From assembly GCA_017427385.1 (NCBI GenBank), contig JAFRSW010000019.1:1-64000 (forward strand): a DNA stretch of 64,000 nucleotides. Direction: 5' to 3'. Positions 1-64,000 of this stretch are shown here, piece after piece (position 1 is the first letter of the stretch; each line of letters starts with the position of its first letter). The DNA comes from Bacteroidales bacterium. Its GTDB lineage: Bacteria > Bacteroidota > Bacteroidia > Bacteroidales > UBA932. The translations under genes were made by a program, and so were the position numbers. The notes under the pieces were generated by a model. That model had not been told where the DNA came from. It saw nothing but the letters and a program-made list of their open reading frames with translations, and did no database searches.

Positions 1-6
1 AAAAAG

Positions 7-78
<72 letters not shown>

Positions 79-86
79 TTTTTTTG

Positions 87-158
87 AGCGGGGTAGGAGA
101 ATCGAACTCCCATTTCCAGCTTGGAAGGCTGGCATAATAGCCATTATACGAACCCCGC
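87..158 (-). tRNA. tRNA-Gly (anticodon TCC)
   Basis: The minus strand has acceptor GCGGGGT/ACCCCGC, anticodon stem CCAGC/GCTGG with loop CTTCCAA, and T-loop TTCGATT. It lies eight bases from the Thr-GGT gene and is probably co-transcribed with it. Confidence 0.95.
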
Positions 159-195
159 TATTAAGGGAGGAAGACTCTGCTTCCGCTCTAATGCG

Positions 196-275
196 TGGGA
201 GGAGGTGGACTCGAACCACCGAACCCGAAGGAGCGGATTTACAGTCCGCCGCAATTGCCGCTATGCGATCCTCCC
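196..275 (-). tRNA. tRNA-Tyr (anticodon GTA)
   Basis: The minus strand has acceptor GGGAGGA/TCCTCCC, anticodon stem GCGGA/TCCGC with loop CTGTAAA, and the long variable arm expected of bacterial tRNA-Tyr. It is the second gene of the cluster. Confidence 0.95.
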
Positions 276-309
276 AAGTGGTGCCTGATATTTTTCAGGG
301 CCAGTTTTG

Positions 310-383
310 AGCCGATAGGGGGATTCGAACCCTCGACCCCGAGATTACAAATCACGTGCTCTGGCCAACTGAGCTATATCGGC
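310..383 (-). tRNA. tRNA-Thr (anticodon TGT)
   Basis: The minus strand has acceptor GCCGATA/TATCGGC and anticodon loop TTTGTAA. The anticodon stem CGTGA/TCTCG carries a U-U mismatch at its middle pair, and the T-stem GAGGG/CCCCC carries an A-C mismatch, so the fold is weaker than that of its neighbours. It is the first tRNA of the cluster. Confidence 0.93.
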
Positions 384-414
384 GGTATTTCAAGCCTTTT
401 TTACAAAAGGACTG

Positions 415-422
415 CAAAGATA
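415..422 (-). promoter_or_regulatory. Promoter -7 box of the tRNA cluster
   Basis: TATCTTTG on the minus strand matches the Bacteroidota consensus TAnnTTTG. It lies about 31 bases before the first tRNA, within the 12 bases that follow the dxs stop codon, so the cluster appears to have its own promoter at the dxs 3' end. Confidence 0.7.
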
Positions 423-426
423 GGGA

Positions 427-2301
427 TTATTTGCGATTCTCCAAAAAATTTTCAATCTTTTTCGTCACAGATTTTTCATCCATTCCGCAAAGGACCCACT
501 CTTCGTCTTTGCTCGCATGCCGCACGAATTCATCCGGAATGCCTATTCCTTCCACCGTAGGTGCGTTTTCTGTGCCTGCGAGTTCCTCGGCAACCGCTCC
601 GTAGAGCCCGCCCTTGAGGCTTCCGTCTTCGAGGGTGATGATGTGGGAATACTGCCCTGCAATCTTTGCGAGCATCTCTGTATCAAGGGGTTTGATGAAC
701 CGGAAGTTGTAAACACCCACATCTTCGCCGTACTTTTCCGCAATCTTCATGGCCTTGGAAGTAACGGGCCCGGAGCAGACTAGCGCGAGTTTCTTTCCCG
801 CCTTGAGTTCCACCGCTTTGCCGGCAGGGAGTATCTCATAGGGGGCGTCTTTCCACTGCACGCCTTCCCCGCACCCGCGCGGATACCTTATAATATATGG
901 TCCGTGCTCGGTGTTCAGGGCGGAGTACATAAGCTGTTTCAGCTCGGTTTCGTCCTTGGGCGATGCGATGATTGTGCCGGGCACCGTGCGCAGTGCGGCG
1001 ATGTCGAAGCAGCCGTGGTGCGTTGCGCCGTCTTCACCCACGAGTCCTGCGCGGTCGAAGCAGAGTACTACCGGCAGATGCTGTAGGGCCACGTCGTGAA
1101 TTATCTGGTCGTAGGCGCGCTGTGCGAAACTGGAGTAGATGTTGCAGAACGGGCGCATCCCTCCGGCGGCCAGGCCGGCGGAGAAAGTAACGGCGTGCTC
1201 TTCCTCTATTCCCACGTCGAAGAACCTGCCGGGGAAGGCCGCTGCGAACTTGCTCATGCCGCAGCCGCTGGCCATGGCGGGGGTGATGCCCACTACGCGC
1301 TCATCCTTTTCCGCGAGTTCGCAGAGCACCTGCCCGAACACATCCTGATATCTGTCTGCCGGGTAGGGGCCGTTCAGGCGCTTGCCGGTTTCGGGATCGA
1401 ACCTGCCGGGGGCATGCCAGGTGTAGGGATCCGCCTCGGAAGCGGGGAAGCCCTTTCCTTTCACCGTGTGGCAATGAAGCACGCGAGGTCCGGAGATGTT
1501 CTTTATCCGGATGAGAGTGTTTATGACCTGCTCTATGTTGTTGCCGTCGATGGGGCCGAAATAGCGGAATCCGAGGGCCTCGAATAGGTCTCCTCCCGTC
1601 TTCTTCACCATCCAGCTCTTTAGACTGCGCCACCAGCGCTGGATCGCGGCACGCAGGCCTCTCTCGCCCAGGGCGTTCCAGACCTTGTTCTTGAAGGCGT
1701 TGTAGCGTTGGGATGTGGTGACTCTCAGCAGATAGTTGTGCAGGCCGCCGAGGTTATGGTCGATGGAGATTTCGTTGTCGTTGAGTATCACCAGCAGGTC
1801 CGCCTTGGCCGCTCCGGCGTTGTTGATGCCCTCGAAGGCGAGGCCTCCGGTAAGGGCTCCGTCACCTATCAGGGCGGTCACTTTCTCTTTGCGCCCCTGT
1901 ATCCTGGCGGCTTCAGCGAGGCCGAGCGCTGCCGATACCGAGGTGGAGGAATGCCCCGCGCCGAAGCTGTCGTAGGGGCTTTCGTCCATACGCGGGAATC
2001 CGCTGATGCCACCGGCCTTGCGAAGGGTCCTGAATGCCTCCCGGCGGCCGGTAAGTATCTTGTGGGCATAGGCCTGATGCCCCACGTCGAAGACTATCTT
2101 GTCTTCCGGGGCGTCGAACACGTAGTGCCATCCCACGATCAGTTCCACTGCGCCCAGGCTCGATCCGAGATGCCCCGGATTGGTGGAGCAGACCTCGATT
2201 ATGTAGTGCCGTATCTCCGCGCACAGTTGCTTCAGCTGATTCACGCTGAGGCCCTTGATGTCGGCGGGGGAATTGATGGTATCTAACAGAGGATAGTTCA
2301 T
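427..2301 (-). CDS. dxs: 1-deoxy-D-xylulose-5-phosphate synthase
   Basis: This enzyme makes 1-deoxy-D-xylulose 5-phosphate from pyruvate and glyceraldehyde-3-phosphate using thiamine diphosphate, the first step of the MEP isoprenoid pathway and a source for thiamine and pyridoxal. At 624 residues it is full length. Visible family features are the NPGHLGSSLG segment near residue 41, FDVGHQAYAHK near 71, the ThDP/Mg site IGDGALTGG at about 145-153 with the downstream ILNDNEIS asparagine, the GIEEEHAV segment with the catalytic Glu, and the DRAGLVGEDGATHHG segment. Its ATG overlaps the stop of the upstream MFS gene by four bases (ATGA), so it is probably translationally coupled and the last gene of an ssb-MFS-MFS-dxs unit. 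The product class is certain; the link with the transporters is only positional. Confidence 0.97.
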   Translation of the reverse strand: MNYPLLDTINSPADIKGLSVNQLKQLCAEIRHYIIEVCSTNPGHLGSSLGAVELIVGWHYVFDAPEDKIVFDVGHQAYAHKILTGRREAFRTLRKAGGISGFPRMDESPYDSFGAGHSSTSVSAALGLAEAARIQGRKEKVTALIGDGALTGGLAFEGINNAGAAKADLLVILNDNEISIDHNLGGLHNYLLRVTTSQRYNAFKNKVWNALGERGLRAAIQRWWRSLKSWMVKKTGGDLFEALGFRYFGPIDGNNIEQVINTLIRIKNISGPRVLHCHTVKGKGFPASEADPYTWHAPGRFDPETGKRLNGPYPADRYQDVFGQVLCELAEKDERVVGITPAMASGCGMSKFAAAFPGRFFDVGIEEEHAVTFSAGLAAGGMRPFCNIYSSFAQRAYDQIIHDVALQHLPVVLCFDRAGLVGEDGATHHGCFDIAALRTVPGTIIASPKDETELKQLMYSALNTEHGPYIIRYPRGCGEGVQWKDAPYEILPAGKAVELKAGKKLALVCSGPVTSKAMKIAEKYGEDVGVYNFRFIKPLDTEMLAKIAGQYSHIITLEDGSLKGGLYGAVAEELAGTENAPTVEGIGIPDEFVRHASKDEEWVLCGMDEKSVTKKIENFLENRK

Positions 2302-3656
2302 GCCAGTTTGATTCTATGAAGGATGGCGGATGTGGCCAGGGCCACGATGCATACGCCGACGAACATCAGTTCTACGTGCACCGGGCCGTTGCCGATGGCG
2401 GCTTTGCCCAGGATTACGCCAGCCAGCATCTTGAACAGCATCAGACCCAGGTTCTGTATCCAGTAGATGAGCGAGTATGCGGTGCCGAGCACTTTATCGG
2501 GAACGATTTTCGGCACGGACGGCCACATGGCGGCGGGTACCAGCGAGTAGCCGAATCCCAGGAATACCATGCTCAGGTAGCCCCAGAAGGGCACACCTGC
2601 CGGCGCGAACGCCAGCAGAAGATGGGCGATGAGGGCCAGTACGGCGCCACCGAGCATCCAGCGTGTGGCATGCCCAAGCTTGTCGACCAGGATGCCGAAC
2701 AGGGGTGCGAATATGACCGTAGCGAACGGCAGCATGCTGACCATCCAGCTGGCTGCTTCCGCGGGTACGTCGAAGCGAGGCACCAGTATGGCACCGGCGA
2801 ATTTCTTGAAAGCTATTATGCTGCTGTAGAAAAATACGCAGAGCAGGGAAATGAGGATGAAGCGCTTGTTGGTGAGTATCTTACCCACGTCGGCGAGGCG
2901 GAAGCCTTCGCTTTTGTCATCGGTGCGTCCGGAAGGGAATCGCTTCGCGTCTAGCGCTACGAAAACCGCCCAGAGTATGCATCCCAGAAGAAGCAGCCCC
3001 AGGCCCAGTATGGCCGGGCGGGCCGTTTGGGCCAGCGTCAGAACGCCACCCCCGTCTGTCATAGCGAGGAGGCCATTGCCTTCTTCTGTCATTCCGAGGA
3101 GGCCGTCGGCCGACGAAGGAACCTGCGGCACCAGCCTCGGTGCCATTACCAGCGCGAAGGCCGTTCCCAGCCTGGCGATCGCCAACTGCAGGCCCATCGC
3201 GAAGGCCATAGGGCCATCCTTGAACCACCGGGCGATGCTGCGTGTGACAGCCACTCCGGCTATCTCGCTGCCCAGGCCGAACAGCATGCATCCTGCGTAA
3301 GCAATGGCGAGGGAGCGCTTTGGCGGCAGCCCTGCGGTGATGGCCCATAGCACCAGTGCGGCGCCCGCGGTCATCATCCCCACGAAAATGGATCCGGTGA
3401 TGCGCACTCCCCACTTGTCGAGGAGCATCCCGCAGACAATCAGTCCGCCGAAAACGCACAGCACCGAGTAGCCGCTGGTGTAGAGCCCGTACCCTGCAGC
3501 GTCCCATCCCAGCTGTGTGAGGGACGGGTCGCTGAAAAGGTGCGATATGCTCGAGAACATATCGTCGAAGAAGTACGAGCCGAACATGGGCACCACCAGA
3601 CAGGCGAGTGCCACCCACGGCAAAATCCTATTTGATATTCGGCATTTCGAGCCCAT
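2298..3656 (-). CDS. MFS transporter (second of a tandem pair)
   Basis: This is a 452-residue inner-membrane carrier of the major facilitator superfamily with about twelve hydrophobic segments and a typical loop-2 motif (LDKWGVRITG). Its substrate cannot be read from sequence. I chose the ATG at 3656, which overlaps the upstream gene by 29 bases and begins MGSKCRISNR; an upstream ATG at 3716 would add 20 residues but overlap by 89 bases. It resembles the preceding MFS gene in layout and in segments such as YSLVPAAMWPSVPKI, so the two look like an old tandem duplication. Residues about 178-201 hold a low-complexity repeat (GLLGMTE / GLLAMTD) encoded by two tandem copies of an interspersed repeat, apparently inserted in an external loop. 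Confidence 0.85.
   Translation of the reverse strand: MGSKCRISNRILPWVALACLVVPMFGSYFFDDMFSSISHLFSDPSLTQLGWDAAGYGLYTSGYSVLCVFGGLIVCGMLLDKWGVRITGSIFVGMMTAGAALVLWAITAGLPPKRSLAIAYAGCMLFGLGSEIAGVAVTRSIARWFKDGPMAFAMGLQLAIARLGTAFALVMAPRLVPQVPSSADGLLGMTEEGNGLLAMTDGGGVLTLAQTARPAILGLGLLLLGCILWAVFVALDAKRFPSGRTDDKSEGFRLADVGKILTNKRFILISLLCVFFYSSIIAFKKFAGAILVPRFDVPAEAASWMVSMLPFATVIFAPLFGILVDKLGHATRWMLGGAVLALIAHLLLAFAPAGVPFWGYLSMVFLGFGYSLVPAAMWPSVPKIVPDKVLGTAYSLIYWIQNLGLMLFKMLAGVILGKAAIGNGPVHVELMFVGVCIVALATSAILHRIKLA
3056..3124. repeat. Interspersed repeat, two tandem variant units inside an MFS gene
   Basis: Two units begin CTGTCATagCGAGGAGGCC and CTGTCATtcCGAGGAGGCC, and the second ends CGACGAAGGAACCT. 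These ends match the 30-base repeats at 45774 and 50241 (CTGTCATTCCGAG ... CGAAGGAATCT) with a different interior. The repeat is read through in frame by the minus-strand MFS gene. Confidence 0.6.
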
Positions 3657-4989
3657 ATCCTTTCTTGCGGTCTTCCGCTTTGAGCAAAATGCTGATAATG
3701 AAAGCGATGACACCAAAGCTGGCGAAGATGATCATGGGCACGGTGTATCCGCCCGTGGCTTTCTCTACATTGCCTATGAGGAGCGGGACTCCCCAGAGGC
3801 CGATGTTCTGTACCCAGAAGATGAGGCAGTATGCGCTGCCCAGCACCTTCTCGTCGATAATCTTAGGCACGCTCGGCCAAAGGGCCGCGGGCACCAGGGA
3901 GAAGCTCACTCCCAGCACGAGTATCAGCACAACTGCAAGGGCGGAGGACTTGACCACAGGAAGCAGGAATGCGAAGCTCAGGTGGCAGACTACCATGATG
4001 ATAGCGCCAACCAGAAGCATGGATGCTCCTTTGCCTTTCTTATCCAGGAACAGGCCAAGGAACGGGGTGAGAACCATCGCGAGTATAGGGAAAACGCTGA
4101 ACAGGCGCGCTGCAAAGTCGTTTTCTACACCAAGAGTCACCTCCAGGTAGTTCGGGGCGAACTTCTGGAAGGGGAATATGCCGCTGTAGTAAAGCACGCA
4201 GAGGATGGAAACGATCCAGAACATCTTGGAGCGGAATACGATGCCAAGGTCCTTGATCTGGAACTCGTCGGCCTTGGAGGTATCGCTCTGGCCGACTTCC
4301 TCGAGCTGTCCGTCGAACTTCTTGTCCATGAAAGTGAAGGACGTGAAGGTGATGAGACCGATGCAGAGCAGCAGCGCACCCACGAGGACGGGTGCTCCTA
4401 CGGTATCTACGGCAGCCTTGGAAATTGCGGGCGAGAGCCACATCGCGGCGAAGACACCGAGGCGGGCGATACTCATCTCCACGCCCATGGCCATGGCCAT
4501 CTCCTTGCCCTTGAACCACTTGGCGATGGCTTTGGAGACGGTCGTGCCGCCCATTTCGCAGCCGCAGCCGAAAATCATGAATCCAAGCGTAGCCATCTTA
4601 GCGCTGGCGGGGAAGGAAGTCCACCAGCTGCCCAGCCAGGTGCAGAAGTCTGTGGCTTGGAACCAGTCGCTCACGCCTATGTATTTGATGAAGGCGCCGC
4701 CAACCATGAGGGCTGCCGACAGGATGCCGGTGAAACGCACTCCCATCTTGTCGAGGATGATACCTGCGAAGATGAGGAAGAAACAGAACACGTTAAGGAA
4801 ATATTCGCCGCCGGCGTAGGTGCCGAAGGTGGCGCTGTCCCATCCGCGGACGCTTTCCAGGGTGGATTTAAGCGGAGAGAGGATGTCTGCGAACAGATAC
4901 GCGAAGAACATCATCAGCGCTATCAGTATGAGGGCGCTCCAGCGTGCCAGAGCGCTGTCATTCATCAGTTTTTGGATTTTTTCAGTCAT
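3628..4989 (-). CDS. MFS transporter (first of a tandem pair)
   Basis: This is a 453-residue major facilitator superfamily protein with a short cytoplasmic N-terminus, a first membrane segment near residues 17-37, the LDKMGVRFTG loop motif after segment 2, and a long hydrophilic central loop (about residues 215-240, ending SDTSKADEFQIKDLG) between the two halves. Substrate unknown. It starts twelve bases after the ssb stop and is followed by a paralogous MFS gene and dxs, all on the minus strand, so one transcript is likely. Neither transporter resembles the hexuronate carrier encoded at 45030. Confidence 0.87.
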   Translation of the reverse strand: MTEKIQKLMNDSALARWSALILIALMMFFAYLFADILSPLKSTLESVRGWDSATFGTYAGGEYFLNVFCFFLIFAGIILDKMGVRFTGILSAALMVGGAFIKYIGVSDWFQATDFCTWLGSWWTSFPASAKMATLGFMIFGCGCEMGGTTVSKAIAKWFKGKEMAMAMGVEMSIARLGVFAAMWLSPAISKAAVDTVGAPVLVGALLLCIGLITFTSFTFMDKKFDGQLEEVGQSDTSKADEFQIKDLGIVFRSKMFWIVSILCVLYYSGIFPFQKFAPNYLEVTLGVENDFAARLFSVFPILAMVLTPFLGLFLDKKGKGASMLLVGAIIMVVCHLSFAFLLPVVKSSALAVVLILVLGVSFSLVPAALWPSVPKIIDEKVLGSAYCLIFWVQNIGLWGVPLLIGNVEKATGGYTVPMIIFASFGVIAFIISILLKAEDRKKGYGLEMPNIK

Positions 4990-5001
4990 GATTCGAATAC
5001 A

Positions 5002-5508
5002 CTAGAACGGAAGATCATCGGAGGGATCACCGCCGAAGCCCGCGGGGGCCTCAGGCTGCACGGGTGCCGCTGGCTGTACGGGCTCGGCCTGGACGGGAGG
5101 TGCCGGCTGGCCGTACTGAGGCTGGCTGTACTGCTGGCGTGGCTGTGCGCCCTCTTCGTCCGGACGGCGGCTAAGGAGTTGGATATTGTCCGCAACCACC
5201 TCAGTGGTGTACTTCTGAACTCCTGCCTGGTCTGTGTACTGACGGGTGCGAAGCCTGCCTTCCACGTAAATCATGGTTCCTTTGTGTATGAATTTCTCTG
5301 CAAGGTCTGCGGAATTGCGCCAAGCAACGATGTTGTGCCATTCCGTATTTTCTCTGGTCTCTCCGCTGCGGTCTCTATATCTCTCAGTGGTTGCAAGTGT
5401 GAATGTGGCTACTTTACTGCCGGGGCCACCTCCGGAATTTCCATCAAGGTAACGTACATTAGGGTCGCGTCCAACGTTACCGATCAGCATAACTTTATTC
5501 AGGCTCAT
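5002..5508 (-). CDS. ssb: Single-stranded DNA-binding protein
   Basis: This is the single-stranded DNA-binding protein used in replication, recombination and repair, acting as a tetramer. It has 168 residues. The OB fold covers about residues 1-110 (MSLNKVMLIGNVGRDP, then EWHNIVAWR, then YVEGRLRTRQY). A Gln/Pro-rich flexible linker (about 118-155) follows, then the acidic tip DPSDDLPF that recruits partner proteins. A Gly-rich insertion (SGGGPGS) sits in the first loop after YLDGN. It lies in line with two MFS genes and dxs downstream. A plausible promoter box (TACCTTGC, a weak match) lies just upstream on the minus strand. Confidence 0.97.
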   Translation of the reverse strand: MSLNKVMLIGNVGRDPNVRYLDGNSGGGPGSKVATFTLATTERYRDRSGETRENTEWHNIVAWRNSADLAEKFIHKGTMIYVEGRLRTRQYTDQAGVQKYTTEVVADNIQLLSRRPDEEGAQPRQQYSQPQYGQPAPPVQAEPVQPAAPVQPEAPAGFGGDPSDDLPF

Positions 5509-5548
5509 ATCTCAAAAATTTAGGATTCGCAAGGTACGAAAAAAGAAT

Positions 5549-6268
5549 CTAAAAACCAACGGAAACCGGGCATCCGGTCATGAGGGGGTAACCGGTCACC
5601 GCCTGGGCCTTGTGCCATTCGGTTCCGGGGATGTATCCGGGGTGGCCGGAGAGGCACGGAGTGCGGTAGTTGGCTTCCAGGATGGCAGGGACCGAGAGCC
5701 CTTCCAGTTCCGGGATGGGGAAGGCGAGGGTATAGATCAGGAGGTCCGCCACGCCTGCAAGGATGGGGAGTTCGGACAGGGGACGGATGCCCGGTTCCCT
5801 GATGCTGCGGTTGCACACCACAACATCGCATCCTGCGGCCCGCGCTGCTGCTGCCGCCGCCTTTCCAGCACCGCCGAATCCGGCCACCAGAACCGTGCTG
5901 CTGGGGCCGAATCCGCGGTCCCGCAGCAATTTCAGGACGCCGAGATAGTCGGAATTATAGCCATGCACCAGCCCGTCGGCCTCCTTGACAGCGATATTGA
6001 TTGCCCCAAGCGAGCGGATGACCTCGGCCGAAGTGTCTGACGACTCGCCGCCGAGCACCCCGCCCTCCGCCACCTTCCGGAACGCCGGCTCCTTAAAAGG
6101 CGTGGTAATGTTAATTGCCTGATACTCAGCCAAGAACTTCTGCCACGACGCCTCAAAATCCGCCCCCTCGATCAGCTCATAAGGCCAGCGTCCGCCATAA
6201 GCTTTGGCAAACACCTGTGGGCTCACCGAATGCCCGATGGGATCTCCGATCAATCCAAACTTTACCAT
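5549..6268 (-). CDS. aroE: Shikimate dehydrogenase
   Basis: This enzyme reduces 3-dehydroshikimate to shikimate with NADPH in aromatic amino acid synthesis. The protein has 239 residues, a compact form of the family. Motifs in order are GDPIGHSVSP at the N-terminus (substrate serines), NITTPFKEPAF with the catalytic Lys, SLGAINIAV, the Rossmann loop GFGGAGKAAAAAA, and CNRS for the nucleotide phosphate. I chose the ATG at 6268 because the homologous N-terminus starts there; the frame stays open far upstream only because it lies antisense to kduD. It is divergent from kduD with 81 bases between. A -7-like box TAACTTCG lies 6-13 bases upstream of the start. Confidence 0.93.
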   Translation of the reverse strand: MVKFGLIGDPIGHSVSPQVFAKAYGGRWPYELIEGADFEASWQKFLAEYQAINITTPFKEPAFRKVAEGGVLGGESSDTSAEVIRSLGAINIAVKEADGLVHGYNSDYLGVLKLLRDRGFGPSSTVLVAGFGGAGKAAAAAARAAGCDVVVCNRSIREPGIRPLSELPILAGVADLLIYTLAFPIPELEGLSVPAILEANYRTPCLSGHPGYIPGTEWHKAQAVTGYPLMTGCPVSVGF

Positions 6269-6294
6269 ACATGGCGAAGTTAGGAAAAATTTGC

Positions 6295-6302
6295 TAATTT
6301 TG
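6295..6302 (+). promoter_or_regulatory. Promoter -7 box for kduD
   Basis: TAATTTTG matches TAnnTTTG and lies 47 bases before the kduD start. The operator palindrome lies downstream of it, where a bound repressor would block elongation. Confidence 0.55.
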
Positions 6303-6316
6303 TATGCTTGGGCATT

Positions 6317-6333
6317 GTGCCCGTGCACGGAAA
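6317..6333. promoter_or_regulatory. Putative LacI-family operator (site 1)
   Basis: CCGTGCACGG at 6321-6330 is a perfect 10-base palindrome; read on the minus strand the extended site is TTTCCGTGCACGGGCAC. The same extended sequence occurs before GH28 and SusC, and the core between the LacI gene and kdgK. It lies 20 bases before the kduD ATG. Confidence 0.8.
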
Positions 6334-6349
6334 CTAAACTACAATCGAT

Positions 6350-7153
6350 ATGAACAATCCATTTTCTCTTGAAGGCAAGAACGCCTGGATTACCGGAGCA
6401 TCCTACGGTATAGGCTTCAACATCGCCAAGGCATTCGTGGCCGCAGGCATCAAGAACATCATTTTCAACGACATAAATGAGGCGGCGCTTCAGCGCGGAC
6501 TCGACAACTACAAGGAGGCGGGCATCTCCAATGTCAAGGGTTATGTCTGCGACGTCACCAAGGAAGACGACGTCAAGGCTCTCGTGGAGACCATCCACAA
6601 GGAAGTAGGCCAGATCGACATCCTTGTGAACAACGCAGGCATCATCAAGCGCATCCCTATGCACGAAATGAAACGTGCCGAATTCCAGGCGGTTATCGAC
6701 GTCGACCTGGTGGCCCCCTTCATCGTCTCCAGCGCAGTCCTTCCCGAGATGATGGAGCGCCGCGAGGGCAAGATCATCAATATCTGCTCGATGATGAGCG
6801 AGCTCGGTCGCGAGACCGTTTCTGCTTATGCAGCAGCGAAGGGTGGCCTCAAAATGCTCACCCGCAACATCTGCTCGGAGTACGGTGAATACAACATCCA
6901 GTGCAACGGCATCGGCCCCGGCTACATCGCAACGCCCCAGACCGCGCCTCTGCGCGAGCGCCAGCCCGACGGCAGCCGTCATCCTTTCGACTCCTTCATC
7001 TGCGCCAAGACCCCGGCAGGCCGCTGGCTCGAACCCGAGGAACTGGGCGGCCCTGCAGTCTTCCTCGCATCGCACGCGTCCGACGCTGTGAACGGACATA
7101 TATTATATGTAGATGGCGGCATCCTCGCCTATATCGGAAAACAGCCTAAATAG
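6350..7153 (+). CDS. kduD: KduD-type SDR (2-dehydro-3-deoxy-D-gluconate 5-dehydrogenase / gluconate 5-dehydrogenase family)
   Basis: In pectin pathways this enzyme reduces 3-deoxy-D-glycero-2,5-hexodiulosonate to 2-keto-3-deoxygluconate (KDG) in the cytoplasm. The 267-residue protein is a classical short-chain dehydrogenase: cofactor loop TGASYGIG at 15-22, NNAG at 94-97, a catalytic Ser in CSMMSELG, and YAAAK with Tyr160/Lys164. It is followed one base later by kduI, which makes its substrate; that is why I prefer the KduD role over gluconate 5-dehydrogenase, which has the same fold. Its promoter region carries operator site 1, so it is probably the first gene of the pectin transcript and under control of the LacI-type regulator. 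Confidence 0.88.
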   Translation: MNNPFSLEGKNAWITGASYGIGFNIAKAFVAAGIKNIIFNDINEAALQRGLDNYKEAGISNVKGYVCDVTKEDDVKALVETIHKEVGQIDILVNNAGIIKRIPMHEMKRAEFQAVIDVDLVAPFIVSSAVLPEMMERREGKIINICSMMSELGRETVSAYAAAKGGLKMLTRNICSEYGEYNIQCNGIGPGYIATPQTAPLRERQPDGSRHPFDSFICAKTPAGRWLEPEELGGPAVFLASHASDAVNGHILYVDGGILAYIGKQPK

Positions 7154-7154
7154 C

Positions 7155-7997
7155 ATGAAACTGAATTGCACTGTACGCCAGGCATCGAGCAACGTGGATG
7201 CCAAGCACTACGACACCGAACGCATCAGGAAGGAGTACCTGGTGCAGAACCTGATGGTGGCGGATGAAATCAATATGGTCTACTCCATGTTCGACCGCAT
7301 CATCGCCGGCGGAGCCGTTCCCGTGAAGGAAGACCTCCTGCTGAGCGCTCCGGAGATTCTCCGCGCCGATTTCTTCACCCAGCGCCGCGAGCTCGGCATC
7401 ATCAACGTGGGTGGACCCGGCACCGTGCAGGTGGGGAAAGATGAATACCATCTCGAGTACAAGGAAGCCATCTACGTAGGCCGCGGCAACCGCCACGTCA
7501 CTTTCAAGAGCGACAGCGCCGAAAAGCCCGCGCACTTTTACTTCTGCTCCGCCACCGCCCATAGGGAGACCGGAGTGAAGAAGGTGAGCAAGAAGGATGC
7601 TGTGGTGATGCATCTCGGAAGCCTTGAAGAGAGCAACGAACGCACCATCAACCGCCTGCTGGTGAAGGAAGTGGTGCCCTGCTGCCAGTTGCAGATGGGT
7701 ATGACCGAACTCGCCCCGGGCAGCACCTGGAACACCATGCCCGCCCATACCCACGACCGTCGCATGGAAGTCTACTTCTACTTCGAGGTGCCGGACGGCG
7801 CTGCGGTGTGCCACTTCATGGGCGAGCCCCAGGAGACACGCCACATTTGGATGCACAACGAAGAGGCGGTCATCTCGCCCCAGTGGAGCATCCATTCCGC
7901 CTGTGCTACCCGCAACTACACCTTCATCTGGGGCATGTGCGGTGAGAACGACGACTATAACGATATGGACTGGTGCAAGACCGAAGAATTGAAGTAA
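7155..7997 (+). CDS. kduI: 5-dehydro-4-deoxy-D-glucuronate isomerase
   Basis: KduI isomerises 5-keto-4-deoxyuronate, which forms spontaneously from the unsaturated uronates released by pectate lyase and GH105, to the KduD substrate. The 280-residue bicupin carries the metal ligands in AHTHDRRMEVYFYF (His198, His200, Glu205) and SIHSAC (His247). I set the start at 7155 (MKLNCTVRQAS), one base after the kduD stop; an upstream in-frame ATG at 7113 would overlap kduD by 41 bases and adds no family sequence. The tight spacing indicates coupling with kduD. Confidence 0.95.
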   Translation: MKLNCTVRQASSNVDAKHYDTERIRKEYLVQNLMVADEINMVYSMFDRIIAGGAVPVKEDLLLSAPEILRADFFTQRRELGIINVGGPGTVQVGKDEYHLEYKEAIYVGRGNRHVTFKSDSAEKPAHFYFCSATAHRETGVKKVSKKDAVVMHLGSLEESNERTINRLLVKEVVPCCQLQMGMTELAPGSTWNTMPAHTHDRRMEVYFYFEVPDGAAVCHFMGEPQETRHIWMHNEEAVISPQWSIHSACATRNYTFIWGMCGENDDYNDMDWCKTEELK

Positions 7998-7998
7998 G

Positions 7999-8859
7999 AT
8001 GAAAAAGTATCTGATTATTGCGGCCGTCATGCTGCTTGGCGCATGCGCCTCGAAACCCCAGGAGCAGAAGGTGATGGCACGTGCCGTGCCGGAAAGGTCC
8101 GATGACTTCGTATTCGAGAACAACCTTATCGCCGGCCGCTTCTACGGCGAGGCGCTGGAAGGCAATCCCACATCGCCCGGAATCGACATCTGGGTGAAAC
8201 TGCCCGGGGCGCTCGTGGCGAACGACTGGTACGCAGAGGCCACCAAGCCCGGCGGAGACCATAATTATTACCATAAGGATCACGGCGGAAAGGACTGCTA
8301 CAAGGTTGCCGTCAGCCTCGGCGGCGGCGGATCGGTGCCGTTCATCGACAGCACCCTCTGCTATCCGGCCACCAACTACCGTAGCAGCGAGATCCTGTAT
8401 GAATCTCCCACCGAAATCAGTTTCGTGCTCCACTATCCCGAGTGGCTGGCGGGAGATGTGAAAGTTGCTCTGGACAAGACTGTTACGGTTTTTGCGGACA
8501 GCTATTTCTGCAAGGTTGAGGACACTTACACCTTCGATGCTGATTCGCTTACCATCGCTGCGGGCATCTTCCGTCACAAGAAGCAGAATACCATCGAGGC
8601 GGAGGCTTTCGGAGAGGATTATTATGCGATTTGGGAGCACGCTTCCGACCAGAGCGTGGAGCCTGAAGACGGAATGCTCGGCGTTGCGGTCATCATGCCC
8701 CAGGCCGACGCCGTGACCCTCGTGGACGGTGGCAAACATGGAGTGTGCCTCAAGAAGGTCGCATCCGGCGAACCCCTCGAATACTGGTTCGGTTCTTGCT
8801 GGAGCAAGGGAGAAATCGCTGGATTCAACCAGTGGTTCGAACTCGCCGCAAATCTCTGA
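7999..8859 (+). CDS. DUF4861-type lipoprotein of the pectin locus
   Basis: This is a 286-residue exported lipoprotein with signal peptide and lipobox LLGAC (Cys16). The rest is beta-rich, with segments FVFENNLIAGRFYGEAL, DIWVKLPG, NYYHKDHGGKDCYKVAVSLGGG and a C-terminal PLEYWFGSCWSKG. I recognise this as the DUF4861 family, often found beside pectin- or uronate-degrading enzymes, but its reaction is not established here. It starts one base after the kduI stop, and the GH43-CE15 gene follows two bases after its own stop. A periplasmic or surface role in uronide processing is inference from context. Confidence 0.65.
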   Translation: MKKYLIIAAVMLLGACASKPQEQKVMARAVPERSDDFVFENNLIAGRFYGEALEGNPTSPGIDIWVKLPGALVANDWYAEATKPGGDHNYYHKDHGGKDCYKVAVSLGGGGSVPFIDSTLCYPATNYRSSEILYESPTEISFVLHYPEWLAGDVKVALDKTVTVFADSYFCKVEDTYTFDADSLTIAAGIFRHKKQNTIEAEAFGEDYYAIWEHASDQSVEPEDGMLGVAVIMPQADAVTLVDGGKHGVCLKKVASGEPLEYWFGSCWSKGEIAGFNQWFELAANL

Positions 8860-8861
8860 AT

Positions 8862-11552
8862 ATGAAAAGAATAGCCATCCTTTTGATTGCGCTGCTGCCT
8901 GTGTTGGCGGCGGCGCAAACGCGTTTCTCGAATCCCATCCTTCATACGGATTACTCCGATCCCGACGTGTGCCGCGTAGGGGATGACTATTATATGACGG
9001 CATCCTCATTCAATTTCTTCCCGGGGCTGCCTATCCTGCATTCCAGGGACCTGGTGAACTGGCAGCTGGTGGGAGCAGCCCTGACCGACTACGAGTTTGC
9101 GTTCAAGGCGCTGGGCCCGGCGAAAGTCCAGCACGGGAACGGTGTCTGGGCTCCGGCACTCCGATATCATGACGGCTGGTTCTACATTTATTGTGGGGAT
9201 CCGGACCGGGGAATCTTTATGGTTCGCACCCAGAACCCCCGCGGGGAATGGGAAAAGCCGGTGTGGGTATATAAAGGCCGTGGCTTCATCGACCCCTGTC
9301 CCTTCTGGGATGAGGATGGAAAGGCCTACCTGAGCCATGGTTGTGCCGGTTCGCGGGCAGGGGTCAAGAGCGTGTTGTTCGTGGCGCCGATGTCACCGGA
9401 CGGCACGAAACTCATAGGCCCGTCGCGTATGGTCTTCGACGGGCATACCAGCCAGCCGACCATCGAGGGTACGAAGATGTACAAACGCGACGGCAAGTAC
9501 TACATTTTCGCTCCCGCCGGTGGGGTGAAAACCGGATGGCAGACCGTCCTGCGTGCAGGTAATCCCTTCGGGCCCTATGAGGAACGCATCGTGATGGCTC
9601 CGGGCGAGGGCACCATCAACGGCCCTCACCAGGGCGCCTGGGTAGATACTCCCAAAGGCACGCATTGGTTCATCCACTTCCAGGACAAAGGCGCCTATGG
9701 ACGCATAGTCCACCTCCAGCCCATGGTCTGGAAAGAGGACGGATGGCCGGTTATAGGGGATGATCCCGACGGCGATGGCTGCGGCCTGCCCGTGGAGAGT
9801 TGGGAGGCCCCTTTCGGGGTGACCAACATCCCTTATAACGAGTGGGACAGACATCACAACGGTGCCGATTTCAAGCCTTACGGACTGGATCTGGAATGGC
9901 AGTATCCCTGCGTTCCTTCTCCCTACTGGCATTATGCCCTTCCAGATGGGGGAGTCCGTCTTTTCTCCGTATTTCAAAAGCTTCCTTCCAAGAACCTTCG
10001 CGGCAGGAAAAACCTGCTCACCCAGAAGTTTCCGGAGGAGCGTTTCAAGGTCTTCGCCAAACTAACCTTCGTTCCGCATAAAGACGGCCTTGGAGAGGAT
10101 GCCGGAATGACGGTTATGGGTAATGATTATGCCGCTCTCCGGCTTGTGGACAAGGGTGGACTTGCAGAACTTCAGTATGTGGTATGCAAGAGTGCCGATA
10201 AAGACTCTACCGAGCAAATTACCAAGGTAGCCGACCTCCATTATGTCGACGGAAAAGCCGTAGTATGGACAAGCATCCAGGTATATCCTCGCCTTGCGGA
10301 AGGCGAAGTCGTGGCTCGCTTCAGCTATAGCCTGGACGGCCGGGAATATGTGAAGATGCCGAGCGGCTTCATCTGCGCCCCCGGGCAGTGGGTCGGGGCC
10401 AGGTTCGCCTTCTGGTGCGCCCGTTCGAAGCAGAAGAATGACGGTGGCTGGCTGGATGTGACGGATTTCCGCGTCACACGCGAACTGGGCGACCACAAAG
10501 CCTACCAGTACGATGAGTCTAAGGTGCCCGAGTATGTGCTTCCGGACGCTCTTACCTTAAATAATGGCAAGCCGGTGCGTACGGTGAAGGACTGGGAACG
10601 CAGGCGCCGGCCTGAGTTGCTGGAGATGTTCGCAAGTGAAATCTACGGCAAGGCTCCCGTAGGACGGCCTTCTGAACTGCACTTTAAGTTGCTGGAATCG
10701 GAGGATGCCTTCGGCGGAAAGGCCACACGCAAGCAGGTGCGTGTTTGGTTTGATGCAGCTGAAACACAGGGGCTTACGCTACTGATGTATGTTCCCAAAA
10801 CCGGCAAGCCTGCACCAGTATTCCTCGGTGCGCATTTTACGGATGACCTGACTCTCAAGGCTTACCGCTGGCCGTTCGAGTATGCGACGGACCATGGCTA
10901 TGCCGTGGCCACGTTCTGCTACAATGATGTTGACCCCGACTTCGATGACGGTTTCCGAAATGGTGTGATCGGATATTACGGCCCAGAAGAACGCAAGGGC
11001 GATTCCTGGGGCAATATCGCCGCTTGGGCCTGGGGGCTTTCCCGCGCTCTGGATTATATGGAAACGGATTCCGACGTGGCGGCGGACAAGGTTGCTGTCC
11101 TGGGCCACTCCCGCCTTGGCAAGACTGCCCTCTGGGCTGGTGCGACCGATCAGCGCTTTGCCATCGTCATCTCCAATGCATCCGGTTGCGGCGGCGCAGC
11201 CATCTCCCGCAGGCATTATGGAGAAACTCTCCGCAGGATTGGTTGCAGTTTCCCGCACTGGTGGTGCCCCAATTTCTACAAATATGGTGAGAATGAGGAC
11301 CTTCTGCCCGTGGACCAGCACGAGCTCCTTGCGCTGATCGCTCCCCGTCCGCTCTATGTACAGAGCTGCTCGGAGGATCTCTGGGCGGATCCGTACGGCG
11401 AAGACCTCTCCCTGAAAGAAGCATCCAAAGTTTATGGTCTGTATGGCGTGGAAGGCCGCCTCGGGCGCCATGTCTGCCCCGGCAAACACGATATCACTCT
11501 CTATGACTGGCAGCGATATATTGACTTTGCAGACAGGGTGTTTGAAAATTAA
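8862..11552 (+). CDS. GH43 glycosidase fused to a CE15-like esterase
   Basis: This is an 896-residue secreted fusion with signal peptide MKRIAILLIALLPVLAAAQ. The first half is a five-bladed propeller glycosidase of family GH43: DYSDPDVCRVGDDYYMTAS with the catalytic base Asp, WAPALRYHDGWFYIY, RGFIDPCPFWDEDGKAYL, and a candidate acid in QPTIEGTKMYKRDGKYY. A beta-sandwich like the GH43 C2 domain follows at about 390-545. The C-terminal third is an alpha/beta hydrolase like glucuronoyl esterases (CE15): nucleophile motif GHSRLGKTALWAG, then SNASGCGGAAISRR, FPHWWCPNF, LPVDQHELLALIAPRPLYV and the catalytic His in GKHDITLYDW. Expected roles are removal of arabinose or xylose side chains and cleavage of a uronate ester. 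I set the start at 8862 because a clean signal peptide begins there. Confidence 0.85.
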   Translation: MKRIAILLIALLPVLAAAQTRFSNPILHTDYSDPDVCRVGDDYYMTASSFNFFPGLPILHSRDLVNWQLVGAALTDYEFAFKALGPAKVQHGNGVWAPALRYHDGWFYIYCGDPDRGIFMVRTQNPRGEWEKPVWVYKGRGFIDPCPFWDEDGKAYLSHGCAGSRAGVKSVLFVAPMSPDGTKLIGPSRMVFDGHTSQPTIEGTKMYKRDGKYYIFAPAGGVKTGWQTVLRAGNPFGPYEERIVMAPGEGTINGPHQGAWVDTPKGTHWFIHFQDKGAYGRIVHLQPMVWKEDGWPVIGDDPDGDGCGLPVESWEAPFGVTNIPYNEWDRHHNGADFKPYGLDLEWQYPCVPSPYWHYALPDGGVRLFSVFQKLPSKNLRGRKNLLTQKFPEERFKVFAKLTFVPHKDGLGEDAGMTVMGNDYAALRLVDKGGLAELQYVVCKSADKDSTEQITKVADLHYVDGKAVVWTSIQVYPRLAEGEVVARFSYSLDGREYVKMPSGFICAPGQWVGARFAFWCARSKQKNDGGWLDVTDFRVTRELGDHKAYQYDESKVPEYVLPDALTLNNGKPVRTVKDWERRRRPELLEMFASEIYGKAPVGRPSELHFKLLESEDAFGGKATRKQVRVWFDAAETQGLTLLMYVPKTGKPAPVFLGAHFTDDLTLKAYRWPFEYATDHGYAVATFCYNDVDPDFDDGFRNGVIGYYGPEERKGDSWGNIAAWAWGLSRALDYMETDSDVAADKVAVLGHSRLGKTALWAGATDQRFAIVISNASGCGGAAISRRHYGETLRRIGCSFPHWWCPNFYKYGENEDLLPVDQHELLALIAPRPLYVQSCSEDLWADPYGEDLSLKEASKVYGLYGVEGRLGRHVCPGKHDITLYDWQRYIDFADRVFEN

Positions 11553-11637
11553 TTTCTAAAATATTCTCGGAATTATTTAAAAATATTTATATTGCGGGGA
11601 ATTAGCTGCAACTATTTGTTTTTTAATCAATTATAAA

Positions 11638-13239
11638 ATGAAAAAACTGCTGTTCCCCGTCCTTGCGGCAATGCTATGCTTTGTCGCATGCGAAGAAATG
11701 AACATCCCGGGCATTGAACCCGGAGGGCAGAAAGCGGATCCGGTGGTCTTTACGGCACTTGTCGGCGACTTTACTAAGGTCTCATCCGGCACATCCTTCG
11801 ATGAAGGTGACGCTATCGGTATCACTGCCCTTGCCCCTATCAACAGGACCAATGTGTGCTACACTGTGAAAAGTGGCGCATTGAGTGCCGATGATCCTAT
11901 CTGCTGGGCTTCCGACCAAAGTCAGAATGTGAAGTTTATCGGAATGTATCCTTTCAGGAACGGTCTTGACCCTACTAAATCCTTCTCGTTCTCCGCAAAC
12001 GGAAACCAGTCCCGAGGTACTGCGGATTCCGATCTGCTGACAGCCGTGGTTGAAGCAAAGGAGGGAACCGTGCAGCTTGCGTTCGCCCACAGGATGTCCA
12101 AACTTGTCATAAGTGTGGAGGGAGTTGAAGCCACAGCGGTTTCTGTAGAGAATGTGCCTCTTACTCTGGAAGCGGATATAGTAGCGGGTACATACACGGC
12201 CGTCAATGTTTCATCTGCCGTTATCGCTTTCAAGAATTCCGAAGGCAAGTGGGAGGCTATCGTTGCTCCCCATAAGAAATATGCCGGTGTAATCAAGGTT
12301 ACTGCAAATGATGGCAAGACCTATGAGTTTACCCCGTCCGCCACTGATGGTGAGATAGAATCCGGAAAGATGGTGACCGCTACCGTGACAGCAAGTCCTG
12401 CACCCGTCGAACAGGCTGTCTCCTACACCTATACCATAGATGATTGGGTTGCCGGCGGCACTATCCCTTATACTCCGAATGCAGGTGTCGATGTGGCTGA
12501 ACATAACTGTTATCTCAGTGTCAACAACACATTCGAGAAGATGGATTATGCAGGAGACTGTGTCTGGTCTATTACAAGAGAGTTCAAGGGTCGGGAATAC
12601 TGCATTGTCTACATCGACAACAAGTTTGTCGGCAGGGGATTCGAAGATAATTATATCCAGTTCGACGGCGAATATGAGGCCATGAAAACTTTGTATTACT
12701 GGATTGCTCCGGAATATCCTTGCAAGGTCACGATATCGTATGATATGGTGAAAGAGAAGATTGGATTCGCTTTCGTGGATGCGGACACGTGGGCGGACGC
12801 AGGAACCGTTACAATCAATGGTAACATTCTTGACGGCTTTGGCTTCTCCGCAGCTCCGAATTCAACAATCACGGTTCCCTGGCAAAAGAACAAGTATGAT
12901 GAGAATATGTTCCGCGCAGTCGGTCCGTTCGATTACCTGAAGGGCAGTGGAGTCAATGTCGGCTCCGGTCACGTTGTGCTCTATGTAGGCTTAAGCGACC
13001 AGTATCACGAAGGGAATCTGGTGTCTTTCTTAATGAGCAATACCGGTCTCCAGTATGAATTCTGGCCTAAGGATGATCCCGGTTTCTATTATCCGATATT
13101 CATAGACGGCCAGAGTGTGTATGGCAGCATTGAAAACAATGTCATTACATTCGAGAAAGGGTCTGTCCATGTGAAATATTCTGATTATGTAGAGATAACA
13201 GAGGTGAACTCTGCAGTTACATTTACAATCAATAACTGA
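11638..13239 (+). CDS. Fimbrillin-like surface lipoprotein 1
   Basis: This is a 533-residue lipoprotein with lipobox CFVAC (Cys18). The N-terminal domain has the fimbrillin-family pattern: VVFTALVGDFTKVSSG, FDEGDAIGITALAPIN, a PICW segment, FIGMYPF, then LAFAHRMSKLVISVEG and a beta-sandwich ending near residue 250. The C-terminal half (from about 265, YTYTIDDWVAGG) is not a domain I recognise. The following gene shares the N-terminal domain. Both sit inside the pectin locus between the GH43-CE15 and GH28 genes, where other loci carry surface glycan-binding proteins. A glycan-binding or pilus-like adhesion role is inference. The 85-base gap before it holds no clear promoter consensus. Confidence 0.75.
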   Translation: MKKLLFPVLAAMLCFVACEEMNIPGIEPGGQKADPVVFTALVGDFTKVSSGTSFDEGDAIGITALAPINRTNVCYTVKSGALSADDPICWASDQSQNVKFIGMYPFRNGLDPTKSFSFSANGNQSRGTADSDLLTAVVEAKEGTVQLAFAHRMSKLVISVEGVEATAVSVENVPLTLEADIVAGTYTAVNVSSAVIAFKNSEGKWEAIVAPHKKYAGVIKVTANDGKTYEFTPSATDGEIESGKMVTATVTASPAPVEQAVSYTYTIDDWVAGGTIPYTPNAGVDVAEHNCYLSVNNTFEKMDYAGDCVWSITREFKGREYCIVYIDNKFVGRGFEDNYIQFDGEYEAMKTLYYWIAPEYPCKVTISYDMVKEKIGFAFVDADTWADAGTVTINGNILDGFGFSAAPNSTITVPWQKNKYDENMFRAVGPFDYLKGSGVNVGSGHVVLYVGLSDQYHEGNLVSFLMSNTGLQYEFWPKDDPGFYYPIFIDGQSVYGSIENNVITFEKGSVHVKYSDYVEITEVNSAVTFTINN

Positions 13240-13247
13240 TTACGGCC

Positions 13248-14606
13248 ATGAAAAAGTTAATAATGATAATTGCATCGGCAATTGCCGTATTTGCTTCCTG
13301 CTCACGTATGGAACGTGGCATTTTTACGGATGCTGATGACCTCAGGGTTACTTTTACAGGCTCGGTAGGTCAGTATACCCTCAAGGCCGGTGATGCCGGT
13401 TTCGACAACGGTGACGCCATAGGAATAACAGCTCTGAATCCCATAAATGCAGATAATGTCAAATATGTTTATCGGGACGGAGCCCTGGTCCCTGTCGGAG
13501 ATGGAATCAGCTGGCTCCCCGGGCAGAAGACACAGACCATGTTCTATGCGGTTTATCCTTACAGGGATAATTTCCACATATACAACGATGGCACCTTTGG
13601 AGATGTGGCCGACTATCCAGACGTTCACCTTATTGAAGTTGAAGCTGACCAGTCCTCGTTTGCAGGCTATTCTGCTTCCAATCAAATGTACGGTTTCACT
13701 GAAGCCGCACCCGGCAAGACCGTGAATCTTACGTTCCGCCGCGCAGTCGCCAAGGTCGTTATCTCGGTCGACAACAAACTGGGCGTGGAGATCACCGAGG
13801 CATATCTGGCCGGCGTTTACGGGCGTTATCTCCGTTATTCCGGAGTGAATGACGGCACTTTGGGCACCATCAAGGCCAATCCCGACGGTGCCAATAGCTG
13901 GAAACTGGTCACGGTGCCGCAGGGTAACGTACGTCCCACGATCGTTCTCAAAACCGCAGATGGGAAGGAATATGCATTCGATTGCATTTCCGGTTCCCTG
14001 GCTTTCTCTGCCGGCAGGCAGTATACCCTGGCATTGGTGCTCGATGAAAACGTGTCCAGCAATTTCTCCTCCGAAGTTCAGGACTGGAGCGAAGACAAGG
14101 AGTATCAGTTCGATCACGATACTTACATGAAGAAGAAACAGAGCGAGGCTATCCTTCAGGAACTTGCCGGGGATTATACCGTGAGTAGTTCCGTTTATGC
14201 CAGCCCCAACAGTGAGTGGACTATGACAATCATCCCTTCAGGATCACGTATCGGTTTCTATAATCTTTTTGCCAACTCCAACTGGGCGGACGAGTCTACA
14301 ATGTTCTATGGTGACCTTAGCGATGACCTATCGTCGATACTTATACCTTGCGGACAGACGTCTGAATATACGTATCGGGGCATCCCTATCACTCTGTGCT
14401 GGTTGACTTACGATGCCAGCCTGCCGGAAGATGAACAGGAAGCCGTAGGAACAGATGGATATATCGTTGCAAGGATTTACCGTGATGGCGATGGCAAGAT
14501 ATACGGCCTGAATTTTGGTGACAGGGGCTTATATGCTGTTATTGAAGACATGGGGTATGTAGGAATAGCTTATCCTACGATAACGGCCGTAAAGGTTTCT
14601 CAATAA
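13248..14606 (+). CDS. Fimbrillin-like surface lipoprotein 2
   Basis: This is a 452-residue lipoprotein with lipobox FASC (Cys18). It repeats the domain of its upstream neighbour: LRVTFTGSVGQYTLKAG, FDNGDAIGITALNPINADNV, FYAVYPYRDN, then LTFRRAVAKVVISVDN. The C-terminal part from about residue 305 (LAGDYTVSSSVYAS, TMTIIPSG, MFYGDLSDD) looks like a separate beta domain different from that of the upstream protein. It starts eight bases after the upstream stop, so the two are co-transcribed. Paralogy of the first 270 residues with divergent C-termini suggests two related surface binders with different tips. Confidence 0.75.
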   Translation: MKKLIMIIASAIAVFASCSRMERGIFTDADDLRVTFTGSVGQYTLKAGDAGFDNGDAIGITALNPINADNVKYVYRDGALVPVGDGISWLPGQKTQTMFYAVYPYRDNFHIYNDGTFGDVADYPDVHLIEVEADQSSFAGYSASNQMYGFTEAAPGKTVNLTFRRAVAKVVISVDNKLGVEITEAYLAGVYGRYLRYSGVNDGTLGTIKANPDGANSWKLVTVPQGNVRPTIVLKTADGKEYAFDCISGSLAFSAGRQYTLALVLDENVSSNFSSEVQDWSEDKEYQFDHDTYMKKKQSEAILQELAGDYTVSSSVYASPNSEWTMTIIPSGSRIGFYNLFANSNWADESTMFYGDLSDDLSSILIPCGQTSEYTYRGIPITLCWLTYDASLPEDEQEAVGTDGYIVARIYRDGDGKIYGLNFGDRGLYAVIEDMGYVGIAYPTITAVKVSQ

Positions 14607-14615
14607 ATAGAACGA

Positions 14616-14637
14616 TTTCCGTGCACGGGCACGGTTT
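14616..14637. promoter_or_regulatory. Putative LacI-family operator (site 2)
   Basis: TTTCCGTGCACGGGCACGG contains the core CCGTGCACGG at 14619-14628 plus an additional half-site. It lies about 24 bases before the -7 box of the GH28 promoter, in the -33 region, where binding would exclude polymerase. Confidence 0.8.
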
Positions 14638-14652
14638 TTCAGAAAATGTTTC

Positions 14653-14660
14653 TATCTTTG
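14653..14660 (+). promoter_or_regulatory. Promoter -7 box for the GH28 transcript
   Basis: TATCTTTG is an exact TAnnTTTG match, 27 bases before the GH28 start, with operator site 2 just upstream. Confidence 0.75.
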
Positions 14661-14687
14661 CAAGATAGAGACATTAACTGATAACCG

Positions 14688-16166
14688 ATGAAAGCCCGTG
14701 CACTGATATTATTATTCGTTGCAACCGCCCTTCTGGGAGCCTGTAGTGCGGAAAATGATCTTTATAGAGACCTTCCCTTCGATATGCCGAAGGTGCAGGC
14801 TCCCCGTATTCCGTCCTGTAGCGTGAACCTGCTGGACTTCGGCGGCGCGCCGGACGGAGTGACGCTGAACACGCAGGCCTTCGCAGATGCCATCGACGCC
14901 CTCGTGCAGAAGGGCGGAGGCCGCCTCGTGGTGCCTGCAGGCATCTGGCGCACAGGCCCCATCGGCCTGCAGAGCCACATCGAACTGAATGTCGACAAGA
15001 ACGCAATCATAGTTTTCGACCCCGACCAGGACCTCTATCCCATAATTGACACGAATTTCGAAGGGTTGGACGTCCGCCGCTGCCTTAGTCCAATCCATGC
15101 CGAGGGAGCTACCGACATCGCCATTACCGGCGGTGGCGTAATCGATGGCAGCGGGGAATTCTGGCGTGAAGTCAAGCGCCGCAAGGTTTCGGACGACCAG
15201 TGGAAGGCCATTCTGAAGCGCGGCGGACTGGTGAGCGAAGACGGCAAGAACTGGTTCCCGGACGAAGGCTACGCTAAGGCGCGCGCCACGGCTGGCAGCC
15301 TGAACTATCCCGATCCGTCCCTCGACGAGAACGAAATCAAGACCTTCCTCCGACCGGTGATGGTCAGCCTAAGGAACTGCGAGCGCATCCTTTTGCAGGA
15401 CTGCACCTTCCAGAACAGCCCATGCTGGAACATCCATCCTCTTTGGTGCAAAGACTTGACGATCAGGGATATAACCGTTCGCAACCCGCACTATTCCGCC
15501 AACGGTGACGGCATCGACATCGACGCTTGCGAGGGCGTTATCCTCACCGGATCCTCCTTTGACGTGGGCGACGATGCCATCTGCATAAAGTCCGGCAAGG
15601 ATGCCGACGGCCGCCGCCATGCACGCAAATGCCGTAACCTAATCATCTCTGACTGTACCGTCTATCACGGTCATGGTGGATTCGTGGTAGGCAGCGAAAT
15701 GTCCGGAGGCGTGGAGAACATAGTCGTGCGTGACTGCCGTTTCATCGGCACCGACGTGGGCCTGCGCTTCAAGAGCACCCGCGGCCGCGGTGGCCTTGTG
15801 AAGGATATCTGGTGCGACCATATCTACATGAAAGACATTGTCAGCTACGGAGTTATCTTCAATCTCTACTACGCTGGAGTTGCCGCATCAGACATGGCTG
15901 ATGGCGTCGTCGAGCCCATCGTCGACGTAGATGAAACCACTCCCGAGATGCGCGACATCCACTTTTCGGACATCATCTGCGCCGGCGCAAAGCAGGCCAT
16001 CTTCATCAATGGCCTGCCCGAACTGCCCGTCAGCGGCATCAGCTTCGCCAACAGCAATTTCACCGCCGACAAACCCGCCGAAATCCACTTCGCCACCGAT
16101 ATTTCCTTCGACAACGTCCTGGTTAACGGTAAGCCCATCGCAAACTCTCCGCTGAGTGACAGATAG
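14688..16166 (+). CDS. GH28 polygalacturonase lipoprotein
   Basis: This enzyme hydrolyses alpha-1,4 links between galacturonate residues of pectin. The 492-residue protein has lipobox LLGAC (Cys19), so it is probably anchored in the outer membrane or periplasm. The parallel beta-helix carries the four GH28 signatures in order: NGDGIDIDAC at 272-281 (catalytic Asp), VGDDAICIKSG at 293-303 (two catalytic Asp), GHGG from 328, and RFKSTRG from 360 (the RIK-type motif). A short insertion at about 155-220 with KRRKVSDDQWKAILKRGG may narrow the cleft; exo versus endo action cannot be decided. It begins a transcript of its own behind operator site 2, followed by esterase, GH105 and PL1 genes. Confidence 0.95.
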   Translation: MKARALILLFVATALLGACSAENDLYRDLPFDMPKVQAPRIPSCSVNLLDFGGAPDGVTLNTQAFADAIDALVQKGGGRLVVPAGIWRTGPIGLQSHIELNVDKNAIIVFDPDQDLYPIIDTNFEGLDVRRCLSPIHAEGATDIAITGGGVIDGSGEFWREVKRRKVSDDQWKAILKRGGLVSEDGKNWFPDEGYAKARATAGSLNYPDPSLDENEIKTFLRPVMVSLRNCERILLQDCTFQNSPCWNIHPLWCKDLTIRDITVRNPHYSANGDGIDIDACEGVILTGSSFDVGDDAICIKSGKDADGRRHARKCRNLIISDCTVYHGHGGFVVGSEMSGGVENIVVRDCRFIGTDVGLRFKSTRGRGGLVKDIWCDHIYMKDIVSYGVIFNLYYAGVAASDMADGVVEPIVDVDETTPEMRDIHFSDIICAGAKQAIFINGLPELPVSGISFANSNFTADKPAEIHFATDISFDNVLVNGKPIANSPLSDR

Positions 16167-16243
16167 TTACGTGAAATCGTCTGGTGAAAATGTACCAGAC
16201 ATATATAGATAAATGCTTGATAATCAGATATAAACTATCAACG

Positions 16244-17896
16244 ATGAAAAAGATAAGTATCTTGGCGATATCCTGGCTGCTTTGCAGCGCATTCACGATC
16301 CACACCATAGGAGATTCCACCATGGCAGAGAAAAACCTGCAGAAAGCGGGCCCTGAACGCGGCTGGGGAATGATGTTCCAGAACTTCCTGGACGAGGGGG
16401 TGACCGTCATCAACTATGCCCAGAACGGCCGCAGCACCAAGAGTTTCAGGGACATGGGCCTCTGGGACAAGGTGGAAGCAAACCTTCAGCCGGGGGATTA
16501 TCTCTTTATCCAGTTCGGCCATAACGATTCCAAGAAGGATGATCCGGCCCGCTATGCGGCTGCGTTCGGTGCGTACCAGGACAATCTCCGTTTCTTCATC
16601 AAAACCGCCCGGGAGAAGGGTGCGAAGCCGGTTCTGCTGACTCCCATCGCCCGCCGGCATTTCAAGAACAGCGTTCTCGACCGAAATCATCACGGCGACT
16701 ATCCCGCGGCCATGAAGCAGGTTGCGGAAGAAGAGAACGTGCCCCTGCTGGACATGACCACGGCCACACTCGACTGGCTCGAAAGCCTGGGCGATGAGGG
16801 CTCGAAGCCCTACTTCATGATCAGCACCGGCAAGAACGACAACACCCACACCATCGCCTGCGGAGCCCGTAAGGTTACCGAACTCGTCTGCGAGAAGATA
16901 CGCGAACAACTCCCCGAAATCGCGGAGCACCTGATCAGCTATGACATAGTGGTTTCCGCGGACGGCCACGGCGACTTCATGACCGTGCAGGAGGCCATCG
17001 ACGCCTGCCCGGACTATTCGCACGAGCGCATCACGCGCATCCGCATACGCGCAGGTATATATAAGGAAATGGTCACCATCCCTCACAACAAATTCCGCCT
17101 GCACATCAGCGGCGAAGGCGCAGAAAAGACCATCATCACCTTCGACAAGTACGCCCGCAAGCCCTGGCCCGTGGGTGGATTCCCGATGGGAACGTCCGGC
17201 AGCGCCAGCGTCTACATCCACTCCAGCTATGTGACCATGGAGGATCTGACCATAGAGAACAGCGCCGGCGAGGGCAAGGAGATAGGCCAGGCCGTGGCTC
17301 TCTTCACCGACGGGGACTTCCTGTTCTTCCACCGCTGCCGCCTGATCGGAAATCAGGATACTGTATATACTTACGGCCGATTTGGCAAGGATGGAGGAAT
17401 CAAGCGCAACTACTTCCTGGACTGCTACATAGAGGGCACGACCGATTTCATCTTCGGCCCGTCGATCGCGTATTTCGAGAACTGCACCATCCACAGCAAG
17501 AAGAATAGCTACGTGACGGCCGCTTCCACCCTGCAGGGGCAGAAGTACGGATACGTGTTCAAAAACTGCAAACTCACCGCCGCACCCGGCATCGACAAAT
17601 GCTATCTCGGCCGCCCCTGGGGCGCCTATGCCAAGACTGTTTTCATGGAGTGCGAACTCGGTGAGCACATTGTGGCGGAAGGTTGGCACGACTGGGAGAA
17701 ACCTGGCAAGCCGGATACTAAGAAAAACTCCTATTACGCTGAGTATAAGAACTTTGGCCCAGGTGCGGCTTCCAAGAAGGAGCGCGTGAAGTGGAGCAAG
17801 CAGCTAAGCGATAAGCAGGCTGCGGAATACGCTTTCGAAAAGGTTATGTTCCAGGAGCAGGACGGTATTAAATGGAATCCATACGAGAACAGATGA
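16244..17896 (+). CDS. Two-domain pectin esterase: CE12 acetylesterase fused to CE8 methylesterase
   Basis: This 550-residue exported protein joins two de-esterifying enzymes. Residues about 20-245 form an SGNH hydrolase of the rhamnogalacturonan acetylesterase type (CE12): TIGDSTMAEK with nucleophile Ser25, an oxyanion Asn in FGHNDSKKDD, and the Asp/His pair in KNDNTHTIACGA. Residues about 250-550 form a right-handed helix pectin methylesterase (CE8): GDFMTVQEAI, GQAVALFTDGDF, RLIGNQDTVYT with a catalytic Asp, IEGTTDFIFG with the second Asp, and LGRPWGAYAKTVF with the substrate Arg and Trp. I chose the ATG at 16244, where a signal sequence begins. The last codons overlap the GH105 start (ATGA). 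Confidence 0.93.
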   Translation: MKKISILAISWLLCSAFTIHTIGDSTMAEKNLQKAGPERGWGMMFQNFLDEGVTVINYAQNGRSTKSFRDMGLWDKVEANLQPGDYLFIQFGHNDSKKDDPARYAAAFGAYQDNLRFFIKTAREKGAKPVLLTPIARRHFKNSVLDRNHHGDYPAAMKQVAEEENVPLLDMTTATLDWLESLGDEGSKPYFMISTGKNDNTHTIACGARKVTELVCEKIREQLPEIAEHLISYDIVVSADGHGDFMTVQEAIDACPDYSHERITRIRIRAGIYKEMVTIPHNKFRLHISGEGAEKTIITFDKYARKPWPVGGFPMGTSGSASVYIHSSYVTMEDLTIENSAGEGKEIGQAVALFTDGDFLFFHRCRLIGNQDTVYTYGRFGKDGGIKRNYFLDCYIEGTTDFIFGPSIAYFENCTIHSKKNSYVTAASTLQGQKYGYVFKNCKLTAAPGIDKCYLGRPWGAYAKTVFMECELGEHIVAEGWHDWEKPGKPDTKKNSYYAEYKNFGPGAASKKERVKWSKQLSDKQAAEYAFEKVMFQEQDGIKWNPYENR

Positions 17897-19104
17897 GACG
17901 TGTTATACTGATAGTCGCTGCGCTTTGCATGCTGGTGAGCTGCCGGCAGGAGCCGCTATCGCGGCGGATGATGGAGTCGGAGATGAGGCGGTGCCCGACG
18001 GCGGCGGATCTTGACGGCATGGCCGGCAAACTCAAATGGAATTATACGCCCGGTCTCGAAATGTTGTCGTTCCTGGACGCCGCGTATCCCAATGGGCCCT
18101 CCGCGAGAAGCAAAGGGCCGGGCATTGCTTCTCCGCAAGCCAGCGCGCTGCAGTACGTAGACGCCTGGTACGATGCGATAATCCGCGAGGATGGAAACAT
18201 TGGGGCGAACTACAAGCGCGGCAATTACAACGTCGACCATATCTGCCCCGGCCGCACACTGTTCAAACTCTACGATCTCACCGGAAAGCAGAAATACCGC
18301 GCCGCGCTGGACAGCATCTACATGCAGGTGAAAACCCAGCCCCGCACCGAAGCGGGAGCCTTCTGGCACAAGAAGATATATCCCTATCAGGTATGGCTGG
18401 ACGGCTTTTACATGGCCCAGCCTTTCTATGCACAGTACAGCGCCCGCTATCTGGACCCGGAAGAGGCGGCTGTGAACTTCGACGATATCGCAAGGCAGTT
18501 CGCAGTGGCCTACGACAAGTGCTACGATCCGGCCACGGGCCTTCTCCGGCATGCCTGGGATGAGTCCCGCAGCATGTTCTGGGCTAACCCCGAAACGGGA
18601 CAGTCGGACCATGCCTGGGGCAGGGCCCTCGGCTGGTACATGATGGCCCTGGTGGACGTGCTGGACTGGGTTCCGGAGAACCATCCGGCCGGAACAGAGC
18701 TCAAAAACATACTCTGCACCCTCCTGGACAAACTCCAGGAATACGACGATCCGGCCACCGGAATGTGGTATCAGGTGCTGGACTGCCCCGGGCGCGAAGG
18801 CAACTATATAGAGTCCACCTGCTCCGCCATGTTCACCTATGTCTATCTGAAGGCGGCGGACAAAGGCTATGCTCCCCAGTATAAAACATACGCCCGCAAA
18901 CTCTACCGCAAGCTGGTCAAGACCTTCATCCGCGAAGAGGCCGACGGCACCATCACCCTCACCGAATGCTGCGCAGTGGCCGGCCTGGGCGGAAAGGAAA
19001 ACCGCCGCGGCGACTACGACTATTACATCAACGAAAAGAAATGCGAAAACGACCCGAAGGGCGTAGGACCCTTCATCTGGGCGTCCCTGATATATGAAAA
19101 GTAA
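17893..19104 (+). CDS. GH105 unsaturated rhamnogalacturonyl / galacturonyl hydrolase
   Basis: GH105 enzymes hydrate the double bond of unsaturated uronides and release 5-keto-4-deoxyuronate, which feeds KduI. The 403-residue protein has signal and lipobox MLVSC (Cys17), then an alpha/alpha barrel with NYKRGNYNVDHICPGR (catalytic Asp115), IYPYQVWLDGFYMAQPF (second Asp), and SDHAWGRALGWYMMALVDVL. I prefer the start at 17893, which overlaps the upstream stop by four bases and gives a clean lipoprotein signal; the ATG at 17872 would add seven polar residues. Residues about 67-84 (NGPSARSKGPGIASPQAS) look like an insertion before the conserved QYVDAWYDAI and are encoded partly by a palindrome shared with the msrA fusion gene. 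Confidence 0.92.
   Translation: MRRVILIVAALCMLVSCRQEPLSRRMMESEMRRCPTAADLDGMAGKLKWNYTPGLEMLSFLDAAYPNGPSARSKGPGIASPQASALQYVDAWYDAIIREDGNIGANYKRGNYNVDHICPGRTLFKLYDLTGKQKYRAALDSIYMQVKTQPRTEAGAFWHKKIYPYQVWLDGFYMAQPFYAQYSARYLDPEEAAVNFDDIARQFAVAYDKCYDPATGLLRHAWDESRSMFWANPETGQSDHAWGRALGWYMMALVDVLDWVPENHPAGTELKNILCTLLDKLQEYDDPATGMWYQVLDCPGREGNYIESTCSAMFTYVYLKAADKGYAPQYKTYARKLYRKLVKTFIREEADGTITLTECCAVAGLGGKENRRGDYDYYINEKKCENDPKGVGPFIWASLIYEK
18106..18132. repeat. Palindromic insert within the GH105 gene
   Basis: AGAAGCAA and TTGCTTCT form perfect 8-base arms around AGGGCCGGGCA. The core halves GCAAAGGGCC and GGGCATTGC recur in the palindrome at 54084-54142 inside the msrA-fRMsr gene. It is read in frame as ARSKGPGIAS. 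Confidence 0.5.
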
Positions 19105-19105
19105 G

Positions 19106-20962
19106 ATGAACCACATGAAATTTATATGCTGCCTCATGGTGGCGGCCTGCATCGCCGCCTGCGGAGGAGAAAAGACGCCCACAGGGCCTTCGGTGCCCGA
19201 TGTGCCCACAGGACTCAAACTGCACAGCACTGGAGACGATTCGTTTACCTTCCAGTGGGATCCGATGGAAGGCGCCCTCAGCTACGACTGGCAGCTACTG
19301 GGCGAGACGAACGCGGTGCTGCTGAACGGCAACGTGACCAAACGCAACGTAACCGTCTCTCCTGTGGACAAGGGCGTTAACTACGGTTTCCGCGTACGCA
19401 GCGTCAATGAGGAAGGGTCATCCGACTGGTGCGCTTCGGTGGCGGCGAAGATAGAAATACCCGACAATCCTCCGGGACCCGGCCCCGAGCCTCCCGTGGA
19501 GACCTTGACTTACGAAGATCTGAAGATTCCCGCTTGTGAGGAAGACGGCAAGGCCAGGGCGTTCCCCGGAGCGGAAGGCGGTGGCATGTACACCACTGGC
19601 GGACGCGGTGGTAACGTGTATCATGTGACCAATCTCAACGACAGCGGCGAGGGATCCCTGCGCTACGGCATCACCAATGGAGCGCGTCCTCTGACCATAG
19701 TGTTTGATGTTGCCGGCATCATTGAGCTAAACAGTACCCTGAACGTGTCCAAGGGCGACCTGACTATCGCTGGACAGACCGCTCCGGGAGATGGAATCTG
19801 CCTCAAGAACTACACCTTCCGCATCAGCGCAAGCAACGTTATAGTGCGCTTCATCCGCTGTCGTATGGGCGACGAAAAGAAGGTTGAGGACGATGCGATG
19901 CAGATTCTTTCGCACGACGATAACAAGTACAAGAACATCATAATCGACCACTGTTCCGTGAGTTGGTGCACCGATGAATGTGCCTCATTCTATGGCATGC
20001 AGAACTTCTCCTTCCAGTGGAACATAATCTCAGAGAGCCTTCGCGTGTCCGTGCACGGAAAAGGAAATCACGGCTACGGCGGCATCTGGGGAGGCGAGAA
20101 TGCGAGCTATCATCACAACCTCCTGGCGCATCACGACAGCCGCAATCCGCGCATAGACCACGATTACGTTTCCACCCAAAAAGGCCCTCTGAGCCTCGTC
20201 AACAACGTGATTTACAACTGGATGGGTAATACATGCTACGGAGGCGAGAGTGCTAACACCACCAATACCTACAGGAAATACAATATCATAAACAACTATT
20301 ATCGTCCCGGTCCGGCCACAAGCACAAGCAAGATCTGGTTCCTGGATCCGACGACCTCATGCAGCAACTGCACGACCGAGATGAATGTGGGTACCGTGGT
20401 CCCCGGACACTTCTACATGACCGGCAATACCATGCATGGCTACAACGCCATGACATCCGATAACTGGACGGGCACAACGAAGTCTGATTTGGTATCTACC
20501 ATCAAGTCGAACGAGCCCTTCACATATGCTTCCAATCCTTCGTCCATTAGCATTCAGTCCGCGGCGGACGCGTATGCCGCAGTTGTTGCCAATGCAGGCG
20601 CGAGTTATGCCCGGGATGCCATCGATACCCGTGTGGCGAAAGAGGCAAATAACGGCACTCACACCTATACAGGCAGTAAAGGCAGCACAAAAGGCATAAT
20701 CGATACGCAGTCCGATGTGGGCGGATGGCCGGAGTATACAGCCACCACAGAACAGAAATCCGCGCTCGCCGACACCGACGGCGACGGCATGAGCGATGCC
20801 TTCGAAGATGCCTTCGGCCTGAACAAGAACAGCGCCGCGGACGGCAAAACCGTGAGCATTGACAAGCACGGCCGCTACACCAATCTGGAAATGTATCTAC
20901 ACTATATAGTGCGTGAAATCGTAGCTTCTCAGAACGCTGGCGGAACATATACTCAACTATAA
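19106..20962 (+). CDS. PL1 pectate lyase lipoprotein with FN3 domain
   Basis: This enzyme cleaves polygalacturonate by beta-elimination, giving unsaturated oligomers for GH105 and KduI/KduD. The 618-residue protein has lipobox IAAC (Cys19), an FN3-like domain at about 33-118 (VPTGLKLHSTGDDSFTFQWD), a Pro-rich linker, and a parallel beta-helix of family PL1 from about 150: AFPGAEGGGMYTTGGRGG, IIDHCSVSWCTDE (calcium site), HGYGGIWGG and LAHHDSRNPRID with the catalytic Arg. The C-terminus has a calcium-loop DTDGDGMSDAFEDAFGLN typical of secreted Bacteroidota enzymes. I used the ATG at 19106, one base after the GH105 stop; 19115 is an alternative. An operator-like palindrome lies within the coding region. 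Confidence 0.92.
   Translation: MNHMKFICCLMVAACIAACGGEKTPTGPSVPDVPTGLKLHSTGDDSFTFQWDPMEGALSYDWQLLGETNAVLLNGNVTKRNVTVSPVDKGVNYGFRVRSVNEEGSSDWCASVAAKIEIPDNPPGPGPEPPVETLTYEDLKIPACEEDGKARAFPGAEGGGMYTTGGRGGNVYHVTNLNDSGEGSLRYGITNGARPLTIVFDVAGIIELNSTLNVSKGDLTIAGQTAPGDGICLKNYTFRISASNVIVRFIRCRMGDEKKVEDDAMQILSHDDNKYKNIIIDHCSVSWCTDECASFYGMQNFSFQWNIISESLRVSVHGKGNHGYGGIWGGENASYHHNLLAHHDSRNPRIDHDYVSTQKGPLSLVNNVIYNWMGNTCYGGESANTTNTYRKYNIINNYYRPGPATSTSKIWFLDPTTSCSNCTTEMNVGTVVPGHFYMTGNTMHGYNAMTSDNWTGTTKSDLVSTIKSNEPFTYASNPSSISIQSAADAYAAVVANAGASYARDAIDTRVAKEANNGTHTYTGSKGSTKGIIDTQSDVGGWPEYTATTEQKSALADTDGDGMSDAFEDAFGLNKNSAADGKTVSIDKHGRYTNLEMYLHYIVREIVASQNAGGTYTQL
20044..20062. promoter_or_regulatory. Operator-like palindrome inside the PL1 gene (site 5)
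   Basis: CCGTGCACGG at 20049-20058 is identical to the intergenic cores. On the minus strand the flanks also fit: TTTTCCGTGCACGGACACG against TTTCCGTGCACGGGCACGG. It lies 932 bases upstream of the SusC operator and could be an auxiliary site, or it could be imposed by the codons for SVHGK. Confidence 0.45.
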
Positions 20963-20971
20963 TGGAAAAAA

Positions 20972-20993
20972 TTTCCGTGCCCGTGCACGGAAA
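20972..20993. promoter_or_regulatory. Putative LacI-family operator (site 3)
   Basis: TTTCCGTGC, CCGT, then GCACGGAAA form a 9-base inverted repeat that includes the core CCGTGCACGG at 20981-20990. It is the exact reverse complement of the extended form of site 2 across the CCGTGCACGGGCACGG portion. It lies 18 bases before the SusC -7 box. Confidence 0.82.
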
Positions 20994-21008
20994 TCAATTT
21001 TTTCTTCT

Positions 21009-21016
21009 TATATTTG
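21009..21016 (+). promoter_or_regulatory. Promoter -7 box for SusC
   Basis: TATATTTG is an exact TAnnTTTG match, 44 bases before the SusC start, with operator site 3 upstream. This supports a separate transcript for susC-susD-DUF4957-uxaC. Confidence 0.7.
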
Positions 21017-21060
21017 ACGCCGAAACTAATATAGTAACTACTATTTTAATCAAATAACCA

Positions 21061-24000
21061 ATGAAAAGTTTAGCAAAGAAACTCGTTGCTGTGCTTCTCT
21101 GCATTGGTGCCGGACTGTCTCTTTCCGCGCAGACGACCATCAAGGGCGTCGTGTCGGACGAGAACGGCGAACCGCTGATGGGAGCGGGTGTCTTCGTTGA
21201 AGGCACCACCATCGGAACGGTCACCGGGCTCGATGGAGACTATCAGCTCACGGTGCCTGCAGATGCAGCCAATCTCGTTTTCTCTTTCATCGGTCTTGCA
21301 GATCAGACGGTCGCCATCGGCGGCAGGACGGAAATCAACATCGTCCTCAAGGCGGATGAAACATTCCTCGACGAGGTAGTCGTTGTGGGTTATGCGACGG
21401 TCAAGCGTCGCGACCTCCTCGGCGCTGTCTCGTCCGTGGGATCCGACAAACTGACCGAACAGCCTGTTACTACAGTCAGCCAGGCGCTTTCCGGTAAGAT
21501 GGCGGGTGTCTCCGTCGTCACGACCGAAGGTGATCCCGACGCAGACGTGAAGATCCGCGTCCGCGGCGGCGGTTCCATCACCCAGGACAACAGTCCTCTT
21601 TACATCGTGGACGGCTTCCCGGTCGAATCGATCAACGACATCCCTTCCTCCGAAATCGCCTCCATCGACGTGTTGAAGGACGCTTTCTCCACCGCCATCT
21701 ATGGTAGCCGCGGTGCAAACGGCGTCATCATCGTCACCACCAAGAGCGCAGAGCGCGGGCAGAAGATCTCCGTCAAGTTCAACACTTATTACGGACTCAA
21801 GAGGATGGCCAATGCCGGCGCAATCCAGGCGATGGATGTAGAGAACTTCGTGAAGTTCCAGTATGAACTCGGAACCATACGCGACAATCTCAAGAACGAC
21901 TATATCCCCTTCTTCGGAACATTCGACGATATCGACCTCTACAAGGGTCTGAAGGGCAACAACTGGGTGGACGCCGTGTTCGGCAACACCGGTTCCACCT
22001 TCAGTGCAGACTTCTCGGTATCCGGCAGCGGTGAGGGATACAACTGGACCGTCGGCTACGCCCACATGGGAGACGAGGCTATCATGGCCGGATCGAATTA
22101 CGGGCGCGACAACCTCAATTTCAAAGGCAACTTCAAGACTTCCAAGAAGACCTCGCTCGACGTGAATGTCCGTTATTCCAAGGTTAACGTGCGCGGCTCA
22201 GGTGCGAATGGCATCAAGGATACCGGCACAACCTCCGGCAACGGACGTCTGAAGCACGCCGTTTCCTATTCTCCCATCCCTCTCGCCAACACGGTCGAGG
22301 GCGTGGACGAGGAGCAGGACTATGGCGACAACGCTCCGCCGCTCCTTTCCGTGGCCGATAACGATTCCCGCAGGATCCGTGCGACGCTGAACACCAACGC
22401 CGCCCTCAACTGGGATATAATCGACAACCTCCGCCTCAAGATCGAAGGCGGTTACGAAGATTACCGTCAGACCGACGACCGCTTCTATGGTCTGACCACC
22501 TATTATGTGGCCAACAACTCCACCATCAAGAACACTCCTTCCAACCAGCATAAGGAGGCGTTCCGTACCAAATACCGCAACACGAATACCCTGAACTACG
22601 ATTTCAAGGATATAATCGGAAGCGAAGACCACAGCCTCACCGCCCTCCTCGGACAGGAACTTACTATCACCAAGAGCAACACCCTTGAGATGATGGTGGA
22701 CGGCCTCCCCACCTTCTACGGTGCAGAGATGGCCTGGAACTTCCTTTCTTCCGGCACCCCGTCATCCGCCAACAACTACTACAATCCGGACGACCGCCTG
22801 CTTTCCTTCTTCGGGCGCGTGAACTATGATTATAAGCATAAGTATTCCCTCGGTGCCACGCTCCGCGCCGACGGCAGCTCCAAGTTCGCTCCCGGCCACC
22901 AGTGGGGATTCTTCCCGTCCGCGGCCGCATCCTGGACCATCTCCAACGAAGACTGGATGGAATCCACCCGCGGCTGGATCGACCAGCTCAAGCTCCGCTA
23001 CAGCTTCGGTACCGCGGGTAACAACAACATCCCTTCCGGCCTGCTCGTAAAGCAGTATTCCTCGGTGAACACCACATGGCTCAGCCAGAGCCCCAACTAC
23101 TGGATGGCCGGCAAGGTGATGAACAATCCCGACCTCACCTGGGAAACCACTTATTCTCATAACCTTGGTCTGGACTTCAGCCTCTCCAACGGCGCCGTTT
23201 CCGGTAGCCTCGAGGTTTACCAGAACGACATCAAGGACCTCCTCATCAACTTCCCGATCACGGGCTCCGGATACGACAGCCAGTACCGCAACATCGGTTC
23301 CACCCGCAACCGCGGTATCGAGCTCACCCTCAACATGCCCATCATCCAGAAGAAGGATGTCTCCCTCAATATCTCCGGCAACATCGCCTACAACGTCAAC
23401 CGTGTGACCGACCTCGGCGGCCTGAATTCCATCACCGCCCAGTCCTACTGGGCATCCACCGAAATCGGTGACGACTACATCGTGCAGGTGGGTCAGCCCC
23501 TCGGCAACATGTACGGCTACGTCGTGGACGGATTCTATACAGCCGACGACTTCACATGGAACGGCAGCAAGTGGGTGCTCAACGAAGGTGTGGTGGATGA
23601 TTCCGCCGTCATCGGCGCAAGCTACCTGATGCCCGGTGCCATCAAGCTGAAGAACGTGGACAAGTCGGCCGACAACAAGGTTACCGTGGCCGACCGCACC
23701 ATCATCGGAAACGCCAGCCCGGACTTCACCGGCGGCTTCTCCTTCAGCGGTTACTACAAGGGCTTCGACTTCAGCGCCAACTTCAACTACATGATCGGCA
23801 ACGAGGTCTACAACGCCAACAAGATAGAGTTCACATCTTCCCGCAAGTTCCACAACCGCAACCTGCTTAACAGCATGGATGTGGACAAGCGCTGGACCAA
23901 TATCGACTGGACCACGGGCGAACTCATTACCGACGCCGCCACCCTTAAGGCCGTCAACAAGGGCAAGACCATGTGGAGCCCCGCGGTCGGCAGCGCCGTC

Positions 24001-24270
24001 TTCTCCGACTGGGCGGTAGAGGATGCATCATTCCTCCGCCTCCAGAGCCTCACGGTCGGATACACCCTTCCCGAGAAACTCACCGAGAAGTATCATGTCC
24101 GCCGTGCACGCGTCTACGTTACGGGAACCAACCTGTTCTGCCTCACCAACTACTCCGGATACGATCCTGAGGTCGATACCCGCCGCGCCACTCCGCTTAC
24201 TCCCGGTGTGGACTATTCGGCATATCCCAAGTCCATCGGCTGGGTCGCAGGTCTCAACATAACTTTCTAA
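21061..24270 (+). CDS. SusC-like TonB-dependent outer-membrane transporter
   Basis: This 1069-residue protein is the outer-membrane import channel for pectin oligomers, working with SusD as a lidded pore powered by TonB. It has a signal peptide (LSLSAQ), a carboxypeptidase-regulatory-like domain at about 23-95 (TTIKGVVSDENGEPLMGAGV), a TonB-box-like LDEVVVVGYATVKR near 102, a plug domain with VRGGGSI, PLYIVDGFPV and AIYGSRGANGVIIVTTK, and a C-terminal 22-strand barrel ending in an aromatic residue (GLNITF). It follows operator site 3 and is followed 13 bases later by SusD. No ECF sigma or hybrid two-component gene is adjacent, which fits control by the LacI-type regulator. Confidence 0.95.
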   Translation: MKSLAKKLVAVLLCIGAGLSLSAQTTIKGVVSDENGEPLMGAGVFVEGTTIGTVTGLDGDYQLTVPADAANLVFSFIGLADQTVAIGGRTEINIVLKADETFLDEVVVVGYATVKRRDLLGAVSSVGSDKLTEQPVTTVSQALSGKMAGVSVVTTEGDPDADVKIRVRGGGSITQDNSPLYIVDGFPVESINDIPSSEIASIDVLKDAFSTAIYGSRGANGVIIVTTKSAERGQKISVKFNTYYGLKRMANAGAIQAMDVENFVKFQYELGTIRDNLKNDYIPFFGTFDDIDLYKGLKGNNWVDAVFGNTGSTFSADFSVSGSGEGYNWTVGYAHMGDEAIMAGSNYGRDNLNFKGNFKTSKKTSLDVNVRYSKVNVRGSGANGIKDTGTTSGNGRLKHAVSYSPIPLANTVEGVDEEQDYGDNAPPLLSVADNDSRRIRATLNTNAALNWDIIDNLRLKIEGGYEDYRQTDDRFYGLTTYYVANNSTIKNTPSNQHKEAFRTKYRNTNTLNYDFKDIIGSEDHSLTALLGQELTITKSNTLEMMVDGLPTFYGAEMAWNFLSSGTPSSANNYYNPDDRLLSFFGRVNYDYKHKYSLGATLRADGSSKFAPGHQWGFFPSAAASWTISNEDWMESTRGWIDQLKLRYSFGTAGNNNIPSGLLVKQYSSVNTTWLSQSPNYWMAGKVMNNPDLTWETTYSHNLGLDFSLSNGAVSGSLEVYQNDIKDLLINFPITGSGYDSQYRNIGSTRNRGIELTLNMPIIQKKDVSLNISGNIAYNVNRVTDLGGLNSITAQSYWASTEIGDDYIVQVGQPLGNMYGYVVDGFYTADDFTWNGSKWVLNEGVVDDSAVIGASYLMPGAIKLKNVDKSADNKVTVADRTIIGNASPDFTGGFSFSGYYKGFDFSANFNYMIGNEVYNANKIEFTSSRKFHNRNLLNSMDVDKRWTNIDWTTGELITDAATLKAVNKGKTMWSPAVGSAVFSDWAVEDASFLRLQSLTVGYTLPEKLTEKYHVRRARVYVTGTNLFCLTNYSGYDPEVDTRRATPLTPGVDYSAYPKSIGWVAGLNITF

Positions 24271-24283
24271 ACGGACAAGGAAT

Positions 24284-26104
24284 ATGAAAAAGATACATTT
24301 ATATATCGTCTGTGTGCTGGGCCTCATGATGGCCGCACCTTCCTGCAGCAAGCTGCTCGAGACATCGTCGCCTTCGGCGTTCGATGCAGCCACGGTCTAT
24401 TCCAACTACGCTCTGGCAGAAGGCACGATCTTCGGTATCACCGAAGCGTTCTGCGAAGTCAACTCCTATCGCGGAAGGTTCCTTCCCTGGTACGGATTCA
24501 ATACCGATATCGAGTGGTACAACACATACAAGCCCGGTGACGGCAAGTCCGACATCGCAGCTTACCAGTGCGAGCCCAACAACTCCCAGCTCAACCTTTC
24601 CAACGGTCCGTTCCCTCTCATGTACATGGGAATCGAGCGCGCCAACCTCGTAATCGAGGGCATACGCGAATACGGCAGCCCCGCCACCAGGCCCGAGATG
24701 GCCTATCTGCTCGGCGAGGCCCTGACTCTCCGTGCGATGATCTACTACGACCTCATCAAGGCATGGGGAGACGTTCCCGCCCGTTTCGAATCTCTCACCT
24801 CCGGCACCATCTATGCCGCCAAGGAGAGCCGCGATGTCATCTTCAAGCAGATTCTCGCCGACCTGGAAGAGGCTATTCCCAACCTCTACTATCCGGGCGT
24901 TGAGGCAGCTGCTACCACCGACCGCGTGAACAAGGTGTTCGCCGAAGGCCTCTATGCAAGGATCGCGCTCCTCGCATCCGGCTACGCCCTCCGTCCCGAT
25001 GACGGAAAGGTCGGAACCGGCGACCTGGGCACCATCCGCCTCTCCAGCGATCCCGCCCTCACCAAGGACGTCCTCTACCCCAAGGCACTCGCATACCTGC
25101 AGGATGCCATCGGCAAGGCCTCCCTCGAGAGCGACTACCGCAACTACTGGTACAAGGTCAACAATATGGACAACCTCACCGCAGGCACATCCTACGAGAC
25201 CCTGTTCGTGATTCCGTTCGGAGCAGGCCGCGGCAGGTGGAACTTCACCTTCGCAATCGCTTCCGAGGGTGCATCCATCTCCAACGGCGTGACCCGTGGC
25301 GGAGATGCCGGCCCGCTTCCCACCATGTACTTCAAGTATGGTGCGAACGACCAGCGCCGCGACATCACCTGCGTCAACTACAAGTGGCTCAAGGACAATT
25401 CCATAGAGCCTGCCGGAATCGCCAAGTGGTACTTCGGAAAATACCGTTTCGAGTGGATGGACGCACAGCCCTATACCGGCGGTAACGACGATGGCATCAA
25501 GCCCGTTGTGATGCGTTACTCCGACATTCTCCTCATGGCTGCCGAAATAGCCAACGAGCAGAACGATCTCACCGCTGCAAAGACCTATCTGAAAGAGGTT
25601 CGCAAGCGTGCATACAAGGGCCATGAGGCCGAAGCCGAAACCTATGTGGACGGCCTGGCCGACAAGACCGCGATGTTCAACGCCATCGTGGACGAGCGCG
25701 CCCTCGAGTTCTGCGGCGAGTTCCTCCGCAAGGCCGATCTCATCCGCTGGAACATGCTGAAGACCAAGCTGGACGACGCTGTTACCGACATGAAGGCCCT
25801 CCGTGCCCTCAGCGGCAGCTATGCGACGCTCACCGGCGACATCTACTACACTTTCGCAGACGACGAGAAGTCCATCGACATTCACTTCCTCAAGACCGGC
25901 GAGGCAGCGCCTGCTGGAGCAGAGGTATCTGCCGAGTATGTCACCAAGTTCGACGATGCCAAGAGCAGCGGGTTCTACACCAACCGCATCGAAGGCATCT
26001 ACTACCGTAACCCCGAGCAGTACATGTTCTGGCCTATCTTCAACGATACCATGACCAACAGCCAGGGGCACATCAAGAACGATTACGGTTACGACAGCAT
26101 CTAA
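24284..26104 (+). CDS. SusD-like glycan-binding lipoprotein
   Basis: This 606-residue partner of SusC captures oligosaccharides at the cell surface. It has a lipoprotein signal ending PSC (Cys21) and SusD-family segments: AEGTIFGITEAFCEV, a central EALTLRAMIYYDLIKAWGDVPAR with the helix typical of the tetratricopeptide core, a VVMRYSDILLMAAEIANEQ motif near residue 405, and DERALEFCGEFLRKADLIRWN near 468. It is co-transcribed with SusC upstream and with the giant beta-helix lipoprotein 12 bases downstream. Confidence 0.95.
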   Translation: MKKIHLYIVCVLGLMMAAPSCSKLLETSSPSAFDAATVYSNYALAEGTIFGITEAFCEVNSYRGRFLPWYGFNTDIEWYNTYKPGDGKSDIAAYQCEPNNSQLNLSNGPFPLMYMGIERANLVIEGIREYGSPATRPEMAYLLGEALTLRAMIYYDLIKAWGDVPARFESLTSGTIYAAKESRDVIFKQILADLEEAIPNLYYPGVEAAATTDRVNKVFAEGLYARIALLASGYALRPDDGKVGTGDLGTIRLSSDPALTKDVLYPKALAYLQDAIGKASLESDYRNYWYKVNNMDNLTAGTSYETLFVIPFGAGRGRWNFTFAIASEGASISNGVTRGGDAGPLPTMYFKYGANDQRRDITCVNYKWLKDNSIEPAGIAKWYFGKYRFEWMDAQPYTGGNDDGIKPVVMRYSDILLMAAEIANEQNDLTAAKTYLKEVRKRAYKGHEAEAETYVDGLADKTAMFNAIVDERALEFCGEFLRKADLIRWNMLKTKLDDAVTDMKALRALSGSYATLTGDIYYTFADDEKSIDIHFLKTGEAAPAGAEVSAEYVTKFDDAKSSGFYTNRIEGIYYRNPEQYMFWPIFNDTMTNSQGHIKNDYGYDSI

Positions 26105-26116
26105 TCCGAACGCGTT

Positions 26117-29100
26117 ATGAAATACAAGAATATAATCAAATTCACAGTCGCTTCCATCCTCATGCTCGGTGCAGTCGCATGTGCCACCGATCAGTTCGAG
26201 GAGATCAGCGAAATAAAGCTTTCCCGCTGCCTTGAGCCCACCAACCTGTCCGCCAAGGTCAACAGCTCGCTCGGAGATGTCGTGACCTTCAGCTGGGACG
26301 TGGCCAAGGGCGTGGACAACTACATCCTTACCGTTTATACGGATGCGGACCTGACCGCCCAGTATCTTACCGAGAACCTCGACCCTTCACAGGTGCCTTA
26401 CCAGAAGAAGCTGGAGGCCGACAAGACTTACTGGTTCACCGTGCAGGCAACTGCTGACGGCAAGAAGGACTCCAAGGTCGCCGCTTACGACAAGTCCATC
26501 AAGACTTACGCCGTGAAGGATAACCTCTACCTCAAGGTGACCGCCCGCACAGCTAACAGCATCTCGCTGGCATGGTCGAAGGATGTTGCCGACTTCGGCG
26601 ACGTCACCCATGTGGAATATGCGGTGACCGGCTCCGAGGAGACCTCCAAGTACGACCTGACCGCAGAAGACAAGGCTGCCGCGACGGCAACTATAACCGG
26701 CCTCGCCGCCTCGAAGGAGTATACCGTGTCCCTCTTCTATCTCTCCGCCAGCCGCGGACAGGTGGATGCATGGACCACTCCCGACGTCACCGGATTCACC
26801 GAGGTGTCCACCCTCGCAGCCCTGCAGAACGCAGTGCTTACCGAGGATGCCCAGATCGTCCTCAAGATGGCAGGCTCTCCCTACGACATCGAGGCTATGG
26901 ACCTCTCCAAGGGTGTCACCATCGTGGGTGAGGAGACCGCCGACGGCACCAAGCCGGTGCTCACCGGTGAACTCCACATCGCCGACACCTGGGACGGTTC
27001 CGACCTTTACTTCGAGGGAGTCGAGTTCAACGGTGCTCCCACCGCCACCAGTCCTTCCGGATTCGGTTTCGCCATCCAGAACAAGAACGGCGGCGCCGTG
27101 GCCGACAAGAATATAGGCAACATCACCTACAAGAACTGCGTCATCTGCAACTATTCCAAGGGCCTCATCTACGAGTGGGGTAAGGCGATGAAGCTGGGTG
27201 AAGTGACCTACGACAGCTGCGACATCCACGACATCAACTCCGACGGAACCGGCGGCGGCGACGTGTTCGATATCCGTAACGCCACCACCATCGCAAAGCT
27301 CTCCTTCGTGGGCAACACCATCTGGCAGGGCATGCGTACCTTCATCCGCATCGATGCCGGAACGATCGACGCTTTCGTGTTCGAGAACAACACCCTCCAG
27401 AACCTGAACTTTGTCGACAACACCAACAACGCCGGCATATTCGGATTCCAGATCGTTCCCGGATCCTTCTCCTTCAAGAACAACCTGTTCCTGAACATGA
27501 CCGGAAAGGCCGTCCTGGCCAGTTCGAACGCCAAGTATACTCCCGCGTCCGGAATGACTCTCACAGCGTCCAACAACTGGTTCTACAACCTGCCGAAGGA
27601 CGATGCCGGAGCACTCACATACTTCACCGACAACTTCACCATGGCCCAGGCAAACGGTACGATCCTGGCTACGGACCCTTGCTACAACGCTCCCGGCGGA
27701 TACTATAACATAGTGGCCGACAGCGAGATCGCAGGCAAGGAAGTCGGCGCTCCCAAGTGGTGGACTCCTTATGTCGAGGAGCCCGAAGACCTGACCCAGG
27801 GCGTCATCACCGAAGCCCACACATGGGATCTCGGCAACGCCAGGGACTTCTCCGGAACCATCAAGAAACAGATGGTGCGCGACGGCCTGCTCGTCTCTGC
27901 ATCCGAGAGTTGCCCCATCGAAGCGGCGGACGGAACCCTGAAGTTCACCGTTCCTACCGTCACCGACCGTAACAAGGTTCCTTCCGACGGATATCTTGCA
28001 TTCAAGGTAAATGCTCCCGGCTCCGTGGTAATACGTGCTGCCGGCAGTGCAGCGTCCCACGTCATCGTGGCCACCAGGCCCGTTGCCGGAGGCGACCTGA
28101 TCGTCAAGGGCGGTGTATCTCCTGTGGCAGATGCTCCCGCACCCCAGAAGATCCTCATCAGCGATGTTACCGAGGAATCCTGGGTCTACATCTATTCTTC
28201 CGGCGAGATCGCAGTCGCCCAGCTTGCCTGGTCGAAGGACGTAAGCCTCGTGAATACGGCTCTGCCCGCACCTTCACCCAAGGCTACTCCTTCATCCTTC
28301 ACCGCAGGCGAGGCCACCGACATCAAGATCAGCTGGGAAGCTGTGACCAACGCAGCCAGCTATTCCGTGGTGTTCAGCGGCAAGACCTATGCTGTGGACG
28401 GCCTCGAATACACTATCGAAGGCAAGACCACCAGCATGCTCGACGCCGGCAGCTATGAGGTTTCCGTGTTCGCGAATCCTTCCGACAAGGATATCTACAA
28501 CACCCAGTCCGAAGCCGGTATAGCCGCATTCGCAGTGCTGCCTAAGGGCGGCGGCGAAGAAAGCACCGAGTTCATCGTGGCCAGTGTGGATGACCTCCTC
28601 GCAGCCATCGCCGCAGGTAAGGACTTCATTACCCTGAAGTACAGCGACACTCCTTACGTGCTCGCCGATCCTCTCACGCTCGTCGCTCCTCTGCACCTGA
28701 GCGGACAGACCTCCGGCGACAAGAAGACCGCCATCACCGCCAGCATCACCCTCAGCGGAGAGATAGGCGGAAGTGTAGTGTTCCGTAACCTCGACTTCGT
28801 TGGAAGCGGTGCCTCGCTGCTCATCGAAGACAAGACCACTGCAGCACCCGTTGCCGACACCGTAGCTATCTACGACAGCAACATCCACGGCATCAAGGCC
28901 CTCTACGACAACTCCGGAAAGGCCGTGTCGAACGTGCAGTACGTCATCTTCAAGGGCAACCTCATCACCGACAGCTCAGCGGGAGCCGACTTCATCGACA
29001 TGCGCACCGGCGCAAGCCACGACTTCGTGTTCGAGAACAACACCGTGGCCAACAGTTGCCGCACCTTCGTGCGCACTGACGCCGCCCATGAGATGAACTC

Positions 29101-31507
29101 CGCGGTAATCCGCAACAACACCTTCTACAAGGTGGCCACCAACTCCTCCAGCAAGGACAACAATGGTATCTTCCACATCCGCAGCGCTGCGGGCGCGGGC
29201 CTGAACGAGTATCGTGTGGAGAACAACTTCTTCTACTCCATCCTCATCGACACCGAGCCTTCCAACGCCGCTGGATTCCCGAAACTCCGCAGCAAGGGTG
29301 GTATTACTCCTTACACCGTAGCCAACAACTACTTCTACAACTGCGAAGACCGTGAAGGCAAGGAAGCCTATTCCTTCTGGGCTAACATGACCAAGGAAGA
29401 AGGTACCGCCGGCGGTGGTGCAATACTGCCCGCAGATCCTTGCAAGGATGCCGCCAACGGCGACTTCACCCTCACGAACGGTGTGATGATGAACGCAGGC
29501 GTGGGCGATCCTCGCTGGAACATCATGGCAGGCAGCACTCCGAGTTCCGAGATCACTGTGAACGATGCCGACGGCCTCCTCACCGCCATCTCAGCGGGCA
29601 AGAAGGTCATCACTCTCGCTGACGGAACCTATGACCTGACCGCAGCTGCTACCGTGCTCAACGCTCCTCTCACCCTCACCGGTGGCAAGGGCGCTATCGT
29701 GCAGGGCAAGTTCGAACTCGGCGCAGGCGCGACTTCCTTCACCGTGAAGGGCATCACCATCGATGGCAACAACGCTCTCGACAATGCATTCTATGTGCAG
29801 GACGGTGCTGCAGTGACTTCCTTCACTCTCTCCGGAGTGGATGTCAAGAACTTCAAGAACCGTCTGTTCTATCAGGATAAGGAAAGCTCGACGGTGGGCA
29901 GCCTCGTGATCGACGGAGCCCTGGTTACCGGCATGGGCACCAGCGGCGACTTCATCGATGTCCGCAAGGGCGGCCTCACCGCGGTCAAGGTGGTTAACAG
30001 CACCTTCGCCAACGGCATACGCACCTTCGCTCGTATCGATGCAGCGGTCGTCTGTGGCTCCATCCTGGTGCAGAACAATACCTTCTACAACCTCTGCTCC
30101 GTGGACAGTAAGGACAACAACGGTATCTTCCACGTTCGCAGCACCTCCGTCACCGACGCAAAGCAGGTTGTCGTGAAAGACAACCTCTTCGCAGCCATGA
30201 AGAAGACTGCTGACACTCCTTCCAATGCCCAGGGCTTCCCGAAACTTGTCAGCAAGGCTTCTTCAACCATCTTCGTTCCTGTGTTCAGCCACAACTACTT
30301 CTATGATGTGGTAACCACCGAGAACAACCTCGACACCGAATACAGCTGGTGGGCATATTCCGCACAGGATGTGGCTACCGCCGGATACGGTGTGGTGCTC
30401 ACTGCAGATGTGTTCAAGGATGCCGCCGCCGGCGACTTCACCATCGTCCACGACCTCGTGGCGAGCGAGAAGGTGGGTGATCCCCGCTGGATCAAGAGCG
30501 CTGCTCCCGCAGGAGCCGCATTCAACGTGAATAACGTCGAGGAACTTGTGACCGCTATCACCGCCGGCAAGGACGTTATCGCCCTCGCGGCAGGTACTTA
30601 CGACCTCACGAAGGTTGACGGTGCATCCTCCGGTGTCGTGACCCTGAGCAAGGGCGTGACCCTGAAGGGCGTAGCCAAGAACGGTATCAAGCCCGAGGTT
30701 ATCGGTGGCATCAAGCTCGCCGCAACGGAAGGTGACTTCGTGCTCGAGAACCTCCGCCTGAACGGTGTCTACGACAACGCAGGCAGCGAGGCCAAGGTCG
30801 GTAACATGATCGACATCGACGCCTCTTCTGTCCTGGGTGCGATGACCCTTAAGGATTGCGAAATCTACGGATACTCCAACCGTCTCATCTCCGGATCGGG
30901 TGAGTCTTCCATGGGACCTCTCACCATCACCGGACTGCTCGTGCACGATTTCGGCACCAGCGGAGACTTCATCGACTTCCGCAAGGGCACGGTGTCCAGC
31001 GTGAAGATCAACAACAGCACCTTCTACAACGGCATCCGCACCTTCCTGCGTATGGATGCAGGCGTAAAGGTGGGCGCAGTCACAGTAGAAAACAACACCT
31101 TCTACAACCTCTGCTCCGTGGATAGCAAGGATAACAATGGTATCATGCACGTGCGTGCCACTACCGGTGTTGCTCCCGCAGCACTCAGCGCGGCCGCCCG
31201 CCGCATACTCGTGAGAAAGAACATCTTCGCGGCCATGAAGAAGGCAGTGGATGCTCCCACGCAGTCCAACGGCTTCCCGAAGCTGGTCAGCAAGACCTCC
31301 GAGACCATCAAGCATCCTTACATCACCGACAACATCTTCTTCGACATCGAAGCTACCGGCACCTACAGTTGGTGGAACACCATGGCAGAGGAAGACATCA
31401 CCGCGGCTGGTACCGTGCTCGACGAGACTCCTTTCGCAGGAGATCCCACTACGGGCAAGTTCACCGTCAAGGCTGCATATAAGGGTTATGGCGATAGCCG
31501 CTGGTAA
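26117..31507 (+). CDS. Giant surface lipoprotein with four beta-helix modules (DUF4957/DUF5123-like)
   Basis: This 1796-residue lipoprotein (lipobox AVAC, Cys22) occupies the surface-glycan-binding slot after SusD. It opens with two FN3-like domains (about 35-225). Module 1 (about 228-558) is a parallel beta-helix unit. A non-helical domain (about 559-710) and another FN3-like domain (716-812) follow. Modules 2 (816-1143), 3 (1145-1467) and 4 (1469-1796) are similar units. Each begins with a segment like LLTAISAGKKVITLADGTYDL, contains NNTFYN...SKDNNGI.H.R and GFPKL.SK, and ends near GDPRW or GDSRW. I associate this architecture with DUF4957/DUF5123 proteins of pectin loci; no catalytic residues are recognisable, so binding is more likely than cleavage. 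Four modules in one chain is unusual. Confidence 0.8.
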   Translation: MKYKNIIKFTVASILMLGAVACATDQFEEISEIKLSRCLEPTNLSAKVNSSLGDVVTFSWDVAKGVDNYILTVYTDADLTAQYLTENLDPSQVPYQKKLEADKTYWFTVQATADGKKDSKVAAYDKSIKTYAVKDNLYLKVTARTANSISLAWSKDVADFGDVTHVEYAVTGSEETSKYDLTAEDKAAATATITGLAASKEYTVSLFYLSASRGQVDAWTTPDVTGFTEVSTLAALQNAVLTEDAQIVLKMAGSPYDIEAMDLSKGVTIVGEETADGTKPVLTGELHIADTWDGSDLYFEGVEFNGAPTATSPSGFGFAIQNKNGGAVADKNIGNITYKNCVICNYSKGLIYEWGKAMKLGEVTYDSCDIHDINSDGTGGGDVFDIRNATTIAKLSFVGNTIWQGMRTFIRIDAGTIDAFVFENNTLQNLNFVDNTNNAGIFGFQIVPGSFSFKNNLFLNMTGKAVLASSNAKYTPASGMTLTASNNWFYNLPKDDAGALTYFTDNFTMAQANGTILATDPCYNAPGGYYNIVADSEIAGKEVGAPKWWTPYVEEPEDLTQGVITEAHTWDLGNARDFSGTIKKQMVRDGLLVSASESCPIEAADGTLKFTVPTVTDRNKVPSDGYLAFKVNAPGSVVIRAAGSAASHVIVATRPVAGGDLIVKGGVSPVADAPAPQKILISDVTEESWVYIYSSGEIAVAQLAWSKDVSLVNTALPAPSPKATPSSFTAGEATDIKISWEAVTNAASYSVVFSGKTYAVDGLEYTIEGKTTSMLDAGSYEVSVFANPSDKDIYNTQSEAGIAAFAVLPKGGGEESTEFIVASVDDLLAAIAAGKDFITLKYSDTPYVLADPLTLVAPLHLSGQTSGDKKTAITASITLSGEIGGSVVFRNLDFVGSGASLLIEDKTTAAPVADTVAIYDSNIHGIKALYDNSGKAVSNVQYVIFKGNLITDSSAGADFIDMRTGASHDFVFENNTVANSCRTFVRTDAAHEMNSAVIRNNTFYKVATNSSSKDNNGIFHIRSAAGAGLNEYRVENNFFYSILIDTEPSNAAGFPKLRSKGGITPYTVANNYFYNCEDREGKEAYSFWANMTKEEGTAGGGAILPADPCKDAANGDFTLTNGVMMNAGVGDPRWNIMAGSTPSSEITVNDADGLLTAISAGKKVITLADGTYDLTAAATVLNAPLTLTGGKGAIVQGKFELGAGATSFTVKGITIDGNNALDNAFYVQDGAAVTSFTLSGVDVKNFKNRLFYQDKESSTVGSLVIDGALVTGMGTSGDFIDVRKGGLTAVKVVNSTFANGIRTFARIDAAVVCGSILVQNNTFYNLCSVDSKDNNGIFHVRSTSVTDAKQVVVKDNLFAAMKKTADTPSNAQGFPKLVSKASSTIFVPVFSHNYFYDVVTTENNLDTEYSWWAYSAQDVATAGYGVVLTADVFKDAAAGDFTIVHDLVASEKVGDPRWIKSAAPAGAAFNVNNVEELVTAITAGKDVIALAAGTYDLTKVDGASSGVVTLSKGVTLKGVAKNGIKPEVIGGIKLAATEGDFVLENLRLNGVYDNAGSEAKVGNMIDIDASSVLGAMTLKDCEIYGYSNRLISGSGESSMGPLTITGLLVHDFGTSGDFIDFRKGTVSSVKINNSTFYNGIRTFLRMDAGVKVGAVTVENNTFYNLCSVDSKDNNGIMHVRATTGVAPAALSAAARRILVRKNIFAAMKKAVDAPTQSNGFPKLVSKTSETIKHPYITDNIFFDIEATGTYSWWNTMAEEDITAAGTVLDETPFAGDPTTGKFTVKAAYKGYGDSRW

Positions 31508-31516
31508 TAAAAGGAT

Positions 31517-32935
31517 ATGAAAGAATTCATCAACAAAGACTTCATGCTCACTACAGGCGCTGCCCGTGAACTCTATCACGGGCACGCCGAGGGCATGCCC
31601 ATCATAGATTACCATTGCCATCTCGTGCCCCAGCAGATCGCAGAGAACATCCAGTTCCGCGACATTACCCAACTCTGGCTGGTGGACGGCCACTACGGCG
31701 ACCATTACAAATGGCGCGCGATGCGCGGAAACGGCGTGAGCGAGGAGTATCTCACCGGAGGCACCAAGTCCTCTTGGGAGACCTTCGAGAAGTGGGCTGA
31801 GACCGTTCCTTACCTGATGAGGAACCCCCTTTACCACTGGACTCATCTCGAGCTCAGCCGTGTATTCGGCATCGACAAGGTGCTGAGCCCCAAGACCGCC
31901 CGCGAGATTTACGAAGAGTGCAATGCCAAGCTCGCCACGGAGGAATTCCGCGGCCAGGCCCTCATCCGAAAGTTCGGAGTGAAGGTGGTTTGCACCACCG
32001 ACGATCCCGCCGACGACCTCCGCTGGCACAAAATGATTGCCGAGCATCCCTTCGGCACCAAGGTGCTGCCTGCATGGCGTCCGGACAAGGCAATGGCAAT
32101 CGAGGATCCCAAGTCCTACAAGGAATACCTGAAGAAACTTGGCGAGGCCGCCGATAAGGAGATAGATTCCTACGCAGACCTCATCGAGGCCCTGCAGAAG
32201 AGGCACGATTTCTTTGCCGCCAACGGCTGCAAGCTCTCCGACCACGGCCTGGAGACCTTCTATGCCGCCGACTACAAGCAGATCGAAATCGAGGCCATCT
32301 TCAAGATGGTGCTCCTCGGAAAGCGCCCTTCGGAGGGAGAACTTCTGAAGTTCCGCAGCGCATTCCTGCACGATATGGCAGTAATGGACGCAGAGTCCGG
32401 CTGGGCACAGCAGTTCCACGTTGGTGCCATCCGCAACAACAACAGCAAGATGTTCAACCTGGTAGGCCCCGACACTGGTTTCGATGCCATCCACGACCTG
32501 CCCACCGCAGCCGCCGGCCACAAGTTCTTCGACCGTCTGGCATCCGAGGACAAGCTTGCCAAGACCATCCTCTACTGCCTCAATCCCAAGGATAACGAGG
32601 TGATGACGGTGATGGCCTACACCTTCAACGACGGCACCTTCCCCGGCAAGATGCAGTTCGGTTCCGGCTGGTGGTTCCTGGATCAGGAAGACGGCATGCG
32701 CAAGCAGCTGAACGCCCTCAGCGCCCTCGGGCTCCTGAGCCGCTTCGTGGGCATGCTCACCGACAGCCGCTCCTTCATCAGCTATCCGCGCCACGAGTAC
32801 TTCCGCCGCATACTCTGCGACGTGCTCGGAAAGGATATCGAGGAAGGCCGCCTGCCCGCATCCGAACTGGATTTCATCGGCCAGATGGTTGAGGATATCT
32901 GCTACAACAACGCAGACCGTTACTTCGGATTCTAA
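31517..32935 (+). CDS. uxaC: Uronate isomerase
   Basis: UxaC isomerises D-galacturonate to D-tagaturonate and D-glucuronate to D-fructuronate, the first cytoplasmic step for saturated uronates. The 472-residue protein is a full-length amidohydrolase-fold member: IIDYHCHL at 29-36 supplies the first metal-binding histidines, with family segments KWRAMRGNGV, VVCTTDDPADDL, HVGAIRNNNSKMF, YCLNPKDNEV and GMLTDSRSFISYPRHEYFRRILC. It is the last gene of the susC transcript, nine bases after the giant lipoprotein. Its TAA overlaps the TAG of the convergent LacI-type gene within the four bases at 32932-32935. Confidence 0.96.
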   Translation: MKEFINKDFMLTTGAARELYHGHAEGMPIIDYHCHLVPQQIAENIQFRDITQLWLVDGHYGDHYKWRAMRGNGVSEEYLTGGTKSSWETFEKWAETVPYLMRNPLYHWTHLELSRVFGIDKVLSPKTAREIYEECNAKLATEEFRGQALIRKFGVKVVCTTDDPADDLRWHKMIAEHPFGTKVLPAWRPDKAMAIEDPKSYKEYLKKLGEAADKEIDSYADLIEALQKRHDFFAANGCKLSDHGLETFYAADYKQIEIEAIFKMVLLGKRPSEGELLKFRSAFLHDMAVMDAESGWAQQFHVGAIRNNNSKMFNLVGPDTGFDAIHDLPTAAAGHKFFDRLASEDKLAKTILYCLNPKDNEVMTVMAYTFNDGTFPGKMQFGSGWWFLDQEDGMRKQLNALSALGLLSRFVGMLTDSRSFISYPRHEYFRRILCDVLGKDIEEGRLPASELDFIGQMVEDICYNNADRYFGF

Positions 32936-33984
32936 TAGTACTCCGCGTTATAGCGCGTGAGGATGTCCATAGGCATGAAGTTGTCCCGCTTGGCGGGGGC
33001 TTTGCCGAAGACAGCATACTCGGTGAGGGCGCTGATTGCGCTGAACACCTGAACATCGGGGCGCTGGGCAATAAGGGAAGTTACAAGACCCTTCTTGAGC
33101 GCCAATAGATTTGCCGCGAGGTTGTCGAATCCGACCACGCGGCATTTCTTTTCCGGATGCTTCTCCAGGAAGCGCGTGATCAGGTAGATCCGGGAGTTGA
33201 ACATCGCAACGCTCTGAATGCCGGGATTCTCGGCAAAGAAGCCGGCGAGAATTCCGTCTATCTCCCTGGGCTTGTTGGGGTTGATGAAGACGTTGCTTAT
33301 CCTGCACTTGGGGAAGTGCTCGGAGATGTAGTCTATGAAGCCCTCGCGACGGTTGATGGTAGGGTCGGACTGGCCGTGCTTGTCGCGCTGGATGCGGATG
33401 ATGCCCACTTCCTTCATATCCATCTCGTCGGTGAGGATGGAAGCGCATAGGTATCCGCTCTGGTAGATGGGCATGCCGTAGTAGGCCAGATAGCCGTTGT
33501 CTTCCAGTTTGGAATCGAAATACACGTATGGGATGTTGGCCGCCCGGAGCTTGGCCGTGAAGACAAGTGTTTCGTTCTTGAACATGGGCGGAAGCGCCAC
33601 GCCGGCTGGCTCCAGCGCAAGGACTTCGTCGCAAGCGCTGCGGAAGGATTCGATGTCGTACTGGTCGTAATCCACCTTCTGCACCTTGATGCCGAAGTTC
33701 CGCCCGAAGTCCATGCCGCGCACGATGCCGGGCTCGGCGAGTTCCCAGAAGTCCCCGTCCTTACTGCGGGGGAGAAGAACGGCGACCACGCGCTCCTTGT
33801 TCTGCGCAAGCAGCGAGGCATAGATATTGGGCTCGTAGCCGAGATCTTCTATGACCTTCATCACCTTTGCGTAACTCTTCTTCGACACACCTTCGCGGTT
33901 GTGCAGCACACGGTCCACCGTGCCCTTGGAAAGGCCGGTCAGACGGGCTATATCCTTGATGGTGATTTTCTGCTTGTTTTCCAT
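32932..33984 (-). CDS. LacI-family transcriptional regulator, probable repressor of the pectin regulon
   Basis: This 350-residue regulator has an N-terminal helix-turn-helix at about 7-30 (ITIKDIARLTGLSKGTVDRVLHNR), the hinge region up to about 60, and a periplasmic-binding-protein-like effector domain from about 65 (RVVAVLLPRSKDG) to the end. I set the start at 33984 (MENKQK); the frame is open upstream only because it runs antisense to kdgK. It is divergent from kdgK. The intergenic region holds operator site 4 between two -7 boxes, so the protein probably represses both kdgK and itself. The same palindrome precedes kduD, GH28 and SusC. The inducer is unknown; KDG or a related uronate metabolite would fit. 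Confidence 0.92.
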   Translation of the reverse strand: MENKQKITIKDIARLTGLSKGTVDRVLHNREGVSKKSYAKVMKVIEDLGYEPNIYASLLAQNKERVVAVLLPRSKDGDFWELAEPGIVRGMDFGRNFGIKVQKVDYDQYDIESFRSACDEVLALEPAGVALPPMFKNETLVFTAKLRAANIPYVYFDSKLEDNGYLAYYGMPIYQSGYLCASILTDEMDMKEVGIIRIQRDKHGQSDPTINRREGFIDYISEHFPKCRISNVFINPNKPREIDGILAGFFAENPGIQSVAMFNSRIYLITRFLEKHPEKKCRVVGFDNLAANLLALKKGLVTSLIAQRPDVQVFSAISALTEYAVFGKAPAKRDNFMPMDILTRYNAEYY

Positions 33985-34011
33985 GATTCTATGCGCTTCA
34001 GTAATTGTTTT

Positions 34012-34019
34012 CAAATATA
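34012..34019 (-). promoter_or_regulatory. Promoter -7 box for the LacI-type gene
   Basis: TATATTTG on the minus strand matches TAnnTTTG, 27 bases before the regulator's ATG. Operator site 4 occupies its -33 region. Confidence 0.7.
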
Positions 34020-34028
34020 GTAATAATT

Positions 34029-34050
34029 TTTCCGTTACCGTGCACGGAAA
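34029..34050. promoter_or_regulatory. Putative LacI-family operator (site 4), shared by divergent promoters
   Basis: CCGTGCACGG at 34038-34047 lies within TTTCCGT...ACGGAAA flanks. On the minus strand it reads TTTCCGTGCACGGTAACGG. It sits where the -33 elements of both the kdgK and regulator promoters should be. Confidence 0.82.
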
Positions 34051-34064
34051 CGAAAAAAATATGT

Positions 34065-34072
34065 TAAATTTG
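34065..34072 (+). promoter_or_regulatory. Promoter -7 box for kdgK
   Basis: TAAATTTG matches TAnnTTTG, 20 bases before the kdgK start and 17 bases after the operator core. Confidence 0.7.
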
Positions 34073-34092
34073 TATGATTTAAAAACACGACT

Positions 34093-35130
34093 ATGCCAAA
34101 GATTATTACCTTCGGTGAGATTATGCTCCGGCTTGCTACGCCCGGCTATCTCCGTTTCTCCCAAGCTGACACTCTCAATGCCACTTTCGGCGGCGGTGAA
34201 GCCAACGTTGCCGTATCGCTCGCAAACTATGGATGCGAGGCTGAATTCGTTACCCGTCTGCCCGAAAACGACATTGCCAAAGCATGCGTTTCCGATCTGC
34301 ACAAACACGGGGTAGGCACAAAGTACTGCGTCTACGGTGGCGACAGGCTCGGAATCTATTTCCTCGAAACCGGCGCAGTGGCTCGCCCCAGCAAGGTCGT
34401 CTACGACCGCGCCCACTCCGCAATCTCCGAAATCCAGCCCGGAATGATAGACTGGGACAAGGTGCTCGAGGGCGCCGACTGGTTCCACTGGACGGGTATA
34501 ACTCCGGCCATCAGCCAGGGTGCCGCGGACGTGTGCCTGGAGGCCTGCAAGGCCGCCAACCGTCTGGGCGTCACCGTCTCTTGCGACCTCAACTACCGCA
34601 AGAACCTTTGGAAATACGGCAAGAAGGCCGGCGAGGTCATGCCCGAACTCGTCGCATGCTCCGACATCATCCTCGGCAACGAAGAAGATGCCGAGAAGGT
34701 GTTCGGCATCAAGCCGGAAGGCTTCGACGCTGCCGCAACCGGTGGCACCATCGACCAGGCCCGCTTCCAGAGCGTCGGCGAGCAGCTGATGGCACGCTTC
34801 CCCCGCGCGAAGAAGATCATCATCACGCTCCGCGGAAGCATCAACGCCAACCACAATACCTGGGGCGGAGTGCTCTGGAACGGCAGCACCCTCTATGAAT
34901 CCCCCCGCTACGACATCACCCACATCGTGGACCGCGTGGGCGGCGGAGATTCCTTCATGGGCGGGCTCATCTACGGCCTCCTTACCTACAAAGACGACCA
35001 GAAGGCCCTGAACTTCGCAGTCGCGGCCTCCTGCCTCAAGCACACGATTTATGGAGATTTCAACCTCGTCACCGTCGCCGAGGTGGAGAACCTGATGAAG
35101 GGCGACGGATCCGGAAGAGTATCAAGATAA
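34093..35130 (+). CDS. kdgK: 2-dehydro-3-deoxygluconokinase
   Basis: KdgK phosphorylates KDG to KDPG with ATP; this is where the saturated and unsaturated uronate branches meet. The 345-residue PfkB-family protein starts ITFGEIMLRLATPG, has the substrate-side Gly run ATFGGGEANVAVSLANYG at about 34-51, and the nucleotide/catalytic signature DRVGGGDSFMGGLIYG with catalytic Asp286. It is the first gene of the plus-strand catabolic operon, behind operator site 4. Confidence 0.92.
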   Translation: MPKIITFGEIMLRLATPGYLRFSQADTLNATFGGGEANVAVSLANYGCEAEFVTRLPENDIAKACVSDLHKHGVGTKYCVYGGDRLGIYFLETGAVARPSKVVYDRAHSAISEIQPGMIDWDKVLEGADWFHWTGITPAISQGAADVCLEACKAANRLGVTVSCDLNYRKNLWKYGKKAGEVMPELVACSDIILGNEEDAEKVFGIKPEGFDAAATGGTIDQARFQSVGEQLMARFPRAKKIIITLRGSINANHNTWGGVLWNGSTLYESPRYDITHIVDRVGGGDSFMGGLIYGLLTYKDDQKALNFAVAASCLKHTIYGDFNLVTVAEVENLMKGDGSGRVSR

Positions 35131-35136
35131 AAGAAT

Positions 35137-36210
35137 ATGGAACTGAAGAAAAACTGCAAATACGCCCTCCTGGTGCCCACCAGCATGGGTCTCAGGGTCA
35201 CTCCTGAAAGCGGACAGCCGGTGCAGTGCAGCGACGTGCTGCATCTCTATGCCACCAGCGCCGAGACCAACGTGGCCAGCATCGCATCCTATCTCGGCAT
35301 GCCCGTCAAGGTGCTCACGGCCTTCGTCGAGGGCAACCCCTTCGCCGCATTCATCAAGGCGAATCTCCGCTCCCGCGGGATGGATTTCGAAGGCCCTGAA
35401 GTGCCTCAGGGAGGCCCCTGGGGATACCGCCACCAGATCAACATAGCCGATAGCGGCTATGGTTCCCGCGGCCCGCGCGTGTGGAACGACCGCGCCGGCG
35501 AGGTAGGCCGCACGCTCAACGTTAAGGACTTCGACCTGGAGCGCATCTTCGGGCAGGAAGGCGTGCAGATAGTGCATCTGTCCGGCCTCATCGCGGCCCT
35601 CAGCCCGGAAACCAGCCGTTTCTGCCTGGAGATCGCACGCGCCGCGAAGCGCCACGGCAGCCGCATAAGCTTCGATCTCAACTACCGCGCATCCTTCTGG
35701 GTCGGCCGTGAGCAGGAGCTTCACGACGTCTTCTCCGAAATCTGCTCGGTGGCCGATATCCTCATCGGCAACGAGGAAGATTTCCAGCTTTGCCTGGGCA
35801 TCGAAGGCCCCGAGGCCGGCGGCAAGGACATCGCAGCCAAGATAGACGGCTTCAAGGAGATGATACGCCGCGTGAAGGCGCAGTATCCTAACGCGCAGGT
35901 GTTCGCGACCACCCTGCGCCAGGTCAATAACACCAACAGCCACAACTGGGGCGCCATCATGCTCGAAGGCGACACCTGGCACGTGGTGGAACCCCGCGAA
36001 ATCCACGTCCTGGACCGCATCGGCGGTGGCGACGGCTTCGTCGGAGGCCTGCTCTACTCCATTCTCAAGGGCTGGGAGAGCGAGAAATGGATACAGTTCG
36101 GATGGGCCACCGGCGCACTGGCCACCACCTTCCTCACCGACTACGCCCAGCCTGCCGACGAAGAGCAGGTATGGAGCGTGTGGAAGGGCAACGCAAGAGT
36201 GAAAAGATAA
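35137..36210 (+). CDS. Second PfkB-family sugar kinase, paralogue of KdgK
   Basis: This 357-residue PfkB kinase starts six bases after kdgK and resembles it along its length (SAETNVASIASYLG, SFDLNYRASFW, DILIGNEEDFQLCLG, DRIGGGDGFVGGLLYS with catalytic Asp299). The glycine run that contacts sugar in KdgK (FGGGEAN) is LYATSAETN here, so the substrate may differ. Candidates are KDG in a second role, gluconate or another aldonate; the sequence does not decide. Its position directly before gnd makes gluconate worth testing. Confidence 0.8.
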   Translation: MELKKNCKYALLVPTSMGLRVTPESGQPVQCSDVLHLYATSAETNVASIASYLGMPVKVLTAFVEGNPFAAFIKANLRSRGMDFEGPEVPQGGPWGYRHQINIADSGYGSRGPRVWNDRAGEVGRTLNVKDFDLERIFGQEGVQIVHLSGLIAALSPETSRFCLEIARAAKRHGSRISFDLNYRASFWVGREQELHDVFSEICSVADILIGNEEDFQLCLGIEGPEAGGKDIAAKIDGFKEMIRRVKAQYPNAQVFATTLRQVNNTNSHNWGAIMLEGDTWHVVEPREIHVLDRIGGGDGFVGGLLYSILKGWESEKWIQFGWATGALATTFLTDYAQPADEEQVWSVWKGNARVKR

Positions 36211-36222
36211 AAAATACATGCA

Positions 36223-37680
36223 ATGAAAGAATTATCAGACATTGGTCTCGTAGGTCTCGCCGTGATGGGCGAGAACCTGGTGCTGAACATGGAAAGCAGG
36301 GGCTTCCGTGTCAGCGTTTTCAACCGCACCGTGGAGAAGGTGGACAAGTTTATGGAAGGCCGCGGAAAGGGCAAGAACATCTATGGAGCCCATTCCCTCG
36401 AGGATTTCGTGGGCTCGCTCAAGGCTCCCCGCAAGGTTTTCCTCATGGTGAAGGCAGGGCAGGCGGTGGATGATTTCATCGAGAAGCTCATCCCCATCCT
36501 CAGCCCCGGCGACATCATCATCGACGGCGGCAACACCCACTTCCCGGATACCGCACGCCGCACGGCGTACGTTGAGAGCAAGGGCCTGCTTTACATCGGC
36601 ACCGGCGTGTCCGGCGGCGAGGAAGGTGCCCTCAAGGGCCCCTCGATGATGCCCGGCGGATCCCCCGCAGCCTGGCCCCACGTCAAACCCATCTTCCAGG
36701 GCATCTGCGCCAAGGTCGCGGACGGTTCTCCATGCTGCGACTGGGTAGGCGAGGGCGGTGCCGGCCACTTCGTGAAGATGTTGCACAACGGCATCGAGTA
36801 CGGCGACATCCAGCTCATCTGCGAGTGCTACCAGATAATGAAGGACATCCTCGGAATGACCAACGAGGAGATGCACACCACCTTCGCCGAGTGGAACAAG
36901 GGCGACCTCGACAGCTACCTCGTGGAGATCACCCGGGACATCCTTGCCAAGAAGGATGAGGACGGCCGCTACGTGCTGGATTACATCCTCGACACCGCCG
37001 GCCAGAAGGGCACAGGCAAGTGGACCGCCATCGCCGCCCTCGACCAGGGCGTGCCGCTCACGCTGATAGGCGAGTCCGTGTTCGCCCGCTGCCTCTCCGC
37101 ACAGAAGGAGGAGCGCGTGGCCGCATCCAAGATACTCGAAGGCCCCAAGGCCACCCGCTACACCGGGGACCGTGCAGCCTTCCTGGAAGACCTCCGCAAG
37201 GCCCTCTTCGCCGCCAAGGTGGTGTCCTACGCCCAGGGTTACGCCCTGATGCGCGCCGCCGCTAAGGAATACGGCTGGAATCTGAACTATGGCGGAATCG
37301 CTCTCATGTGGAGGGGCGGATGCATCATCCGCAGCGTCTTCCTCGGCAAGATCAAGGAAGCCTTCGACAAGAACCCCGCCATCGCAAACATCCTGCTCGA
37401 CCCTTACTTCAGCGGCAAGCTCGCCGAGGCCCAGCAGGGATGGCGCAACGTGCTTTGCACCGCGATGCAGAACGGTGTGCCCGCTCCCTGCATGACCGCA
37501 GGTCTGCAATACTACGACGGATACCGCACCGAGCGCCTGCCCGCGAACCTGCTGCAGGCCCAGCGCGACTTCTTCGGCGCCCACACCTACGAGCGCACCG
37601 ACAAGCCCCGCGGAGAGTTCTTCCACACCAACTGGACGGGCCACGGCGGAGATACGATTTCAACCACATATAACGCATAG
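36223..37680 (+). CDS. gnd: 6-phosphogluconate dehydrogenase, decarboxylating
   Basis: This enzyme converts 6-phosphogluconate to ribulose 5-phosphate with loss of CO2 and gain of NADPH. The 485-residue protein carries the Rossmann motif GLAVMGENLVLN, FNRTVEKVDKF for NADP, IIDGGNTHFPDT, the signature GVSGGEEGALKGPSMMPGG, the catalytic Lys in GHFVKMLHNGIEYGDIQL, and a C-terminal ERTDKPRGEFFHTNWTG. It sits inside a hexuronate catabolic operon between a sugar kinase and the UxaE-type gene, without zwf or pgl in the window, which is not its usual setting. Confidence 0.95.
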   Translation: MKELSDIGLVGLAVMGENLVLNMESRGFRVSVFNRTVEKVDKFMEGRGKGKNIYGAHSLEDFVGSLKAPRKVFLMVKAGQAVDDFIEKLIPILSPGDIIIDGGNTHFPDTARRTAYVESKGLLYIGTGVSGGEEGALKGPSMMPGGSPAAWPHVKPIFQGICAKVADGSPCCDWVGEGGAGHFVKMLHNGIEYGDIQLICECYQIMKDILGMTNEEMHTTFAEWNKGDLDSYLVEITRDILAKKDEDGRYVLDYILDTAGQKGTGKWTAIAALDQGVPLTLIGESVFARCLSAQKEERVAASKILEGPKATRYTGDRAAFLEDLRKALFAAKVVSYAQGYALMRAAAKEYGWNLNYGGIALMWRGGCIIRSVFLGKIKEAFDKNPAIANILLDPYFSGKLAEAQQGWRNVLCTAMQNGVPAPCMTAGLQYYDGYRTERLPANLLQAQRDFFGAHTYERTDKPRGEFFHTNWTGHGGDTISTTYNA

Positions 37681-37684
37681 AATC

Positions 37685-38827
37685 ATGACAATAGGAAAAT
37701 ACTCATTCGGTGTGGGCGACCGTTTCGCCCATGAAGGAATCAACCAGCTGAAGGCCCTCATCGAGGCGGAAGAGCGCTTCGGAGTGCACTTCGTGCCCGT
37801 GTGGAACAAGAGCAACCGCGAGCACCAGATCGTGGGCACCGAACCCGCCGAGACACGTGCCGAGGCCGACGCGGCCGTCAAGGCCCTGAACTACAAGGGC
37901 CAGTACTTCGTGGACGCAGACCACATCAACCTGAACAATGTCGACCGTTTCATCGACTCATCCGACTTCTTCACCATCGACGTGGCCGACTATATCGGCA
38001 AGAGCGGTAGCATGGAAGAAAGGTTCCTCCCTGCAATCAAGGAGGCCGGCCGCATCTACCGCCACATCGCGGAGAAGAAGGGCGCAGACAACTTCGTGAC
38101 CGAAGTATCCATGGACGAGGTGGACGAGGCCCAGACTCCCGAGGAACTCCGTTACATCCTCCGCGAGATCGCGAAGGAGGGGATCCCGGTGCAGACCATC
38201 GCCCCCAAGTTCACCGGCCGCTTCAACAAGGGTGTGGACTACCGCGGGGACCTCGCACGCTTCGAGCGTGAGTTCGAGCAGGACCTGCTGGTGATTGAAG
38301 AGGCCGTGCGCGAATACGGCCTTCCCGAGAACCTGAAGCTCTCCATCCACTCCGGATCGGACAAGTTCAGCATCTACCCCATTATGGGCCGTCTCATCCG
38401 CAAGCACGACAAGGGCATACACATCAAGACCGCAGGCACCACCTGGCTTGAAGAGAACATAGGCCTCGCCGTTGCGGATCCCGCTGCGCTGGAACTTGCC
38501 AAGAAGATATATGTGAACGCTCTCGGGCGTATGGCGGAACTCACCGTTCCTTATGCCACCGTCATCGATGTGGACGTCACCAAACTCCCTACTCCCGAGG
38601 AAGTTGCAAAGTGGGATGCGGACACCTACGCCCGCACCATGCGCCACAACCAGGAGGATCCCCTCTACAATCCTTCCTTCCGCCAGCTCATCCATGTGAG
38701 CTACAAGATCGCGGCGGAGCTCGCGGACGAATTCCTTCCGGCTCTGGAGAAGCATACCGACGTGATAGGCGAGCAGATCACCGCAAACCTCTGCGACCGC
38801 CACATTGCCAGATTATTCAGTAAGTAG
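37685..38827 (+). CDS. uxaE: UxaE-type tagaturonate/fructuronate epimerase
   Basis: This 380-residue cytoplasmic protein starts four bases after gnd. I recognise it as the tagaturonate epimerase family (UxaE) first described in Thermotoga, from segments such as GKYSFGVGDRFAHEG, VPVWNKSNREHQIVGTEP, FVDADHINLNNVDRFID, IAPKFTGRFNKGVDY, LSIHSGSDKFSIYPIMG and HIKTAGTTWLEE. The fold looks like a metal-dependent TIM barrel with several conserved Asp and His. It would turn tagaturonate from UxaC into fructuronate for the reductase encoded next, so galacturonate can use the glucuronate branch. This explains why uxaB and uxaA are not needed here. The family call is from memory of its motifs, not from a search. 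Confidence 0.72.
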   Translation: MTIGKYSFGVGDRFAHEGINQLKALIEAEERFGVHFVPVWNKSNREHQIVGTEPAETRAEADAAVKALNYKGQYFVDADHINLNNVDRFIDSSDFFTIDVADYIGKSGSMEERFLPAIKEAGRIYRHIAEKKGADNFVTEVSMDEVDEAQTPEELRYILREIAKEGIPVQTIAPKFTGRFNKGVDYRGDLARFEREFEQDLLVIEEAVREYGLPENLKLSIHSGSDKFSIYPIMGRLIRKHDKGIHIKTAGTTWLEENIGLAVADPAALELAKKIYVNALGRMAELTVPYATVIDVDVTKLPTPEEVAKWDADTYARTMRHNQEDPLYNPSFRQLIHVSYKIAAELADEFLPALEKHTDVIGEQITANLCDRHIARLFSK

Positions 38828-38831
38828 CACC

Positions 38832-39671
38832 ATGAAATACTCATTCGAAGACCTGAAAGGACGCAACTGCGTCATCACCGGAGGCTTCGGCGTGCTGGGC
38901 ATGGCCCTGACGCGCGGCCTCGCGGAAGCCGGGGTGAACCTGGCAGTCATCAGCCGCAGCAAGGACAATCCCGCCAAGGGCGAGGAGATTGCGAAGGAAT
39001 TCGGCGTGAAGTGCCTCGGCATCAGCGCCAGCACCCTGGACAAGGCTGCCCTCGAGGAGGCGCGCGACATCATCCACAAGGAACTCGGCAAGATAGACAT
39101 CCTCATCAACTGCGCCGGAGGCAACTCTCCCAAGGCGACCTGCGCCGTGGAGCAGATGGATGCCGACACCGATCTCGCACAGAGCTTCTACGGGCTCGAC
39201 ATGGAGGGATTCCAGTTCGTCTACGACCTGAACTTCAAGGGCACACTGCTTGCCACGATGGTCTTCACGACCGACATGATCGAGGCTAAGAAGGGCGTGG
39301 TGCTGAACATCTCTTCGATGAACGCTTTCCGTCCCCTGACGAAGATTCCAGCATATTCCGCAGCCAAGGGTTCCATCAACAACTTCACCCAGTGGTATGC
39401 CGTGCACGTGGCCCAGCTCGGCATACGCTGCAACGCCATTGCGCCCGGATTCTTCCTCACCGACCAGAACCGTTTCCTGCTCACCGACGAAGCCACCGGC
39501 GCGCTCAAGCCCCGCGGAAAGAAGATCATCGCCAACACGCCCACCCATAAGTTCGGCGAGCCCGAAGACCTGGTGGGAACAATGCTTTATTTACTTAGTG
39601 ACATCTCATCCTTCGTCACCGGCATCGTGATTCCGGTGGACGGCGGCTACAGCGCATTCGGAGGGGTTTAA
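38832..39671 (+). CDS. SDR-family fructuronate reductase (D-mannonate oxidoreductase, UxuB-type)
   Basis: This 279-residue short-chain dehydrogenase has cofactor loop [11 protein letters not shown] near residues 19-29, an NCAGG motif near 95-99, a catalytic Ser in NISSMNAF and [11 protein letters not shown] with catalytic Tyr and Lys. Among SDRs it looks like the Bacillus-type D-mannonate oxidoreductase, which reduces fructuronate to mannonate. The context supports this: UxaE lies directly upstream and KDPG aldolase one base downstream. I set the start at 38832; an in-frame ATG at 38805 lies inside the upstream gene. The specific substrate is inferred. Confidence 0.78.
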
Positions 39672-39672
39672 T

Positions 39673-40341
39673 ATGGCAAAGTACGATAAGATTCAGGTGC
39701 TTACGGCCATCGGGGAAACCGGCATCGTGCCCGTTTTCTATAATGGCGACGTCGAGGTGGCGAAGAATGTGTTGCGCGCCTGCTATGAAGGCGGCATTCG
39801 TGCATTTGAATTCGCCAACCGTGGCGATTTCGCACAGGAGGTTTTCGGCGAGCTGGTGAAATATGCCAACGCCGAACTCCCTGGAATGATAGTCGGAATC
39901 GGCTCCGTGGTGGATCCCGGCACGGCTGCCATGTACATCCAGCTCGGCGCAAACTTCGTGGTGGGGCCTCTCTTCAATCCTGCCATCGCTCCCATCTGCA
40001 ACCGCAGGAACATTCCCTATGCCCCCGGTTGCGGCACCGTGACTGAGGTAGGAATGGCCCAGGAAGCCGGATGCGACCTCTGCAAGGTATTCCCCGGCGA
40101 CGTGCTCGGCCCCGCCTTCGTAAAGGGCCTCCGCGCCCCCATGCCCTGGAGCAGGCTGATGGTTACCGGTGGCGTAAAACCCACCCGCGAGAACCTCGAG
40201 GGCTGGTTCAAGTCCGGTGTCTACTGCGTCGGCATGGGCAGCAACCTCTTCCCCAAAGACCTCATCTCCGCCGGCAACTGGCCTGGAATCACCGCCCTCT
40301 GCCGCGAATCACTTGATATAGTTGAAAAAGTAAGGGGATAG
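39673..40341 (+). CDS. kdgA: 2-dehydro-3-deoxy-phosphogluconate (KDPG) aldolase
   Basis: This class I aldolase splits KDPG into pyruvate and glyceraldehyde-3-phosphate, the last step of uronate breakdown. The 222-residue TIM barrel shows Glu46 in [40 protein letters not shown], the Schiff-base Lys138 in [10 protein letters not shown], and the phosphate-binding VTGGVKPT. It closes the operon and is followed by a strong terminator. Confidence 0.94.
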
Positions 40342-40373
40342 CTGGTTTGCTAAACGTTTAACCTATAAGAAAA

Positions 40374-40410
40374 GCCTCCGAATCTCTTCGGAGGCCGATT
40401 TCCTTTTTTT
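40374..40410 (+). terminator. Rho-independent terminator after kdgA
   Basis: GCCTCCGAA and TTCGGAGGC form a 9-base stem with a four-base loop, followed within ten bases by a run of seven T. It ends the catabolic operon. The convergent NYN gene ends close by and may use it from the other side. Confidence 0.85.
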
Positions 40411-40446
40411 AAGTGCCACATGCAGCGATAGTAGACAACATGCGCA

Positions 40447-41097
40447 CTATTTCCAATTCTCAGGAATAGTATAAGTCTTTCCTCCAGCCGTGACAGTATC
40501 TGGCATAACCGCATTGTTAAACTTTACCACGTTGAATTCCAAACGAATAACATTGGATCTATGGGCTCTCATATAACTGTTAATGTCAAAACTGTGGTTT
40601 GCAGGAGGGAAGTATACTTTAACTCTCTTCTCCGGGAAATTATTAAGAATGAAATCGATGGGAGGAATTAGATCCGTATCGGCGCTTACAAGAATGACAA
40701 CATCCGTCTCATTCTTGAAACAATCTCCCATCATCCGGACTGACAGATTTACATCGGTTTTCTTCTCCTCAGGACGATTGATAGCCAGATGGCAGTGAGG
40801 GCATTCGATAATCTTGTTGATATATTTACCCCTAACGATTTCGAATTTATCCGGATGAAGGATGACATTTGCGTTCAGTAAGGCACTCTGGCGGCTACTT
40901 TTATCTGGATCAAGCGGCGAAGCAGTAAAATAAACAACTTTGGCCAGTTCCTGGTCCGGCCCGAGGAACTGCTCAAAGAGTTTTACAATATCTATCCAAT
41001 AGAAGCGTTTCCAACTCCTATCTACTTGTTTCTTTCGTTTCAATCCATAATAAAAATTGAAACCGTCCACATAGAATGTCACTCTCTTCTTGTCCAT
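40447..41097 (-). CDS. NYN-domain (PIN-like) putative RNase
   Basis: This 216-residue protein has the NYN/DUF88 fold, related to PIN nucleases. The acidic metal-binding residues are visible: Asp11 in FYVDGFNFYYG, Asp115 in KKTDVNLSVRM, and Asp140/Asp142 in LVSADTDLIPPI. A CPHC pair (99-102) may bind zinc. A basic and aromatic N-terminal part may hold RNA. No partner is encoded in its operon, so target and role are unknown; RNA processing or defence are both possible. Base composition is clearly more AT-rich than the pectin genes. Its leader carries a terminator-like hairpin just before the ATG. Confidence 0.82.
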   Translation of the reverse strand: MDKKRVTFYVDGFNFYYGLKRKKQVDRSWKRFYWIDIVKLFEQFLGPDQELAKVVYFTASPLDPDKSSRQSALLNANVILHPDKFEIVRGKYINKIIECPHCHLAINRPEEKKTDVNLSVRMMGDCFKNETDVVILVSADTDLIPPIDFILNNFPEKRVKVYFPPANHSFDINSYMRAHRSNVIRLEFNVVKFNNAVMPDTVTAGGKTYTIPENWK

Positions 41098-41114
41098 AGC
41101 GCGTTCTTCTTTAA

Positions 41115-41140
41115 AACAAAAGCCGCTTCAGGGAGCGGCT
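41115..41140 (-). promoter_or_regulatory. Terminator-like hairpin in the NYN gene leader (possible attenuator)
   Basis: On the minus strand AGCCGCT and AGCGGCT pair around a six-base loop and are followed by TTTTGTTTT, ending about 20 bases before the NYN start codon. A -7 box lies upstream (41179-41186), so the hairpin is inside the transcript leader. Confidence 0.5.
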
Positions 41141-41178
41141 TAAACCATACAAGAAAGTATGGCGATGCTTTGTTTGTG

Positions 41179-41186
41179 CAAAGATA
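41179..41186 (-). promoter_or_regulatory. Promoter -7 box for the NYN gene
   Basis: TATCTTTG on the minus strand matches TAnnTTTG, with a TTTG at 41204-41207 as a candidate -33 element. Confidence 0.6.
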
Positions 41187-41270
41187 TGGAAAAAATTGGA
41201 AAACAAAGAAAAATCTTTTGTATTTCTTGGCGATCTTGTAAAAACACTTGATTATTCTGTGGTTATGCGT

Positions 41271-41278
41271 TATCTTTA
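41271..41278 (+). promoter_or_regulatory. Probable promoter -7 box for the ECF sigma gene
   Basis: TATCTTTA differs from TAnnTTTG at the last base. The ATG at 41286 begins only seven bases after it, so the message would have almost no leader. Confidence 0.4.
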
Positions 41279-41285
41279 TTAGATA

Positions 41286-41768
41286 ATGCAGGATTCTTCT
41301 ATATATCTGAATCTTCGCCCTAAGTTGATGGCAGTGGCGTATGCTTTCTTTCGCAATCGGGAGGATGCGGAAGATATTGTGCAAGAGGTGCTTCTTAAAC
41401 TGCTCAAGAGGGGATTGAAAGACGGCGATAACATTGAGGCTCTTGCAGTGCGGGCAGCGAAAAATGCTTGTGTGAGTGAATGGCGCAAACGCCGCATTCG
41501 AGACGTGGTGACGCTGGACGAAAAACATGAATCCCTTCCCGGGGCGGAGAAGCCGGATGTATCGGCGGAAGCCAGAAACCGGATAATGGTACTCCAAAAT
41601 GCGATAGCCAGGTTACCTCGCTCGGAACAGCGCATTATCCGCCTTAGACAGGCTGAACTGGAGTCGGAAGACATATCGCTTATCACCGGTATTTCCCTGC
41701 GGTCGGTCCGAACAATTCTATCATCCGCCCGCAGGCACCTGATTCAAATGATGGAAAAAGAATTATGA
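41286..41768 (+). CDS. ECF-type RNA polymerase sigma factor
   Basis: This 160-residue sigma-70-family protein has region 2 at about 5-70 (LMAVAYAFFRNREDAEDIVQEVLLKLLK) and region 4 at about 105-155 (IARLPRSEQRIIRLRQ...ISLRSVRTILSSARRHLIQMM). It lacks extra domains, as is normal for ECF factors. It overlaps the next gene by four bases (ATGA), which encodes a one-segment membrane protein that is probably its anti-sigma factor. The regulon is unknown; the third gene of the operon is the obvious candidate target. Confidence 0.92.
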   Translation: MQDSSIYLNLRPKLMAVAYAFFRNREDAEDIVQEVLLKLLKRGLKDGDNIEALAVRAAKNACVSEWRKRRIRDVVTLDEKHESLPGAEKPDVSAEARNRIMVLQNAIARLPRSEQRIIRLRQAELESEDISLITGISLRSVRTILSSARRHLIQMMEKEL

Positions 41769-42424
41769 GTAACAAGGATACATTGATGCGGAAATTCCTT
41801 TCCGGAGAGACCTCGCTTTCTGAAGAGCAGGAACTTGCATGTTTGCTGCGGTCACTTGACGGGAAGGAGCATGATGCTGAAGGAAAGGCTGTACTGACCA
41901 TGCTTGAGACTCCCCGTTCAAAGGAGGACGATAGCATTTTCACCGAAGACAACATGATGGAATACGACAGGATTGTCGCGCATGGGCGCAGGCCTGCCGG
42001 AAACATTTGGTACACTTCTATCGCAGCGGCATGCATTGCCATCGCGCTTACTGTCTTCTTCAACAAGCATCATATAACGGATTCAACGGAAATAATGGTT
42101 GAGGTTGCCCATGAATCAAAACCGGTGGATATTCCAGAGCCTTCCGACACCGTTTCCATCTCCTCCCACCCGGAACCGGCTTCGCAAAAACCTGCCACGC
42201 GTGCAAAAAAGAGCTCACCCTCGCGCCGTGTTGTCCAGGTTCCTCCTGTTAATCCTGCAATGATTGCAGATACTCCCACGGCAAAGGCCCCTGAAGTTGA
42301 TTACGAAGAGATACGCGAAGTAGAAGAAGAACTTCGCAGGAATCTCATGCGCGAGCGCCTGAATGCCGAAATCGAAGAAAAGATGAAAAATATGTCCCAA
42401 ACCCCTGATGCCTATATTTTATGA
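41765..42424 (+). CDS. Putative anti-sigma factor, single-pass membrane protein
   Basis: This 219-residue protein has a cytoplasmic part of about 80 residues (LMRKFLSGETSLSEEQELACLLRS, like the start of Bacteroidota anti-sigma factors), one membrane segment at about 82-99 (WYTSIAAACIAIALTVFF), a Pro/Ser-rich periplasmic stretch, and a charged helical C-terminus (about 175-210, EEIREVEEELRRNLMRERLN). It overlaps both the sigma gene and the next gene by ATGA. The anti-sigma role is inferred from position and topology. Confidence 0.7.
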   Translation: MSNKDTLMRKFLSGETSLSEEQELACLLRSLDGKEHDAEGKAVLTMLETPRSKEDDSIFTEDNMMEYDRIVAHGRRPAGNIWYTSIAAACIAIALTVFFNKHHITDSTEIMVEVAHESKPVDIPEPSDTVSISSHPEPASQKPATRAKKSSPSRRVVQVPPVNPAMIADTPTAKAPEVDYEEIREVEEELRRNLMRERLNAEIEEKMKNMSQTPDAYIL

Positions 42425-44988
42425 AACGGATACTGACAATATTCACGCTCGTAACAGCTACTATTTTTACTCTTGACGCGCAAATGTTCCCTCTAATGGA
42501 AGCCCGCAAGGTCTTGCAAAACACAAGGGGATTCGCAGTCACCGGACAGGTGACGCAAAAAGAGGTAGACTCAAACGATTCAACCTGTCGGCTCGAAGTC
42601 ATTTCCTTTGAACTGCCGGCCAGAAGAGCAAAAGTTTTCGACAAGGTTGTGGAAGAGTACAATAAGGAGTCGGCGTTATCGGATGGCGGCCACTCCTTTG
42701 TGGCTGACCTTGGTCTGCCGGCCGCTGAGCGCGAGGGCATCCCTGGGATAAAGGCGGTAAAGCTGTATTACTTCCAGGGCAGGCCATATATTAGGACAGG
42801 CGACGGCCATAATTTTGTTAGCGTCCGGAAGAATCTGGACAATCCAGCATATCGTACTGCAAGTTGTATTGAATGGTGGCCGGAAGATACCCTTGGTACA
42901 GATGCCGAGAAACTGCTGTTCGGTAAGGTCGCGGGTCGGGTAATCACTGTGAAAGGACCTGTAGGTGATAAGGCCTATGTGCATAAGACTGAGCCAGTAA
43001 AGCCGGTGAAAGATGGTGAGTGTTTTGTTGCATTGCAAGAAATCCTTGAACTTGTGAGAATGTATGCGCTCCGGGAGTCGGATTTACAGAAGGAGGCTGT
43101 TATAAGCAGTATAAACAAGAGAGTTGAAACCATAGTTTCTTCGACAGGACACAAAGACCACGAGGAACATATCAAGAACATGATGTCCGCCCTTTCTGAT
43201 TTGCCTGGTTATAGATGCGATGTGGTCTTCCCGGAGGGCAGCGGTGTCCCGAACAGTCTCAATAAATCTATTCTCAATGCCCGTCTTGTCGATATTGCCG
43301 GAATCAAGTTCTTCCCTGGAGAAGCCTCAGAATCTGCTAAGTATGGGAAAGAATCGGCTAACGGATTGTTTATCATTAAAGCCAGGACAATACAATATGA
43401 CAAAACTGTCCCTCCGTTGAAAAGACCTTATTTGTCAAAGCCGTCCAATAATTATGATCCATACAATGGGAGGACTTTCCCGGTGTATACGGGTTTTTCG
43501 ACAATTCCTTTTGCTCCGGAAGACAAAGAGGAAGATGGTTTTGGCAAATATGCCTTGTGGTGTACGGCGGATTCCACTTATCTTGTAACATACTCAAGGG
43601 TACGCAGTAACGCCCATTACTGGCATCACATCCATGGTGATAAAACCCTTCGGGACAGGTTTACAGGCAAAGAGTATCCGATACGTTCCATTTGGGGGGT
43701 TCCTATGGATACAACTTATTTCATATCAGGACATACAAATGACATTGTCTGTTTCGTATCTGTTTATGATGCTCTGCCTCCAACTGCCACCTCGATAGAT
43801 ATTCTCGGTAAAGATGTGGATATCCCGACTCCTAAAGGCGGTACAGGATGGAAAAAGAGGCAGTCATACTATGACATTTCTGTTGCAGATATGCAGAAAA
43901 ACCAGCAGAAGATAGTCGGGAAACCCTGGATAATAAACCGCCCGGACAAAGTCCGTCGTTATATCGTTGACGGAAGGGAAACAACCCAGGAAGATGCCAA
44001 TGCCGTTTCTGAGATAGAGATAATCAAGCTATGCAATGATGGCCAACTGTTCATTTTCTCCAAGTTCCCGGATGATGTCAAGACTGTCCCATACTATTTC
44101 GTAGCATATGAAGATGTTCATTCAATTACCATACTTTTGAAGATGCTTCCTGAAGGAACCGTTGCAAATGCATCCTATTCCTTGGAGCAAATCAACAATA
44201 TGCTTAATATCGGCACATATACAAATGTGAAACTGAAAGTATTGGCACAAGACTGCAAAATGAGTGTTGTAGACAGCGTCAGGTTGTATCTTCGCGATAA
44301 TAAAAACCGATTCTTGATTTTTAATGATTTAGAGTCATTAGGAGAAAATCAGATTCAGTTGCAAGGCTATGATACCATGTGCCCTGGTCATGAAGTTGTC
44401 ACGCATACAGTCCATCTTGATGAACGGAATCACTTCATTCTGGATGGTAAAGAAATCGTTCCCCGAACACTTTATCGCAGGGTGCTCGGAATAGTTGAAA
44501 GAGAGGGGAACAATTCTCTCTGTGTTTTCAAAGTCAGTTATGATCCGGAGTCTTCATTCAATTATTACTGTCAGGTAGTAAAGAATATACAGAGGGTTAA
44601 AACGGAGTTAATATCCAAGATACATGAACGATTGACACAGAACCTGCGTTCAGACCATGATCAGTATTCTCTTCTGTATCATATTATTTATCAAATGGTC
44701 CCGATTCGTTTTTGTGAAGAACGAGATTACGGGAAACCTGTCAATGATAATCCTTTCCTTCCTTATTCTCTCTTAAGCGACCTGACAGTAACTATCAACG
44801 GAATTCGCCATCCAGAATTGCGGGATTTTGATGCCATTTTGAATTATTTTGATGAAAATGGTCTCATGTTCGACAGCATAAGGTATTTTTCGGAAGGAAA
44901 GGAATGGAGTTATACAGGACATCACGGTACGGATGCAAAACTGAAATTTGATATTGTGATAGGCGCCACACACACAAATGCCAAATAA
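42421..44988 (+). CDS. Exported protein of unknown function, 855 residues, in the ECF sigma operon
   Basis: It has a signal peptide (MKRILTIFTLVTATIFTLDAQ) and no lipobox. I do not recognise the family. The N-terminal 160 residues look like a compact alpha/beta domain (NTRGFAVTGQVTQKEVDSND, PGIKAVKLYYFQGRPYIRTGDG). Two later segments, RYIVDGRETTQEDANAV near residue 520 and FILDGKEIVPRTLYR near 680, resemble the VDGKE turn of TonB-plug-like domains of Bacteroidota, but no barrel or repeat follows. It is AT-richer than the window average and translationally coupled to the anti-sigma gene (ATGA). A periplasmic sensor or effector controlled by this sigma factor is a guess. Confidence 0.75.
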   Translation: MKRILTIFTLVTATIFTLDAQMFPLMEARKVLQNTRGFAVTGQVTQKEVDSNDSTCRLEVISFELPARRAKVFDKVVEEYNKESALSDGGHSFVADLGLPAAEREGIPGIKAVKLYYFQGRPYIRTGDGHNFVSVRKNLDNPAYRTASCIEWWPEDTLGTDAEKLLFGKVAGRVITVKGPVGDKAYVHKTEPVKPVKDGECFVALQEILELVRMYALRESDLQKEAVISSINKRVETIVSSTGHKDHEEHIKNMMSALSDLPGYRCDVVFPEGSGVPNSLNKSILNARLVDIAGIKFFPGEASESAKYGKESANGLFIIKARTIQYDKTVPPLKRPYLSKPSNNYDPYNGRTFPVYTGFSTIPFAPEDKEEDGFGKYALWCTADSTYLVTYSRVRSNAHYWHHIHGDKTLRDRFTGKEYPIRSIWGVPMDTTYFISGHTNDIVCFVSVYDALPPTATSIDILGKDVDIPTPKGGTGWKKRQSYYDISVADMQKNQQKIVGKPWIINRPDKVRRYIVDGRETTQEDANAVSEIEIIKLCNDGQLFIFSKFPDDVKTVPYYFVAYEDVHSITILLKMLPEGTVANASYSLEQINNMLNIGTYTNVKLKVLAQDCKMSVVDSVRLYLRDNKNRFLIFNDLESLGENQIQLQGYDTMCPGHEVVTHTVHLDERNHFILDGKEIVPRTLYRRVLGIVEREGNNSLCVFKVSYDPESSFNYYCQVVKNIQRVKTELISKIHERLTQNLRSDHDQYSLLYHIIYQMVPIRFCEERDYGKPVNDNPFLPYSLLSDLTVTINGIRHPELRDFDAILNYFDENGLMFDSIRYFSEGKEWSYTGHHGTDAKLKFDIVIGATHTNAK

Positions 44989-44992
44989 TTGC

Positions 44993-45000
44993 TATATTTG
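44993..45000 (+). promoter_or_regulatory. Promoter -7 box for the hexuronate transporter
   Basis: TATATTTG matches TAnnTTTG, 29 bases before the transporter start. No CCGTGCACGG operator is present here. Confidence 0.65.
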
Positions 45001-45025
45001 AAAGATTTAGGAAAAACAATCTTTC
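45000..45025. promoter_or_regulatory. Inverted repeat in the transporter leader
   Basis: GAAAGATT and AATCTTTC form perfect 8-base arms with a 10-base spacer between the -7 box and the start codon. It could be a regulator site or an mRNA hairpin; no other copy was noticed. Confidence 0.35.
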
Positions 45026-45029
45026 GAAT

Positions 45030-46496
45030 ATGAGTAATACACAAACCAAACTGATGACCAATTGGCGCTGGTGGCTTTGCTCGCTGCTGTTCGTGGCAAC
45101 GACGGTGAACTACCTCGACCGCCAGGTGCTTTCGCTGACCTACGAGAACTTCATCAAGCCGGAGTTCCATTGGACTGACGACAACTACGGCACAATCACC
45201 GCTTTCTTCTCCATCTTCTACGCAATCGCATGCCTGTTCGCGGGCAAGTTCGTGGACTGGATGGGCACGAAGAAGGGATATCTCATTGCCATCGGCGTAT
45301 GGTCCGCCGGCGCCTGCCTGCACGCCGCGTGCGGCTGGGCCACCGGACTGATCGTGGGTGAGGACCTCGTAGCCCTGAGGGGCATGGAGGTGGCATCCAA
45401 CGTCGCCCTGGCCATATCTACTACATCCGTCTATCTGTTCCTGCTCTGCCGAGGCATACTTGCTCTCGGTGAGGCCGGAAACTTCCCGGCAGCAATTAAG
45501 GTGACGGCTGAATACTTCCCCAAGAAGGACCGCGCGTTCGCGACCTCCATCTTCAATGCAGGCGCATCCGTGGGCGCTCTCGCCGCGCCTCTCTGCATCC
45601 CGCCGCTGGCCATGAAGTTCGGCTGGGAGATGGCGTTCATCATCATCGGTGCCCTCGGTTTCATCTGGATGTTCTTCTGGGCGTTCATGTATGAGAAGCC
45701 CGAGAAGAGCAAGCACGTGAACGAGGCCGAACTGGCCTACATCCATCAGGATGATGCCGAAAAGGCCGACGCTCCTGTCATTCCGAGCGAAGCGAAGGAA
45801 TCTACCGAAAAGCAGATCTCCCTTTGGAAGTGCTTCTCTTTCAAGCAGACCTGGCAGTTCATCACCGGTAAATTCTTCACCGACGGTGTGTGGTGGTTCT
45901 TCCTCTTCTGGGCCCCTTCCTACTTCAGCAACCAGTTCAACGCCCCGGTTACCACGCCCCTCGGACAGTGGCTGATATTCACTCTGTATCTGATAGTTAC
46001 GGTGGTTTCCATCGGCGGAGGATATCTCCCGAAGATCTTCGTGGAGAAGAGGGGAATGCACCCTTATCCCGGCCGCATGCTGGCGATGCTGATCTTCGCA
46101 TTCTTCCCGCTCTGCGCCCTGCTGGCCCAGCCTCTGGGAATGAAGTTCAATTCTGCGTGGATTCCGGCCATCCTGATCGGCCTTGCGGCCGCGGGACACC
46201 AGGCCTGGAGCGCCAACCTGTTCTCCACCATCGGCGACATGTTCCCCAAGAGCGCGATTGCGACCGTGACGGGAATCGGAGCCATGGCAGGAGGTGTGGG
46301 ATCGATGTTCATCCAGAAGATCGCTGGCCGCCTGTTCACCTATTCGGAGAGCATGGGCGACGCCTTCACGTTCATGGGATTCAGCGGCAAGCCTGCCGGA
46401 TACTTCATCATGTTCTGCTTCTGCGGTGTGGCCTACCTCATCGCCTGGAGCATCATGAAGAGCCTCGTGCCGAAGTACAAGCCTATAGAACTCTGA
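45030..46496 (+). CDS. MFS hexuronate transporter, ExuT-like
   Basis: This 488-residue inner-membrane carrier of the anion:cation symporter group probably imports galacturonate or glucuronate to feed UxaC. Family features are the start TNWRWWLCSLLFVATTVNYLDRQVLSL, the loop motif FVDWMGTKKGYL, GEAGNFPAAIKVTAEYFPKKDRA and an LFSTIGDMFPKSAIATVTG segment in the second half. About twelve membrane segments can be counted. In the central cytoplasmic loop, residues about 249-258 (PVIPSEAKES) are encoded by a 30-base interspersed repeat. It is separated from the catabolic operon by the AT-rich block at 40447-44988 and has no visible LacI operator. Confidence 0.88.
   Translation: MSNTQTKLMTNWRWWLCSLLFVATTVNYLDRQVLSLTYENFIKPEFHWTDDNYGTITAFFSIFYAIACLFAGKFVDWMGTKKGYLIAIGVWSAGACLHAACGWATGLIVGEDLVALRGMEVASNVALAISTTSVYLFLLCRGILALGEAGNFPAAIKVTAEYFPKKDRAFATSIFNAGASVGALAAPLCIPPLAMKFGWEMAFIIIGALGFIWMFFWAFMYEKPEKSKHVNEAELAYIHQDDAEKADAPVIPSEAKESTEKQISLWKCFSFKQTWQFITGKFFTDGVWWFFLFWAPSYFSNQFNAPVTTPLGQWLIFTLYLIVTVVSIGGGYLPKIFVEKRGMHPYPGRMLAMLIFAFFPLCALLAQPLGMKFNSAWIPAILIGLAAAGHQAWSANLFSTIGDMFPKSAIATVTGIGAMAGGVGSMFIQKIAGRLFTYSESMGDAFTFMGFSGKPAGYFIMFCFCGVAYLIAWSIMKSLVPKYKPIEL
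45774..45803. repeat. 30-base interspersed repeat inside the hexuronate transporter gene
   Basis: The 30 bases begin CCTGTCATTCCGAGCGAAGC and end GAAGGAATCT. They are identical to 50241-50270, which lies in another gene and another reading frame. Confidence 0.85.
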
Positions 46497-46513
46497 TATT
46501 CCGACTCCTTGTT

Positions 46514-46547
46514 ATTTGAGCGCAAATGATTAAATTTGCGCTCAAAT
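46514..46547. promoter_or_regulatory. Perfect 14-base inverted repeat overlapping the lysS promoter
   Basis: ATTTGAGCGCAAAT and ATTTGCGCTCAAAT are perfect arms around GATTAA. The second arm overlaps a TAAATTTG -7 box (46531-46538) that lies 18 bases before the lysS start. It follows the transporter stop by 17 bases and could also serve as that gene's terminator hairpin. Confidence 0.6.
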
Positions 46548-46556
46548 TATATAGTA

Positions 46557-48107
46557 ATGGCAAACATCGAATACAACGAACAGGAGCAGATCCGCAGGGA
46601 CTCCCTCTCAAAGTTGCGCGAACTGGGCATCGAGCCCTATCCGGCAGCATTATATCCGGTAAACGATACCACCAAAAACATAAGCGAGAACTTCGATCCC
46701 GAGAAGGGTAACTTCGCGGACGTGTGCCTTGCGGGGCGCATCATGAGCCGCCGCATCATGGGCGCGGCGTCCTTCGGCGAACTGCAGGACGAGACCGGAC
46801 GCATCCAGATTTACGTGAAGCGCGATGAAATCTGCCCCGGCGAGGACAAGACCATGTACAACACCGTGTGGAAGAAGCTCCTCGACATAGGCGATGTAAT
46901 CGGCATCAAGGGATATGCCTTCATCACCCAGACCGGCCAGCTGAGCATCCACGTGAAGGAACTCACTCTGCTGAGCAAATCACTCCGCGTTCTGCCTATC
47001 GTGAAGGAAGTGGACGGCGTTGTGCACGATGCGTTCACCGATCCGGAGATGCGTTACCGCCAGCGCTACGTGGACCTCATCGTCAACCCCCAGGTGAAGG
47101 ATACTTTCTTCAAGAGGGCCAAGATAATCGCCACGATGCGCGAGTATTTCAACGCCGCCGGCTGCCTCGAGGTGGAGACCCCCATCCTCCAGAGCATCCC
47201 CGGAGGCGCTACCGCCCGTCCCTTCATCACCCATCATAACGCCCTGGATATTCCCCTCTACCTGCGTATAGCCAACGAACTCTACCTCAAGCGCCTCATC
47301 GTGGGCGGCTTCAGCGGAGTGTACGAGTTCGCGAAGGACTTCCGTAACGAGGGTATGGACAAGACCCACAACCCCGAGTTTACTTGCATGGAGATCTACG
47401 TGGCCTACAAGGACTATATCTGGATGATGGACTTCGTGGAGAAGATGCTCCAGAAGATTGCCGTGGCCGTGAACGGCACCACCAAGGTGCAGATAGGGGA
47501 GAACGAGGTGGACTTCGGCGGCACTTACCGCAGGCTGCCCATCCTCGACGCCATCAAGGAATACGCCGGAGTGGACGTGAGCGGCATGGACGAGGCCGAA
47601 CTCCGCGCCACCTGCAAGAAACTGAACGTTGAGGTGGAGCCTTCCATGGGCAAGGGCAAGCTGATAGATGCCATCTTCGGAGAATATGCCGAAAAGAACC
47701 TTATCCAGCCTACCTTTATCATCGATTATCCCGTTGAGATGTCGCCTCTTACCAAGCGCCACCGCAGCAATCCCGCGCTCACCGAGCGCTTCGAGCTGTT
47801 CGTGTGCGGCAAGGAGCTGGCGAACGCATATTCCGAACTCAACGACCCCATCGACCAGCTGGAGCGCTTCGAGGAGCAGGCCTGCCTGAAGAGCAAGGGC
47901 GACGACGAGGCGATGTTCATCGACTTCGACTTCGTGCGCGCTCTCGAATACGGCATGCCTCCTACCTCCGGCCTTGGAATGGGTATCGACCGTCTCACCA
48001 TGTTCATGACCGGCCAGACGGCCATTCAGGACGTGCTCTTCTTCCCGCAGATGCGGCCCGAGAAAATCGTAAAGACCGAAAAGAGTGAATCTTCAGATAC
48101 CGAATAA
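46557..48107 (+). CDS. lysS: Lysyl-tRNA synthetase (class II)
   Basis: This enzyme charges tRNA-Lys. The 516-residue protein has the N-terminal OB fold (about 50-150, [24 protein letters not shown]) and the class II core: motif 1 near [15 protein letters not shown], motif 2 [20 protein letters not shown], motif 3 [21 protein letters not shown]. It starts at 46557 ([10 protein letters not shown]); an ATG at 46536 lies inside the promoter box. The asnA start overlaps its last 23 bases. The bacterial C-terminal half includes a helical segment ([15 protein letters not shown]), a normal family insertion. Confidence 0.97.
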
Positions 48108-49128
48108 CTACTCCCCCCTGCTGAACCCGCGGCAGACGGAGGGCGCCATCAAGGAAATCAAGGATTTCTTCCAGATGAACCTCGCCTCGGAGCTGCGCCT
48201 GCGCCGTGTGACCGCGCCCCTCTTCGTGAAGAAGGGCACGGGTATCAACGACGACCTTAACGGCGTAGAACGCGCGGTGAGTTTCCCTGTGAAGGACATG
48301 GGCGGCGAAGTGTGCGAAATCGTGCACTCGCTGGCCAAGTGGAAGCGCCTCACCCTCGCCGAATACGGCATCGAGCCGGGCTACGGCATCTACACCGACA
48401 TGAACGCCATCCGGGCGGACGAGGAGCTGGACAACGTCCACTCCCTGTACGTGGACCAGTGGGACTGGGAGCGTGTTATGGCCGCCGGCGAGCGGAACCC
48501 GGAGTATCTAAAAGATATAGTCCGCCGCATCTGGTCTGCCATCGTCCGCACAGAGTTTATGGTGTGCGAGAAATACCCCGTAATCACCCCTTTCCTTCCC
48601 GAGGAAATCCACTTCATCCATGCAGAGCAGCTGCGGAGGATGTATCCGGATATAAGCCCGAAGGAGAGGGAAGATGCCATCTGCAAGGAGTTCGGAGCGG
48701 TGTTCGTGGCCGGAATCGGCTGCGCCCTCGGTGACGGGCTTAAGCACGACGGGCGTTCCGCCGACTACGACGACTGGAGCACTCCCGCCCAGTGGGATGG
48801 GGAGATGCTGCCGGGCTTGAACGGGGATATCCTTGTCTGGAATCCTGTGCTTGGGCATAGTTTCGAGCTGTCCTCCATGGGCATACGTGTGGACCGTGCT
48901 TCGCTTCTGCGCCAGCTCTCCATCGCCGGGGAAGAGAAGAAGGCTGAGCTCTACTTCCATCAGGAACTGCTTTCCGGGCACCTGCCCCAGAGTATCGGCG
49001 GCGGCATCGGACAGAGCCGCCTCTGCATGTTCTTCCTGCGCAAGGCTCACATCGGCGAGATCCAGGCCTCCGTCTGGCCCGCCGAGATGATCGCCTCCTG
49101 CTCCGAAAACAACATCCCCCTCATATGA
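48085..49128 (+). CDS. asnA: Aspartate--ammonia ligase
   Basis: AsnA makes asparagine from aspartate and ammonia using ATP; its fold is that of class II tRNA synthetases. The 347-residue protein shows [39 protein letters not shown], the [10 protein letters not shown] segment, VDQWDWERV, and the C-terminal [23 protein letters not shown] with the ATP-binding Arg. The start is a GTG at 48085, placing the N-terminus ([19 protein letters not shown]) inside the end of lysS. Its stop overlaps the next gene (ATGA). Confidence 0.96.
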
Positions 49129-50060
49129 AAAAGATCCTCCTGATCAGCCTTTTGACCCTGGCCCTCTGCGGCTGCGGGCGCAAGACCATAATCGGCGTCA
49201 GCTTCCCCGAGCCCCCGATCGAGTTCGCTACGAATGCAGATTTCGGGATGGAGCTGATCAACTACTACAATATCGTTCAGCTGCCCGACGGTACCTACAG
49301 GATGTATTTCTCCGGCAATCCCCTCGATGGGATAGCCGAGAACGAGAGGGCCCAGAACCTCTATCTTGCCGAGTCTACCGACGGCTTCCACTATGAGATG
49401 AAGTGCAAGGTTATGGATATGGTAATCGAGCAGTCGGTGTTCATGGTTAAGGACAAGGAGTATCCCTACCGCATGGTCGGTTGCCAGTGGATAGGCGAAA
49501 AGAGCTGGGAGCGCGGTGTGTTCTTATGGAAGTCGAAGGATGGAATCGAGTTCACCGATCGCAAGATGCTTTACGACAAGATCCACGACACCCAGAACGT
49601 GATGGTCACCCGCGGCAATCGCTGGAAACTCTATTCCAGGATTACCCAGGAGCACTACAAGAACCGTCGTATGACCGTGGCGGAATTCAATAAAAGGGGA
49701 GAGCAGCTGAGCGATACCGAGATATTGGCGGGAGATTTCCTCTATAATAACGCAGCATGCAAGGTGGACAAGCGTTACGACTTGCTTTTCCCTACCTATT
49801 ATAATACGCACGGAGGCACTACCGATGCATGCTTTTTCAGGTGTTATCTGACAGACGGCCCCTTCATCCGTGAGTTCCCTTGCGAGCTTAACCGCTGGGT
49901 GGAGGCCGATGAGCACTGGGTGCTCGCCTGCCCTGGTTTTGTCTTCATCAATGGCGAGAGGTATCTTGCCTATAATTCCCGCACTCGTTCCCACGAAACA
50001 AGCGAAACCGGGATGGTCAGCCGTTATAAACTGGTGAAGGCAGTTATTGAATACGAATGA
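49125..50060 (+). CDS. Lipoprotein with a beta-propeller glycosidase-like fold
   Basis: This 311-residue lipoprotein has lipobox LCGC (Cys17). Repeating segments such as YYNIVQLPDGTYRMYFSG, NLYLAESTDGFHYE, RGVFLWKSKDGIEF and NVMVTRGNRWKLYSRI look like blades of a five-bladed propeller as in GH43/GH32-type enzymes, but I cannot place a full catalytic triad. It overlaps asnA upstream and the methyltransferase gene downstream by four bases each, so it rides in a housekeeping operon. Its substrate is unknown. Confidence 0.6.
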   Translation: MKKILLISLLTLALCGCGRKTIIGVSFPEPPIEFATNADFGMELINYYNIVQLPDGTYRMYFSGNPLDGIAENERAQNLYLAESTDGFHYEMKCKVMDMVIEQSVFMVKDKEYPYRMVGCQWIGEKSWERGVFLWKSKDGIEFTDRKMLYDKIHDTQNVMVTRGNRWKLYSRITQEHYKNRRMTVAEFNKRGEQLSDTEILAGDFLYNNAACKVDKRYDLLFPTYYNTHGGTTDACFFRCYLTDGPFIREFPCELNRWVEADEHWVLACPGFVFINGERYLAYNSRTRSHETSETGMVSRYKLVKAVIEYE

Positions 50061-50863
50061 CCCCGGAACTGATTACATCTGCCCAGAATCCCAAGCTGAA
50101 GAGGCTGCTAGCCCTTCAGGAAAAGTCCCGTCTGCGCCGCTCGGAAGGGGTTTTCGTCGTCGAAGGCCGCCGCGAGTTGGAGCATTGCCTCGCGGCGGGT
50201 TACGAGGTCGAGGCTGTATTTATCTGCCCTGAGATCTATACCTGTCATTCCGAGCGAAGCGAAGGAATCTCCACCTTCCATCTATCCAAAGAGATATACG
50301 CGAAGGTGGCGTACCGGGAGGGGACTGAAGGGATAATCGCCGAGGTAAAGGCGAAGTATCTGACACTGGACGATCTGGCCTTGAAGGAGCATCCGCTGGT
50401 GATGGTGCTGGAAGGCGTGGAGAAACCCGGAAACCTTGGCGCGGTGCTACGCAGCGCTGATGCCGCCGGAGCCGACGCAGTCATCATCTGCGACCCCCTC
50501 ACAGACCTCTACAACCCTAATCTCATCCGCGCCAGCATCGGAGCAGTCTTCACCGTACCTGTCGTCTGCTGTTCATCCGAGGACGCCATCGCCTTCCTCA
50601 AGGCCCGCGGCATCCGCATCCTCACCGCCCAACTGCAGGATTCTTCCCCCTATTATGATGTGGATATGACCTGCGGCACCGCCCTGGTGATGGGCACCGA
50701 GGCCACCGGCCTCACCCCTGTCTGGCGCATCGCCGCCGACGCCCACATCCTCATTCCCATGCTCGGCCGCCTCGATTCCCTCAACGTGAGCGTCTCCGCC
50801 GCCATTTTGCTGTACGAGGCCGTCCGTCAGCGGCAGGTCGTGGTCAAAAAAGACTTGTTTTGA
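50057..50863 (+). CDS. TrmH/SpoU-family RNA 2'-O-methyltransferase
   Basis: This 268-residue SPOUT methyltransferase probably modifies a ribose in tRNA or rRNA using S-adenosylmethionine. It has an N-terminal substrate domain (LITSAQNPKLKRLLALQEKSRLRRSEG) and the three SPOUT motifs that form the trefoil knot: EKPGNLGAVLRSADAAGADAV, MGTEATGLTPVWR, and SLNVSVSAAILLYE. Residues about 62-72 (CHSERSEGIS) are encoded by the 30-base interspersed repeat. The target nucleotide is not predictable. The gene overlaps the upstream lipoprotein gene by ATGA, and its last codons lie in an inverted repeat. Confidence 0.92.
   Translation: MTPELITSAQNPKLKRLLALQEKSRLRRSEGVFVVEGRRELEHCLAAGYEVEAVFICPEIYTCHSERSEGISTFHLSKEIYAKVAYREGTEGIIAEVKAKYLTLDDLALKEHPLVMVLEGVEKPGNLGAVLRSADAAGADAVIICDPLTDLYNPNLIRASIGAVFTVPVVCCSSEDAIAFLKARGIRILTAQLQDSSPYYDVDMTCGTALVMGTEATGLTPVWRIAADAHILIPMLGRLDSLNVSVSAAILLYEAVRQRQVVVKKDLF
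50241..50270. repeat. 30-base interspersed repeat inside the TrmH-family gene
   Basis: These bases are identical over 30 positions to 45774-45803 but read in a different frame, giving CHSERSEG here and VIPSEAKES there. Confidence 0.85.
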
Positions 50864-50919
50864 CCACGAGGGTACGTTTTTTGAGGGGTTTGTGGTCAAA
50901 TGATGGTCTTTTTGACCAC
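50839..50919. promoter_or_regulatory. Two tandem GTGGTCAAA...TTTGACCAC hairpins
   Basis: The first inverted repeat (50839-50868) has perfect 11-base arms CGTGGTCAAAA/TTTTGACCACG and covers the methyltransferase stop codon. The second (50892-50919) has perfect 9-base arms with the same core. They fill the space before the beta-barrel gene and may terminate the upstream operon or bind a regulator. Confidence 0.65.
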
Positions 50920-50933
50920 GTGATGAAAGAGAA

Positions 50934-51668
50934 ATGAAAAGATTACTTACGATAGCTATTATCCTTGCTGCCATCTGGCCGGCAGCAGGGCAGCGCATCA
51001 ACCTGAACGCCTTCACCCGGGAGCTGAGTTTCGGCATCGGCGCAGGGGCGACATTCGAGAATAACTTTGGATCCGACGCCAATTACTGGCTGAACTACAG
51101 CAAGTACTACAGCCCTCATCTGGGTGCACGGTTCGGTGTCCAGTATATGCCTGAATATCTGGGAGTTGAAGACTTTGTACGTTTTCCTTTGGCTTTGTCG
51201 GTCCGCACCGGTATGCGCACTCCAAACGAGGCCTACACCTACGGAGCCCTGGCCGCCATCGACCTGATCGATGCGTTTGTATGGGACAGCGACAATCTGG
51301 TGGTGGATATGTTCGCGGTGTTCCTGCTGAGTCTTATCAGCCGCGCGGAATTCTTTGTCGGCATCACCCCTGGCTTCATTCAGGGGGGAGACAATATACA
51401 TACTGCCTGGTACACTGGCCTTGACGGTAATACCTATAAGGAATATCACGGCATCAATAAAGCCGGAAGTTTCTTCTGCTCTGCAGATGCAGGCGTGAAT
51501 TTCTCCTGGCGTATCTGGCGCTTCACCATCAATATGAGCCCGGTAGTGCACTATAATGTGACGGGTAATTATCATATTTACAGCGCCAACGAAAGCACCG
51601 TCCATCCGCAGGATACCCCCATCCGCTGGCTGTTTTCGATGAATTTCGGGCTGGGGTATTTGTTTTAG
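50934..51668 (+). CDS. Putative outer-membrane beta-barrel protein
   Basis: This 244-residue protein has a signal peptide (MKRLLTIAIILAAIWPAAGQ) followed by alternating hydrophobic beta strands (LSFGIGAGATFENNFG, HLGARFGVQYMPEYLG, FPLALSVRTGM, RFTINMSPVVHYNV) and a terminal aromatic (GLGYLF), as in small outer-membrane barrels. One long hydrophobic stretch (LVVDMFAVFLLSLISRAEFFVGI) is unusual for a barrel. Function unknown. It is preceded by two tandem hairpins and followed by tRNA-Ala. Confidence 0.6.
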   Translation: MKRLLTIAIILAAIWPAAGQRINLNAFTRELSFGIGAGATFENNFGSDANYWLNYSKYYSPHLGARFGVQYMPEYLGVEDFVRFPLALSVRTGMRTPNEAYTYGALAAIDLIDAFVWDSDNLVVDMFAVFLLSLISRAEFFVGITPGFIQGGDNIHTAWYTGLDGNTYKEYHGINKAGSFFCSADAGVNFSWRIWRFTINMSPVVHYNVTGNYHIYSANESTVHPQDTPIRWLFSMNFGLGYLF

Positions 51669-51680
51669 AAAAATAATTTC

Positions 51681-51688
51681 TATCTTTG
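51681..51688 (+). promoter_or_regulatory. Promoter -7 box of tRNA-Ala
   Basis: TATCTTTG is an exact consensus match and ends ten bases before the mature 5' end of the tRNA. Confidence 0.75.
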
Positions 51689-51698
51689 CAGTCCCAAC

Positions 51699-51771
<73 letters not shown>

Positions 51772-51775
51772 CAAA

Positions 51776-51806
51776 AACGCAGACCGAAAGGCCTGCGTTC
51801 TGTTTT
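51776..51806. terminator. Bidirectional terminator between tRNA-Ala and smpB
   Basis: AACGCAG and CTGCGTT pair around a ten-base loop; the plus strand continues TGTTTTTT and the minus strand continues TTTTTG. It serves tRNA-Ala and the convergent smpB gene. Confidence 0.8.
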
Positions 51807-52256
51807 TTATCCTCTTTCCATCTCGCGGCGGGCATCCTTTTCCTTGATGGTCTGGCGCTTGTCGTATTCCTTCTTGCCTCGGGCGAGGGCGATGTGGAGT
51901 TTGGCGTAACCGTTGTCGGCGATGTAGAGGCGCACTGCCACTATGGTCAGGCCTTTGGTCTTGACTGCCTGGGCGAGGTGCTTGAGTTCGCGTTTGGTGA
52001 GGAGGAGTTTGCGATCCCGCATCGGCTCGTGGCCGTTCCAGCTGCCCCAGAAGTAAGTGGCGATGTTCATCCCCTTCACGTAGAGCTCCCCGTTCACAAA
52101 GTAGCAGAACGCGTCCTGAAGCGATGCCTTGCCGGCGCGCAGGCTCTTGATTTCGGTGCCGACCAGCACTATGCCTGCGTCGTAAGTCTCGATGAATTCG
52201 TAGTCGAAACTTGCGCGCTTGTTGCGTATCTGTATGGAACTCTTCGCTTTCGGCAT
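51807..52256 (-). CDS. smpB: SsrA-binding protein SmpB
   Basis: SmpB binds tmRNA and brings it to stalled ribosomes for trans-translation. The 149-residue protein has the expected core: [76 protein letters not shown], and the basic tail ([22 protein letters not shown]) that enters the decoding site. Its start is ten bases after a -7 box within the palindromic promoter shared with miaA. The tmRNA gene itself is not in the window. Confidence 0.97.
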
Positions 52257-52263
52257 AATCGGA

Positions 52264-52304
52264 CTGCAAAGATAGGAATTTATCGCGAATTCCTATCTTT
52301 GCAG
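52264..52304. promoter_or_regulatory. Perfectly palindromic bidirectional promoter (smpB / miaA)
   Basis: CTGCAAAGATAGGAATT and AATTCCTATCTTTGCAG are perfect 17-base arms around TATCGCG. Each arm carries a TATCTTTG box facing outward (52267-52274 on minus, 52294-52301 on plus), so one element can drive both genes. Confidence 0.75.
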
Positions 52305-52312
52305 CTATAGAT

Positions 52313-52360
52313 TACCCTCCCCAAACCCCTCCTTGGGAGGGGCTTGCTCGCTTTGCTCGG
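52313..52360. repeat. Hairpin and short direct repeats before miaA
   Basis: CCCCTCC and GGAGGGG pair around a three-base loop (52326-52342), followed by the near-direct repeats GCTTGCTCG and CTTTGCTCG. It looks like an intergenic repeat element; no other full copy was noticed in the window. Confidence 0.45.
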
Positions 52361-52366
52361 ATTTAT

Positions 52367-52374
52367 TATATTTG
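52367..52374 (+). promoter_or_regulatory. Second -7 box directly before miaA
   Basis: TATATTTG matches TAnnTTTG and ends six bases before the miaA ATG, so transcripts from it would be nearly leaderless. Confidence 0.5.
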
Positions 52375-52380
52375 TAACCT

Positions 52381-53199
52381 ATGCCGAAGATCCGTAAACC
52401 TCTGCCGGCGGAGTTGCCGGAGCCGGAAACTATTGACCTGGATGCGCTGGTCGCCAGCCTGCACGATGGCCGGGTGGATCTGGTGTGTGTGCTGGGGCCT
52501 ACGGCCTCGGGCAAGACGAAGTATGCGGTGCGCCTTGCGCGGGATTTGGCCGCCCTGGGGCTTCCTGCGGAGATAATCTCGGCGGATTCGCGCCAGGTCT
52601 ACCGCGGGATGGATATCGGCACGGGCAAGGATCTTTCTGAGTATCAGGAGATTCCGTATCATCTGATAGATATACGCGAGGCGGGCACGCAGTATAATGT
52701 TTACGATTTTACGCAGGATTTCCGCGCTGCTTTTGCGGATATCCGCGCCCGCGGAAAGGTGGCTATTCTCTGTGGCGGCACGGGGCTCTATATCAATGCG
52801 GTTACGGCGGGTTATGACTTTCGGAGTAAGAAGCCGTTAAGCGTTCCGGGAGTGAACGCCACTGCCAGTCCGCCATCGATCCCTCGCCCGTTTTATATCG
52901 GTACGCTTGTCGACCGCGAAACTCGCAACGCCCGCATCGATGCACGGTTGAAGGCGCGTCTGGAGGAGGGGATGATAGACGAAATCCGCGGCCTGCTGGA
53001 GCGCGGCGTGCCGGCGGAAACTCTGATAGCCTACGGCCTTGAATATAAATATGTTACGCTATTCCTGCAAGGCGAACTGACCGAGCAGGAACTCTTCGAA
53101 AAACTCTCCACCGCCATCCATCAGTTTGCCAAACGGCAGATGACCTGGTTCCGCGGGATGGAGCGCAGCGGCGCAATCATCCATTGGGTGGAGGTCTAA
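52381..53199 (+). CDS. miaA: tRNA dimethylallyltransferase-like protein (short MiaA)
   Basis: MiaA prenylates A37 of tRNAs reading UNN codons. The 272-residue protein has the P-loop GPTASGKT at 39-46, EIISADSRQVYRGMDIGTGK at about 71-90, IPYHLIDI and ILCGGTGLYINAV, then a C-terminal part RIDARLKARLEEGMIDEIRGLLERG ... KRQMTWFRG. Between GLYINAV and RETRNARID only about 50 residues remain, and the usual central segment with the R.SRALE motif is missing. That part forms the helical domain that grips the anticodon arm. The gene may encode a specialised paralogue or a weakened enzyme. It lies six bases before the msrA fusion gene. Confidence 0.8.
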   Translation: MPKIRKPLPAELPEPETIDLDALVASLHDGRVDLVCVLGPTASGKTKYAVRLARDLAALGLPAEIISADSRQVYRGMDIGTGKDLSEYQEIPYHLIDIREAGTQYNVYDFTQDFRAAFADIRARGKVAILCGGTGLYINAVTAGYDFRSKKPLSVPGVNATASPPSIPRPFYIGTLVDRETRNARIDARLKARLEEGMIDEIRGLLERGVPAETLIAYGLEYKYVTLFLQGELTEQELFEKLSTAIHQFAKRQMTWFRGMERSGAIIHWVEV

Positions 53200-53205
53200 C
53201 TCATT

Positions 53206-54240
53206 ATGACTATGGCAGATACAAAGATGATATATTTTGCGGGCGGATGCTTCTGGGGTACCGAGCACTTCTTTTCCGGAGTGGACGGCGTGGTTTCGGC
53301 CGTGAGCGGTTATGCCCAGGGATCGCCGGAGTTCGATGGACGCCCTTCGTATGAGCAGGTCTACACCGACACCACAGGTTTTGCGGAGACGGTGCGGGTG
53401 TGCTACCGCCCGGAGCGCATCTCTCTCGAGACCCTGGCGGATCTATATTTCAGTATCATCGATCCCCTCAGCCTGAACCGGCAGGGGCACGATGAAGGCA
53501 CCCGCTACCGCACTGGAATCTATTATTCCGATCCGGCGGATCTGCCTGTGCTTCAGGGAGTTTACTCTGTTGTAGAGGCTCGTATCGGCCAGCCGCTGGT
53601 GGTTGAACTGGAACCGCTTCGGAATTTCTTCGAGGCCGAGGAGAGGCATCAGCTTTATCTGGACAAGAATCCGGACGGCTATTGCCATCTGCCTGCGCGG
53701 GTGTTTAAGTATCTGCGTCTGTATCAGGATGTTGCAGCTCTCCTTGGGGATGAGCCGGATCCTGTTGCCCGTATGGCCGAGACCGCTGCGCTCATCTACG
53801 AAAGGATGAGGTTCTTTTGGGTGGGATTCTATGTAGTCCGGGATGCCCTCAGCAATGGTTCCGGCCTTGGTCGTGAACTGGTCCTGGGGCCTTTCCAGGG
53901 CCCTCCTGCCTGCCTTCGCATCGCTTATGGCCGCGGGGTCTGCGGCAATGCCTGGAAGGAGGCCCGCACAGTGGTCGTTCCCGACGTCGAAGCTTTCCCC
54001 GGCCACATCGCCTGCAGTTCTCTCTCCCGCTCGGAGATTGTGGTGCCTGTCTTTGCCAGCACGGCACCCACATGTCCATCCGCGGCGGGCAAAGGGCCCG
54101 TCAGTGACCCACGAGGGGCCGACTGTACGGGCATTGCCCGCCCGAAGCCTATTGCTGTGCTGGACATCGACAGCACCTCCCTAGCCACATTCGACTCCAC
54201 CGACGCCCTCTGGCTCGAAAAAATCTGCCGGCTGATTTGA
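53206..54240 (+). CDS. MsrA fused to free methionine-R-sulfoxide reductase (fRMsr)
   Basis: This 344-residue protein joins two methionine sulfoxide reductases. Residues 1-180 are MsrA, with the catalytic GGCFWGTE (Cys15) and GHDEGTRYRTGIYY. Residues about 185-344 are a GAF domain of the fRMsr type: FFWVGFYVV, LVLGPFQGPPACLRIAYGRGVCGNAW and VPDVEAFPGHIACSSLSRSEIVVPVF. Cys236, Cys246 and Cys270 have the spacing of Cys84, Cys94 and Cys118 of E. coli fRMsr. The first half would reduce the S isomer and the second free R isomer. Residues about 293-313 (PSAAGKGPVSDPRGADC) are an insertion encoded by a palindrome before the conserved IAVLDIDS. Confidence 0.88.
   Translation: MTMADTKMIYFAGGCFWGTEHFFSGVDGVVSAVSGYAQGSPEFDGRPSYEQVYTDTTGFAETVRVCYRPERISLETLADLYFSIIDPLSLNRQGHDEGTRYRTGIYYSDPADLPVLQGVYSVVEARIGQPLVVELEPLRNFFEAEERHQLYLDKNPDGYCHLPARVFKYLRLYQDVAALLGDEPDPVARMAETAALIYERMRFFWVGFYVVRDALSNGSGLGRELVLGPFQGPPACLRIAYGRGVCGNAWKEARTVVVPDVEAFPGHIACSSLSRSEIVVPVFASTAPTCPSAAGKGPVSDPRGADCTGIARPKPIAVLDIDSTSLATFDSTDALWLEKICRLI
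54084..54142. repeat. Palindromic insert within the msrA-fRMsr gene
   Basis: GGCGGGCAA and TTGCCCGCC are perfect 9-base outer arms, with GCCCGT/ACGGGC continuing the stem after a small bulge. The core GCAAAGGGCC ... GGGCATTGC is shared with the GH105 insert at 18106-18132. Confidence 0.55.
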
Positions 54241-54282
54241 TTTTTCCCCAAACAGTCCTTGAATACCCTACTTATATCCTGT

Positions 54283-54421
54283 ACCTGTAGAGAATAATAG
54301 TCAAAACCTCTACAGGTGCCCCCAAAATGACCCTACCCGTCGAGGAAACACGGCAAAACCTCTACAGGTCGGCCATTTTTCGCCCTACCCGTCGAGGAAA
54401 CACGGCAAAACCTGTACGGGT
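54283..54421. repeat. Array of three interrupted palindromes
   Basis: Three units lie in tandem. Unit 1 (54283-54317) has perfect 10-base arms ACCTGTAGAG/CTCTACAGGT. Units 2 (54331-54369) and 3 (54383-54421) match at 37 of 39 positions and share ACCCGTCGAGG and the spacer AAACACGGCAAAA. Apart from these units, the 258-base gap after the msrA fusion holds no gene that I can see. Confidence 0.75.
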
Positions 54422-54486
54422 GCCATTGAGTTGACGACAGTTATCCATAATTCCAGGCGTTTTTTTGGATAATCAAGACATTTATT

Positions 54487-54494
54487 TACTTTTG
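54487..54494 (+). promoter_or_regulatory. Promoter -7 box directly before the threonine aldolase gene
   Basis: TACTTTTG matches TAnnTTTG and ends four bases before the ATG, implying a leaderless message. Confidence 0.55.
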
Positions 54495-54498
54495 CACT

Positions 54499-55527
54499 AT
54501 GTATTCATTCACTTGCGATTATACAGAGGGCGCGCATCCGGAGATCCTACGGGCACTCATGGAGACCAATATGCAGCAGGAGCCCGGTTACGGCGAGGAT
54601 TCCTTCTGCGCATCCGCCCGCGAACGCATCCGGCAGGCCATCGGCTGCCCGGATGCAGACATCTTCTTCCTTGTCGGCGGCACTCAGACCAACAGCACCG
54701 TGATAGACGGGTTGCCGGACGGATGTCAGGGTGTGCTAGCCGCACAGACCGGACACATCGCCGTTCACGAGGCCGGAGCAATCGAGTTCAGCGGACACAA
54801 GGTCCTGACTCTTCCTCAGCATCAGGGGAAGATAGATGCCGAGGAGCTGAAGGCCTGGCTCAAAGGGTTCTTTGCCGATGAAACTTATCCGCACATGGTG
54901 CAGCCCGGGATGGTATATATCTCATTTCCAACGGAATACGGCACAATCTACTCTCGTTCCGAACTGACGGCCATCGGGGAGGTCTGCAAAAAATACTCCC
55001 TGCCTTTGTTCATAGACGGAGCACGACTAGGATATGGTCTTGCAAGTCCGGAAGCAGATGTTACTCTGATGGATGTTGCCCGCTTCGCCGATGTGTTCTA
55101 TATCGGTGGCACGAAGGTCGGTGCTTTGTGCGGAGAGGCTGTAGTTTTTCCAAAAGGCAACAGCCCGAAACACTTCTTCACCCATATTAAAATGCATGGT
55201 GCCCTTTTGGCAAAAGGGCGGTTGCTGGGTATCCAGTTCGATACATTGTTCACAAACAATCTTTACTCGGAAATCAGCGAACATGCTATTCGGATGGCAA
55301 TGAGCGTCAAGAAGATCTTTGCGGAGAAGGGAATTCCATTTTACATCGATTCGCCGACCAACCAGCAGTTCCCCATCCTGACATCCGAGCAGATGGCAAG
55401 GCTGGAAGGAAGAATCGCTTTCGAGGTCTGGGAACCCCTCCCGGATGGACGTTTCGTCACACGCTTCGCCACTTCTTGGGCGACCACCCACGAGGCCGTT
55501 GAAGCACTGCGGCAGCTAATTTATTAG
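54499..55527 (+). CDS. ltaE: Low-specificity L-threonine aldolase
   Basis: This pyridoxal-phosphate enzyme splits threonine or allo-threonine into glycine and acetaldehyde. The 342-residue fold type I protein shows FTCDYTEGAHPEILRAL, GYGEDSFCASARERI, VGGTQTNSTVIDG, a HEAGAIEFSGHKV segment, PLFIDGARLGYGL with the Asp that holds the PLP ring, and YIGGTKVGALCGEAVVF with the Schiff-base Lys. The start codon is only four bases after a promoter box. It ends before a shared terminator with metK. Confidence 0.93.
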   Translation: MYSFTCDYTEGAHPEILRALMETNMQQEPGYGEDSFCASARERIRQAIGCPDADIFFLVGGTQTNSTVIDGLPDGCQGVLAAQTGHIAVHEAGAIEFSGHKVLTLPQHQGKIDAEELKAWLKGFFADETYPHMVQPGMVYISFPTEYGTIYSRSELTAIGEVCKKYSLPLFIDGARLGYGLASPEADVTLMDVARFADVFYIGGTKVGALCGEAVVFPKGNSPKHFFTHIKMHGALLAKGRLLGIQFDTLFTNNLYSEISEHAIRMAMSVKKIFAEKGIPFYIDSPTNQQFPILTSEQMARLEGRIAFEVWEPLPDGRFVTRFATSWATTHEAVEALRQLIY

Positions 55528-55545
55528 TATTCAATAATATACCGG

Positions 55546-55578
55546 AAAGAGAATCGGCGAATTTTGCCGATTCTCTTT
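55546..55578. terminator. Bidirectional terminator between ltaE and metK
   Basis: AAAGAGAATCGGC and GCCGATTCTCTTT form a perfect 13-base stem with a seven-base loop. The A and T ends of the stem give a U-rich tail in both directions. Confidence 0.8.
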
Positions 55579-55624
55579 CTAGTAAATTGTTGATATGCAG
55601 CTAGTTGGCTGCTGCGGTCGGAGT

Positions 55625-56839
55625 CTAAGCTTCCAACTCGAAGGCGGAGCGGAGTAAATCTACCGCGTCGAGTTTTTCCCAGCCGAAGAACTGGATGCCG
55701 TCCTTAACGTAAGGCTCGCGGCCGAAGTGCCCGTAAGCGGCGGTGGGGGCGTAGATAGGGTTCTTGAGGCCGAAGCGACGTACGATGGCGGCTGGACGGA
55801 GGTCGAACAGTTCGCGCAGACGAACAGCAATCTCTGCATCGCTGCAAACACCTGTTCCATAAGAATTTACATAGACGCTGACCGGTTCTGCCACACCTAT
55901 GGCGTAGGCCAGTTGCACGAGGCATTCGGAGGCCACGCCGGCGGCGACCAGGTTCTTGGCGAGCCAGCGGGCGGCGTATGCCCCGCTGCGGTCCACCTTC
56001 GAAGGATCCTTGCCGGAGAAAGCACCGCCGCCGTGGGCTCCGCGTCCGCCGTAGGTATCCACTATGATCTTGCGGCCGGTCAGGCCGGTATCTCCCGCAG
56101 GGCCTCCTATCACGAACTTGCCTGTGGGGTTGACGTGGAGGATGAACTTGCCGTCGAACAACGCCGCCAATTCAGCAGGCAGGCTGGAGATGAGGCGGGG
56201 GAGAACGATCTCCCTCACATCCTTCTCGATCCGCGCGTGCATGGCGTCGTCGGTGTCGAATTCATCGTGCTGGGTGCTCAGGACTATGGTATGGACACGC
56301 AGCGGGCGATGTGTCTGCCCGTCGAACTCCACGCTGAACTGGGCCTTTGCATCCGGCCTCAAATATGAAATCTCGCCTGAATGGCGTATATCCGCCAGCA
56401 CCTTCAGGAGCCTGTGTGAAAGATACAGAGCCAGCGGCATGTAGTCCGGCGTATTCTTGCAGGCATAGCCGAACATCATCCCCTGGTCACCTGCGCCCTG
56501 GTTCATCTCATCTTCCCGAACCACGCCGCGGTTGATGTCCGCGCTCTGGCCATGGATGGTAGAGATTATGCCGCAGGAAGCAGCGTCGAAGCCGTATTCT
56601 GCCTTTGTGTAGCCTATGCGGGCGATGGTCTCGCGTGCAATGCGGTCGATATCCACATACGCGCTGGACTGCACCTCGCCACCGACCACCACAAGGCCGG
56701 CGGTGCAGAAGGTTTCGCATGCAACTTTTGCTTCAGGGTCCTGACGCAAAAACTCATCAAGAATGGAATCTGAAATCTGGTCGGCAACCTTGTCGGGATG
56801 CCCTTCCGAGACACTCTCGGACGTGAAGAGATAGTTCAT
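55625..56839 (-). CDS. metK: S-adenosylmethionine synthetase
   Basis: MetK makes S-adenosylmethionine from methionine and ATP. The 404-residue protein has all three domains: [20 protein letters not shown] with the catalytic His, the [12 protein letters not shown] signature near residue 110, [24 protein letters not shown], and [16 protein letters not shown]. The start codon directly follows a conserved GCTAAAA, the 3' end of a SAM-II-like riboswitch, so the product probably represses its own translation. The gene has its own promoter (TATATTTG at 56900-56907). Confidence 0.97.
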
Positions 56840-56892
56840 TTTAGCATTTTTTTAAATTACAGGGGTTGCAAGCAGTCAAATCTTTCCCCTTT
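56840..56892 (-). promoter_or_regulatory. SAM-II-like riboswitch in the metK leader
   Basis: On the minus strand GGGG (56889-56886) can pair with CCCC (56865-56862) across a loop AAAGATTTGACTGCTTGCAA, and the strand continues TGTAATTT... to GCTAAA right before the ATG. GATTTrAC, TTGCAA next to the closing stem, and GCTAAA at the 3' end are the hallmarks of the compact SAM-II pseudoknot. The leader is about 55 bases, just enough to hold the aptamer. Confidence 0.75.
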
Positions 56893-56899
56893 CCGGCCG

Positions 56900-56907
56900 C
56901 AAATATA
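56900..56907 (-). promoter_or_regulatory. Promoter -7 box for metK
   Basis: TATATTTG on the minus strand matches TAnnTTTG and places the transcript start just before the riboswitch stem. Confidence 0.7.
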
Positions 56908-57005
56908 CAAAAAATAATATCAACGTTGTTGATAATTTGTTAATCATATCACATGAAAAAATGTTAACTTCGCACCGGAAAATATTTATTCACCATAAAA
57001 AGTTT

Positions 57006-60000
57006 ATGAAAAACATGTTCAAGAGATTGTCGCTGAGTTTGTTAGCGGCTCTTTTCGTTGTTACTGCCTTCGCGCAGGTGACAACATCATCTCTGGGCGG
57101 CCGTGTCGTCGATGCTACCGGTGAGCCCATCCCGGGAGTGGCAGTGGTTGCCACCCATGTTCCCTCCGGAACCACCTATGGCGTGGTCACCAACGGCGAA
57201 GGCCGTTATACCATCCAGGGTATGCGTACCGGCGGACCCTACACTGTTGAGGTAAGCTGCCTCGGTTTCGCTACCGTCAAGTATTCCGACGTCACCCTTT
57301 CCCTCGGTGAACTTTACAGCCTGAATGCAACCATGAAGGATGACACCCAGTTGCTCCAGGAGGTCGTGGTGACCGCAACCCCCACTTCCAAGTTCGCTTC
57401 CGTAGAGAAGACCGGTGCCTCCACCAACATCAACTCCCATCAGCTCACCGAACTGCCTACCGTGAGCAGGAGCATGTCCGACATCGCAAAACTTTCCCCT
57501 TTCGGCGGTAACGGACTCAATTTCTCCGGATCATCCGGCCGCAGCTCCAACTTCACCGTGGACGGTGCGAACTTCAACAATAACTTCGGTCTGAGCACTG
57601 CTCTTCCCGGCGGTGGCAACCCCATCTCCATCGATGCAATCGAGGAGGTTCAGGTTGTGGTTTCCCCTTACGATGTTCGCCAGAGCAACTTCATCGGCGG
57701 TGGCATGAACGCCATTACCAAGTCCGGTACCAACACCCTTAAGGGCTCCGCTTACGTCTACCACCAGAACGAGAATCTCCACGGCTCCCGTATCGACGGC
57801 GTGGACCTCGAAAGGAGCAAAGACCGTGAGACCACCTACGGATTCACCCTCGGCGGCCCCATCGTCAAGAACAAGCTCTTCTTCTTCGTGAACGCAGAGT
57901 ATATCCCGAATCCTACCGAGATCAACAGATGGCGCACTTCCGAGGACGGCGTCGCCGATGAAGACCGCATGATCACCCGCGTAACCTCCGCAGAGGCTGA
58001 GACCATGCGCAACTTCCTCAAGGATACCTACAACTACGATCCCGGTTCCTACACCAGCTACAACAAGGATCAGAGCAACATGAAGTTCCTGGGCCGTATC
58101 GACTGGAACATCAGCCAGAAGCATCATCTCGCTCTCCGTTACAACTACACCAACTCCAACGCCTGGAAGACCCCTTCCACCTCCCGTTCGGACTTCGGCA
58201 CCAGCATGACCTACGACATGGTCAGCAAGTATGGCCTCCTGTTCAGCAACACCATGTACAACCAGATGAACAAGATCGCCACTTATTCCGCCGACCTCAA
58301 CAGCCGTCTCACCGACAATCTCTCCAACCAGCTGCTCGTCACCTACTCCAACATTCAGGACGTGCGCGGTTCCGATTCGGATTTCTTCCCCTTCGTGGAG
58401 ATTTTCGCAGGCGACCTTGGCGCAGATCACGCCAGCGAGCCTTACATGGACTTCGGTTATGAGCTCTTTACCTATCGCAACAATGTCCAGAATACTACCC
58501 TGAACATCAAGGATGACGTCACCTACTACAAGGGAGACCACAAGTTCACCGCAGGTGTAAGCTTCGAGTCCCAGATGGCTCTCAACGCCTACATGCGTAA
58601 CGGCACCGGTTCCTATCGTTTTGCCAGCCTGAGCGATTTCTATGCGGGAAAAGCTCCTATCGAGGCAGCGTTCGACTGGGGCTTCGACGGTGAGGAACAG
58701 CCCGCAGCAAGGGTTCACTTCTACCAGATCGGCCTCTATGCACAGGATGAGTGGAACGTCAACGACCAGCTCAAACTCACTTACGGCGTGCGTTTCGACA
58801 ACCTTTCCTTCGACGAGAGCGACGTTATGACCAACAACGCTGCTTATGCAATCGACTACGGCGGACGTAATGTCGACACCGGAAAGTGGCCCAAGACCCA
58901 TATCCAGGCCAGCCCCCGCCTTGGTTTCAGCTACGATGTCTTCGGCGACAGGCGCCTCAAGATCCGTGGCGGTACCGGTCTCTTCGCAGGCCGTATTCCT
59001 CTGGTGTTCTTCACCAACATGCCTACCAATGCAGGTATCGTGAAGGGCCGCGCCACCAAGATTACCGATGCTGCCACCCTTGCAGCTTTGATGCCCGGCG
59101 GAAAGATGATTACCGACCGTTGGGAGATTCTCGATGCCCTCAATGGCATCAACGCCAGCAAATATCCCAAGACCATCACTCCTGAAACCGCTCCCGCCCC
59201 CAGTGAAATCGCAGGCGTGGACCGCAACTTCAAGATGCCTCAGGTCTGGAAGACTTCCATCGCGTTCGACTGGACCCTGCCTACCAGCTTCCCTGTCACC
59301 ATCACCGGAGAGTACATCTACAACAAGACCATCAACGGTGTGATGCTCGACAACTACGCCATCTACCAGGACAACAGCGGTTGGCCTACTTTCAACGGCG
59401 CAGACAACAGGCACATCTATCCTGCTACCTACAAGTACAACAAGACCAACGCCTTCGTGCTCACCAACACCAACAAGGGCTATGGTTCCGTTGCCACCAT
59501 CTCCATCAACGCAGAGCCTGTCAAGGGCCTGGACTTCACTGCCGCATACACCCACACCGTCAGCAAGGAAATCACCGGTATGCCCGGTTCCAACGCTGCC
59601 GCCGCATGGCAGTACATCCCTTCGGTGGATGGTCCTAACTTCAACGTGCTTCACAACTCCAGCTACAACCTGCCCGACCGTCTGATGGCATCCATCAGCT
59701 ACACCGACAAGGCACACAACCACTGGAGCCTCCTTTATGAGGGCCTCCGCTACGGCGGCAACAGCTACCTCTATTCCAACGACTTCAACGGTGATGGCTA
59801 CGCCTACGACCTGATCTACATCCCTACCGATGACGAGATTGGTGTCGGCGCCGGTGCCCAGTTCCGTTTCGCAACTCAGGAGGATATGGACAAGTACGTC
59901 GAGTTCGCAAAGCAGGATGAGTATCTCAGCAGCCACAAGGGCCAGTATGCCGAGGCTTATGCAATCACCCAGCCTATGCGTCACATCTTCGACTTCCGCT

Positions 60001-60299
60001 ATGCACACGACTTTATCGTCAAGGCCGGCAACACCAGGAACATCCTCCAGCTCAGCCTCGACGTGCAGAACATCGGCAACCTCTTCAACTCCCAGTGGGG
60101 TGTCAGCAAGACCTGGAACACCGATGTGCCTCACGACACCAACGGAAACGCCAAGTTGTTCAAGTACGAGCGTACCGATGCCGACGGCGTGCCTGTATTC
60201 TCTACCAATGTGGGCAAGGGCGTAAGCACCTGGGACTACACTCATACTCTTGCCAACTGCTGGTATATGCAGATCGGCGTCAAATACATGTTTAACTAA
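57006..60299 (+). CDS. Oar-like TonB-dependent outer-membrane receptor
   Basis: This 1097-residue protein has a signal peptide (LSLSLLAALFVVTAFAQ), a carboxypeptidase-regulatory-like domain at about 29-110 (SLGGRVVDATGEPIPGVAVVA), a plug with LLQEVVVTATPT, NFTVDGANFNNNFG and MNAITKSGTNTLKGSAYVY, and a long barrel ending in aromatic residues (GVKYMFN). The plug resembles the Oar group rather than SusC, and no SusD follows. I set the start at 57006; a frame open from 56937 crosses a probable promoter (TAACTTCG at 56965-56972). The next genes encode BACON/OB-fold lipoproteins, likely surface partners. The transported substrate is unknown. Confidence 0.9.
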   Translation: MKNMFKRLSLSLLAALFVVTAFAQVTTSSLGGRVVDATGEPIPGVAVVATHVPSGTTYGVVTNGEGRYTIQGMRTGGPYTVEVSCLGFATVKYSDVTLSLGELYSLNATMKDDTQLLQEVVVTATPTSKFASVEKTGASTNINSHQLTELPTVSRSMSDIAKLSPFGGNGLNFSGSSGRSSNFTVDGANFNNNFGLSTALPGGGNPISIDAIEEVQVVVSPYDVRQSNFIGGGMNAITKSGTNTLKGSAYVYHQNENLHGSRIDGVDLERSKDRETTYGFTLGGPIVKNKLFFFVNAEYIPNPTEINRWRTSEDGVADEDRMITRVTSAEAETMRNFLKDTYNYDPGSYTSYNKDQSNMKFLGRIDWNISQKHHLALRYNYTNSNAWKTPSTSRSDFGTSMTYDMVSKYGLLFSNTMYNQMNKIATYSADLNSRLTDNLSNQLLVTYSNIQDVRGSDSDFFPFVEIFAGDLGADHASEPYMDFGYELFTYRNNVQNTTLNIKDDVTYYKGDHKFTAGVSFESQMALNAYMRNGTGSYRFASLSDFYAGKAPIEAAFDWGFDGEEQPAARVHFYQIGLYAQDEWNVNDQLKLTYGVRFDNLSFDESDVMTNNAAYAIDYGGRNVDTGKWPKTHIQASPRLGFSYDVFGDRRLKIRGGTGLFAGRIPLVFFTNMPTNAGIVKGRATKITDAATLAALMPGGKMITDRWEILDALNGINASKYPKTITPETAPAPSEIAGVDRNFKMPQVWKTSIAFDWTLPTSFPVTITGEYIYNKTINGVMLDNYAIYQDNSGWPTFNGADNRHIYPATYKYNKTNAFVLTNTNKGYGSVATISINAEPVKGLDFTAAYTHTVSKEITGMPGSNAAAAWQYIPSVDGPNFNVLHNSSYNLPDRLMASISYTDKAHNHWSLLYEGLRYGGNSYLYSNDFNGDGYAYDLIYIPTDDEIGVGAGAQFRFATQEDMDKYVEFAKQDEYLSSHKGQYAEAYAITQPMRHIFDFRYAHDFIVKAGNTRNILQLSLDVQNIGNLFNSQWGVSKTWNTDVPHDTNGNAKLFKYERTDADGVPVFSTNVGKGVSTWDYTHTLANCWYMQIGVKYMFN

Positions 60300-60314
60300 T
60301 AAATCAGGTTCGAT

Positions 60315-62666
60315 ATGAAATTGAGATATTTACTTACTTCTCTCGTTGCTGCCGCTACCATGCTGGTCGGCTGCACCCAGGAGGAACCTGTTTCCAAGCT
60401 CTCAGGGCTGGAAGTCGACAACGACTACGTATCCGTCGCGGCTGACGAAGGTTCGGCCGTTACCATAAAGGTCAAGGGAGATGATTCCTGGACCGCTGCT
60501 ATTCCCGACACAAAAGTCGACTGGCTTACTGTCAATCCCACCTCCGGCGCTGCCGGACAGGAAGTGACCGTGACCTTCACTGCTTCCAAAGCCGCTGCGG
60601 CGGCCCGTGGCACCGAGGTCCATTTCACCATGGGTTCCAAGGTCAAGATCGTAAAGGTCAACCAGCAGGCCCCCGCAGGCGTCGAGGTCAAGGCCTCGAC
60701 CGTCGCTGAGGTTCTCGCCGGCGATGAAGGCAAGACCTACCGCGTCACCGGAACCGTCGTCAGCATTGCCAACACAAGTTATGGCAACTGGTACATGAAC
60801 GACGGCACCTCCGACACCAACCTCTACATCTACGGAACCTTCAACGCCAAGAGCCAGTATCCGAAGGATGCTGACGGCGGCTGGGCAGGCTTCGGAATCG
60901 AGGTGGGTGACAAGGTCACCGTCGAAGGTCCCAAGACCGTCTACAGCGGCACTGTCGAGCTCGTTGACGTGAGCATCATCAAGATCGAGAAGTCTCTCAT
61001 CGATGCCAGCCTCACCACTCCCACCGTAGGACCTGCAGCCGGATCCGACACCCTCAACGTGGCATCCAAGGTGCAGCCCGTGCTGGTTGACATCGCCGCG
61101 GACTGGGTGAAAATTACCGACTTCACCGAGGACGGCAACTACATCCTCACCTACGAAGAAAACCTCTTCACCGCACCCCGCACCGCCGTCATCAATATCA
61201 AGGCCCCCGGTGCCATGAAGAGCGTGACCCTGACCCAGGAAGGTGTTCCTGCAACCGGAGCATCCGTCACGGACATCATCGCCCAGGCGGACGGATCGGT
61301 AGTTCAGACCCTGCCTTCCACTGTTGTCGTGGCCCTCACCACCAAGGGTGCGGTGCTTTCCGACGGCACAAAGGCCATCTATGCATACGGTGAGTCCGCA
61401 GCCGCCCTCGAGATCGGTGACGGCGTGCGCATGTCCGCTACCAAGAAGACCTACAACGGAGTTCCCGAGCTGGACACCATCACCGATGTGTTCGTGGACA
61501 GCAAGAACAACACTGTAACCCATCCTACTTCTACGGATATCACCTCTCAGGTGTCCACCTACACGGCATCTGTCGCCGAGTACATTAAACTTTCCGGCAC
61601 CTTGACCGTGTCCGGCACCTACTATAACATCGCATTCGATGGCATCGAGACCACAGTCCTGCAGGGCAGCATCGTTGCTCCTATCGACGCTGTCAAGGCT
61701 GCCAGCTTCGATGGCAAGAAGATCACCGTGACCGGATACTTCAACGGCACCAACACCAGCAAGGCCGGTGTGAAGTACGTGAATGTGATCGCCACCAAGA
61801 TCGAGGAATTCGTCGACAATCCTAAGGGAACCGCGACCAATCCTTACCTCGCAAGCGAGCTTGCCGTACTCCTGACCGGAGGCAAGACCTTCGATGAGGA
61901 TGTTTATGTCAAGGGTAAGGTTTCCGCTATTCTCTACACCTTCAGCGCAAGCTATGGCACCGGCACCTTCTGGATTTCCGACGATGGCACCGCCTACGGC
62001 GTCGCCGCCGACAAGAAGAGCACGACCGAGCCCACCAAGGACTTCGAGTGCTACAGCGTGTACTGGTTCGGCAACGAGAAGAAATGGGCGGAAGGCGACG
62101 GCCAGCTCGAGATCGGTGACGAAGTCATCGTCTGCGGAAAGGTCACCGTCTACAACGGCATTGCCGAAACTTCCAGCAAGAAGGCATGGGTTTACAATGT
62201 GAACGGTGTAACTACCTCCGCCAACGGCCTCGGCAATGTCAATGCTCCTTTCAATGTGGCAGGTGCAGAGGCATGCATCGACTACCAGCAGGCAGCCATC
62301 AAGGCCGCCAAGGATGCCGATCAGCCCGCCCCTACGTTCCCCGATGTTTGCGTAAAGGGTAAGATCTCCGCGATCCTCTACACCTTCAGCGCCAGCTACG
62401 GCACAGGTACTTTCTGGATTTCCGACGACGGCACCGCTTACGGCGTGTCCGCCGACAAGAAGAAGACCACCGAGCCTGCCAAGGACTTCGAGTGCTACAG
62501 CGTATATATGTTCGGCCTCGAGAAGCCTTGGGTTGATGGAACTTCTCCTCAGCCTGCAGTGGGTGACGATGTCATCGTGAAGGGCCAGCTGACCCTCTAC
62601 AGCGGCACTTACGAGACTTCCAGCAAGAAGGCATGGATCTACTCCCTTAACGGAAAGACCGAATAA
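60315..62666 (+). CDS. Surface lipoprotein with BACON domain and repeated OB-fold-like domains
   Basis: This 783-residue lipoprotein (lipobox LVGC, Cys20) begins with a BACON-like beta-sandwich (about 33-118; DDSWTAAIPDTKVDWLTVNPTSGAAGQ). An OB-fold-like domain (KTYRVTGTVVSIANTSYGNWYMND) follows at about 138-230, then a second sandwich and more OB-like units. The last two (starting near 530 and 677) are almost identical: VKGKVSAILYTFSASYG..TFWISDDGTAYGV and ETSSKKAWVYNVNG. These units resemble the repeats I associate with DUF6359/DUF5689 in secreted Bacteroidota proteins. It starts 15 bases after the receptor, so the two probably act together. Ligand unknown; a terminator follows. Confidence 0.75.
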   Translation: MKLRYLLTSLVAAATMLVGCTQEEPVSKLSGLEVDNDYVSVAADEGSAVTIKVKGDDSWTAAIPDTKVDWLTVNPTSGAAGQEVTVTFTASKAAAAARGTEVHFTMGSKVKIVKVNQQAPAGVEVKASTVAEVLAGDEGKTYRVTGTVVSIANTSYGNWYMNDGTSDTNLYIYGTFNAKSQYPKDADGGWAGFGIEVGDKVTVEGPKTVYSGTVELVDVSIIKIEKSLIDASLTTPTVGPAAGSDTLNVASKVQPVLVDIAADWVKITDFTEDGNYILTYEENLFTAPRTAVINIKAPGAMKSVTLTQEGVPATGASVTDIIAQADGSVVQTLPSTVVVALTTKGAVLSDGTKAIYAYGESAAALEIGDGVRMSATKKTYNGVPELDTITDVFVDSKNNTVTHPTSTDITSQVSTYTASVAEYIKLSGTLTVSGTYYNIAFDGIETTVLQGSIVAPIDAVKAASFDGKKITVTGYFNGTNTSKAGVKYVNVIATKIEEFVDNPKGTATNPYLASELAVLLTGGKTFDEDVYVKGKVSAILYTFSASYGTGTFWISDDGTAYGVAADKKSTTEPTKDFECYSVYWFGNEKKWAEGDGQLEIGDEVIVCGKVTVYNGIAETSSKKAWVYNVNGVTTSANGLGNVNAPFNVAGAEACIDYQQAAIKAAKDADQPAPTFPDVCVKGKISAILYTFSASYGTGTFWISDDGTAYGVSADKKKTTEPAKDFECYSVYMFGLEKPWVDGTSPQPAVGDDVIVKGQLTLYSGTYETSSKKAWIYSLNGKTE

Positions 62667-62685
62667 GCCTGTTATTATTCATTTA

Positions 62686-62719
62686 AGCGCAGCTCCGCAA
62701 GGGGTTGCGCTCTTTTTTT
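62686..62719 (+). terminator. Rho-independent terminator after the BACON/OB lipoprotein
   Basis: An 11-pair stem (AGCGCA...TGCGCT with two G-U pairs inside) is capped by the tetraloop GCAA and followed by seven T. The T run also supplies the TTTG that serves the next promoter as -33 box. Confidence 0.85.
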
Positions 62720-62740
62720 GTTTTATTCCGAAGGAATACT

Positions 62741-62748
62741 TATATTTG
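62741..62748 (+). promoter_or_regulatory. Promoter -7 box for the last lipoprotein gene
   Basis: TATATTTG with a TTTG at 62717-62720, exactly 20 bases upstream, fits the full Bacteroidota consensus TTTG-n(19-21)-TAnnTTTG. It is the clearest promoter in the window. Confidence 0.8.
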
Positions 62749-62797
62749 AAAGCTATAAAGGCAACGAAGCAACATAAACAATTAAAACATAACCATT

Positions 62798-64000
62798 ATG
62801 AAATTCAGATCCCTTCTGGCTATCGCAGCGCTTGCATTGTTTGCAATCCCCGCCTGTGAAGAGGTGGCAAATCTGGGAGAGGCCCAGATTAACGTGACAC
62901 CCAGCTCCATCACCCTCGCCGCTTCCGGCGAAAGGTCCGAAACCGTAGCCCTGCTCGCAACCCGCGAGTGGCGCGTTGATTACAAACCCGATTGGGTGAC
63001 TCTCGACAAGACTTCCGGCAAAGCTTCCACCGTGGAGCAGCTCATCACCGTTTCCGCCGATCCCAACAAGGGTAACAACCGCGAAGACGAGATCCTCTTC
63101 ACCATCGGCCTTGCAAAGGCTTCCCTGAGGGTCGTTCAGGAAGGCGAGAAGGGAGAAATCAGCAAGGGAACAGGCACGCTCACAGATCCGTTCAGCGTAG
63201 CGGGTGTCATCGAGTACTGCCAGAGCCTCGGCGCCGATGTACAGAGCACGAACAATGTCTACATCAAGGGCATCATCGCTTCCGTGGCCACCACCTACGA
63301 AGCGAGCGGTACCTATGGCAACGCCACGTTCTATATCGTGGACAACGAAGGGGACACCGACCAGTTCTATGTGTTCCAGACCCTCTACCTCGGCAATAAG
63401 AAGTGGACCAGCGGCAATCCCGACGTGAAGGAGAAGGATGAGGTCATCATCTGCGGCAAGGTTGTCAACTACAAGGGCAACACTCCCGAAACCGTGAGCA
63501 AGGGCGGCAGCTTCGTCTACTCCCTCAACGGCAAGACCGATGGTGGAAACGTAGAGCCCGAGGATCCCAGCAAGGTGGAGCAGATTACCTGCGCCCAGTT
63601 CATTGAGAAGGCAGATCCCGCCACCACCTACCGTCTCGTCGGTAAGGTCACTTCCGCTGTCAACACTTCCTACTGCTCGTTCGACATGAACGACGGCACC
63701 GCCACCGTTGTGGTCTGGACCGTGAACAACAAGGATGAATGGAAAGACGTAGTGAAGAAGGACGGCACCGTCACCGTTCGCGGCAAGTATCTCAAGTATG
63801 AGCAGAACGGCAACGTGAAGCACGAGATGGTGGATGCATACATCGAGAAGTTCGAGGCTTCGGACACTCCCGGCGGCACCACCGAGTCCGAGCCCAAGGG
63901 CACCGGCACCCAGGCCGATCCTTACAACGCGGCCGGCGTGCTGGCATTCATCAAGACTCTCGAAGGCTCCAACGAGAGCGCCAACGATGTCTACATCAAG
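62798..64000 (+). CDS. BACON/OB-fold lipoprotein, 3' end beyond the window
   Basis: The frame is open from the ATG at 62798 to the window edge (401 codons) with no stop. It encodes a lipoprotein signal MKFRSLLAIAALALFAIPAC (Cys20), a BACON-like domain (about 28-110; LAASGERSETVALLATREW ... DYKPDWVTLDKTSGK), and OB-like domains: VYIKGIIASVATTYEASGTYG ... FYVFQTLYLGNKKW ... EKDEVIICGKVVNYKGN, then TYRLVGKVTSAVNTSYCSFDMNDGTATVVVW. A third begins at the edge (GTGTQADPYNAAGVLAF). It is a paralogue of the gene at 60315 but has its own promoter. Total length and C-terminal domain, possibly catalytic, are unknown. Confidence 0.8.
   Translation, partial: MKFRSLLAIAALALFAIPACEEVANLGEAQINVTPSSITLAASGERSETVALLATREWRVDYKPDWVTLDKTSGKASTVEQLITVSADPNKGNNREDEILFTIGLAKASLRVVQEGEKGEISKGTGTLTDPFSVAGVIEYCQSLGADVQSTNNVYIKGIIASVATTYEASGTYGNATFYIVDNEGDTDQFYVFQTLYLGNKKWTSGNPDVKEKDEVIICGKVVNYKGNTPETVSKGGSFVYSLNGKTDGGNVEPEDPSKVEQITCAQFIEKADPATTYRLVGKVTSAVNTSYCSFDMNDGTATVVVWTVNNKDEWKDVVKKDGTVTVRGKYLKYEQNGNVKHEMVDAYIEKFEASDTPGGTTESEPKGTGTQADPYNAAGVLAFIKTLEGSNESANDVYIK

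Follow-up and report, generated by a model that had tools for sequence, protein, structure and literature searches.

A predicted LacI-type repressor and its 22-nt operator in a pectin locus of a Bacteroidales bacterium

A LacI-family protein encoded in a 64,000-nucleotide stretch of DNA from a Bacteroidales bacterium (the whole stretch is referred to as the window) is very probably the autoregulated repressor of a predicted pectin/galacturonate regulon. The anatomy of the operators, their conservation, their promoter geometry and their co-occurrence with the regulator gene, which make up our evidence, are read directly from sequence. The protein has an N-terminal LacI HTH and a periplasmic-binding-protein-like sensor domain, the architecture of the LacI family, and PDB 3gbv matches the sensor domain (residues 59-350). 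A sequence-only reading of the window had described four promoter-borne copies of a short palindrome and had placed the regulator gene beside the fourth; the gene does lie there, with site 4 between it and a divergent kdgK-like gene (Table 1). The remaining genes of interest form runs whose extents as operons we infer. Among their products, UxaC scores above the cut-off of the glucuronate isomerase model, the kduD-like SDR passes the NCBIfam gluconate 5-dehydrogenase model and falls below the cut-off of the kduD model, and the kdgK-like PfkB kinase is below the cut-off of the curated kdgK models. UxuA (mannonate dehydratase) was not found in the 77.75%-complete assembly, and the catabolic route therefore has an unfilled step.

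Table 1. Coordinates of genes, putative operators and promoter boxes in the window
Feature	Position	Strand	Remark
-7 box TAATTTTG, kduD-like promoter	6295..6302	+	
Site 1, degenerate GCATTGTGCCCGTGCACGGAAA, before kduD-like gene	6312..6333	.	uncertain; one arm intact; downstream of -7 box
kduD-like SDR (6350-7153) and kduI (7152-7997)	6350..7997	+	
Site 2, operator TTTCCGTGCACGGGCACGGTTT, before GH28 gene	14616..14637	.	3 mismatches; -7 box 15 bp downstream
-7 box TATCTTTG, GH28 promoter	14653..14660	+	
GH28; GDSL esterase-pectinesterase (CE8) fusion; GH88/GH105-type hydrolase; fn3 protein	14688..20962	+	
Fifth exact CCGTGCACGG	20049..20058	+	in coding gene; judged coding coincidence (Ser-Val-His-Gly), not operator
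Site 3, operator TTTCCGTGCCCGTGCACGGAAA, before susC	20972..20993	.	0 mismatches; -7 box 15 bp downstream
-7 box TATATTTG, susC promoter	21009..21016	+	
SusC-like TonB receptor, SusD, DUF4957/DUF5123 protein, uxaC	21061..32935	+	
LacI-family regulator, 350 aa	32935..33984	-	PF00356 and PF13407 above cut-off on longer frame
-7 box TATATTTG, lacI promoter	34012..34019	-	
Site 4, operator TTTCCGTTACCGTGCACGGAAA, between divergent lacI and kdgK-like gene	34029..34050	.	0 mismatches to footprint consensus
-7 box TAAATTTG, kdgK promoter	34065..34072	+	
kdgK-like PfkB kinase, second PfkB kinase, gnd, uxaE, D-mannonate oxidoreductase-type SDR, eda	34093..40341	+	

The four copies of the 10-mer CCGTGCACGG described earlier are present, at 6321 before the kduD-like gene, 14619 before GH28, 20981 before susC and 34038 between lacI and kdgK. 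The flanks also agree with that description: TTTCCGTGCACGG is read on one strand at all four sites, and GGCAC comes next at sites 1, 2 and 3. A fifth exact copy, at 20049 inside the ORF 19094-20962, had been overlooked. With up to one mismatch the window holds 11 matches, compared with a shuffle mean of 3.07, and one of 100 shuffles reached 11. Random scatter of the motif over the genome, which the sequence-only reading had named as the outcome that would count against it, is not what an assembly-wide scan returned. Exact copies occur at six places in the whole assembly (1,930,471 bases, 77.75% complete), five of them in the window, and a binomial estimate for at least five of six copies falling within the 27.7-kb span is ~4e-9; if one copy is treated as given, the estimate becomes 2e-7. 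The sixth copy is on contig C13 within a coding ORF, and both it and the copy at 20049 encode Ser-Val-His-Gly. Two of the six genome copies are coding coincidences, and the matrix score of site 1 does not rise above background; one could suppose on these grounds that the shared 10-mer reflects only composition or codon use. We find this hardly credible in view of its genome-wide rarity, intergenic placement and conservation, and for sites 3 and 4 conservation argues strongly against coincidence. We also rejected a role in looping, as an auxiliary operator, for the 20049 copy because the exact 10-mer is present in 0 of 30 aligned relatives (the gene was found in 31, and L079 was left out by a filter); the peptide is partly kept, and one relative, L111, is one base off the 10-mer at the corresponding position.

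The 10-mer had been taken as the conserved symmetric unit, and here the relatives point elsewhere. They show a 22-nt even palindrome, TTTCCGTNNNCGNNNACGGAAA, whose dyad is 3 bp away from that of the 10-mer and whose centre is CG, the LacI-family norm. Column information is symmetric about this CG (r=0.81; the next best of 15 centres gave 0.63), and all 67 unique operators, picked by the 22-nt pattern at ≤3 mismatches, have the CG. Motif-blind alignments of 12 and 19 regions yield the same invariant columns, and in alignment A2, with its 19 regions not selected by motif, the central CG is likewise invariant. Complementarity alone favours the earlier choice, as the 10-mer has a dyad of its own with 0.71 over 8 pairs compared with 0.65 at the CG dyad. 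Nevertheless, we rejected the 10-mer as operator because conservation about its dyad is asymmetric (r=-0.14 vs 0.81 at CG), just 34 of the 67 unique operators keep it, and the invariant ACG arm is left unexplained. LacI-family operators have been described as even palindromes, 16-22 nt long, that are centred on CG and located close to the start codon (PMC4052901), and the window operator, at 22 nt, shares these properties. It differs from that survey in two respects: the predominant operators before lacI are asymmetric, with half-sites TTTCCGTGCAC and TTTCCGTTACC, and tandem sites, seen in 7 of 80 loci, are 24 bp apart, which does not exactly match the survey's peaks at 13, 22 and 32 bp.

The four sites are not of equal quality. 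We ranked them with model R1, derived from 31 operators found in other genomes, and with a 22-column matrix run over the 32 genome places with ≤3 mismatches; the R1 ranking rests on 150 of 1382 candidates scored, and its list lacks a place at 47457 that was found in another scan. Site 3 is the best place in the genome (R1 27.7 bits; matrix 35.7). Second is site 4 (24.7 bits; 35.4), which contains the 10-mer at 34038-34047 and is conserved in orthologues. Site 2 has an intact core and has lost the outer AAA; it comes third by R1 (20.4 bits), but its matrix score of 24.0 is below the 26.6 of C3:74709, a place with 1 mismatch inside a U32 peptidase gene. Site 1 is absent from the ≤3-mismatch matches and obtains 14.9 bits by R1 local match, less than C3:74709. 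Its fixed-width matrix score is 6.5 at best, a value exceeded in 5 of 20 shuffled windows, and more than 10 other genome places outscore it by the 22-column matrix. By sequence score, site 1 is indistinguishable from background, and we retain it in the regulon because of its position and the kduD and kduI sites in relatives. Since a coding place outscores site 1 by R1 and site 2 by matrix, the regulon is not definable by score alone. C3:74709 and C3:73613 were rejected as further targets, as both are within ORFs, the latter in one without a Pfam match.

TAnnTTTG is the usual form of the -7 box, and such boxes are located where the sequence-only reading had put them, with sites 2-4 in the -33 region and site 1 downstream of its box at 6295. 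Measured from the edge of the 22-nt operator, the box is 15 bp away at site 2 and at site 3, and at site 4 the distance is 14 bp towards kdgK and 9 bp towards lacI; in relatives, 66 of 72 operators are 13-16 bp from the -7 box of the divergent gene. We infer binding, and repression rather than activation. A regulator dimer would bind the palindrome at the GH28, susC, kdgK and lacI promoters, 9-15 bp upstream of the box and over the -33 region, so that the bound repressor would block RNA polymerase there. At the kduD-like gene, the degenerate site follows closely after the box, and a repressor bound there may obstruct the start region. Judging by position, an operator over the -33 region might in principle also stand in for a weak -33 element, in which case the same protein would be an activator. 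We consider this very unlikely, as the operator overlaps both divergent -33 regions, which fits occlusion, and most LacI-family regulators are repressors.

Regulation by the product of the adjacent gene, with autoregulation, is supported by 80 lacI-bearing loci from other genomes, five of them named Candidatus Cryptobacteroides and the rest Bacteroidales or Bacteroidia. The 14-nt core is present within 1.5 kb upstream of lacI in 77 loci and missing from this interval in three (L059, L062 and L072). Within 400 bp upstream, 72 of the 80 loci have a site with ≤3 mismatches (57 with ≤1, 29 perfect), while the reversed pattern gave 0/80 and 100 permuted palindromes a mean of 0.69 and a maximum of 16. 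The divergent gene is GH28 in 38 loci, kdgK in 35, MFS in 1 and unlabelled in 6; the operator is thus found both at the regulator's own promoter (core in 77/80) and at a pathway gene (kdgK or GH28 divergent in 73/80). Good sites co-occur with the regulator gene across genomes (28/30 vs 14/71, Fisher p=2e-12), in a set of related, partly incomplete genomes and with the operator of lacI itself included in the count. Fifteen of 21 distant sites examined in relatives precede kduD, kduI, uxaC, SusC-like or GH28 genes, and a kduD-like protein behind one of them is 87% identical to that of the window. Two more precede pyruvate:ferredoxin oxidoreductase, and four have unrelated or no downstream genes. 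The core before lacI, the co-occurrence and the recurrence of the same pathway genes uphold the proposal of an autoregulated LacI-type pectin regulon, with a different operator dyad and with site 1 demoted to a degenerate site.

Alternatively, the motif could be the target of another regulator, a second LacI-type protein or an unseen factor, with lacI just one of its targets. The assembly does contain a second LacI-type HTH, on contig C16, and the presence of a site in a promoter is not in itself proof of autoregulation. However, the site follows the lacI gene through 77 of the 80 loci and two different neighbourhoods, it co-occurs with lacI across genomes, and C16 has no site with ≤3 mismatches, all of which makes another regulator highly improbable.

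Compatible with LacI-type repression, yet in our view unlikely, is that an ECF sigma factor or a hybrid two-component sensor (HTCS) is the chief control, with the LacI sites adding a second layer. The gene for an ECF sigma factor (41286-41768) is located 0.9 kb after eda, near the kdgK gene run, and one HTCS-like 926-aa ORF is encoded elsewhere in the assembly, on contig C3. Against such a hierarchy, a Pfam scan of the window SusC (E<=1e-4) detected plug, barrel and CarboxypepD-like domains but not the STN signalling domain, and the promoters carry ordinary TAnnTTTG boxes. Relatives of the two ORFs that follow the sigma gene occur in only 3 of the 80 loci, where flanks of ≤10 kb may cut them off. 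Pfam scans of 44 of the window's frames detected no HTCS/SusR-type sensor domain.

LacI control of a SusC/SusD pectin locus had been presented as a notable departure. It is less so than implied, because LacI-type uronate regulators, namely UxaR (BT0824), KdgR (BT0487), UxuR (BT1434) and UxmR (BT3613), and SusC/SusD operons under the monosaccharide regulators ManR and AraR have already been predicted in Bacteroides (PMC3878776). The four uronate regulators likewise belong to the LacI family and serve glucuronate, galacturonate or mannuronate catabolism in Bacteroidales. KdgR and UxmR are among those said to cover a restricted number of genes for periplasmic or extracellular proteins, in a passage that does not name UxaR (PMC3878776), whereas the window sites also precede outer-membrane SusC/SusD genes and the GH28 gene run. 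Homologues of the window regulator at 39-42% identity, from other families of the order, have CG-centred sites upstream. Among five such loci examined, the divergent gene is uxaC in four (L168, L169, L170 and L174) and uxaE in L181, and in all five the downstream gene is of the mannitol-dehydrogenase type (uxaB-like). By a criterion of our own rather than a published definition, this uxaC/uxaB-like neighbourhood would point to the UxaR/KdgR/UxuR group. The pectin PUL of Gramella flava has a similar gene content (susC/susD, pectinesterase, polygalacturonase, kduI, kduD, uxaC, kdgK and eda), but its annotated pectin regulator is exuR, and lacI is listed with the xylan PULs; the passages of PMC5306329 contain no operator description for it. 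The rhamnogalacturonan loci of B. thetaiotaomicron also break down pectin through SusC/SusD but use HTCS with direct-repeat sites (PMC3878776).

In the proposed regulon, pectin breakdown would yield a cytoplasmic uronate intermediate that releases the repressor. Our first guess for this effector is 2-keto-3-deoxygluconate, as the branches for saturated and unsaturated uronates converge on it, and our second is galacturonate or tagaturonate. Release would co-induce SusC/SusD for surface binding and import, GH28, CE8 and GH88/105 for depolymerisation, and uxaC, uxaE, mannonate oxidoreductase, kduI, kdgK and eda for uronate catabolism. More tentatively, and with somewhat more doubt than confidence, we suggest that an ancestral UxaR-like repressor responding to cytoplasmic uronate, of the type that adjoins uxaC and uxaB-like genes in other Bacteroidales, took over the whole pectin locus in the genus, which we take to be Candidatus Cryptobacteroides. 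Its reach would cover SusC/SusD and secreted pectinases at one end and KDPG cleavage at the other, with pyruvate:ferredoxin oxidoreductase added in some species. Polysaccharide capture would then be gated by an intracellular metabolite and not by a membrane-bound sensor, through one operator at a near-fixed promoter distance across the genus.

In this Bacteroidales bacterium from rumen or gut, the pectin genes appear to be switched on through a single predicted LacI-type repressor. LacI-type control of uronate genes is already known in kind, and the present case adds an example whose DNA signature is unusually clear. For a genus represented here by rumen and gut metagenome assemblies, it supplies a precisely described putative operator and a predicted regulon for the use of pectin, and it is a clear candidate for control of a SusC/SusD locus by a sensor of cytoplasmic metabolites instead of one in the membrane. 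With the distance from operator to promoter nearly fixed and the divergent partner either kdgK or GH28 across species, the locus is well suited to the study of regulon growth, and the 22-nt site could aid the annotation of pectin and uronate genes in related metagenomes.

The 10-mer CCGTGCACGG occurs at six places in the 1.93-Mb assembly (77.75% complete), five of them in the window (6321, 14619, 20049, 20981 and 34038). Four non-coding copies (sites 1-4, see table) adjoin exactly the genes to which the sequence-only reading had assigned them. Genome-wide, the 10-mer is not scattered at random. The two coding copies, 20049 and one on contig C13, share the same codon phase and both encode Ser-Val-His-Gly; the exact 10-mer was present at the position of 20049 in none of 30 aligned relatives. 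We keep kduD and kdgK as labels of the earlier reading only: the first gene passed the curated NCBIfam model for gluconate 5-dehydrogenase, and the second scored below the cut-off of the NCBIfam kdgK models. Their neighbours kduI, uxaC and eda each pass their own curated NCBIfam model.

Features of the window and double-operator loci of relatives
Feature	Position	Strand	Description
Site 1	6321		10-mer, non-coding, before kduD-like gene
Site 2	14619		10-mer, non-coding, before GH28
Site 3	20981 (operator 20972-20993)		10-mer, non-coding, before susC
Site 4	34038 (operator 34029-34050)		10-mer, non-coding, between lacI and kdgK-like gene
Second operator match	34035-34056		overlaps site 4, 6-bp shift
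LacI-family regulator	32935-33984	minus	350 aa; LacI HTH and periplasmic-binding-protein-like sensor domain
GH43 frame	8745-11552		935 aa; glucuronoyl-esterase-like C-terminal domain
Fimbrillin-like proteins	11638-14606		two, Mfa_like_1, inside pectin locus
GDSL-pectinesterase	16184-17896		GDSL esterase domain and pectinesterase, fused
Second PfkB-type kinase, gnd	35137-37680		gnd, 6-phosphogluconate dehydrogenase; within kdgK-uxaE-eda gene run
ECF sigma factor gene	41286-41768		after eda
ECF sigma gene and two ORFs	41286-44988		ORFs of 219 and 855 aa, no Pfam hits
24-bp double operators	L093, L101, L115, L119, L121, L122, L128		upstream of lacI

When regions upstream of lacI were aligned without motif-based selection, 19 regions revealed the invariant columns CGT...CG...ACG within TTTCCGTGCACGGTAACGGAAA-like sequences. 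In 72 of 80 lacI-bearing loci of other genomes, TTTCCGTNNNCGNNNACGGAAA matched with at most three mismatches within 400 bp upstream of lacI (at most one mismatch in 57, perfect in 29); the reversed pattern gave 0 and 100 permuted palindromes a mean of 0.69 and a maximum of 16. Five of the eight remaining loci contained the 14-nt core within 1.5 kb, leaving three of the 80 (L059, L062 and L072) without it in that range. The information per column is mirrored around the central CG (r=0.81, with 0.63 for the next best centre) but not around the TG|CA dyad proposed earlier (r=-0.14), whereas plain complementarity over eight pairs slightly favours the latter (0.71 vs 0.65). We chose the CG dyad because conservation decides. 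The 10-mer makes up one arm and the centre of the predicted 22-nt operator, and its own dyad lies 3 bp off. One study describes even palindromes with a central CG as the LacI-family norm (PMC4052901). At seven of the 80 loci, two operators (at most two mismatches) lie between GH28 and lacI with their starts exactly 24 bp from each other, and three further loci have a 57-bp spacing; such pairs suggest cooperative double sites. The lacI/kdgK region of the window may hold two overlapping operator registers, since a second match overlaps site 4.

Towards the divergent gene, a TAnnTTTG box was present within 70 bp of the operator at 68 of the 72 loci, 66 of these at 13-16 bp, and the gaps in the window are 15 (GH28), 15 (susC) and 14 (kdgK). 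The lacI side varies in relatives (box in 39 of 72, 23 of these at 6-9 bp) and has a gap of 9 in the window. We take TAnnTTTG to be the -7 element, with the -33 element upstream of it. On this assumption the operator covers the -33 region, where sites 2-4 had been placed before, which fits repression by occlusion.

Within the window's genome, three places carry the 22-mer with at most one mismatch: sites 3 and 4, and C3:74709, which is coding. R1, a sequence model whose training set was 31 operators of other genomes, returned at least six places among the 150 of 1382 candidates scored; the six listed are site 3 (27.7 bits), site 4 (24.7), site 2 (20.4), C3:74709 (15.9), 20044 (15.6, coding) and site 1 (14.9). 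Only the unfiltered window search shows a place at 47457 (11.5 bits), inside a lysS-like gene. A fixed 22-column matrix, applied to 32 places with at most three mismatches, gave site 3 35.7, site 4 35.4, C3:74709 26.6, the second register of site 4 25.8, site 2 24.0 and 20040 22.9; site 1 scored 8.6, below more than ten other places. With a 26-column matrix in the window alone, sites 3, 4 and 2 took ranks 1-3, and site 1 reached 6.5 at best, a value exceeded in 5 of 20 shuffles. Therefore, sites 2-4 of the proposed four-site regulon stand out by score. This is not so for site 1, whose candidacy as an operator rests on its position and on relatives, which have sites before kduD and kduI.

At the 80 loci, lacI is divergent from GH28 (38), kdgK (35), an MFS transporter (1) or an unlabelled gene (6). 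Of 101 same-genus genomes, 30 (one partial included) carry a close lacI, with an identity of at least 48%. A site with at most one mismatch occurred in 28 of these 30 (56 sites) versus 14 of the 71 others (16 sites), with a Fisher p=2e-12 for genomes that are related and sometimes incomplete, lacI's own operator being counted; the reversed pattern gave 8. We examined 21 sites distant from lacI, in 20 regions. Six precede uxaC, and for five of these the opposite flank carries a mannitol-dehydrogenase-type gene; four precede SusC-like TonB receptors, three kduI, one GH28, one a kduD-like gene (protein 87% identical to the window's), two pyruvate:ferredoxin oxidoreductase, and four other genes or none. 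The operators upstream of pyruvate:ferredoxin oxidoreductase are good ones and come from two species (L204, G050:C8; L205, G052:C20), as if the regulon had come to include the enzyme that uses the pyruvate released when KDPG is cleaved.

A LacI-type pectin regulon with autoregulation had been proposed from the sequence. The best reading is a predicted autoregulated LacI-type repressor acting through one operator, which lies upstream of lacI and, in relatives, before pathway genes. The regulator's closest solved relative by sequence is 3gbv, matching the sensor part, and its HTH is common to 12 aligned orthologues. A single operator would couple pectin capture, depolymerisation and uronate catabolism. 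KDG is our first guess for the effector because both uronate branches meet there, with galacturonate or tagaturonate second. Control by an ECF sigma factor or an HTCS is the competing reading. Pfam scans of 44 window frames gave no HTCS-type sensor domain; contig C3 carries one HTCS-like ORF. An ECF sigma gene follows eda, but the Pfam hits of the window's SusC include no STN domain, and only 3 of 80 loci have relatives of the ORFs that come after this gene; the flanks of the loci extend to 10 kb at most and may end short of such ORFs.

UxuA (mannonate dehydratase) had no match in the whole 77.75%-complete assembly, despite the presence of uxaC, uxaE and a mannonate oxidoreductase-type gene. 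The gnd gene recurs in only 3 of the 80 relative loci. The GDSL-pectinesterase fusion is possibly a combined pectin demethylase and deacetylase.

For homologues in other families of the order, 12 upstream regions were covered: CGTGNNCGNNCACG was present in five (L168, L169, L170, L173 and L174; 38-42% identity), the CGT...CG...ACG core in one more (L165) and a partial form in L171; these forms were absent from L164, L166, L167, L172 and L175. LacI-type regulators predicted for Bacteroides include UxaR BT0824, KdgR BT0487, UxmR BT3613 and UxuR BT1434 (PMC3878776). Four of the wider homologues are flanked by uxaC on one side and a mannitol-dehydrogenase-type gene on the other. This neighbourhood points to a possible relationship with the UxaR predicted for Bacteroides. 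The kind of system is already known from predicted Bacteroides regulons; what is new is its predicted reach into a pectin locus with SusC/SusD, together with an operator defined across the genus.
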